Of a DNA stretch of 33,656 nt, positions 1 to 33,656 are shown piece by piece (the stretch's first letter is position 1; each line of letters starts with the position of its first letter). The notes below the pieces were generated by a model that was given only the letters and a program-made list of their open reading frames with translations, did not search any database and was not told where the DNA came from. Source of the stretch: Alphaproteobacteria bacterium (GTDB lineage Bacteria > Pseudomonadota > Alphaproteobacteria > JAEULF01). Where the stretch lies: the NCBI GenBank assembly GCA_016793965.1, contig JAEULF010000414.1:1-33656 (forward strand), given 5' to 3'. A program made the position numbers and the translations under genes.

Positions 1-148
1 TGGCGAGCGAGGCGGCATCGTCGGCAGCCGTGACCACCCGCGAGCCGGACGACAGCTTGGCGACGGAGCGCGTCGCAAGGTCGCCGTTGAAGGTGAGGTT
101 GCGAAGAGCCGTGTTGGCCGCAAAGTTCGAGATGATGTTGAGCGTCAT
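1..148 (-). CDS. fliC: Flagellin, N-terminal fragment (runs off the left edge)
   Basis: Flagellin is the subunit of the flagellar filament, exported by the flagellar type III system. The minus strand from 148 reads MTLNIISNFAANTALRNL and continues through LSSGSRVVTAADDAASLA. This is the conserved D0/D1 helix of flagellins, including the hallmark LSSG-R-V--A-DDAA-LA pattern. Only the first 49 codons are inside the window; the frame is open to the edge. The start is fixed by a strong Shine-Dalgarno AGGAGG on the minus strand (154-159), five bases before the ATG. It diverges from the first glycosyltransferase gene across a 331-bp spacer, which makes flagellin the obvious candidate substrate of the adjacent glycosyltransferases. 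That last point is inference. Which flagellin paralogue this is (fliC, flaA and so on) cannot be told from the fragment. Confidence 0.93.
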   Translation of the reverse strand, partial: MTLNIISNFAANTALRNLTFNGDLATRSVAKLSSGSRVVTAADDAASLA

Positions 149-479
149 GCCGTCCTCCTACTTGGACCGATCCACCGGGACCTACCTGCCCGGACTTTGC
201 GACATGGCTCACGGTCGCTGCCTGCGACTGACGCCATTCCGCGCTCGGTCCATGATGCGTGGGACGCCAAAACGAGTCAACACGAATCGGCGCTTGAGCT
301 CCCGCTAGAGAATGTCTTTCCGGATCGTTTATCAAAGATTGTTCAAAAGTAAACGGAGTAAGGATCTGGTCACATGTGTTAATCAATGCAAAATGGACTG
401 GAGTTCCGCAGTGGAATCTCGAGTTTTTCTAGTTGCCAGGCACCGAACTCATGCTCGGTGAGGAAGGGAGAGTCGCGAC
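149..479. promoter_or_regulatory. Divergent 331-bp spacer between flagellin and the first glycosyltransferase gene
   Basis: No gene is convincing in this stretch. Its base composition is clearly more AT-rich than the rest of the window, especially around 325-440 (runs such as TTTATCAAAGATTGTTCAAAAGTAA). This suits a region holding promoters for both divergent genes and a long flagellin leader. I looked on both strands for sigma-28 (TAAA-N15-GCCGATAA) and sigma-54 (GG-N10-GC) elements and found none with correct spacing. The promoters therefore remain unassigned. Confidence 0.5.
441..460 (+). promoter_or_regulatory. Inverted repeat just upstream of the 480 gene's ribosome binding site
   Basis: CACCGA (441-446) and TCGGTG (455-460) are perfect 6-bp arms around an 8-nt loop. 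The repeat lies directly before the purine-rich ribosome binding site AGGAAGGGAG (461-470), which precedes the ATG at 480. It could form an mRNA hairpin affecting initiation or be a protein site. A 6-bp repeat can also occur by chance in GC-rich DNA. Confidence 0.3.
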
Positions 480-2732
480 ATGACGAGTGCCGGCGCAATC
501 GACGCCGAGACGAGCTGGCGCTCAACTTTGGCGCGCGATCCGGCCGACGTGCCGGCTCTTCGCGCGATGGTTGATCTTTGCTACAGGCAGGGTCGGCATG
601 AGGAGATCGCAGCCTTGGCGCGCGCTGCCTGCGCCGCGCCTGCGCGCAGCTACGAGGTGCTGCGGCTCTGCGCCGAGACGCTCCTTTCTCTGCGCCGATT
701 TGCGGACGCGATCGAGATCCTCGCGGCGCTGCACAAGCTCGTGCCGCGCGATCACCCGATCGTCGTCAACCTTGTCTACGCATGCATGCGTGGCGGCCGT
801 GCGGATCTCGCGGTCCACTTCGCCAAGACCGGGCTGCTGGTTGATCCCTCGGACGGTCAGCGCCGCCTCCATCTGATCGGTACCTGCTTGGCTGCTGGAC
901 GCTTCGACGAGGCTCTCGAGTATGCGACGGCTTGGCTATCCGCGCCGGCTCCGGGCGACTTGGCGTCCCTGCGCACGGTCTGCGAGACCTTCAACGCCTA
1001 TGGGATCTACGGTGCGGCACTGAAGCTGTGCCGTATGCTCAGGGTCCACGGCGTCGCCGACCCGCGACAGCGGAGCCTCGAGGCGGTCCTTCTCGTCAGG
1101 ACGGGCGAAAGGGAAGCCGGGCTTGAGATGATCGGCGAGGCGCTTCGGCTGGCTCCGGACGAGCCGGCGGTGCTGTTGATGCATTGCGACTTGCTGATCG
1201 CATGCGGCAAGACCAGCGAGGCGGCGGACCGTCTGCAGGCGCTCGTGGGCAGGTTTCCTGACGATGCCGCCTATCGCACCGCGCTCGTGCTGGCGCTCAA
1301 CACGGCGGGCCGCAAGGACGAGGCGGCGGCGGTTGCCGCGGGCCTGGTGGCGACGGAGGAGACGCGCGCCGACAAGCTGCCGCTCGTGCTCGGGATCCTG
1401 TGCGAGTCGGTCGATCTCGACTTGCTGCCCCAGGCGCAGGCTTTCTTCGACGCTCTCGACAGGGCGCGCGCGGAGACCCTCAACTCATCGTTCCTTTGGG
1501 TGCTTGCCTGGTGCGACGACATCGCGACGACGATCCGTTGCCGCCAGCTGCACCGGCGCTGGGGCGAGTCCATAGAGGCTGTCGCGCCCGCTGCGCTTCC
1601 GCCCGCGACGCCGCCAGCCAGCCCGGCCATCGCCTTGCGCCGGCCGCTGCGGCTCGGCCTGCTGTCGTCGGACCTGCGCAATCACTCCGTCGGCCGCTTC
1701 GTCGAGCCGCTGCTGCGCAACCACGATCGCGACCGCCTGCGCATCCACGTCTACAGCCCGTTCACGGGCCCGGCGGACGAGATCGAGGCGTTCTTCGCGC
1801 AGTGCGTTGATGCGTATGCGCGGGTCGACCGCCTCGACATGCCGTCGCTGGCACAGAGGATCCGCGGCGATGCGGTGGACATCCTCATCGACCTGAACGG
1901 TTTCACCCAGTTCAGCCGTCTGCCGATCGTCGCGTGGCGGGTCGCGCCGATCCAGGCCGAATGGCTGGGCTATCCGTTCACGACGGGCCTTGCGGCCATG
2001 GACTATCTCGTCGCCGACCGCTTCCTGCGCCCGGAGTCCGAAGAGCTGCTCGGGGAGAAGGCGCTGGAGCTGGACGGCGCATGGGTTGCGTTCGCGCCGG
2101 CGATCAAGGATCCCATACCGAGCGAGCCGCCGAGCGTCGCGAGCGGGCATGTGACGTTCGGAACGCTCAACAACGTCTATAAGTACGGCCGCGCGTGCTT
2201 CGCTCACTGGGCCGCAGCGCTCAAGGCCGTCCCGGGCTCCCGATTCCGCGTGGTTCGGCCCGAGGTGTCGCGGCCTCGCGTCCGTGCGAACATCATCAGG
2301 GCATTTGCGGCGGAGGGCGTCGCTGGCGACCGCATCGAGTTTCTCGACAACCACGCCGCCGGGATCCCTTACTGGAGTTGCTACGACGCCATAGACATCT
2401 CGCTGGATACGTGGCCACTGACGGGCGGCACCACGACGGTGGACAGCATCGATCGGGGCGTGCCGGTCGTCTCGCGGTTCGGCCCAGCGGTGCACCAGCG
2501 CATCAGCTACGCGATCCTCGCGCATTGCGCCGTGCCGGAGCTCGCGGTGCGCTCGCTCGAGGAGTATGCCGCACTCGCCGCCGCGCTCGCGCAGGATCGG
2601 GAGCGCCTAGCAGCCTGTCGCCGCGACTTGCAGCGTCGGATCCGGCGTTCGGCGCTGTGCGACCATGACGGCTTCGTGCGGAGCTTCGAGCGCGCGATGG
2701 AAGCGGTCGCCCGCCGCCACGGCATCGCCTAG
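480..2732 (+). CDS. TPR-containing OGT/SPINDLY-type (GT41-like) glycosyltransferase, 750 aa, 'TWPLTGG' subtype
   Basis: Predicted cytoplasmic O-linked glycosyltransferase. Residues 1-370 are helical TPR-like repeats (for example RFDEALEYATAW). Residues about 388-750 are the OGT-like catalytic region. The first Rossmann half has SSDLRNHSVGRF (His402, at the position of the OGT catalytic-region His), DLNGFT and EWLGYPFTTGL. The UDP-binding half has LNNVYKYG (Lys568), SLDTWPLTGGTTTVDS (640-656) and VHQRISYAILAH. Where most array members have GHT it has GFT; human OGT has GYT there, so this need not abolish activity. The start at 480 follows AGGAAGGGAG; there is no signal peptide. It is the only array member divergent from flagellin, and its TAG stop overlaps the stop of the convergent gene. 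The catalytic part is closest to that of the 10561-12705 gene. Flagellin as substrate is inference from position. Confidence 0.85.
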   Translation: MTSAGAIDAETSWRSTLARDPADVPALRAMVDLCYRQGRHEEIAALARAACAAPARSYEVLRLCAETLLSLRRFADAIEILAALHKLVPRDHPIVVNLVYACMRGGRADLAVHFAKTGLLVDPSDGQRRLHLIGTCLAAGRFDEALEYATAWLSAPAPGDLASLRTVCETFNAYGIYGAALKLCRMLRVHGVADPRQRSLEAVLLVRTGEREAGLEMIGEALRLAPDEPAVLLMHCDLLIACGKTSEAADRLQALVGRFPDDAAYRTALVLALNTAGRKDEAAAVAAGLVATEETRADKLPLVLGILCESVDLDLLPQAQAFFDALDRARAETLNSSFLWVLAWCDDIATTIRCRQLHRRWGESIEAVAPAALPPATPPASPAIALRRPLRLGLLSSDLRNHSVGRFVEPLLRNHDRDRLRIHVYSPFTGPADEIEAFFAQCVDAYARVDRLDMPSLAQRIRGDAVDILIDLNGFTQFSRLPIVAWRVAPIQAEWLGYPFTTGLAAMDYLVADRFLRPESEELLGEKALELDGAWVAFAPAIKDPIPSEPPSVASGHVTFGTLNNVYKYGRACFAHWAAALKAVPGSRFRVVRPEVSRPRVRANIIRAFAAEGVAGDRIEFLDNHAAGIPYWSCYDAIDISLDTWPLTGGTTTVDSIDRGVPVVSRFGPAVHQRISYAILAHCAVPELAVRSLEEYAALAAALAQDRERLAACRRDLQRRIRRSALCDHDGFVRSFERAMEAVARRHGIA

Positions 2733-4579
2733 GCCCGATCAGCGTACCAGGACGCGACGGCGTCCTCGATCGCGCGCGCGAGGCCGGCGGCATCGAGGAG
2801 CGGCGATGCCGACATCCTGTCGCGCAACTGCGCGCGCAGCGCTCGCCTCCGGCCGGCATCCGCGGCAAGCTGCGTCGCGATCGACACGAAGGCGTCGTCG
2901 TCAACTCCAACCAGGTCGGCGAGGCCTACGGCGCCGAGGATGCTGGCGCCGACGCGGCTGGCATGCGAGCGGCCCGCCCGCGTGACGACCGGCACGCCCA
3001 TCCACAGGGCCTCGACCGTGGTCGTCGTGCCGGCATAGGGGAAGGTGTCGAGGGCGACGTCGACGCCGGCATAGCGAGCGAGATGGTCTGCGTGGTGCGC
3101 GGTGCGCCCGATCAGCTCGATGCGGGGCAGCGCGATGCCGGCGGACGCGAGACGCTGGAGAAGGGTTGCGCGGACGGTCTCGTCGTCCAGTCCCGGCGCC
3201 TTGAGCACGAGGCGGCTGGAGGGAACGGCCAGCAGCGTCCGGGACCAGAGCGCGATGACCCGGTCCGACAGCTTGGCCAGGGCATTGAACGAGCCGAAAG
3301 CGAAAGGGGCGCCGGCCGGGCGCGCCGCGACCGGCGGCGCCGTAGGCGGCGACCAGGCGAGGAAGCATCGCGGGAGCCTGACCAGGCGTTCTCCGCCTGC
3401 CTGCTCTTCCTGCCCGGGCGGATCGGCGTCGGCGTCGGTCAGGCGCAGGTCGATCTCATCGAGCCCCGTGCGATCCGGATAGCCGAGCCACGTTGCCTGC
3501 AGCGGCGCTGCGTGGTGCGCCAGGATGCCCAGGCGATTGCCTTCTGTGTGGCCAGCCAGGTCGATGACGGCGTCGATGCCCGCGGCGCGCAGCGCGCTCG
3601 CGACCTCCTGGTCGCTGCGTCCGGCAGTCTCCATCCAGGCGTCGGCGCGAGCGCGGATCCGCTGGGTCATCTCGTCGCTCCGGCCGAGCGACTCGTAGCA
3701 GCACGTCACGGATACCCGCGCCCTGTCGTGCGCCTCCAGCACGCCTGCGAAGAACCATGCGACGGAGTGCGCGCGGAAGTCGGGCGAGAGATAGGCGATC
3801 CGCAGCACGTCGCCGCTGCCGCGCTGCCGCGGCGCAGGTCCAGGCTCTGCCGGTCGGCGGCGGGCATCGCGCCAGCGGCGCAGATCGGCGGCGAGCGCGG
3901 TCGGGTCGTCGGTGACGTAGTGGCGCGCCAGCAGGAGATTGTCCCACGCGTCCGGCCGCTGGGGATCGAGCGCCACGGCCTGCTCGAAAGCCCCGACAGC
4001 GCCGGCGGGATCGCCTGCGCCGGCGCGTGCACGACCGAGATTGTACCAGGCGTCAACGAGCGTCGGTGCCAAGCGGACGGCGTCCTCGCAGGCGGCGACG
4101 GCGTCCGCGATCCGGCCGAGCGCCTCCAGCGGGCGCGCGCGATTGGCGCGGTACGATGCGACCGCAGGCGCCAGCGCGACGGCGCGATCGAGGGCGGCCA
4201 GCGCCTCGGAAGCGCGCCCCAGCCGCGTCAGGCAGATTCCCAGGTTGTTGAGCGCTGCGGGAAAGGCGGGCTGCAACCGCACGGCGGATCCGAGGCACGC
4301 TGCCGCGAGGTCGAGGGCATCGCGCGCCAGCGCGATGCTGCCGCGGTTGTAGTGCGCGGTCGGGCTGCTCGGGTCGGCTTCCGTCGCCGCTGCGGCGAGG
4401 GTCAGGGCGTCCGCTCCGTCACCCCGCTGGTGGCGCAGGACGGCGAGCATCGTCAGCGCGCGGGCATCCCTGGGGGCGTCGCGGAGGACGCGGCGGTACA
4501 TGCCCTCGGCAGCCTCCAGCTTGTCGGCACGATGCAGCGCAGTGGCCTCGGCCAGAAGCTTCGCCGCGTCAGCGGGCAT
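2729..4579 (-). CDS. TPR-containing OGT/SPINDLY-type (GT41-like) glycosyltransferase, 616 aa
   Basis: Last gene of the leftward glycosyltransferase operon. Residues about 7-210 hold roughly six consecutive 34-residue TPRs with textbook spacing (AHYNRGSIAL, AALNNLGICL, AWYNLGRARA). The catalytic region runs from about 258 to 616: YLSPDFRAHSVAWF (His271), DLAGHTEGNRLG (341-351), ATWLGYPDRTGL, FGSFNALAKLSD (Lys436), and the phosphate-binding DTFPYAGTTTTVEAL (511-525). All motifs expected for an active enzyme are present. The ATG at 4579 overlaps the end of the upstream gene by 11 bp, so translation is probably coupled. The TAG stop (2729-2731) overlaps the TAG of the facing gene in CTAG, leaving no room for a terminator between them. 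The substrate is unknown; flagellin or another surface protein is inferred. Confidence 0.86.
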   Translation of the reverse strand: MPADAAKLLAEATALHRADKLEAAEGMYRRVLRDAPRDARALTMLAVLRHQRGDGADALTLAAAATEADPSSPTAHYNRGSIALARDALDLAAACLGSAVRLQPAFPAALNNLGICLTRLGRASEALAALDRAVALAPAVASYRANRARPLEALGRIADAVAACEDAVRLAPTLVDAWYNLGRARAGAGDPAGAVGAFEQAVALDPQRPDAWDNLLLARHYVTDDPTALAADLRRWRDARRRPAEPGPAPRQRGSGDVLRIAYLSPDFRAHSVAWFFAGVLEAHDRARVSVTCCYESLGRSDEMTQRIRARADAWMETAGRSDQEVASALRAAGIDAVIDLAGHTEGNRLGILAHHAAPLQATWLGYPDRTGLDEIDLRLTDADADPPGQEEQAGGERLVRLPRCFLAWSPPTAPPVAARPAGAPFAFGSFNALAKLSDRVIALWSRTLLAVPSSRLVLKAPGLDDETVRATLLQRLASAGIALPRIELIGRTAHHADHLARYAGVDVALDTFPYAGTTTTVEALWMGVPVVTRAGRSHASRVGASILGAVGLADLVGVDDDAFVSIATQLAADAGRRRALRAQLRDRMSASPLLDAAGLARAIEDAVASWYADRA

Positions 4580-7500
4580 GCGCGCCGTCCAGCGCGGCCG
4601 CCGCCGCCATCCTGAAGGCTCCCTCGATCGCGCGCGCGAGGCCGTCCGCGTCGCCGAGCGGCGAGTCGCGAAGCATCCTTGGCAGCGCGGTCCTCAGCGT
4701 CCTCCGCCGTGCGGCGTTGCGGGCGAGATCCGCTGCGATGCGGACGAAGTCGTCATGCGACCGAGCGACGAGGTCTGGCAGCCCGATGGCTGAGAGGAGG
4801 CTGGCGCCCACGCGGCCGGCATGGGCGTCGCCCGCCAAGGTGACGACGGGCACGCCCATGAGGGTGGCCTCGCAAGTCGTCGTGGTGCCGGCATAGGGCG
4901 TGGTGTCGAGAGCGATGTCGATCGATGCGTAGAGCTCGAGGTGGCCGGAGCGCGACTCGCTGTGCGGCAGCATCTCGATTCGGTCCCGTGGCACGCCATG
5001 CTCGGCGAAGGACTGCGCGACGCGGCGGCGCACGCCCGGGTCCTTGAGCGGCGAAGACTTCAGCACCAGGCGGGACTGCGGCGTCGCACGCATCGCGCGG
5101 GCCCAGAGGGATACGGTTGTGGGGGTCAACTTGGTCAGGTTGTTGAACGAGCCGAAGACCACGTGCCCCTCGGGGCGCTGGCTCGGCGCGGGCGCGTCTG
5201 CCGGCGGACGGTAGGCGAGAAAGCAGCGCGGCAAGCGGACCAAGCGCTCGGAGTGCAGGCGATCGAAGCGCGGCTCGTCCGGGTCCGCCGTCGCATCCGT
5301 GATCCGCCAGCCGATCCCCGGGACGCCGGTGGTGTTGGCGTAGCCGAGATAGCTCACCTGGACGGGGGCCGGACGGCGCGCGAACGTCGCCAGCCGATGG
5401 TCGGCGGTGTGACCGGACAGGTCGACCAGGACATCGATGCCGTCGCCGGCGATGCTGTCCGCAAGCGCGATCGGGTCGATCGCTCGCACGTCCGACCAGC
5501 GCCAGCCCTTGCTGGCGCAGATCGCCCGGAATGCGTCCGTCGTCGCATCGGGGACGACCACGGTCGAGTAGCATGTCACGGCGACGGCGGCCGGATCGTG
5601 GGCGTCGAGCAGGGGGGCGAGGAAATAGGCGACGGAGTGGGTACGGAAGTCGCCGGACAGGTAGCCGATCGAGAGCGGCGCGCCGCGGTCGCGCGGACGC
5701 GCGGGCGGCCGCACCACAGGAGCGCCGGCGGCGGCGGCAATCGCGGCGCCGACGTCGACGTGCCGGCGGCGCACCTCGTCCGGCGCGAAGCCGTCATGCG
5801 CCGTCGCGGTGATCAGCGCGTTCGAGCCGGCGGCGGACCCGGCCCCGCGCAGGGCGATCGCGCGGTCGAAGGCGTCGATCGCCTCGGCGAGGCGGCCGGC
5901 GTTCTTCAGGGCGTTGCCGCGATTGTACTGCACCTCGTAGTCGTCCGCCCGCAGACGCGCTGCCGTCTCCAGGGCGACGAGCGCCTCGTCGGGCCGGTCG
6001 TCCTTGACGAGCAGGACACCGAGGTTGAGCCAGATGCGCGCCTCGGTCGGGCAGAGCCGGGCGGCTTCCCGGAAGTCGGCTTCCGCTTCTGCCCAGCGCG
6101 CGACCATGGCGCGAGCGTTGCCGCGGTAATGCAAGGCAAGGCCGCGCTCGCGCGGGTCGACCCCGGGGACGGCGGCGAGCAGGCGGTCGATCGCCGCCTC
6201 GGCTGCCGTCGCATCTCCGGCGCCGATGCAGGCGACGCTGTGCGCGAAGGCGATGGACGGAGAGGTCGGGCGCAAAGCGGCGGCGCGCCGGAGCATGGCG
6301 ACCGCCAGAGTGTGCTTCCCCAGGCCAAGGAGCTGGCGGCCTGCGCCCTCGATGATGTCTGGGTCGTCGGGCCGCAGGCGGATGGCTTCGTTCCAGACCG
6401 CCAGTGCGGCAGATCTGTTTCCTGAGCGTTCGAATTCGAGCGCGCGCTGGTGCAGCGCATCGGCCTGGGCCGCGAGGCTCGCCGGATGTGCGCTCGAGCG
6501 GCACCAGCCCTGCCACAGCGAGCGCGCCGCCGACTCGATCTCGCCGGCGAGGCGGCGCGCGTCGCCCAGCCTGGATCGGGCCAGTCTCGATCGCAGCCCG
6601 GCACGGATTACGGCAAGGTTCGCGCGGTCGCTCACCAGGTTGCGCGCGATCGACACGTATGATTCTTGGTCCCTTGCGACGAGTTCCGGCATGCCCACTG
6701 CATCGAGCAGGCTCGCGCCGACGCGTCCGGGATGCAGCGCTCCCGCCAGCGTCACCACCGGGACGCCCATGGCGAGCGCCTCGCATGTCGTGGTAGTGCC
6801 GTTGTAGGGGAACGGGTCGAGGGCGACGTCGATGCGTCCGTAGAGCGCGAGGTGCGCCGCTCGGTCAGGGAGGTAGCCGACGCACTCGACGCGGTCCGCC
6901 GCGATGCCTCGCCCGGTGAAAGCGGCTTGCACGCGGTCGGCGGTCTCCCGGTCGTCGAGCCCATGGCTCTTGAGGACCAGGCGAGCCGCGGGCACGGCGC
7001 GCAGGACCTGGGCCCACAGCTCGATCGTCGCGCCGGTGAGCTTCGGCAGCATGTTGAAGGAGCCGAAGACGGGAGGCTGCCCGGCCGCGCAGGGGAGCGG
7101 TCCGGGCTCGGGCAGCTCGGCATCCGCGACGAAAGCATGGAAGCCGCCGGCGAGACGCCAAGTCGGCTCCAGGCCCGGCCTGTCGCTGCCGGGCGGATCG
7201 GCGATCGCGTCGCTGAGCCTGGCGTCGAAGGCCTCGAGACCGGTCGCGTAGGGATACCCCAGCCATGTCAGCTGCACGGGCGCAGGGCGCCGTGCGAACA
7301 GCGTGAGCCGGTTGCCGGCCGTGTGCCCTGCCAGGTCGACCAAGACGTCGACGCCGTCGGCGCGGACCGTGGCCTCGGCCTCCTCGTCTCCGGCATGGGC
7401 GATGAGGCGGAAGCCGTCCGCGGCAGCCGCGAGCTTCTCTGTCATAGCGTCGGGCCGCGGGTTGGCAGCGTAAAGGATGATTCGGTGCCGCTCGCGGTCG

Positions 7501-8534
7501 TGCGCGCGAAGGACGGGGAGAAGGAACGTCGCGACGGAGTGATGCCGCAGGTCGGGCGAGACATACCCGATCGTCAGCGTGCGGTCGGGGTCGCGGCTGT
7601 TCGCGTGCGGTGCGCGGTGCGCGCGGCGCGATCGTTCGCAACGCTCGCGCCAGAGGAGAGCGAGCCGGTCCGGCTCCTGCGGCTCCTGCGCGTCGTAGAG
7701 GGAGCTGAGGCAGGCGTTGGACAGCAGGGCGGCGTTGCCGGGGTCGAGAGCGAGCGCTCCGGCGAGCGCCGCCCGCGCCTCCTCGTGCCGCGCCTGAGCC
7801 TGCAAGGCGCCAGCGAGGTTCATGCGCGCCTCGGCCAGGCCTGGCTTGCCGCGCAGCGCGCCCTCGAACTGCGCGATTGCTGTCCCGATGCGACCCTCGT
7901 TCTTCGAGATGATGCCGAGATTGTTGAGCGCGTCGGGATGCTCGGGATGCAACCGCAAGGCATCGCCGTAGGCGGCCTTCGCCTCCTCGGTCCGACCCGC
8001 GGACCGCAGGGCATTGCCGAGGTTGATGTAGGCGCCTGCCGCCCTTGGAGCGGCAGCGACTGCCTCCCGCAGGCTTGCGATGCCCTCTTCTGCGCGCCCT
8101 GACGCCGCCAGCGCGACGCCGAGATTTGCCAGCGTGTCCGGCCGGTCGCTTGCACCTGCCGGGAGCAGCGCGAGCGCGCGCTGCAAAGCCGACGCTGCCT
8201 GCGCATGCCGGCCAAGGTGCACCAGAGTGCCGCCCAAATTGTTCCACGCGCCTGCCATCTCTGGCCGGCGCGCGACGGCCTGCTGGAGATGCCGCTCCGC
8301 TTCGTTCCAGCGGCCTGAGGCGATCTCGATGGTGCCGCGCAAGAAGTCGATCGCACCGTCCTCGGGCACGGCGGCCGCAGCCGCGTCGCAGGCGGCGGCG
8401 GCCTCAACGAGGCGACCTGCCTGCATCAGCCGCTCGATCAGCGCCACGTGGGCGCGCACGTCATGCGGGCGTGCCGCCGCCGTCTGCTTCAGCGCGGCGA
8501 CCTCACGATCATCGAGTGCGGCCGTGGTCGTCAT
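4569..8534 (-). CDS. Double-module TPR glycosyltransferase: two complete OGT/SPINDLY-type units in one 1321-aa protein
   Basis: Two full enzymes lie in one reading frame. Module 1: TPRs at about 30-270 (AWNNLGGTLVHLGR, AYINLGNALRSAGR, ALNNLGIISKNEGR), then a catalytic region about 318-678 with YVSPDLRHHSVATF (His332), DLAGHTAGNRL, TWLGYPYATGL, FNMLPKLTG (Lys498) and PYNGTTTTCEAL (576-587). Module 2: TPRs at about 690-895 (IWLNLGVLLVKDDR, QYNRGNALKNAGR), then a catalytic region about 953-1310 with YLSGDFRTHSVAYF (His966), DLSGHTADHRL, SYLGYANTTGV, FNNLTKLTP (Lys1135) and PYAGTTTTCEAT. The seam is near residue 680 (about base 6495). Usual family members here are 540-750 aa. The start at 8534 is ATG overlapping the upstream TGA as ATGA; the open frame extends 101 codons further upstream, but that part is antisense-like, arginine-rich sequence inside the neighbour's coding region. 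It is coupled to genes on both sides. Confidence 0.86.
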   Translation of the reverse strand: MTTTAALDDREVAALKQTAAARPHDVRAHVALIERLMQAGRLVEAAAACDAAAAAVPEDGAIDFLRGTIEIASGRWNEAERHLQQAVARRPEMAGAWNNLGGTLVHLGRHAQAASALQRALALLPAGASDRPDTLANLGVALAASGRAEEGIASLREAVAAAPRAAGAYINLGNALRSAGRTEEAKAAYGDALRLHPEHPDALNNLGIISKNEGRIGTAIAQFEGALRGKPGLAEARMNLAGALQAQARHEEARAALAGALALDPGNAALLSNACLSSLYDAQEPQEPDRLALLWRERCERSRRAHRAPHANSRDPDRTLTIGYVSPDLRHHSVATFLLPVLRAHDRERHRIILYAANPRPDAMTEKLAAAADGFRLIAHAGDEEAEATVRADGVDVLVDLAGHTAGNRLTLFARRPAPVQLTWLGYPYATGLEAFDARLSDAIADPPGSDRPGLEPTWRLAGGFHAFVADAELPEPGPLPCAAGQPPVFGSFNMLPKLTGATIELWAQVLRAVPAARLVLKSHGLDDRETADRVQAAFTGRGIAADRVECVGYLPDRAAHLALYGRIDVALDPFPYNGTTTTCEALAMGVPVVTLAGALHPGRVGASLLDAVGMPELVARDQESYVSIARNLVSDRANLAVIRAGLRSRLARSRLGDARRLAGEIESAARSLWQGWCRSSAHPASLAAQADALHQRALEFERSGNRSAALAVWNEAIRLRPDDPDIIEGAGRQLLGLGKHTLAVAMLRRAAALRPTSPSIAFAHSVACIGAGDATAAEAAIDRLLAAVPGVDPRERGLALHYRGNARAMVARWAEAEADFREAARLCPTEARIWLNLGVLLVKDDRPDEALVALETAARLRADDYEVQYNRGNALKNAGRLAEAIDAFDRAIALRGAGSAAGSNALITATAHDGFAPDEVRRRHVDVGAAIAAAAGAPVVRPPARPRDRGAPLSIGYLSGDFRTHSVAYFLAPLLDAHDPAAVAVTCYSTVVVPDATTDAFRAICASKGWRWSDVRAIDPIALADSIAGDGIDVLVDLSGHTADHRLATFARRPAPVQVSYLGYANTTGVPGIGWRITDATADPDEPRFDRLHSERLVRLPRCFLAYRPPADAPAPSQRPEGHVVFGSFNNLTKLTPTTVSLWARAMRATPQSRLVLKSSPLKDPGVRRRVAQSFAEHGVPRDRIEMLPHSESRSGHLELYASIDIALDTTPYAGTTTTCEATLMGVPVVTLAGDAHAGRVGASLLSAIGLPDLVARSHDDFVRIAADLARNAARRRTLRTALPRMLRDSPLGDADGLARAIEGAFRMAAAAALDGAHAR

Positions 8535-10567
8535 GCGCTTGCTCGGCGCCCCGCGACGGCCGGCCAGGCGGCACGGAGCGAGTCGAGGAAACCCTGCGCA
8601 AACCCCTTGGCGTCGCAAAGGGATGAGCGCGCCATCGTAGGACGAAGCTCGCAGCGCAACCGGTCGAGCCGGCCACGGTCCGTCGCCAGGGTTGCCGCGA
8701 TCCGGACGAACGACTCCGCGTCGTCGCTGACGAGGTCGTCGAGCGACAGGCGGGCCAAGAGGCTCGCGCCGACGCGCGAGGCATGCGTCCCGCCGCGCCG
8801 TGTCACGACCGGCACGCCCATCCAGAGCGCCTCGCAACTCGTCGTCGTGCCGTTGTAAGGCCAGGGATCCAGGGCGACGTCGATCTCGCCGTAGAGGGCG
8901 AGGTGGTCGGCGCTGGCCTTCTCGTAGCCGCGGAACGCGACCCTCTCCGGTGCGACGCCCTGGGCTGCGAAACGCGCGCGCTGGGCATGCTGAACCGCCG
9001 GGTCCCCGCTGCCGAAGCCCTTGAGCAGCAGCGTCGAGCCGGGCACGTCGTTAAGCGCCCGGGACCACATGGCGACGGTGGCATCGCTGATCTTGGCGAG
9101 ATCGTTGAACGACCCGAAGGCGACCGGTCGACCCGCGGGGCGTGCGGACGGCGGCGGCGCGGTCGCGTCCGCGGCGAAGCACAGGAACGGGCCGGGCAGC
9201 CTGACCAGGAGCTCCGTCGCGCCGTCCTCTGAGTCGCCGGGCGGGTCGGTGATCGCGTCCGCGAGCCGTACGTCGATCGCGGCCACCCCCGTGGTGTTCG
9301 GGTAGCCGAGCCACGTGACCTGGAGCGGTGCCGCGCGATGGGCGAGGGCGCCGAGCCTGTGGCCGGTCATGTGGCCGGTGACCTCGACGAGAACGTCGAT
9401 GCCGTTGGACCTCACGCACGCCGACAGGGCAAAGTCGTCTAGGCCGCCGACTTCGCGCCATGTGCTAGCCGAGGCGCGCAGTCGAGCGGTCGTGTCGTCT
9501 GCGTCGGCTGTCGTCGAGAAAGCATGCACCGTCGCCTGCGCCCGATCGATGCCCTGCCAGAGCGGCTCGAGAAAGCGGACGATCGAGTGCGCGCGCAGGT
9601 CGGGCGACAGGAAGCCGATGCGCAGGGGACGACCTGTCGGAACGGGACCCAGGGGTTGCTGGGTCCAGGTCGGCGCGAATCGTCGAGCCCAGGCTTCGTG
9701 ACGCAGGCGCAGGCTCGTCCGGTTCTCCTCGGCGTCGCAGTTGGCGCGCAGCAGGGCGCCAGATGCGCTCGCGAGATCGTCCGGGTCGAGCGCGAGGGAA
9801 GTCTCGTGCATCTGCCGTGCTGCGCCCGCGTGGCCGCAACGCTGCGCGATCCAGCCGAGCAAGTAGAGCATCTCCGCCGCCGCGCCCTTGTCCGTCCGGG
9901 AGCAGCGTCCGTCGCCGACCAGGGCCGACAGCGCCGGCAGGTTCGCCAGGCCGGCGCGCAGCTCGGCCTCGGCCAAGGCGAAATGGCCCGCATTGTGCAG
10001 CAGCTTGGCGAGCGCCAGCCGAGCCTTCGCATGCGCCGGATCGCCGCGCAGCGCCGCGCGATAGGCTTCGGCCGCGTCTTCCTTGCGGCGCATGGCCTGC
10101 AGCGCCAGGCCGCGCGCATAGGCGACCGCAGCGCCACGCCCCGGGAGCTGCGCGGCGCGGTCGAGGTCGGCGAGCGCCTTCGCCGGGTCGCCGCGCGCGA
10201 GCCGGGCATTGGCGAGGTTGACCAGGATCTCCGGATCGGCCGGATCGAGGCCTGCGGCGACGGCATAGGCGTCGATCGCCTCGTCGAGCCGCCCGACGTC
10301 GCGCAGCATCTTGGCGCGATTGAACGCGATTGCGGCGTCGCGCGGATAGGCGGCGGCGAGCTCGCCCAGCGACTCGATCGCGCCCTCGCGGTCGCCGAGG
10401 CGGAATCGGCATAGCGCGTCGAGCGACGTGGCGTCCTTGACGGCGAGCCGATCGGCGAGCGCCGGCGCCAGCAGCGCGCGCGCGCGCGCTGCGTCGCCCT
10501 GCTTCCACGCGTCGAGCGCCGCAGCGAAGGCGCTGCGCTGCGTCGAGGAAGTGGCGCCTTTCACCAT
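8531..10567 (-). CDS. TPR-containing OGT/SPINDLY-type (GT41-like) glycosyltransferase, 678 aa
   Basis: Fourth gene of the leftward operon. Residues 10-260 are TPR-like; the stretch 60-110 with YPRDAAIAFNRAKMLRDVGRL is nearly the same as in the 10561-12705 product. The catalytic region is about 313-678: FLSPDLRAHSIVRF (His327), EVTGHMTGHRLG (a GHM variant of the usual GHT), TWLGYPNTTGV, FNDLAKISD (Lys492), and DPWPYNGTTTSCEAL (567-581). This is the common PY(N/A)GTTT catalytic subtype. The chosen ATG at 10567 starts within the last codons of the previous gene (7-bp overlap, ATGGTGA). A longer frame exists but would run through the neighbour's C-terminus. The TGA at 8531-8533 overlaps the next ATG. 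Flagellin as substrate is inferred from the neighbourhood only. Confidence 0.85.
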   Translation of the reverse strand: MVKGATSSTQRSAFAAALDAWKQGDAARARALLAPALADRLAVKDATSLDALCRFRLGDREGAIESLGELAAAYPRDAAIAFNRAKMLRDVGRLDEAIDAYAVAAGLDPADPEILVNLANARLARGDPAKALADLDRAAQLPGRGAAVAYARGLALQAMRRKEDAAEAYRAALRGDPAHAKARLALAKLLHNAGHFALAEAELRAGLANLPALSALVGDGRCSRTDKGAAAEMLYLLGWIAQRCGHAGAARQMHETSLALDPDDLASASGALLRANCDAEENRTSLRLRHEAWARRFAPTWTQQPLGPVPTGRPLRIGFLSPDLRAHSIVRFLEPLWQGIDRAQATVHAFSTTADADDTTARLRASASTWREVGGLDDFALSACVRSNGIDVLVEVTGHMTGHRLGALAHRAAPLQVTWLGYPNTTGVAAIDVRLADAITDPPGDSEDGATELLVRLPGPFLCFAADATAPPPSARPAGRPVAFGSFNDLAKISDATVAMWSRALNDVPGSTLLLKGFGSGDPAVQHAQRARFAAQGVAPERVAFRGYEKASADHLALYGEIDVALDPWPYNGTTTSCEALWMGVPVVTRRGGTHASRVGASLLARLSLDDLVSDDAESFVRIAATLATDRGRLDRLRCELRPTMARSSLCDAKGFAQGFLDSLRAAWPAVAGRRASA

Positions 10568-12705
10568 AGCGCATGCCTCGTCGCGACTTCGGCCATGCAG
10601 CGCGCGAAAGAACGGGCGAATCCCTGCCGGTCGCACAAGGGCGAGCGCCAGAGAGCATGAGGCAGCTCAGCGCTCATGGCCGCCAGCCGGTCGGGATCGG
10701 TCGCGAGTGCCACGGCGATCCGGACGAACTCGTCGGGCGTCCGCGCGGAGAGCGCGCCGGCTCCGGCATGAGCCAGGATCGCATGGCTGATCCTTTGGTG
10801 GACCGCCGGGCCGACGCGCGTGACGACGGGCACGCCGCGCTCGATGCTGTCGATGGTGGTGGTGCCGCCGGTGAGCGGCCAGGTGTCGAGAGAGACGTCG
10901 ATGCCGTCATAGGCCTGCCAATGCGGAATGCCGGCGCCGTGGTTGTCGAGGAACTCGATGCGCGTCGGGTCGATGCCCTCGGCAGCGAAGGACGCCGTGA
11001 CGTTGGCGCGCAGCGCCGATCGCGCCGCTTCCGGCCGCACGATGCGGAAGCGCGACATCGGGACGGCGCGGAGCACTTCTGCCCACATCGCAAGCGTGGA
11101 GCGCGTGTACTTGTAGGGCGCGTTCAGCGTGCCGAAGACGACGGAGCCGCCGTCCGTGCCCGCCGCGCGCGCGCGCGGCGGCCGGTCGCGCGCCGGCGCG
11201 AAGGCGATCCAGCTCGGCTCGACCAGAAGCGGGCGCTCCATCAGGAGGTCGGCGGAGCCCGGCTGCAGGTGGCTGTCGCACAGGAAGTAGTCGATCTCGG
11301 ACAAGCCGGTGCTGAAGGGATAGCCGAGCCAGGACACTTGCACCGGCGCCGGCCGCCATGCCGCGACCTGCACGGCCGAGTCGCGCGTATGGCCGTTCAT
11401 CTCCACCAGCACGTCGATCTGGTCCGACCGGATGAGCGCTGCCGCGTCCGCGGGCGCCATGGCCCCGATCCGGCGGTGTACTGCCGCGTCGCGCGCGAAG
11501 CCCGCGGCGATGAAATCGTCGCTGCCGAGATAGGATGAATAGAGATGGAGCGCCAAGCAGTCGCGATCATGATGGGCGACGAGCGACGCGGCGAAGCGCC
11601 CGACCGCATGGCCGCGCAGGTCGGAGGAGAGCAGGCCGATGCGCAGGGGCCGGGCGCCGGGCCGGCCGCCGGGCCGGCCGCTCGATTCTGCAATCGCTGG
11701 CGCAGCCTGTCGGCGCGCGACGGCGGGATCAGCTCCCGCTTGCTGACGCGCGCTCGTCGCGAGCCGGAGGTGCAGGCGCTTCAGCCACGCGATGTCCTCC
11801 GGCCTCTCGGCATAGGTCAGGACGCCGAGCAGGACCATGCTCAGGGATTCGGCCGGGGCCGCTCCGATCAGGTCGATCGCCTGCGCCGGATCGAGCATCC
11901 GATCGGCCGCGCAGCTGTCGCGCAGCAGTCCGAGGATCCATGGGAGGGCCTCCGCCCTCCCCTCCGCGGCATCGATGCTGGCCCGCGCGGCGGCGAGGGC
12001 GTCCTCGTGGCGTCCCAGCGCGGCCAGGGCGCTGGCCAGATGAGCGCGCAAGAGAGCGTCCTCCGGGTGCGCTCGTGCCAAAGCCTCGACCGTGCGCAAG
12101 CGCTCGTCCGCGGGGCCGTAGGCGGCGAGGTCGCGCGCGAGCAGCCGCGCTGCATTCCGGTCGGGCGGCGACGCCGCAGCCGCGCTCCGCAGCACCTGCC
12201 GCGCGGAGTCGCGGTCGCCGGCGATGCTGTGCGCCTGGGCGAGCACCGGCGCGACGAGCGCCGGCTTGATGCCGAGCGCGGCAGCGCGCGCGGCGCTCTC
12301 GATCGCGCTGCTCGCCTCGCCTGCGGCTAGCTGCGCGCTCGCCAGATTGAACCAGGCCTGCCCGTCCGACGGCGCGAGGGCCGTGGCGCGACGATATCCG
12401 CCGATGGCGTCGGCAAGGCGGCCGACGTCGCGGAGCATCTTCGCGCGATTGAATGCGATCGCGGCGCTGCCGGGATAGGCAGCCGCGAGCGCGTCCATGG
12501 CCGCCAGCGCACCCTCATGGTCGCCGAGCGCGAAGCTGCACACGGCGTCGATGCTGGCTGCGTCAGGATCGGGCAGCAGGCCGCCGAGGAGCGGCACGAG
12601 GGCCGCGCGGGCACTGCGGGGGTCGCCGGCTTGCCACGCTGACACGGCGGCGGCAAGCCGCTTGTCGCGGTCCGGCGGCAGCGCACCTTGAGCGGGCACG
12701 GTCAT
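10561..12705 (-). CDS. TPR-containing OGT/SPINDLY-type glycosyltransferase, 714 aa, 'TWPLTGG' subtype, apparently chimeric
   Basis: Third gene of the leftward operon. Residues about 15-145 are TPRs closely matching the product of the following gene 8531-10567 (shared AAIAFNRAKMLRDVGRL). From about 255 onward it instead matches the 480-2732 protein: a linker with LPWILGLL and ending in a (R)LH-R motif, then LLSSDLRGHAVGRF (His366), EMNGHT, SWLGYPFSTGLSEIDYFL, LNAPYKYT (Lys532), SLDTWPLTGGTTTIDS (605-620) and VHQRISHAILAH. Motifs for activity are intact. The stretch at about 340-353 is a Gly/Arg/Pro-rich hinge. ATG at 12705 overlaps the upstream TGA (ATGA); the open frame extends 100 codons further upstream but only as arginine-rich shadow sequence. 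It probably evolved by recombination between array members. Confidence 0.85.
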   Translation of the reverse strand: MTVPAQGALPPDRDKRLAAAVSAWQAGDPRSARAALVPLLGGLLPDPDAASIDAVCSFALGDHEGALAAMDALAAAYPGSAAIAFNRAKMLRDVGRLADAIGGYRRATALAPSDGQAWFNLASAQLAAGEASSAIESAARAAALGIKPALVAPVLAQAHSIAGDRDSARQVLRSAAAASPPDRNAARLLARDLAAYGPADERLRTVEALARAHPEDALLRAHLASALAALGRHEDALAAARASIDAAEGRAEALPWILGLLRDSCAADRMLDPAQAIDLIGAAPAESLSMVLLGVLTYAERPEDIAWLKRLHLRLATSARQQAGADPAVARRQAAPAIAESSGRPGGRPGARPLRIGLLSSDLRGHAVGRFAASLVAHHDRDCLALHLYSSYLGSDDFIAAGFARDAAVHRRIGAMAPADAAALIRSDQIDVLVEMNGHTRDSAVQVAAWRPAPVQVSWLGYPFSTGLSEIDYFLCDSHLQPGSADLLMERPLLVEPSWIAFAPARDRPPRARAAGTDGGSVVFGTLNAPYKYTRSTLAMWAEVLRAVPMSRFRIVRPEAARSALRANVTASFAAEGIDPTRIEFLDNHGAGIPHWQAYDGIDVSLDTWPLTGGTTTIDSIERGVPVVTRVGPAVHQRISHAILAHAGAGALSARTPDEFVRIAVALATDPDRLAAMSAELPHALWRSPLCDRQGFARSFARCMAEVATRHALW

Positions 12706-14315
12706 CGCTTGCCCTCGGCGCACCAGCCTGCCCAGGCCGCGCGATAGGCGGATTCGACGGCGCGCGCCAGCCCGACGCCATCGCGCAGCGGCGAGCTTGC
12801 GACCCTGTCGCGCATCGACCCGCGCAGCGCCGCGCGGCGTTCGGGATCGCGAGCAAGGCTCGCGGCGATCGCGACAAAGGCATCGGCGTCTTCGGCGATG
12901 AGCTGCGGCATGCCGGCGGCGGCCAGCAAGCTTGCGCCGACCCGGCTGGCGTGGCGGTCGCCGCGCAGGCTGACCAATGGCACGCCCATCCACATCGCCT
13001 CGCATGTCGTCGTCGTGCCGTTGTAGTGCGCGGGGTCGAGGGCAATGTCGATCTCCCCATAGGTGCCGAGATGGCTGGCCTGGGTTGCGACGCGGCCGCG
13101 CAGGTCGAGCCGGTCGCCGGCAATGCCGCGTGAAGCGAAGCGTCGCTGCACGACCTCCCGCACGGACGGGTCGGCAAGGCCGAAGGCCTTGAGCAGCAAT
13201 CGCGATCCCTCGACCTCCTGCAAGACCCGCGACCAGAGCGCCACCGTCCCGTCCGACAGCTTCGGCAGCGCGTTGAACGAGCCGAACACGACCGGCCCCG
13301 GCGGGCGCGGAGCGACGGCCGGCGCGTCCGGGTCGGGGTCGAAAGCGTGCAGGGGGCGCGGCAGGCGTGCGAGTCGTTCCGTGACCCAGCGCTCTGTACC
13401 CGGCGGGTCCGTGACCGCATCGGCGAGCCGGATGTCGATCGCGGCCAGGCCGGTCGTGTCCGGGTAGCCGAGCCAGCTTGCCTGCACCGGCGCCGGACGC
13501 CTGGCGAAGGCGCCCAGGCGATTTCCTGCCGTATGGCCGGCGAGGTCGATCGCGATATCGACGCCGTCGTCGCGCATGCGCTCTGCCAGAGCCGCGTCGT
13601 CGAGAGCGCGCGCGTCCGTCCAGTCGTCGGCGGAAGCGCGCAGCGCCGTCGTCGTCCCGTCGTCGCGCTCGCCGACCTGGTAGCAGTGCACGCGGAAGCG
13701 CGGCCGGTCATGGGCGCGCAGGAGGGGCGCGAAGAAGCGAGCGACCGAGTGGCGGTTGAAGTCGGGGGACACGTAGCCGAGCGTCAGGCGCCGATCCGGA
13801 TCGCCCGCCCTGTCCGGCCGCTTTGGCGCCGCCGGCGCGCCGCGCCACGCGTCCGCGCCGAAGGCGCGATGCGCGTCCGCGCCGAAGGCGCGATGCGCGT
13901 CGAGCCGCTCCTGCGCTCCGATCCCCTCGTCGTAGGCCATGCAGAGGAGCGCGTTCGACCGGAGATCGAGCGATTGCGGCGCCAGCGATGACGCCTGCCG
14001 CGCGGCGGCCCGCGCGTCCTCGAAGCGTCCGAGATGGAGGAATGCCTCGGCGAGGGACGCATGGACGTCGGCATCGTCCGGGTCCAGACGGATCGACTCC
14101 TCGAGGCAGCGCACCGCGACGCCGACCTTCTCCTGGAGCCAAAGCACCAGGCCAAGGTTGCCGATGGCGGCGGCATGGCTGCGATCGGCGTCCAGAGCGG
14201 CGCGAAATGCGCGCGCCGCCTCGTCCAAACGTCCCGCCGCCTTGTGCGCCAGTCCGGCGTCGTTCAAGGCGTCGGCCGAGGAGCGATCCTGCCGGCGAGC
14301 GGGGCGCGACGTCAT
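12702..14315 (-). CDS. TPR-containing OGT/SPINDLY-type (GT41-like) glycosyltransferase, 537 aa (shortest member)
   Basis: Second gene of the leftward operon and the smallest member, with only about three TPRs (residues 14-115; ALNDAGLAHKAAGRL, AIGNLGLVLWLQEK, VHASLAEAFLHLGR). A short linker carries a perfect 8-residue duplication (AHRAFGAD). The catalytic region is about 176-537: YVSPDFNRHSVARF (His189), DLAGHTAGNRLG, SWLGYPDTTGL, FNALPKLSD (Lys352), DPAHYNGTTTTCEAM (427-441) and ASRVGASLL. All key motifs are present; the protein is short because of fewer TPRs, not truncation of the catalytic domain. The ATG at 14315 overlaps the upstream TGA as ATGA, and its own TGA overlaps the next ATG. 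With fewer TPRs the acceptor-recognition groove would be shorter, so its acceptor may differ from the others; that is inference. Confidence 0.85.
   Translation of the reverse strand: MTSRPARRQDRSSADALNDAGLAHKAAGRLDEAARAFRAALDADRSHAAAIGNLGLVLWLQEKVGVAVRCLEESIRLDPDDADVHASLAEAFLHLGRFEDARAAARQASSLAPQSLDLRSNALLCMAYDEGIGAQERLDAHRAFGADAHRAFGADAWRGAPAAPKRPDRAGDPDRRLTLGYVSPDFNRHSVARFFAPLLRAHDRPRFRVHCYQVGERDDGTTTALRASADDWTDARALDDAALAERMRDDGVDIAIDLAGHTAGNRLGAFARRPAPVQASWLGYPDTTGLAAIDIRLADAVTDPPGTERWVTERLARLPRPLHAFDPDPDAPAVAPRPPGPVVFGSFNALPKLSDGTVALWSRVLQEVEGSRLLLKAFGLADPSVREVVQRRFASRGIAGDRLDLRGRVATQASHLGTYGEIDIALDPAHYNGTTTTCEAMWMGVPLVSLRGDRHASRVGASLLAAAGMPQLIAEDADAFVAIAASLARDPERRAALRGSMRDRVASSPLRDGVGLARAVESAYRAAWAGWCAEGKR
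13848..13895. repeat. Two perfect tandem copies of a 24-bp unit, plus a partial third
   Basis: The unit CGCGTCCGCGCCGAAGGCGC (first 20 bases) occurs at 13848-13871 and again, identical, at 13872-13895. Its first six bases recur at 13896-13901. The period is 24 bp, so the frame is kept and the encoded linker gains eight residues (AHRAFGAD twice). It lies between the TPRs and the catalytic domain of the 537-aa glycosyltransferase. Confidence 0.9.
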
Positions 14316-16156
14316 CGCTCGTCCTCGGGCATCCGGGACTGCGCGGCGCACCACTCGCGCCATGACGCGCGCAGGGCATCGCCCAGCGCTTGGGCAAGGC
14401 GAGCGCCGTCGCACAGAGACGACCGTGCCATGCGCTCGCGCAGGCACGCGCGCAGCTCGATGAGGCGGTCGGGCGTCGATGCCAGCCCCGCGGCAGAGCG
14501 CACGAACGCCTCCGACTCCGTCGCCACGAGATCATCCAGGCCGATCGCGCCGAGCAGGGACGCGCCGACACGGGCCTGCGGAACGGTGCCGCACAGCGTC
14601 ACCACCGGCACGCCCATCCACAGCGCCTCGCAGGTCGTCGTCGTGCCGGCATAGGGGGTTGGGTCGAGCGCCACGTCCATGTCGGCGTATCGAGCCAGAT
14701 GGTCGCGCTCGGCCGGCTCGAAGGCCGCGATCGCGACGCGGTCGGATGGCACGCCGACGGCGGCGAAGCGGGCGCGCTGCGCGGCGGCGATCCGCGGGTC
14801 GTCGAGGCCATGCGCCTTCAGCAGCAGCCGGCTTCGCGGCACGGCGGCGAGCGCTTGCGCCCACAGCTCAACGGTCGCGTCGGTCAGCTTGTGAAGCGCA
14901 TTGAACGACCCGAACGTGAATGGCGCCCCGCCGGTGCTCGGCGGCGGCGTCACGGCGGGAGAATCCGGGTTGGGGCGGAAGCAGAGGAAGGGTGCTGGCA
15001 GACGGAGCAGCCGTTCCTGGCTCTCGCTCTCCGCGCCGATCGGATCGACGACCGCATCGGTGATGCGTCGCAGGCAGTCGTCGAGCCCCGTGCCGGTCGG
15101 GTATCCGATCCAAGCCAGCTGGATCGGGGCCGGATGCCGTGCGAGGACGCCGATTCGACCGCCGGCCGTATGGCCGGACAGGTCGATCAGGACGTCGATG
15201 CCGTCGTCGCCGATGGCTTGAACCGCGGCCGCATCGTCGCCGCCGGCGATCGAACGGAGCGCTTCGGAGGCCGCGACCAGCGCGGCTGTCATGCCATCCC
15301 GTCGCGCGTCGTTCTTGTAGAGGATTGTCCGGCCGGCGAAGTGCGCGCGGTTCGTCAGCAAGGGCAGCAGGAAGCGCGCGACCGAATGGTTGCGCAGGTC
15401 GCCGGAGAGGAACCCGACCGAGAGCGGCCGATCCGGATCGGCCGCGTTGCGCCATTGGCGCTGGCGCGGCACGTCGCGCGCAAAAGTCGCGGCGCAGGCG
15501 CGATGCCGCGCCGCCAGAGTGGCGCGTGTCTCGCGCGGATCGGTCAGCGCGAAGAGAAGGCGCGCCTGCGCCACGTGCGCATTCGCCGGCTCGGCGGCGG
15601 CGGCGTCGTCGAACAACTGCGCAGCGTCCGCGAATGCGCCGCGCTGCAAGGCGAGGCTGGCCAAGACCACCGGGCTCCAGCCGTCGTCCGGCCAGCGCCG
15701 CTTGATGTAGCGGAACGCGTCCTCGGCGACGGCGTAGCGGCCGGCGGAGCGCAGGCTTGCGGCGAGGTTGTGCCAGGTCCCGCGGTTGTCGGGTTCGCGA
15801 CGGATCGCCTCCCGCCAAGCTGCGGCCGCCTCGTCATGGCGTCCTGACGCGTCACGCAGCGCAGCAAGCCGGGTCCATGGCCGGGCGCCCGCATGCGCCA
15901 GCTCCGCAGGACGCGCCAAGGCTGCTTCCCATCGCGCGATCGCGTCCTCGATCGCGCCGCGCGCTGCCGCGACCTCGGCCCAGTTGGCCAGGATGCGCGG
16001 CTCGCCCGGAGCGAGTCGGTGCGCCGCCGCGTAGGCAGACTCGGCAGCGGCGAGATCGCCCGAGCGCTGCGCGGCGACGCCGTCGGCGAATGCGCTCTCG
16101 ATTGCCGCGGCGATGCCGGCCTGTCCCATGGTGGTGTTGATGGTCGCGACGGCCAT
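14312..16156 (-). CDS. TPR-containing OGT/SPINDLY-type (GT41-like) glycosyltransferase, 614 aa; first gene of the leftward operon
   Basis: Promoter-proximal gene of the six-gene leftward operon. Residues about 22-205 hold TPR-like repeats (YAAAHRLAPGEPRILANWAE, TWHNLAASLRSAGR, VVLASLALQRGAFADA). The catalytic region is about 244-614: FLSGDLRNHSVARF (His257), DLSGHTAGGRIG, AWIGYPTGTGL, FNALHKLTD (Lys423), DPTPYAGTTTTCEAL (498-512) and ARVGASLL. Motifs are intact. The start at 16156 (MAVATINTTMGQ) is preceded by GGAAG on the minus strand. A start up to 56 codons earlier is possible but would use sequence without family likeness. The 261-bp spacer upstream separates it from a divergent maoC-like gene and should contain the operon promoter. 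The TGA overlaps the next ATG. Confidence 0.85.
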   Translation of the reverse strand: MAVATINTTMGQAGIAAAIESAFADGVAAQRSGDLAAAESAYAAAHRLAPGEPRILANWAEVAAARGAIEDAIARWEAALARPAELAHAGARPWTRLAALRDASGRHDEAAAAWREAIRREPDNRGTWHNLAASLRSAGRYAVAEDAFRYIKRRWPDDGWSPVVLASLALQRGAFADAAQLFDDAAAAEPANAHVAQARLLFALTDPRETRATLAARHRACAATFARDVPRQRQWRNAADPDRPLSVGFLSGDLRNHSVARFLLPLLTNRAHFAGRTILYKNDARRDGMTAALVAASEALRSIAGGDDAAAVQAIGDDGIDVLIDLSGHTAGGRIGVLARHPAPIQLAWIGYPTGTGLDDCLRRITDAVVDPIGAESESQERLLRLPAPFLCFRPNPDSPAVTPPPSTGGAPFTFGSFNALHKLTDATVELWAQALAAVPRSRLLLKAHGLDDPRIAAAQRARFAAVGVPSDRVAIAAFEPAERDHLARYADMDVALDPTPYAGTTTTCEALWMGVPVVTLCGTVPQARVGASLLGAIGLDDLVATESEAFVRSAAGLASTPDRLIELRACLRERMARSSLCDGARLAQALGDALRASWREWCAAQSRMPEDER

Positions 16157-16417
16157 GTCTTCCAGTTCCGTTGGCCTTAACCATACCGCAAAGCTGGTTT
16201 CCGAGGCATTGCCGGCGGAGGGGCCGGTGGAGGGAAGGCAGGGCTGGAACGACTGCTCGCTGCCGCGGCCTCCCGCCTTCGCTTGGCACTTGCGTCGGCC
16301 TGCCTGCCTTGCCGCACTGCACAAAGGTCGCTAGAAACCTCCGGCAGTCGGCGGGATTCGGCCGATCGGCATCGCGGAGCGGCTGGCGGCACCGCTCACG
16401 AACCTGCGGGATCGAGC
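16157..16417. promoter_or_regulatory. Divergent 261-bp spacer: presumed promoters of the glycosyltransferase operon and the maoC-like gene
   Basis: This non-coding stretch separates the start of the leftward operon from the rightward maoC-like gene, so both promoters should lie here. The part nearest the operon (about 16170-16205) is locally AT-richer. An imperfect promoter may be present there, but I could not assign -35/-10 boxes with confidence. A TGGCAC followed directly by TTGC at 16284-16293 lacks the sigma-54 spacing. A 6-bp inverted repeat GAGCGG/CCGCTC lies near 16378-16398, upstream of the maoC-like gene. Confidence 0.4.
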
Positions 16418-16837
16418 ATGCGCGGCTATCACTACGAAGACCTCACAGTCGGCATGACCGGCGAATACGCGCGCACGGTGACGGAAGCGGATATCGTGAT
16501 GTTCGCGGGCATCACGGGCGACACCAATCCCGTCCATCTCAACCAGATCTATGCCGAGAGCACGATCTTCAAGACGCGGATCGCGCACGGATCCCTGCTC
16601 GCCGGCTACATCTCGTGCATCCTCGGCACGATCATGCCGGGCCCAGGCTGCATCTATTTGAGCCAGACCTTGCGCTTCAAGGCGCCGGTCCGTATCGGCG
16701 ACACGGTGGTGGCGACGGTGACCGTCGTCGGCAAGAACGACGAGAAGAAGCGCCTGACGTGCTCGACCACCTGCATGGTGGGCGAGCGCACCGTCCTGGA
16801 GGGCGAAGCCGTGGTGATCGCCCCGTCGCGTGCGTGA
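16418..16837 (+). CDS. MaoC-like (R)-specific enoyl-CoA hydratase family protein, 139 aa
   Basis: Single hot-dog fold hydratase of the MaoC/PhaJ type, which adds water to trans-2-enoyl-CoA (or a related thioester) to give the (R)-3-hydroxyacyl form. Visible features are the hydratase-2 motif GDTNPVHLN (Asp35, His40), where Asp and His are the catalytic pair in PhaJ, then FKTRIAHGSLLAG (51-63) and the hot-dog strand LRFKAPVRIGDTVVATVTV. The length of about 140 aa is normal for single-domain members. The start at 16418 gives MRGYHYEDLTVG, the family's usual N-terminus; an upstream in-frame extension (to 16283) has no such likeness. It reads toward ribF with an 83-bp gap. The physiological substrate (fatty acid, PHA or other acyl-CoA) is not readable from sequence. 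Confidence 0.9.
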   Translation: MRGYHYEDLTVGMTGEYARTVTEADIVMFAGITGDTNPVHLNQIYAESTIFKTRIAHGSLLAGYISCILGTIMPGPGCIYLSQTLRFKAPVRIGDTVVATVTVVGKNDEKKRLTCSTTCMVGERTVLEGEAVVIAPSRA

Positions 16838-16854
16838 CCCAGCCGCAGCCTTCT

Positions 16855-16883
16855 TTGACAGCCCCGAGGCGCTCCGCCAAGTT
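16855..16883 (+). promoter_or_regulatory. Possible sigma-70-type promoter before ribF
   Basis: TTGACA at 16855-16860 is a perfect -35 hexamer in the 83-bp gap before ribF. At 17-bp spacing the -10 position reads CAAGTT, a poor match. It may be a weak promoter or chance, and co-transcription from the maoC-like gene is equally possible. Confidence 0.25.
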
Positions 16884-16920
16884 CCGGCGCTGAGCTCGCG
16901 GGAACCGGGACGAGACATCC

Positions 16921-17889
16921 ATGGACAGTGCGGTCGCTGACCCTGCGGTGCCGCTGACGGAATTGCGCTGGCCTGGCCCTGCGCCGGCACGCCTTCGCGG
17001 CGCCGCGATCGCCGTCGGCAACTTCGACGGCGCCCATCTCGGTCATCGCGCCGTGATCGAGGAGTGCCGGCGGCATGCCGCCACGTCGGGCGTCGTCACG
17101 TTCGAGCCGCATCCGCGCCAGGTCTTCGCTCCCGACGCGCCGCCCTTCCGGCTGACGGCGTGGCCCGCCAAGGCGCGCCGGCTGGCGAGCTTCGGCGCTG
17201 ACTTCGCGCTGGTCATCGGGTTCGATCGCGCGTTCGCGAGCCGGTCGGCGGAATCGTTCGTCGACGAGGTGCTTGTCGCCCATCTCGGCCCTGCGCATGT
17301 CGTGGTCGGCGCGAACTTCGCCTTCGGCAACGGCCGCCGGGGAACGCCCGATATGCTGCGCGCGCGGCTCGCCGCGCAGGGCATAGGCATGACCTGCATG
17401 GCCCCTGCGACGGGGCCGGACGGACAGGCCTACTCCTCGACCCGCGTCCGTGCGGCGCTCGTGGCTGGCGATCCCGCTGGCGCGGCGGCGCTGCTGGGCG
17501 CTCCTTGGGAGGTCGAAGGCAGGGTCGGCGAGGGCGACCGGCGCGGCAGGGTGCTCGGCTTCCCGACCGCGAACGTGCCGCTGGGCGACCACCTGCGCCC
17601 GCGTTTCGGCGTCTATGCCGTCGAGGCCGGCATCGTCGGCGCGCCAGGCGCGGCGCCGCGCTGGGTGAAGGGCGTCGCGAACATCGGCAGCCGTCCGACG
17701 GTGGGCGGCACGGAGCCGCGCGTCGAAGCCCATCTCTTCGATTTCGCGGAGGACATCTACGGCAAGACGCTGCGCGTCCGCCTGATCGACTTCCTGCGCG
17801 CGGAACGGAAGTTCGACGGTCTCGACGCGTTGAAGGCGCAGATCGCCGCGGACAGCGCCGAGGCGCGCCGTCGGCTCGCCCGCCGATGA
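16921..17889 (+). CDS. ribF: Bifunctional riboflavin kinase/FAD synthetase, 322 aa
   Basis: Converts riboflavin to FMN (kinase, C-terminal) and FMN to FAD (adenylyltransferase, N-terminal). The N-terminal nucleotidyltransferase has GNFDGAHLGH (33-42, the HxGH-type ATP site), TFEPHPRQVF (60-69), NFAFGNGRRGTP (132-143) and SSTRVR (172-177). The C-terminal flavokinase has GRVLGFPTANV (209-219, the PTAN motif), NIGSRPTVGG (254-263), EAHLFDF and LRVRLIDFLRAERKFDGLDAL. The length is typical of bacterial RibF. The start at 16921 gives the expected N-terminus before the first strand. Its TGA overlaps the ATG of a glycosyltransferase gene (ATGA), so the two are probably translated together. In many Alphaproteobacteria ribF lies near ileS, as it does here at a distance of about 3.7 kb. 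Confidence 0.97.
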   Translation: MDSAVADPAVPLTELRWPGPAPARLRGAAIAVGNFDGAHLGHRAVIEECRRHAATSGVVTFEPHPRQVFAPDAPPFRLTAWPAKARRLASFGADFALVIGFDRAFASRSAESFVDEVLVAHLGPAHVVVGANFAFGNGRRGTPDMLRARLAAQGIGMTCMAPATGPDGQAYSSTRVRAALVAGDPAGAAALLGAPWEVEGRVGEGDRRGRVLGFPTANVPLGDHLRPRFGVYAVEAGIVGAPGAAPRWVKGVANIGSRPTVGGTEPRVEAHLFDFAEDIYGKTLRVRLIDFLRAERKFDGLDALKAQIAADSAEARRRLARR

Positions 17890-19868
17890 CGGCGAACGGC
17901 AACCCTGCCGGCGAGATCGCCCGTATCGAGGCCATGCTCGCCGCGCAGGGCGCGAGCGCCGGCCTGCTGCGCCGCCTCGGGAACCTCAAGGAGGAGCGCG
18001 GCGACGTCGCCGGCGCGATCGCCTGCTACAGGCGCGCGACGGAGAGCGCGCCGCATGATGCCGGAGCCTGGTGTGACCTCGCGATCGGGCTCGAGCAGTC
18101 GGGCGACCTCGCCGGAGCGCAGGACGCATTCCGCCGCGCGATCGCCGCAGACGAAAGCTTCGCGGACGCGCACGCCAATCTCGGCCTGCTGCTGCAGCGG
18201 TCCGGCCGGCACCCCGAGGCGGTTGCCGCGCTGGAGCGTGCCGCGTCCCTCGAACCGAGCGCCGCGTCGTTCCACAATCTCGGCAACGCCCAGCGGCTCG
18301 CCGGCGACGGGGCCTCGGCGCTGGCGAGCTATGCCGAGGCGCTGAAGCATGACCCGTCGTCGGCGATCACCGCGACGGCGCTGGCCGATATTCTGGCCGG
18401 GCGCAGCCAGGCGGGTCTTGCCGACGCTCTCTTGCGGCGCGCGCTCGCGGTCGCTCCCAGCATCGGCGTCGCCTTGCGACGCAGCTTGCTGCTCGCCCAG
18501 ATCGAGGACGGCGCGGCAAGCATCGCTGCCCGGCGGACGGCGATCGCCGAGGGCTTCGCGGCCCTCAGGGCCGCCGGGGCGACGATCCGGGACCCCTTCG
18601 CCGAGGTCCCGGGCACGACCTTCTACCTCGCCTATCACGGCGAGAACGACCGTGCGCTGCAGTCCCAGATCGCGCGCTTCTACCTCGATGCCTGCCCGGA
18701 CCTCGGCTGGTCGTCGCCCCATCTCGCAGACCGGGCGAATCGCCCGCGAGGACCGGTGCGGCTGGCGCTGATCTCGGAGAAGTTCCGCAACCATACGGTC
18801 GGCAAGCTGACCCTGGACCTCGTCCGCGCGCTCGATCGCAGCCAGGTCGAGCCGCTGCTGTTCGTCGTGTCGCCCAAGGACGATCCCGTGCAGCGCGCGT
18901 TCCGCGCGACGGCGCCGACCGTTGATCTCGCGCCGGATCTCGCGACGGCCCGCCGGCAGGTGTCCTCTGCGCGCCCGGACGTCGTGCTCTATCCCGACAT
19001 CGGGATGAACTTGCTCACATACTTCATGGCGTTCGCGCGGCTGGCGCCGGTGCAGTGCGTGAGCTGGGGCCACCCCGACACCACGGGCATCCCGGCGCTC
19101 GACTACTTCCTGACCGCCGCGGAACTGGAGCCGGACGATTTTCGCGAGCATTACAGCGAGACGCCGATCGCGCTACCGGCGTTGCCCACCGTCTACCCCC
19201 GCCCCCCCGAGCCGGCAGAGGCGTCGCGCGCCGATCTCGGCTTGCCGGACGACGCTACGCTCTATGTCTGCCCGCAGACGCTGTTCAAGCTTCACCCGAG
19301 CTTCGATGCGGTGCTGGCGTCGATCCTGCGCGGCGATCCGCGCGGCCTGCTGGTTCTGCTCGCGGGGAGCGAGCCGTCTTGGGTCGGCCCGCTCCTCGCC
19401 CGGCTGGGGCGCGCGATGCCCGACGCGGTCGGCCGCGTCAGGGTCCTTCCTGGCCTGAGCTCGGACCGGTTCCTGGCTCTCCTGCGGCTGGCGGACGTCG
19501 TGCTCGATACGCCCGTCTTCGGCGGCGGCAACACCAGCTTCGAAGCGTTCGCCATGGGCGCCGCGGTCGTCACCTGGCCGGGTGCCTTCATGCGCAGCCG
19601 CGTGACCGCCGCGCTCTACAGGCGCATGGGGATCCCAGACGCGATCGTCTCGGGGCCGGAGATGTATGCCGCAACGGCCTTGCGCCTCGGCCGCGACCCG
19701 ACCATCCGCGCGGCGCTGCGCGCGCGCATCGCGGGTGCGCGGCATCGGCTGTTCGATGACGCTGCGGGGGCGCGCGCGCTTGGACGGTTCTGCAAGGCCG
19801 TGGCGGCGGCGCATGCAGCAGGCAAGAGCCTCGGCGGTTGGGAGGACGTGCCGCTCTGGGAAGGCTAG
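17886..19868 (+). CDS. Divergent TPR-containing OGT/SPINDLY-type glycosyltransferase, 660 aa, coupled to ribF
   Basis: Residues about 26-195 carry TPRs (GNLKEERGDVAGAIACYRR, AWCDLAIGLEQSGD, AHANLGLLLQRSGR, FHNLGNAQRLAGD). The catalytic region is about 290-660: LISEKFRNHTVGKL (His303), LYPDIGMNLLTYFMAFARLAP (where the others have a DL-GHT motif), SWGHPDTTGIPALDYFLT, CPQTLFKLHPSFD (Lys468), and DTPVFGGGNTSFEAFAMGAAVVT (541-563) in place of GTTTTCEAL. It is thus a third subfamily, clearly distinct from the seven left-hand genes, and the FKLHPSFD region looks more like classical OGT/SPINDLY. ATG at 17886 overlaps the ribF TGA; a longer open frame inside ribF is shadow. It may have a different substrate or acceptor, or act in flagellin modification with the others. 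No function can be assigned from sequence. Confidence 0.83.
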   Translation: MTANGNPAGEIARIEAMLAAQGASAGLLRRLGNLKEERGDVAGAIACYRRATESAPHDAGAWCDLAIGLEQSGDLAGAQDAFRRAIAADESFADAHANLGLLLQRSGRHPEAVAALERAASLEPSAASFHNLGNAQRLAGDGASALASYAEALKHDPSSAITATALADILAGRSQAGLADALLRRALAVAPSIGVALRRSLLLAQIEDGAASIAARRTAIAEGFAALRAAGATIRDPFAEVPGTTFYLAYHGENDRALQSQIARFYLDACPDLGWSSPHLADRANRPRGPVRLALISEKFRNHTVGKLTLDLVRALDRSQVEPLLFVVSPKDDPVQRAFRATAPTVDLAPDLATARRQVSSARPDVVLYPDIGMNLLTYFMAFARLAPVQCVSWGHPDTTGIPALDYFLTAAELEPDDFREHYSETPIALPALPTVYPRPPEPAEASRADLGLPDDATLYVCPQTLFKLHPSFDAVLASILRGDPRGLLVLLAGSEPSWVGPLLARLGRAMPDAVGRVRVLPGLSSDRFLALLRLADVVLDTPVFGGGNTSFEAFAMGAAVVTWPGAFMRSRVTAALYRRMGIPDAIVSGPEMYAATALRLGRDPTIRAALRARIAGARHRLFDDAAGARALGRFCKAVAAAHAAGKSLGGWEDVPLWEG

Positions 19869-19896
19869 GCCCCGTCGTCGCGCTTGTCGCGCCGCG

Positions 19897-20127
19897 TCAG
19901 CCCCACTTCATCTCGGTCGAGCGGCCGGCCTTGTCTTTCTCCGCCTCGCTCTTTGCCGCCTGCTCGGTGGCACGGCGATGCGGCTCGAACAGCTCGGCCT
20001 CCAGCTCCTTGGCCAGGGCCTCGAGCTCCTCGTCCGTCGCCTTCTCGATCAGGTCGCGAACATCGGCCAGAAGGTCGGCGATCAGCAGCTTCTCAACCCG
20101 TCCGATCAGCTCCTCGCGTGTGCCCAT
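19897..20127 (-). CDS. Small helical charged protein, 76 aa, unknown function
   Basis: I do not recognise this family. The product is dominated by one acidic helix (VEKLLIADLLADVRDLIEKATDEELEALAKELEAELFEPHR) followed by a charged tail ending EMKWG. It has no signal peptide, membrane segment or cysteine. The minus-strand ATG at 20127 follows GGGAAGG at a suitable distance, supporting a real gene. The heptad-like leucine spacing suggests a short coiled coil or helical hairpin. It converges on the glycosyltransferase gene with only 28 bp between the stops. Confidence 0.6.
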   Translation of the reverse strand: MGTREELIGRVEKLLIADLLADVRDLIEKATDEELEALAKELEAELFEPHRRATEQAAKSEAEKDKAGRSTEMKWG

Positions 20128-20213
20128 CGCAACCTTCCCGTCACCGATCGCGGATCGCGCCCGCCTCCCGACTCGCCGCGCGTACCGTGCCTTCGGCGCG
20201 CGAGACCCGTCCC

Positions 20214-20483
20214 TCAGCGCCTCTTGGGACCGACCTCAGGCCGCTGCTTGGCACCGAGAGCGCCGCCGCTCGACGCCGCTGGCTTGGCACCCCGATCCGC
20301 CTTGGCCGTGGCTACCGGCGATGGCCGTGCGGACTCATGCCGCGCCTGGTCGCTCGCCGCCGCGGACGACGATGTCTCAGCCCCGGCGGCCCTCTTCGAC
20401 ACAAGCTCGGCTAGGTCGCGGTAGTGCTGCTTGCGGCGGGCCACCCTAAGGCGGATCTCGTCCTGGAATTCACGGCCCGGCAT
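20214..20483 (-). CDS. Small basic protein with low-complexity tail, 89 aa, unknown function
   Basis: The family is not recognised. The first 33 residues (MPGREFQDEIRLRVARRKQHYRDLAELVSKR) form a plausible basic amphipathic helix. The rest is Ala/Ser/Lys/Pro-rich and likely disordered, ending GPKRR. The ATG at 20483 has a GGGAG about 10 bp upstream that overlaps a 15-bp palindrome. An acid-poor tail like this is seen in small nucleic-acid-binding or secreted-substrate proteins, but nothing here decides. A spurious frame in GC-rich DNA cannot be excluded, although the start context favours a gene. Confidence 0.45.
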   Translation of the reverse strand: MPGREFQDEIRLRVARRKQHYRDLAELVSKRAAGAETSSSAAASDQARHESARPSPVATAKADRGAKPAASSGGALGAKQRPEVGPKRR

Positions 20484-20494
20484 GCATGTGCTCC

Positions 20495-20509
20495 CGGCAA
20501 GTCTTGCCG
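20495..20509. promoter_or_regulatory. Perfect 15-bp palindrome upstream of the 89-aa gene (possible operator)
   Basis: CGGCAAG, a central T, then CTTGCCG: perfect 7-bp arms around one base. It sits about 11 bp upstream of the minus-strand ATG at 20483 and overlaps its ribosome binding site. A dimeric repressor site or a translational hairpin are both possible. The one-base centre argues more for a DNA-binding site than an RNA stem. Confidence 0.35.
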
Positions 20510-20616
20510 ATGGGCGACTTGTCCCGACTGAGCGCTATCGATGCAGGGTGGAAGGGGCGGGGTCAATCGGCAAGAGCGCATAGGCCGGATGAGCGTGCCG
20601 TAGCGGCGCATCCTGC

Positions 20617-21165
20617 CTATTGCGGCAAGGCCCCGCCTTGCACGAGGAGCTCACCGATTCCGAGGATCGACCAGCCCGCGACGATCGCGGCCGCAAGCCA
20701 CATCAGCCACTTGCCGCTGAGGGCGACGGCCTCGTTCAGGCCGGCGAGCTCATTCTTGCGCCACTGCCGCCGGCTGAGTCCCTGGCGGAGCGACCAACCG
20801 AAAGCGAACAGCGAGAAGATCATGGCCGTCACGGGACCGCGCCAATGCCCATCCGCCAGGAGGAGAAGGACATAGACGCCGGGCGGCACCGTCGCGAGAG
20901 CGAAGCATTTCGGGAACCAGAACAGCAGGCCGCCGATCGAGACGCGCGGCTTGACCCGCTTGGCGCGCTCCGCGGCGCGCCTTGACATCGCCTGGTGCCG
21001 CGCCTTATGCGTGCCGGCATGGCGCGCAGAGCGGTAATCGGCGGATCGCGAATTACGACCCCGGTCCTGTGACCGGGATCGGGACTCTTCCCGTTTGTCC
21101 TTCGCGACCTGCCGAAGCCATTGCCTGATGTCGCCGTCCTGTGCCTCGTTCATCGCCGCACCCAT
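20617..21165 (-). CDS. Small membrane protein with charged N-terminal region, 182 aa, unknown function
   Basis: The family is not recognised. Residues 1-75 are soluble and very rich in Arg, Lys and Ser (QWLRQVAKDKREESRSRSQD). They are followed by three probable membrane segments: about 78-104 (LLFWFPKCFALATVPPGVYVL), 111-126 (VTAMIFSLFAFGWSL) and 151-173 (KWLMWLAAAIVAGWSILGI). The start at 21165 is chosen because GGAGG lies five bases upstream on the minus strand. A start at 21153 is a near alternative; the frame upstream of 21165 has no family likeness. The 5' end overlaps the divergent ACT-domain gene. An internal start at 20988 would leave only the membrane part. Confidence 0.6.
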   Translation of the reverse strand: MGAAMNEAQDGDIRQWLRQVAKDKREESRSRSQDRGRNSRSADYRSARHAGTHKARHQAMSRRAAERAKRVKPRVSIGGLLFWFPKCFALATVPPGVYVLLLLADGHWRGPVTAMIFSLFAFGWSLRQGLSRRQWRKNELAGLNEAVALSGKWLMWLAAAIVAGWSILGIGELLVQGGALPQ

Positions 21166-21508
21166 CGCGTCCTCCGGCTCCCCTGGGGTCCTCTCCAAGC
21201 CGGCGGCGTTCGCGTGCTTCGCCGTCCAAGCTGCAGCCGACCCTGGCATGCTGCTCCGGCTCGTCGAGCTGTTCGCCAAGCGCGGGATCGTGCCGCGCCG
21301 GGTCGTCGCAGTCGTCGAGCCCGACGGCACGGAGCTCACGATCGACCTGCAGGTCGATCTCGTGGCGAGCGCCGATGCCGCCGCGTTGTCCCAATCAGCT
21401 TTGCAAGGATCGGGCCTGATGGTTAATGACATTGATCATATGGCGGCGGCCATGCGCGCAATCCCGTTCGTGCGGTCCGTGCTGGTCGCTGCGCCGGCGG
21501 ACGGTTGA
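21128..21508 (+). CDS. ACT-like domain protein, 126 aa
   Basis: Residues about 26-122 look like one ACT-type small-molecule-binding domain: FACFAVQAAADPGMLLRLVE (first strand and helix), a second strand RRVVAVVEPDGTELTIDLQV, then the helix-strand MAAAMRAIPFVRSVLVA, where the family has an R-IP-V-V pattern. Stand-alone ACT proteins usually regulate or bind amino acids. No partner enzyme is next to it. The start is uncertain. ATG 21128 keeps the whole first strand but puts about 38 bp inside the divergent membrane-protein gene and lacks a clear ribosome binding site. ATG 21248 would cut off the first strand. TTG 21095 is also possible. The gene lies 51 bp before ileS and may be co-transcribed with it. 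Confidence 0.65.
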   Translation: MSPSCASFIAAPIASSGSPGVLSKPAAFACFAVQAAADPGMLLRLVELFAKRGIVPRRVVAVVEPDGTELTIDLQVDLVASADAAALSQSALQGSGLMVNDIDHMAAAMRAIPFVRSVLVAAPADG

Positions 21509-21559
21509 GGCCGGCGCGCCGCGGACCCCGATCACCTCAAGACCCAGTGGAAGCAAGCG

Positions 21560-24487
21560 ATGAGCGTCGACTATCGCGACACCGTGTTCCTGCCGAAGAC
21601 CGCGTTCCCGATGCGGGGCTCGCTGCCGACGCGCGAGCCGATCCTTCTCGAGCGCTGGAAGAGCATGGACCTGTTCCGCCTGCTGCGAGAGGAGGCGGCC
21701 GGGCGACCCAAGTTCATCCTGCATGACGGCCCGCCTTACGCGAACGGCCACCTGCACATCGGCCATGCGCTCAACAAGATCCTGAAGGACGTGATCAACC
21801 GCTCGCAGCAGATGCTGGGCAAGGACGCGAACTACGTCCCCGGCTGGGACTGCCACGGCCTGCCGATCGAATGGAAGATCGAGGAGCAGTACCGGGCCGC
21901 GGGCAAGGACAAGGACAAGGTCCCCGTCGTCGAGTTCCGGCGCGAGTGCCGCGAGTTCGCCGCCAAGTGGATCGACATCCAGCGCACGGAGTTCAAGCGG
22001 CTCGGCATCGAGGGCGACTGGGAGCGCCCTTACAGCACCATGGCGTTCGACGCCGAGGCGCAGATCCTGCGCGAGATCCACAAGTTCGCGCTGAACGGCG
22101 GGCTCTACCGCGGCGCCAAGCCTGTGCTGTGGTCGGTCGTCGAGAAGACCGCTCTGGCCGACGCCGAGGTCGAGTACCACGACCATGTTTCCGACACCGT
22201 CTACGTGCGCTTCCCGATCGAGTCGGCGCAGCACCCGGCGCTCAAGGGCACGGCGGCTCTGATCTGGACGACGACGCCCTGGACGCTGCCCGGCAACCGC
22301 GCCATCGCATACGGGCCGGAGATCGCCTATGCGGTCGTCGTGCCCAAGGCCGTCGCCGAGGGAGCGGCTGCGCGCGTCGGCGAGCGCCTGCTAATGGCCG
22401 TGCCGCTCGTGGCATCGACGTGCGCCGCCGCCGGCATCGCGCAGCACGAGGTCGCCGCCACGCTGAGCGCCGCCGACCTCGCGGGCGCCGTCGCGCGCCA
22501 CCCGCTGCGCGGCAAGGGCTACGACTTCCCGGTGAAGCTGCTGCCCGGCGCCTTCGTCACGACCGACCAGGGCACCGGCCTTGTCCACATCGCGCCGGGC
22601 CATGGCGCCGACGACTTCGAGCTCGGCCAGGCGCACGGCGTCGAGGTGCCCTTCACCGTCGAGGAGGACGGCCGCTACGCGCCGACCGTGCCGCTCTTCG
22701 CCGGCAAGGCCGTGTACAAGCCGGACGGCAAGAAGGGCGACGCGAACGCCGCGGTGATCGCGGCGATCGAGGCGGCGGGCGGGCTGCTCGCCAAGGGCCG
22801 GCTTCAGCACAGCTATCCGCATAGCTGGCGGTCGAAGGCCCCGCTCATCTTCCGCAACACGTCCCAGTGGTTCATCTCGATGGAGTCCACCGGGCTTCGG
22901 CAGACCGCGCTGAAGGCGATCGGCGAGACGCGCTGGGTGCCCGGGCAGGGAGAGAACCGCATCCGCTCGATGATCGAGAGCCGGCCGGATTGGTGCGTCT
23001 CGCGCCAGCGCGCCTGGGGCGTGCCGATCGCGCTCTTCGTCTCGAAAAGATCCGGCGAGATCCTGAAGGACGCGAAGGTGCTCGATCGCATCGCCGAAGC
23101 CTTCGAGGCCGAGGGCGGCGATGCCTGGTTCTCGTCGCCGCCGGCCCGCTTCCTCGGCCCCGGCTACGACCCTGCCGAGTGGGAGCAGGTGAAGGACATC
23201 GTCGAGGTCTGGTTCGAGAGCGGCTCGACGCACAGCTTCGTGCTGGAGAAGCGTAACAGCCTCGCCTGGCCGGCCTCGCTTTACCTCGAAGGGTCTGACC
23301 AGCACCGCGGCTGGTTCCATTCGTCTCTGCTCGAGAGCTGCGGCACGCGCGGGCGGGCACCCTATGACGCCGTGCTGACGCACGGCTTCGTGCTCGACCA
23401 GAACGGCATGAAGATGGCGAAGTCCCTGGGCAACGTCGTGGCGCCCCAGGAAGTGTGCTCGCAGTTCGGCGCCGACATCCTGCGGCTGTGGGTCGTCGCG
23501 TCGGACTACAGCGAGGATCTGCGCATCGGGCCGGAGATCCTGAAGCAGCTCAGCGAATCTTATCGCCGCCTGCGCAACACTCTGCGCTGGCTGATCGGTG
23601 CGCTCGACGGCTTCACGCCCGCCGAGCGCGTGCCGGAAGCCGGAATGCCCGAGCTCGAGCGCTGGGTGCTGCATCGCTTGGCCGAGCTCGACAAGCAGGT
23701 GCGCCAGGCTGTCGAGGATTTCGACTTCCATGCCATCTTTCGCGCGTTGCACGAGTTCTGCGCCGTCGATCTCTCGGCCTTCTACTTCGACGTCCGCAAG
23801 GACGTGCTCTACTGCGCGAGCCCCGCAGACCCGGCCCGCCGTGCCTGCCGCACCGTCCTCGACCACGTGTTCTCATGCCTGACCGCATGGCTGGCGCCGA
23901 TCCTCTGCTTCACGGCGGAGGAGGCGTGGCTCGCGCGATCCCTGCCGCCCGGCAGCACCGAGAAGGACAACGGGGACTTCCTGGCGACCGCGGACGCGCG
24001 CGCGCTCGGGAAGGCATCGGTCCACTTGCGCCTGTTCCCCGCCGTGCCCGCAGCGTGGGCCGACGCCGCGCTGGCAGCGAAGTGGGACAAGGTCCGGCGC
24101 GTGCGGCGCGTCGTCACCGGCGCATTGGAGAAGGAGCGCGCGGCCAAGCGCATAGGCTCGAGCCTGCAAGCGGCACCGACGGTGCACGTCCCGGCCGAGC
24201 TTCTTGCAGCGCTCCAGGATGTCGACATGGCCGAGGCGTGCATCGTCTCGGCAATCGCATTGTCGCCAGCTCCGGCGCCGGCCGACGCGTTCCGCCTTGA
24301 GGACGTGGCCGACGTCGCCGTGGTGCCTGGCCTGGCGGCGGGCGACAAGTGCCCGCGGTGCTGGCGAGTCCTGCCGGAGGTCGGCCAGGCGCGGCGGACG
24401 GTCTCGGGGGTTGACTCGGCACGTGCACGGCCCGACCTGTGCGATCGGTGCTCGGATGTCGTGGCATCGGGCGGCGCTGCCGCTTGA
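21560..24487 (+). CDS. ileS: Isoleucyl-tRNA synthetase, 975 aa
   Basis: Charges tRNA-Ile with isoleucine and edits valine. Class I signatures are the PYANGHLHIGH motif (59-69), WDCHGLPIEWKIE, the editing-domain stretch TTPWTLPGNRAIAYGPE, the GSDQHRGWFHSSLL adenylation motif, and KMAKS (618-622, the KMSKS loop with Ala for the first Ser). The C-terminal zinc knuckle has cysteines 931, 934, 961 and 964 (KCPRCW ... LCDRC). The length is normal for a bacterial IleRS with the zinc-binding tail. Start ATG 21560 follows GGAAG. The lspA start lies 28 bp after the stop. Antibiotic-resistant 'type 2' IleRS lacks this architecture, so this is the ordinary enzyme. Confidence 0.98.
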   Translation: MSVDYRDTVFLPKTAFPMRGSLPTREPILLERWKSMDLFRLLREEAAGRPKFILHDGPPYANGHLHIGHALNKILKDVINRSQQMLGKDANYVPGWDCHGLPIEWKIEEQYRAAGKDKDKVPVVEFRRECREFAAKWIDIQRTEFKRLGIEGDWERPYSTMAFDAEAQILREIHKFALNGGLYRGAKPVLWSVVEKTALADAEVEYHDHVSDTVYVRFPIESAQHPALKGTAALIWTTTPWTLPGNRAIAYGPEIAYAVVVPKAVAEGAAARVGERLLMAVPLVASTCAAAGIAQHEVAATLSAADLAGAVARHPLRGKGYDFPVKLLPGAFVTTDQGTGLVHIAPGHGADDFELGQAHGVEVPFTVEEDGRYAPTVPLFAGKAVYKPDGKKGDANAAVIAAIEAAGGLLAKGRLQHSYPHSWRSKAPLIFRNTSQWFISMESTGLRQTALKAIGETRWVPGQGENRIRSMIESRPDWCVSRQRAWGVPIALFVSKRSGEILKDAKVLDRIAEAFEAEGGDAWFSSPPARFLGPGYDPAEWEQVKDIVEVWFESGSTHSFVLEKRNSLAWPASLYLEGSDQHRGWFHSSLLESCGTRGRAPYDAVLTHGFVLDQNGMKMAKSLGNVVAPQEVCSQFGADILRLWVVASDYSEDLRIGPEILKQLSESYRRLRNTLRWLIGALDGFTPAERVPEAGMPELERWVLHRLAELDKQVRQAVEDFDFHAIFRALHEFCAVDLSAFYFDVRKDVLYCASPADPARRACRTVLDHVFSCLTAWLAPILCFTAEEAWLARSLPPGSTEKDNGDFLATADARALGKASVHLRLFPAVPAAWADAALAAKWDKVRRVRRVVTGALEKERAAKRIGSSLQAAPTVHVPAELLAALQDVDMAEACIVSAIALSPAPAPADAFRLEDVADVAVVPGLAAGDKCPRCWRVLPEVGQARRTVSGVDSARARPDLCDRCSDVVASGGAAA

Positions 24488-24515
24488 TCCCCAGCGGTCA
24501 CGGAGGGATTTCGGT

Positions 24516-25043
24516 TTGACGGCGCGTCTGGATCGCATCAAGCGCGCGGCTCCCGTGGCGTTCGGCGGGGCCGGAGCGCGCCATCGCAGGCTCGGCCTGG
24601 GGTTGGCCGCGCTGGTGCTCGTCGCCGACCAGGTCAGCAAATGGTTGATCATGGATGCCGTCCTGGGCACGCCGCGGGCGATCGAGATCGCGCCCTTCCT
24701 GAACCTGGTCTGGGTCTGGAATCAGGGCGTTAGCTTCGGCATGCTGGGCGGCGGCGCGGTCTCGCCCTGGCTGCTGTCGGGCCTGGCCCTGGCCGTTTCC
24801 GTCGCGCTGGCGATTTGGCTAGGACAAGCTGAGACCCGCTTGCTCGGCACTGCGCTTGGGCTTGTCATCGGCGGCGCGGTGGGCAATGTAGTGGATCGGG
24901 TCCGCTTCGGCGCCGTGTTCGACTTCATCGACGTGCACGCGGCGGGATACCACTGGCCGGCGTTCAACGTGGCGGATTCGGCGATAACGGTCGGTGTCGC
25001 GTTGCTGCTGGTGGATTCCCTGCGGCCGCGACCGGCCCAGTGA
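24516..25043 (+). CDS. lspA: Prolipoprotein signal peptidase (signal peptidase II), 175 aa, TTG start
   Basis: Membrane aspartyl protease that cuts the signal peptide of diacylglyceryl-prolipoproteins. Four membrane segments are visible, together with the family motifs DQVSKW (38-43), NQGVSFG (69-75), GGAVGNVVDRVRFG with catalytic Asp127 (119-132), and FNVADSAITVG with catalytic Asp154 (150-160). The TTG at 24516 is chosen because CGGAGGG (24501-24507) lies eight bases upstream and gives a 175-residue protein, the usual size. An ATG-started frame would begin inside ileS. The next gene encodes a lipoprotein, a natural substrate. Confidence 0.95.
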   Translation: MTARLDRIKRAAPVAFGGAGARHRRLGLGLAALVLVADQVSKWLIMDAVLGTPRAIEIAPFLNLVWVWNQGVSFGMLGGGAVSPWLLSGLALAVSVALAIWLGQAETRLLGTALGLVIGGAVGNVVDRVRFGAVFDFIDVHAAGYHWPAFNVADSAITVGVALLLVDSLRPRPAQ

Positions 25044-25123
25044 CGGGACCTTAACCGCAACGTGACCAGGCTTGAGGGTGCAGGCTTAGGGGCCCCCGGG
25101 CCAGTCAGGCAATGGAGGCCGCG

Positions 25124-25723
25124 ATGGCAGGACACGCGATCAGGCTTCGGACGGACCTCAAGAGAGCGCTGCTGCCGGTTGCGCTCGTCGCGATCCCCTT
25201 GGCGCTCTCGGGCTGCAGCAATCTGAAGGAAACTCTCGGGCTCAACAGGAAGCCGCCCGACGAGTTCACTGTGGTCTCGCGCGCGCCGCTCTCGCTGCCG
25301 CCCGACGCCATGCTCCGCCCGCCGCGCCCGGGCGAGCAGCGCCCGCAAGAGGCGGCCGCTCCGCAGAAGGGCAAGCAGGCCGTGTTCGGCCTCGACCAGC
25401 AGCAGGTTGCCCTCGGGCCAGCGGGCGCGAGCTCGGGCGAGCTGGCGCTGCTGCGCCGCGCTGGCGCCGAGGACGCCAAAGGCGACATCCGCAAGAAGGT
25501 GGACGAGGAGACCTCGTCGCTCCTGCGAACCGAAGAAGGCTTCGTCGAGAAGATCCTGTTCTGGAAAGACCCCAAGGAGCCGCGCGCCGTCGTCGTGAAC
25601 GCGCCGGCCGAGGCCGAGCGCCTGCGCAACAACTCCGCGATGGGCGCGCCGGCGACGCAGGGTCAGACGCCGACGGTGGACACGGGCAAGACGCGGCGCG
25701 GCCTGCTGGACGGGCTGTTCTGA
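25124..25723 (+). CDS. DUF3035-type (possibly BamF-like) lipoprotein, 199 aa
   Basis: Probable outer-membrane lipoprotein. The N-terminus has a short basic region and a hydrophobic stretch ending in the lipobox LALSG-Cys31. After it comes SNLKETLGLNRKPPDEFTVV, the family-typical KPPDEFxV stretch, then a Pro-rich SRAPLSLPPDAMLRPPRPGE segment, and later the helical DIRKKVDEETSSLLRTEEGFVEKILFW. From memory this matches DUF3035 proteins of Alphaproteobacteria, a group associated with the BAM-complex subunit BamF; I hold that link at moderate confidence. Start ATG 25124 has GGAGG (25114-25118) five bases upstream. An ATG at 25112 overlaps that Shine-Dalgarno and is unlikely. The M16 gene follows without a gap. 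Confidence 0.8.
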   Translation: MAGHAIRLRTDLKRALLPVALVAIPLALSGCSNLKETLGLNRKPPDEFTVVSRAPLSLPPDAMLRPPRPGEQRPQEAAAPQKGKQAVFGLDQQQVALGPAGASSGELALLRRAGAEDAKGDIRKKVDEETSSLLRTEEGFVEKILFWKDPKEPRAVVVNAPAEAERLRNNSAMGAPATQGQTPTVDTGKTRRGLLDGLF

Positions 25724-25783
25724 GTGGCAGCGCGGTCACGCATGGCTCCCATGGCGCGTGACGCACGCGCAGAGCCGACGAGC

Positions 25784-27205
25784 ATGGCGCGAGCGATCGC
25801 GCGGCGCCTGCTGAATGCTGCCTTTGCAGGACTGATCCTCGCGTCGCTCCTCGGCTCCGATGCCGATGCCAAGGTGTTTGGCGCTGAGACCTTCACGCTT
25901 GCGAACGGCCTGCAGGTCGTCGTGGTGACCAACCGGGCGGCGCCCGTCGTCACTCACCAGGTGTGGTACAAGGTCGGCTCGGCTGACGAGCCCAAGGGCA
26001 AGTCCGGCATCGCGCATTTCCTCGAGCACCTGATGTTCAAGGGAACGCGCACCTTGGCGCCGGGCGAGTTCTCGAAGCTCATCGCGCGCCATGGCGGCCG
26101 CGAGAACGCCTTCACGTCCTGGGACTACACCGGCTATTTCCAGACCATCGCGCGCGACCGCCTCGACCTCGTCATGCGGCACGAGGCCGACCGCATGACC
26201 AACCTCGTGCTGACGGATGCGGTCGTCGACCCGGAGCGGTCCGTCATCCTCGAGGAACGCCGCCAACGCACCGACAACGTGCCGGAAGCCCTCCTGGCAG
26301 AGCAGGCGCGCGCCGCTCTCTACTTGCACCATCCTTATCGCATCCCGATCATCGGCTGGTTCCACGAGATGCAGGGGCTGACCCGCACGGACGCGCAGGA
26401 CTTCTACCGGACCCACTACGCGCCCAACAACGCGGTGCTGATCGTGGCCGGCGACGTCGATGCCGGCGAGGTGCGCAAGCTGGCGGAGACGCACTACGGA
26501 CCGATCGCTGCGCGTCCAGTGCCGCCGCGAGTCCGCCCGGCCGAGCCGCCGCATGTCGCGGCGCGGCGCGTGATGCACGAGAGCGCGCGGGTCAGGCAGG
26601 CGAGCTGGCGGCGAACCTACCTCGCGCCGAGCTACAACCGCGGCATCCAGGAGCCGGACGCGAAGGTCGGGCCGGAGCACGCTTATGCGCTCCAGGTTCT
26701 CGCGGAGGTGCTCGGCGGCGGCTCGTCGAGCCGGCTGCATCGCAGCCTGGTGATCGAGCGCAAGCTCGCGACCGGCGCGGGCGCCGGTTACGGCGCGACG
26801 GATTTCGACCTTTCCGATTTCGGCATCTCCGCGTCGCCGCGCCCGGCGTCCGGCGCGCGCGACGAGGATCCCGCCCTTGCAGACCCGCGCCGTGCCGTCG
26901 AGGCGATCGAGCGCGCAGTCGATGACGTTATCGCGGCGCTGTTGGAGCGCGGCGTGACCGACGACGAGGTCGGGCGCGCGAAGACGCGCATGGTCGATGC
27001 CGCCGCCTTTGCCCGCGACGGCAGCTCGACAGCCGTGCGCGCGATCGGCTCGACGCTGATGACCGGCGGAACCGTCGACGACGTGGAATCCTGGCCGGAC
27101 CGGATCGACGCGGTGACGCCGGCCCAGGTGAACGCTGCCGCGCGTGCGGTGCTCGTCCTCAAGCGATCGGTCACTTCGATCCTCCTTCCCAAGCCGACGA
27201 GCTGA
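25784..27205 (+). CDS. M16 family zinc metallopeptidase, catalytic type
   Basis: Pitrilysin/processing-peptidase family protein, probably exported to the periplasm. The catalytic inverted zinc motif is intact: HFLEH at residues 78-82 of the chosen start, within the stretch SGIAHFLEHLMFKGT. The expected downstream glutamate is supplied by the DPERSVILEER stretch. The N-terminus has a signal-peptide-like segment (ARAIARRLLNAAFAGLILASLLGSDADA) with likely cleavage after DADA. ATG 25784 puts this signal near the start. GTG 25724 (directly after the previous stop), ATG 25742 and ATG 25751 are alternatives, and none has a clear ribosome binding site. The second M16 gene follows by 3 bp, and such pairs usually form one active/inactive heterodimer. 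Confidence 0.9.
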   Translation: MARAIARRLLNAAFAGLILASLLGSDADAKVFGAETFTLANGLQVVVVTNRAAPVVTHQVWYKVGSADEPKGKSGIAHFLEHLMFKGTRTLAPGEFSKLIARHGGRENAFTSWDYTGYFQTIARDRLDLVMRHEADRMTNLVLTDAVVDPERSVILEERRQRTDNVPEALLAEQARAALYLHHPYRIPIIGWFHEMQGLTRTDAQDFYRTHYAPNNAVLIVAGDVDAGEVRKLAETHYGPIAARPVPPRVRPAEPPHVAARRVMHESARVRQASWRRTYLAPSYNRGIQEPDAKVGPEHAYALQVLAEVLGGGSSSRLHRSLVIERKLATGAGAGYGATDFDLSDFGISASPRPASGARDEDPALADPRRAVEAIERAVDDVIAALLERGVTDDEVGRAKTRMVDAAAFARDGSSTAVRAIGSTLMTGGTVDDVESWPDRIDAVTPAQVNAAARAVLVLKRSVTSILLPKPTS

Positions 27206-27208
27206 AGA

Positions 27209-28573
27209 ATGGCGAGACAGACGCTTCCGTCCGTCCCTCTGCGCGCCTGCCTGCTGGCGATCGTCGCAGCGGTCGGGCTCGCCGCGTCGGCGAGGGCCGC
27301 ACATGTCGAGCGCGTCGTGAGCCCGGGCGGAATCGAAGCATGGCTCGTGGTCGATCGGTCGAACCCGATCCTCGCGATGGAGGCATTGTTCCGCGGCGGC
27401 TCGGCGCTCGATCCTGTCGGCAAGGAAGGCCTCGCCGACATGGCGACGTCGCTGCTCGACGAAGGAGCGGGGCCCTACGACGCCTCGGCGTTCCAGCAGC
27501 GCCTCGAGGACCGGTCGATCCAGCTCGGCTTCGGCGCGTCGCGCGACGGCCTGAGCGTCACGCTGCGCACGCTGACCCGCCAGCGCGACGAGGCCGTGGC
27601 AATGCTTCGCCTTGCCCTGACCGAGCCGCGCTTCGATGCCGCGGCGGTCGAGCGCGTCCGCAGCCAGAAGGTCGCCGGGCTGCGCCGGTCGGCGGAGGAA
27701 CCGAACACGATCGCCGGGCGGACATGGGTCTGGGCGGCGTTCCCTGACCACGCCTACGGCCGGCCGAGCCAGGGGACCCTGGCGTCCGTTGGGCGCGTGA
27801 CGGCGGACGACATGCGCGCCTTCGTGCGCCAGCGATTCGTCCGGGCCGGGATGGCGATCGGCGTCGTCGGCGACATCGATGCGGCTGCGCTCGCGCCCCT
27901 GCTCGACCAGGCGTTCGGCGCGCTGCCGCGCGAGGGAGCCTCGCCGGACGTGCCGCGGACGACTCCCTCTGCGCAGGGTCGCCTGCTCGTCGTCGAGAAG
28001 GACATCCCGCAGAGCCGCGCCCTGTTCGGCCATGCCGGGATCGCCCGTGACGATCCGGACTGGTACGCGGCTCTGGTCGTCAACCACGTCCTCGGCGGCT
28101 CTGGGCTCAATTCCAGGCTCGCGCACGAGATCCGCGAGAAACGCGGCCTTGCCTACGGCGTGTCTACGGGGCTGTCGCCGCTGGAGGGCGCGCCGATCAT
28201 CCAGGGCAGCGTCGCGACCGCCAACGAGCGCATCGCCGAGTCGATCGACCTGATCCGGCAGGAATGGCGCCGCATGCGCGACGAGGGTCCTACGGAGAGC
28301 GAGATCGCCGATGCGAAGACGTATCTCGTCGGGTCTTTCCCGTTGCAGCTCGCCACGACGCGCGGTCTCGCATCGACGCTCGTGTCGATGCAGCGTTATG
28401 CCTTGGGCATCGGGCACATCCAGGAGCGCGCCGCCCTGATCGAGAGGGTGTCCGCCGCCGACGTGCGACGTGTAGCGCGCAGGTTGCTGATCCCCGATGA
28501 ACTTTTTATCGTCGTGGTAGGCAAGCCGTCGGGACTGCAAGGCGCCGAGAGGGTCAGTCCGCCGGATGGCTAG
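27209..28573 (+). CDS. M16 family peptidase-like protein, non-catalytic partner, 454 aa
   Basis: Paralogue of the preceding M16 gene, exported by a clear signal peptide (MARQTLPSVPLRACLLAIVAAVGLAASARA, cut before AHVERV). The zinc motif is absent: where HxxEH should lie the sequence reads GLADMATSLLDEGAG, so it should not hydrolyse peptides. The R/Y region that clamps substrate in this family (NSRLAHEIREKRGLAYGVSTGL) is present. Start ATG 27209 lies 3 bp after the preceding stop, indicating an operon and likely pairing. This is the usual inactive beta-like subunit arrangement. Confidence 0.9.
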   Translation: MARQTLPSVPLRACLLAIVAAVGLAASARAAHVERVVSPGGIEAWLVVDRSNPILAMEALFRGGSALDPVGKEGLADMATSLLDEGAGPYDASAFQQRLEDRSIQLGFGASRDGLSVTLRTLTRQRDEAVAMLRLALTEPRFDAAAVERVRSQKVAGLRRSAEEPNTIAGRTWVWAAFPDHAYGRPSQGTLASVGRVTADDMRAFVRQRFVRAGMAIGVVGDIDAAALAPLLDQAFGALPREGASPDVPRTTPSAQGRLLVVEKDIPQSRALFGHAGIARDDPDWYAALVVNHVLGGSGLNSRLAHEIREKRGLAYGVSTGLSPLEGAPIIQGSVATANERIAESIDLIRQEWRRMRDEGPTESEIADAKTYLVGSFPLQLATTRGLASTLVSMQRYALGIGHIQERAALIERVSAADVRRVARRLLIPDELFIVVVGKPSGLQGAERVSPPDG

Positions 28574-28767
28574 GGGAACTTCGGCGCGCATGGCATCCGA
28601 GTCGGCCGCATCCTTGACGATCTCGCGCCGCCTTAAATGGCGCCGCCACGGCGGCACCGCGCAGAACGCTTTATCCGAGTTCGATCCAAGGGCAGATTAG
28701 CGGCGGGGACCGACGGCGATGCGGCCTAGCCTTCAGGGCGAACCTGCGCCATCGGCGGGAGGATTTC
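28574..28767. promoter_or_regulatory. 194-bp spacer before the chemoreceptor-like gene
   Basis: Non-coding. It should hold the promoter of the following gene, because the composition shifts and the RBS (GGGAGG, six bases before ATG 28768) is strong. TTGACG occurs at about 28614 but has no -10 at proper spacing. A short inverted repeat GCCGCC-AC-GGCGGC lies at 28642-28655, without the T-run of an intrinsic terminator. Confidence 0.4.
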
Positions 28768-30291
28768 ATGGCTCTTGCGACCTTGGCGCGGTTCGCTGCC
28801 GCGCTGTCGCCTGGACGACGTATTCTGGCGGGAACCGTGGCGACCGGCATCGCCACGGGAGCGGCGGTGGTTGTCGCGGCGAGCCTCGGCTCGACTGCGC
28901 CGCTCGTGCTGGCCGCGGTGGCGTTGGCGGTCGCGCTCGCCGCCGCCTTGGCCGCCGGGACTTGGATCGTCGCCGGCGTCAGCCCCTTGTCGTCGGTCCT
29001 TGAGGATCTCTCGCGCGGCGACCAGAACGTTGCCGTCCCGTGGGTGGACCTCGGCGGGCCCGTCGGGCGCCTTGCGACGGCTGTCGACTCGCTGAAGCAG
29101 GCGGCGATCGACGCCTATCAGCTAAAGCGCATGGTCGACGAGATGCCGATCAACGTGATGACCGCCAACCCCTCCAAGGGCACGATCACTTACGCCAACC
29201 ATGCGGCGCTGGAGACCTACTCGAAGATCTCGCAGTACCTGCCGACCCGCGGCAAGCCGCTCGTCGGCACCGAGTTCGAGCAGATGCACGAGAAGCTGAA
29301 GCACCAGAAGCGCGTGCTGTCCGATTTCGACCAGCTGCCCTGGACCATGCGGCTCGCCGTAGGGCCGGAGACGCTCGACCTGCGCGTCACGCCGATCCGC
29401 GACACGGGCGGTTTCATCGCGGGATCGATGATCACCTGGTCGCTCGTCACAGGCCAGGTGAAGCTCGCGCGCGACTTCGAGGCGAACGTCAAGGGCGTCG
29501 TCGAGGCCGTCTCGGCCTCGGCGAGCGAGCTCAAGGCGGCGGCCGAGGCGATGACCGGCACGGCCGCGCGCACCTCGCAGCAGACCGCGGCGGTCGCTGC
29601 CGTGTCGCAGGAGGCGACGTCGAGCGTCCAGACGGCGGTGGCGGCGTCGGAGCAGCTCAGCACCTCGATCACCGAGATCGGCCGGCGGGTCGCGAAGTCG
29701 GCGGGCGTCGCGAAGGAAGCGGTGCAGCAGGCGCGCACCACCAACACGACCGTTGACGGCCTGGCGCAGGCGGCGGCGAAGATCGGCGACGTGGTCAAGC
29801 TGATCAGCGAGATCGCGGGCCAGACCAACCTGCTTGCGCTGAACGCCACCATCGAGGCGGCGCGCGCCGGCGATGCCGGCAAGGGCTTCGCGGTGGTGGC
29901 CTCCGAGGTCAAGAACCTCGCGAGCCAGACCGGGCGGGCGACGGAGGACATCAGCGCGCAGATCGCGACGATCCAGGCCGAGACGCAGGAGGCGGTGAAG
30001 GCGATCCGCGAGATCGCCGACACGATCGACGAGATCAGCGAGAACGCCGTCACGATCGCGAGCGCCGTCGAGGAGCAGAGCGCCGCGACGCGCGAGATCG
30101 CGAAGAACGTCCAGCAGGCGGCCGACGGCACGCGCGAGGTCTCGGCGACCATCGCGGAGGTCAGCGAAGCCGCGCGCCAGACCGGCGGCACCGCCGACCG
30201 GGTCCTGAAGTCCGCGGAGAACCTGGCGCGCCAGTCGGACGTGCTGCGCCAGGCCGTCGAGCGGTTCCTGCAGTCGGTGCGGACCGGCTGA
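28768..30291 (+). CDS. Methyl-accepting chemotaxis protein-like receptor with PAS-like domain, 507 aa
   Basis: Two hydrophobic segments lie at about 20-40 and 45-70 with almost no periplasmic loop, so there is no external sensor domain. A short linker follows (71-120), then a PAS-like domain about 122-225 ([25 protein letters not shown] through the TWSLVTGQ stretch). The methyl-accepting signalling region is about 240-500, with the highly conserved tip [38 protein letters not shown] at about 348-385, which contacts CheA/CheW. The C-terminal tail ([11 protein letters not shown]) has no CheR-binding pentapeptide. Sensing is therefore expected from the cytoplasmic PAS domain or membrane state. 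No chemotaxis genes flank it. The start is secured by GGGAGG. Confidence 0.9.
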
Positions 30292-30358
30292 CGGCACCGG
30301 CACCACTGGACTCGAGCGCGGATCGGCCTATCGTCGGCCCGGGAACCGCAGGATCGCC

Positions 30359-31675
30359 ATGGCCTTCCAGCAGAACATCGACGCTTGCCTCGCGCACGAC
30401 GGCGCCGCCGACCTCCTGCCGCGCAAGGATCTCGACGCGCTCGTCGCGTCGCTCGATCCGGCGCTGCATGGACTGCAAGCGATGCACCGCGACAAGTCCC
30501 TGCCGCTCTTCCAGCTCCCGGCGGCGCGCGCGGACCTCGAGCCGCTGCGGCTGATCGCCCAGCGCTGGCGGACCGCCTTCGACCATGTCGTGGTCCTCGG
30601 CACCGGTGGCTCGTCGCTCGGAGGACAGACGCTGTACGCTCTCGCCGACGTCGGCTTCGGGCCGAGCTCGAAAGAGCGCAGCTTGGGGACGCCGCGCGTT
30701 CATTTCGTGGACAACATCGACCCTCACACGCTCTCGGCGATGTTCGACGTCCTCGACCTGAAGGTCACCGGGTTCATCGCGATCTCGAAGTCCGGCAAGA
30801 CGGCCGAGACGCTGACCCAGTTCCTGATCGTCCTGAAGATGCTGCGCGACGCGCTCGACGACTCGCGCATTGCCAAGCACTGCCTTGTCGTGACCGAGCC
30901 CGGCCCCAACCCGTTGCGCCGCCTCGCCGAGCGGAACGGGATCGCCGCGCTCGACCACGATCCGAAGGTCGGCGGGCGCTATTCTGCGCTCTCGGTGGTC
31001 GGCTTGCTGCCGGCGATGATCGCCGGTCTGGATTCGGAGGCGCTGCGGGCCGGCGCTTCGGGCGTGCTGGCCGAAATGCTCGGCGCGCGCCATGCCAGGG
31101 ACTGCCGCGCCGCCGTCGGTGCGGCTCTGCATGTCGCCTACATGCGTCGCGGCGTCGGGATCTCCGTCCTGATGCCGTATGTGGACCGCCTGTCGAAGCT
31201 GGCGATGTGGTGGCGGCAGCTCTGGGCCGAAAGCCTCGGCAAGAAGGGCCTCGGCTTGACGCCGGCACCGGCGGTCGGCGCGATCGACCAGCACAGCCAG
31301 CTTCAGCTCTACCTCGATGGGCCGGGCGACAAGCTTTTCACGCTGCTGACGACGGCGACTGCGGGCCAGGGCGATCCCATCGACGGCGACCTGGCGGACG
31401 ATCCCGACCTCGCCTGGATCGCCGAGCGGACGATCGGCGACCTGATGCAGGCGGAGGCCCAGGCCACGCTGCAGACGCTCGCCAAGCGCGGCCGGCCTGT
31501 GCGCCACTTGCGGATCGGCAGGCTCACGGAGACCGAGCTCGGCGGTCTGATGATGCATTTCATGCTGGAGACGATTCTCGCTGCCCGGTTGATGGAGGTC
31601 GATCCGTTCGACCAGCCGGCTGTCGAGGAGGGCAAGGTCCTGGCGCGCCAGCTCATGCTCGAATCCGCGAGCTGA
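30359..31675 (+). CDS. pgi: Glucose-6-phosphate isomerase, 438 aa
   Basis: Interconverts glucose 6-phosphate and fructose 6-phosphate. Seen: [13 protein letters not shown] (77-89) in the first SIS domain, SKSGKTAET (143-151, phosphate-binding), [11 protein letters not shown] (206-215), WAESLGK with a conserved Glu (291), [15 protein letters not shown] with His312, and the C-terminal EEGKVLARQ with the catalytic-site Lys. At 438 residues it belongs to the shorter bacterial PGI group (the E. coli enzyme is about 550). The ATG 30359 start follows GCAGGA. mutL starts 34 bp downstream, so the pair is likely co-transcribed. Confidence 0.96.
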
Positions 31676-31709
31676 GCGGCGGCGCCAGTCCGACGCGACG
31701 GGAGAGGCC

Positions 31710-33572
31710 ATGCCGATCCGCGTGCTGCCGCCAGGGCTCGTCAACAGGATCGCCGCGGGCGAGGTCGTCGAGCGCCCGGCTTCGGCGGTCAAGGAGCTCG
31801 TCGAGAATGCCCTCGACGCTGGCGCCAAGCGCGTCGAGGTGGCGCTGCGCGACGGCGGCCGCAGCCACATCGCCGTCAGCGACGACGGCGGCGGCATGGA
31901 TGCCGAGGAGCTCGCGCTCGCGGTAGAGCGGCACGCGACGTCGAAGCTCCAGGACGACGACCTGGTCGACATCCGCACCTTGGGCTTCCGCGGCGAGGCC
32001 CTGCCGTCCATCGGGGCTGTCAGCCGCCTGACCCTGACGAGCCGCAAGCGCGGTGCCGACTCGGCCTGGACGCTCACCGTCGAGGCCGGCGCGAAGAGCG
32101 GACCGGCGCCGGCCAGCGGCGGGCAGGGCACGAGGGTGGAGGTGCGCGACCTCTTCTACGCGACGCCGGCGCGGCTGAAGTTCCTGAAAGCCGCTGCCAG
32201 CGAGCAGGCGGCCGCGATCGACGCCGTCAAGCGCCTGGCGATGGCGCATCCCGACGTCGCTTTCGCCGTCGCTGCCCTCGGCGACGGCCCGCCGCGCAAC
32301 CTGCTGCGGCTCGCCGCGCGGTTGCCTGACCTCGCGAGCGGCGACGGTCAGGAGGCTGCCCGGCTTGCGCGCCTCGGCGACCTGCTCGGCCAGGACTTCA
32401 GCGATAACGCGATGACTGTGCGCGCCGAGCGCAACGGCCTCCGGCTTGTCGGCTTCGCCGCCCTGCCGACGTTGAACCGCGCGACGGCCCAGCTGCAGTA
32501 CCTCTGCGTCAACGGGCGCCCGGTGCGCGACCGCCTCCTTGCCGGCGCCGTCCGCGCCGCCTACCAGGAGTTCCTTGCCCGCGACCGCCATCCGATCGTC
32601 GCGCTGTTCCTCGATCTTCCTGCCGAGCAGGTGGACGTCAACGTGCACCCGGCCAAGACCGAGGTGCGCTTTCGCGACGCCGCGCTGGTGCGTGGCCTGA
32701 TCGTCGGCGCTCTGCGGCATGCGCTGGCCGAGGCGGGCCACCGGGCGGCAACGACGGGCGGCGCCGCGGCGGTCGAGATGCTCCGCCAGGCGGCGGGCGG
32801 CCCTGGGCGCTGGCCAGCAGGCCCTGGACGCGACGCGCATCCGGCGCGCGGGATGGCCGAGGCGGCGCGCGCGTTCCAAGCGCCGGTCGGCACGTCCGGC
32901 GGCGGCGCGGCGGGCGTGCTCGACCTGCAAGCGGCCCCAAGCGCGCGCGCGCCGGTGACGGGCGAGCAACGTCCGCCCGCGACCGGCGACGAGCACCCGC
33001 TCGGCGCGGCCTGCGCCCAGTTGCACGGCACCTACGTGATCGCGCAGACCGCAGACGGCATCGTCATCGTCGACCAGCATGCGGCGCATGAGCGGTTGGT
33101 CATGGAACGGATGAAGACAGGGCTCGCCGGGAGCGGCGTGGCGCGCCAGATGCTGCTGATCCCGGAGGTCGTCGAGCTGGGAGAGGACCACGCGGCCCGA
33201 CTTGCGGCGCGCGCGCCGGAGCTGGCGGCGCTCGGCCTCGAGCTCGAGGGATTCGGGCGGGACGCGGTCGTGGTGCGCGCCACGCCGGCGCTGCTCGGCC
33301 AGGTGGACGCGCAGGGCCTCGTGCGCGACCTCGCGGAAGAGCTTGCCGAGATCGGCGACGGCCTGGCGCTGCGGGAGAGGATCGACGGCATCTGCGCCAG
33401 CATGGCTTGCCACGGCAGCGTGCGCGCTGGTCGCGCGCTCTCGGTCCCGGAAATGAACGCGCTGCTGCGCCAGATGGAGGCGACGCCGCATTCCGGGCAG
33501 TGCAACCACGGGCGGCCGACCTATGTCGAGCTCAAGCTCGGCGACATCGAGCGGCTGTTCGGCAGGAGCTGA
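31710..33572 (+). CDS. mutL: DNA mismatch repair protein MutL, endonuclease type, 620 aa
   Basis: Couples mismatch recognition by MutS to strand incision. The N-terminal GHKL ATPase has the Glu-Asn motif in [21 protein letters not shown], and [12 protein letters not shown]. The central region (about 345-430) is a Pro/Gly/Ala-rich linker of low complexity. The C-terminal domain has the latent nuclease motif D455QHA-x2-E461-x4-E466, the ACHGSVR motif at 566-572, and CNHGRPT at 598-604. This is the endonuclease class found in bacteria that lack MutH. The start at 31710 follows GGGAGAGG. The length and domain order are normal. Confidence 0.97.
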
Positions 33573-33604
33573 AGCGCTGCCGGCGCGCGCGTCAACTTTT
33601 CGCT

Positions 33605-33621
33605 AAGCCCTTTCGGGGCTT
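33605..33621. terminator. Possible weak terminator hairpin after mutL
   Basis: AAGCCC (33605-33610) and GGGCTT (33616-33621) are perfect 6-bp arms around a 5-base loop TTTCG. No run of T follows, so intrinsic termination would be weak. A regulatory element of the next gene is also possible, since that gene starts 27 bp on. Confidence 0.35.
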
Positions 33622-33648
33622 GCTATGCGGGATGCAGGAGGGACCACC

Positions 33649-33656
33649 ATGCCGCT
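33649..33656 (+). CDS. Start of a further gene, cut by the right edge
   Basis: An ATG at 33649 follows AGGAGGGA, a strong ribosome binding site (33637-33644), by four bases. Only two codons and part of a third are present (Met-Pro-Leu...), so identity cannot be told. The site is good enough to believe a gene starts here. Confidence 0.55.

Follow-up and report, generated by a model that had tools for sequence, protein, structure and literature searches.

The locus described here raises the question of which protein a whole row of TPR-bearing glycosyltransferases, encoded next to a flagellin gene, would modify. Homologues of OGT and SPINDLY are common in bacteria, and acceptors are known for few of them. 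The window is the whole contig C19 (33,656 nucleotides) of the alphaproteobacterial MAG G000, which has a size of 4.28 Mb and is 75% complete and 2.7% contaminated.

Gene layout and conservation of the locus

The locus contains eight TPR-glycosyltransferase genes with nine GT41 catalytic modules in total (Table 1). All eight proteins score above the Pfam cut-offs for Glyco_transf_41 (84-307 bits; cut-off 25) and TPR, with profile E-values of 8e-24 to 2e-91, and in this search they match GT41 and not Maf. A genome-wide search for Maf with PF01973 gave no match, with a model that is unsuitable here (its controls respond in archaea only). Judged by homology, the fold of the array proteins is already fixed. 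Seven of the genes (g1-g7) cover positions 480-16156 free of gaps, and adjacent genes on the minus strand share 4-11 bp, mostly as ATGA. From g7 to g2 (16156 to 2729) the minus-strand genes form one coupled run of six, each start overlapping the preceding stop, and g1 is convergent with this run and divergent from the flagellin gene. A maoC-like gene and ribF sit between the run and g8. The eight genes and nine modules of the original prediction, the gap-free tiling and the coupling of g8 to ribF are thus borne out by Pfam profiles, coordinates and module counts. The MaoC-like dehydratase is outside the glycosylation system, and the genes of the right flank (ileS, DUF3035, two M16 peptidases, MCP, PGI and mutL) look unrelated to the array. 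Between g8 and ileS lies an ORF (20617-21432, minus strand) that has no Pfam match and whose end resembles a small membrane protein.

Table 1. Features of the left part of the window, with positions counted from the first nucleotide of the contig.
Feature	Position	Strand	Description
Flagellin, N-terminal fragment (MTLNIISNFAANTALRNL)	2..148	-	Pfam Flagellin_N 9e-7, above cut-off; runs off the contig
Divergent intergenic region flagellin/g1	149..479	.	331 bp; start codons at 148 and 480
g1	480..2732	+	TPR-GT41 type B (FGTLN..YK, PLTGGTTT); head to head with flagellin
g2	2729..4579	-	TPR-GT41, SPINDLY-like; 4-bp convergent overlap with g1 stop
g3	4569..8534	-	TPR-GT41-TPR-GT41, 1321 aa; SPINDLY-like modules g3a (6498-7577) and g3b (4590-5675)
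g4	8531..10567	-	TPR-GT41, SPINDLY-like
g5	10561..12705	-	TPR-GT41 type B; g1 paralogue, coupled within the SPINDLY-like run
g6	12702..14315	-	TPR-GT41, SPINDLY-like
g7	14312..16156	-	TPR-GT41, SPINDLY-like; minus-strand run starts here
MaoC-like dehydratase	16418..16837	+	Pfam MaoC_dehydratas 1.5e-24
ribF, bifunctional riboflavin kinase/FAD synthetase	16921..17889	+	stop overlaps g8 start (ATGA)
g8	17886..19868	+	TPR-GT41, divergent GGGNTS type; outside array clades; start within ribF stop (ATGA)

The flagellin portion inside the window comprises about 49 codons of the N-terminus. The right end of contig C458 carries a flagellin C-terminal fragment (SRLLDLDVAQEITRFTSLQILVQAGISVLAQANQLPQNLLRLF) in an orientation compatible with the C19 fragment, and this is probably the missing 3' part of the window flagellin. 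Sigma-28 and sigma-54 motifs were sought in the gap between flagellin and g1, and none was convincing there. A second, divergent full-length flagellin-like gene (~440 aa) was seen on a contig without a GT41 gene (G000:C313, L128, about 14100-15400, minus strand).

Another contig of the same MAG (G000:C115, L009, 1-11316) is collinear with window 7531-18895 (11.3 kb) and 86% identical to it, and the gene order g8-ribF-maoC-g7-g6-g5-g4-g3 is common to both. Evidently, C115 comes from a second strain or species, and the MAG mixes two related ones. The comparison runs from the N-terminal part of g3 to that of g8, and window 1-7531 rests on one contig. Between the two contigs, dN/dS was 0.11-0.22 in g4, g5, g6, g7 and the N-terminal parts of g3 and g8 (0.09 in ribF), which indicates that purifying selection keeps these six glycosyltransferase genes. 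Chance is excluded by the profile E-values, by the low dN/dS and by a second contig, assembled independently, on which the order recurs.

Active sites and relationships of the modules

We mapped the nine modules on ten active-site positions of Arabidopsis SPINDLY (AtSPY; PMC9715652). Six of them (g2, g3a, g3b, g4, g6 and g7) are identical to AtSPY at all ten (D491, H495, S496, N661, K665, H728, Y744, T747, T748 and T749), and the catalytic identity of the SPINDLY-like modules to g6 is 49-55%. The full set is not present in g1, g5 and g8. In both g1 and g5, Y744 is replaced by L and T747 by G, with additional replacements of S496 by A in g5 and of H728 by Y in g1, and g8 retains the AtSPY residues at H495, K665 and T749 only. 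The His and Lys equivalent to H495 and K665 are invariant throughout, as is T749, and T748 is kept in eight of the nine (N in g8). The nucleotide loop reads GTTT in the six SPINDLY-like modules, GGTTT in g1 and g5, and GGGNTS in g8. In SPINDLY itself, K665 is essential and the His is thought to be structural (PMC9715652). The predicted GT41/SPINDLY-type identity with intact active sites therefore agrees with both the Glyco_transf_41 profile and the residue mapping, but the 'catalytic-region His', though conserved in all nine modules, is probably structural and not the base (PMC9715652). Active-site identity with SPINDLY leaves the donor unfixed.

A phylogeny of the modules had been proposed as a check, and two trees, one of 246 modules and a maximum-likelihood tree of 78 modules, agree in outline. 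In both, g4, g6 and g7 cluster with g2 nearby, at weak inner support, and g3a and g3b have their closest kin in other genera. The fusion in g3 is not singular, since two-module ORFs also occur in G229, G062 and G258. Together, g1 and g5 form a separate clade (SH-aLRT 100) with the motifs FGTLN..YK and GGTTT ('FGTLN-GGTTT'), here named type B. The trees separate the SPINDLY-like from the type B modules and place g8 outside the array clades, with scattered GT41 copies of this MAG, in which more modules are found on C405 (two), C125 and C114. On sequence grounds, the array is a mosaic of six SPINDLY-like modules, the type B pair g1/g5 and the HMW1C-like outlier g8.

Within type B, the maximum-likelihood tree unites the five copies from G268, and likewise the three from G365, which means that duplication next to flagellin took place more than once. 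One of the three tandem type B modules beside the flagellin of G365 (L174, G365:C15, 9837-10916, minus strand) is interrupted, either by a stop codon in frame or by a change of frame, and is possibly a decaying copy. Distant relatives of the type B catalytic domain (26-30% identity) are present on two IMG/VR contigs (L172 and L173), the only two in the viral collection.

Linkage to flagellin and the likely acceptors

Of 386 genomes of the class, 8 gave a match to a type B profile (E at most 1e-110). In all seven whose context is visible (G000, G080, G193, G268, G019, G127 and G365), the type B gene and a flagellin gene stand head to head; among these, G019, G127 and G365 made no contribution to the profile. 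The start codons of the two genes are 124-1126 bp apart; in the eighth genome, G110, the contig stops about 300 bp upstream of the type B gene. The seven paired genomes span six families. Since the type B genomes share ancestry, these pairings are conserved linkage by descent and not seven independent events. A GT41 neighbour was absent from all 20 other flagellin-bearing stretches examined, many of which have the same flagellin N-terminal type. Type B lies by flagellin wherever its context is visible, whereas flagellin often lies without GT41, an asymmetry that is predicted for a dedicated but optional modifier. The variable regions of the type B-linked flagellins consist of 20-38% Ser/Thr. 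The flagellin link that was originally predicted has become much stronger for g1 and g5, and an enzyme of the g1 kind is probably a dedicated flagellin-decorating enzyme.

We consider it fairly probable that the locus serves the O-glycosylation of proteins in the cytoplasm, with flagellin at its centre, and that type B g1/g5 are flagellin-dedicated and the six SPINDLY-like modules diversify the modification. The TPR superhelices would hold the acceptor chain (flagellin) in the cytoplasm, and the C-terminal GT41 (GT-B) domains would move single nucleotide-activated sugars onto Ser/Thr before export. The divergently paired g1 and its paralogue g5 would represent a flagellin-dedicated GT41 clade. 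The six SPINDLY-like modules may have originated by tandem duplication and recruitment of two older lineages, and could add sites or other sugars, or serve other flagellin forms. We infer enzymatic activity, flagellin as acceptor and cytoplasmic timing. The conserved gene pairing and the precedent of FlmG suggest that flagellin is most likely the acceptor of g1, and probably of g5. Flagellin is also a plausible acceptor of the six SPINDLY-like modules, since type B g5 is coupled in their run and arrays of this kind stand next to flagellins in other genera, but modification of other proteins has to be taken seriously as an alternative.

Contigs of other genomes were scanned with a four-module alignment, the nine-module alignment being too diverse. 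A module lies within 12 kb of a flagellin in at least 9 of 35 genomes, against about 2 expected. SPINDLY-like arrays adjoin flagellins in G113 (6 modules, 3 flagellins) and G158 (4 modules, 2 flagellins), and arrays of 3-6 modules stand beside flagellins in at least three other genera. Clusters of 5-12 modules with no flagellin nearby occur within the class in G054, G258 and G203, and also in Desulfobacterota (L019, L031/L033 and L035). The expectation of an expansion far exceeding the usual size was therefore not upheld. The proposed survey of array size against flagellin number revealed no clear relation either (G080 and G127 have 1 module and 2 nearby flagellins, G268 has 5 modules and 1 adjacent flagellin). 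The cluster in G054 (L140/L141, G054:C54, 40000-75308), with 12 GT41 modules in 35 kb and no flagellin found there, is larger than that of the window. The loci of Desulfobacterales (L019), Desulfatirhabdium (L031/L033) and Desulfonema magnum (L035) are one-strand tandem arrays of 6 to at least 9 SPINDLY-like TPR-GT41 modules, and no flagellin was recognised near them.

Arrays without flagellin nearby count against a flagellin-centred reading and would suit a division of tasks, in which g1, perhaps with g5, alone modifies flagellin, and the SPINDLY-like modules act on other proteins, of the cytoplasm or the surface, and owe their site to tandem duplication of a resident gene. The separate clades of type B and SPINDLY-like modules point the same way, as does the position of the run g7-g2 on the strand opposite g1, as a separate transcription unit, so that g1 alone adjoins the flagellin. 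The many same-type flagellins without a GT41 neighbour and the fragmentary state of the window flagellin also speak against centring the locus on flagellin. Such a division is possible but somewhat unlikely, and two observations oppose it: g5, of type B, is translationally coupled within the SPINDLY-like run, and SPINDLY-like arrays do adjoin flagellins, in G113 and G158.

It seems very improbable that one module adds the first Ser/Thr sugar and the rest extend it stepwise to an oligosaccharide. The differing active-site classes in one locus could mean differing donors and acceptors, but TPR arms and the protein-O-glycosyltransferase fold are kept in all nine modules, six of these are alike at the ten mapped positions, which gives no hint that the acceptor has shifted from protein to sugar, and characterised GT41 enzymes add single sugars to proteins (family knowledge; PMC9715652). 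Recent tandem duplicates without separate functions, or an assembly in which strain variants were joined into a chimera, are hardly credible and already largely refuted: the clustering of g4, g6 and g7 (less surely g2) and the two strains in a MAG of limited completeness would fit, but the SPINDLY-like modules have diverged to about half identity, the six tested genes have dN/dS values far below 1, and the gene order is repeated on the second contig.

The donor sugar of the favoured, flagellin-centred system may be narrowed from gene content. Known Maf enzymes depend on the nonulosonic acid pathway. A search for NeuB found none in this MAG (75% complete) or in 6 of the 7 other type B genomes (91-100% complete); G365 alone has it. 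With NeuB missing in 7 of the 8 type B genomes, it is unlikely that the donor carries a pseudaminic-type sugar or any other nonulosonic acid. A gmd gene (GDP-deoxysugars) is present in this MAG. As a sign of GDP-fucose as donor, gmd is not decisive, being present in 6 of the 8 type B genomes. No single donor is indicated by gene content.

Comparison with known systems

The enzyme families and their fold are known already, and so is the idea that TPR glycosyltransferases modify flagellin. Two things are apparently new: the type B clade, whose genes keep a head-to-head arrangement with flagellin in genomes that mostly lack NeuB, and the mosaic composition of the array. The open literature searched contained no account of a GT41 array next to flagellin, nor of the pairing seen for type B; subscription journals were mostly outside this search, which makes it weak evidence of novelty. 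The pairing in seven genomes offers a concrete acceptor to test, mostly where the nonulosonic acid pathway is missing, and paralogues of about 50% identity under purifying selection could be used to test how site specificity is programmed by TPR arms. More speculatively, and on present evidence unlikely, type B could be an undescribed flagellin-dedicated GT41 subfamily working without nonulosonic acids, to which a whole SPINDLY-like array was recruited in this lineage, so that several different O-linked sugars per flagellin, each from separate enzymes, would make up a combinatorial flagellin glycan code.

The outlier g8 is weakly related to HMW1C-like N-glucosyltransferase (3q3e, 8p0o; phmmer E 1e-15 to 1e-17), but unlike that enzyme it carries TPRs, and it matches human OGT as well. 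Against the NCBIfam NGTferase model it reaches 61 bits, far under the cut-off of 1000; the NCBIfam search returned this weak match and below-cut-off TPR look-alikes, and nothing else. Thermobaculum terrenum OGT (5djs) and Xanthomonas XcOGT (2jlb) are bacterial TPR-GT41 enzymes too, but are not placed here in flagellin-linked arrays. The closest solved relative of g1 is 5djs, which in the alignment lacks a Lys equivalent to K665. Flagellar glycosylation islands of Clostridium have TPR-bearing glycosyltransferases by flagellin genes that are predicted flagellin modifiers, but these are of GT2 or Maf type and not GT41 (PMC13317340).

In Caulobacter FlmG, a TPR domain binds flagellin and a C-terminal GT-B domain glycosylates it in the cytoplasm, for which pseudaminic acid made by NeuB is needed (PMC7591256). 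The parallel drawn in the original prediction holds for the N-terminal TPR arm, the C-terminal GT-B domain, the flagellin linkage and, presumably, the bacterial class. It is weaker than was stated, as FlmG is a single gene and depends on pseudaminic acid and this MAG has no recognised NeuB. FlmG was compared by its published features, and type B might be closer to FlmG than appears here. Arabidopsis SPINDLY, a GT41 protein O-fucosyltransferase (PDB 7y4i, 8dtf), likewise combines TPR and GT41 and is the closest solved relative of g6 (E 3e-111). Compared with it, the array is bacterial, varies in arm length and is clustered by flagellin, and in g1, g5 and g8 some residues differ from those with which SPINDLY contacts the donor.
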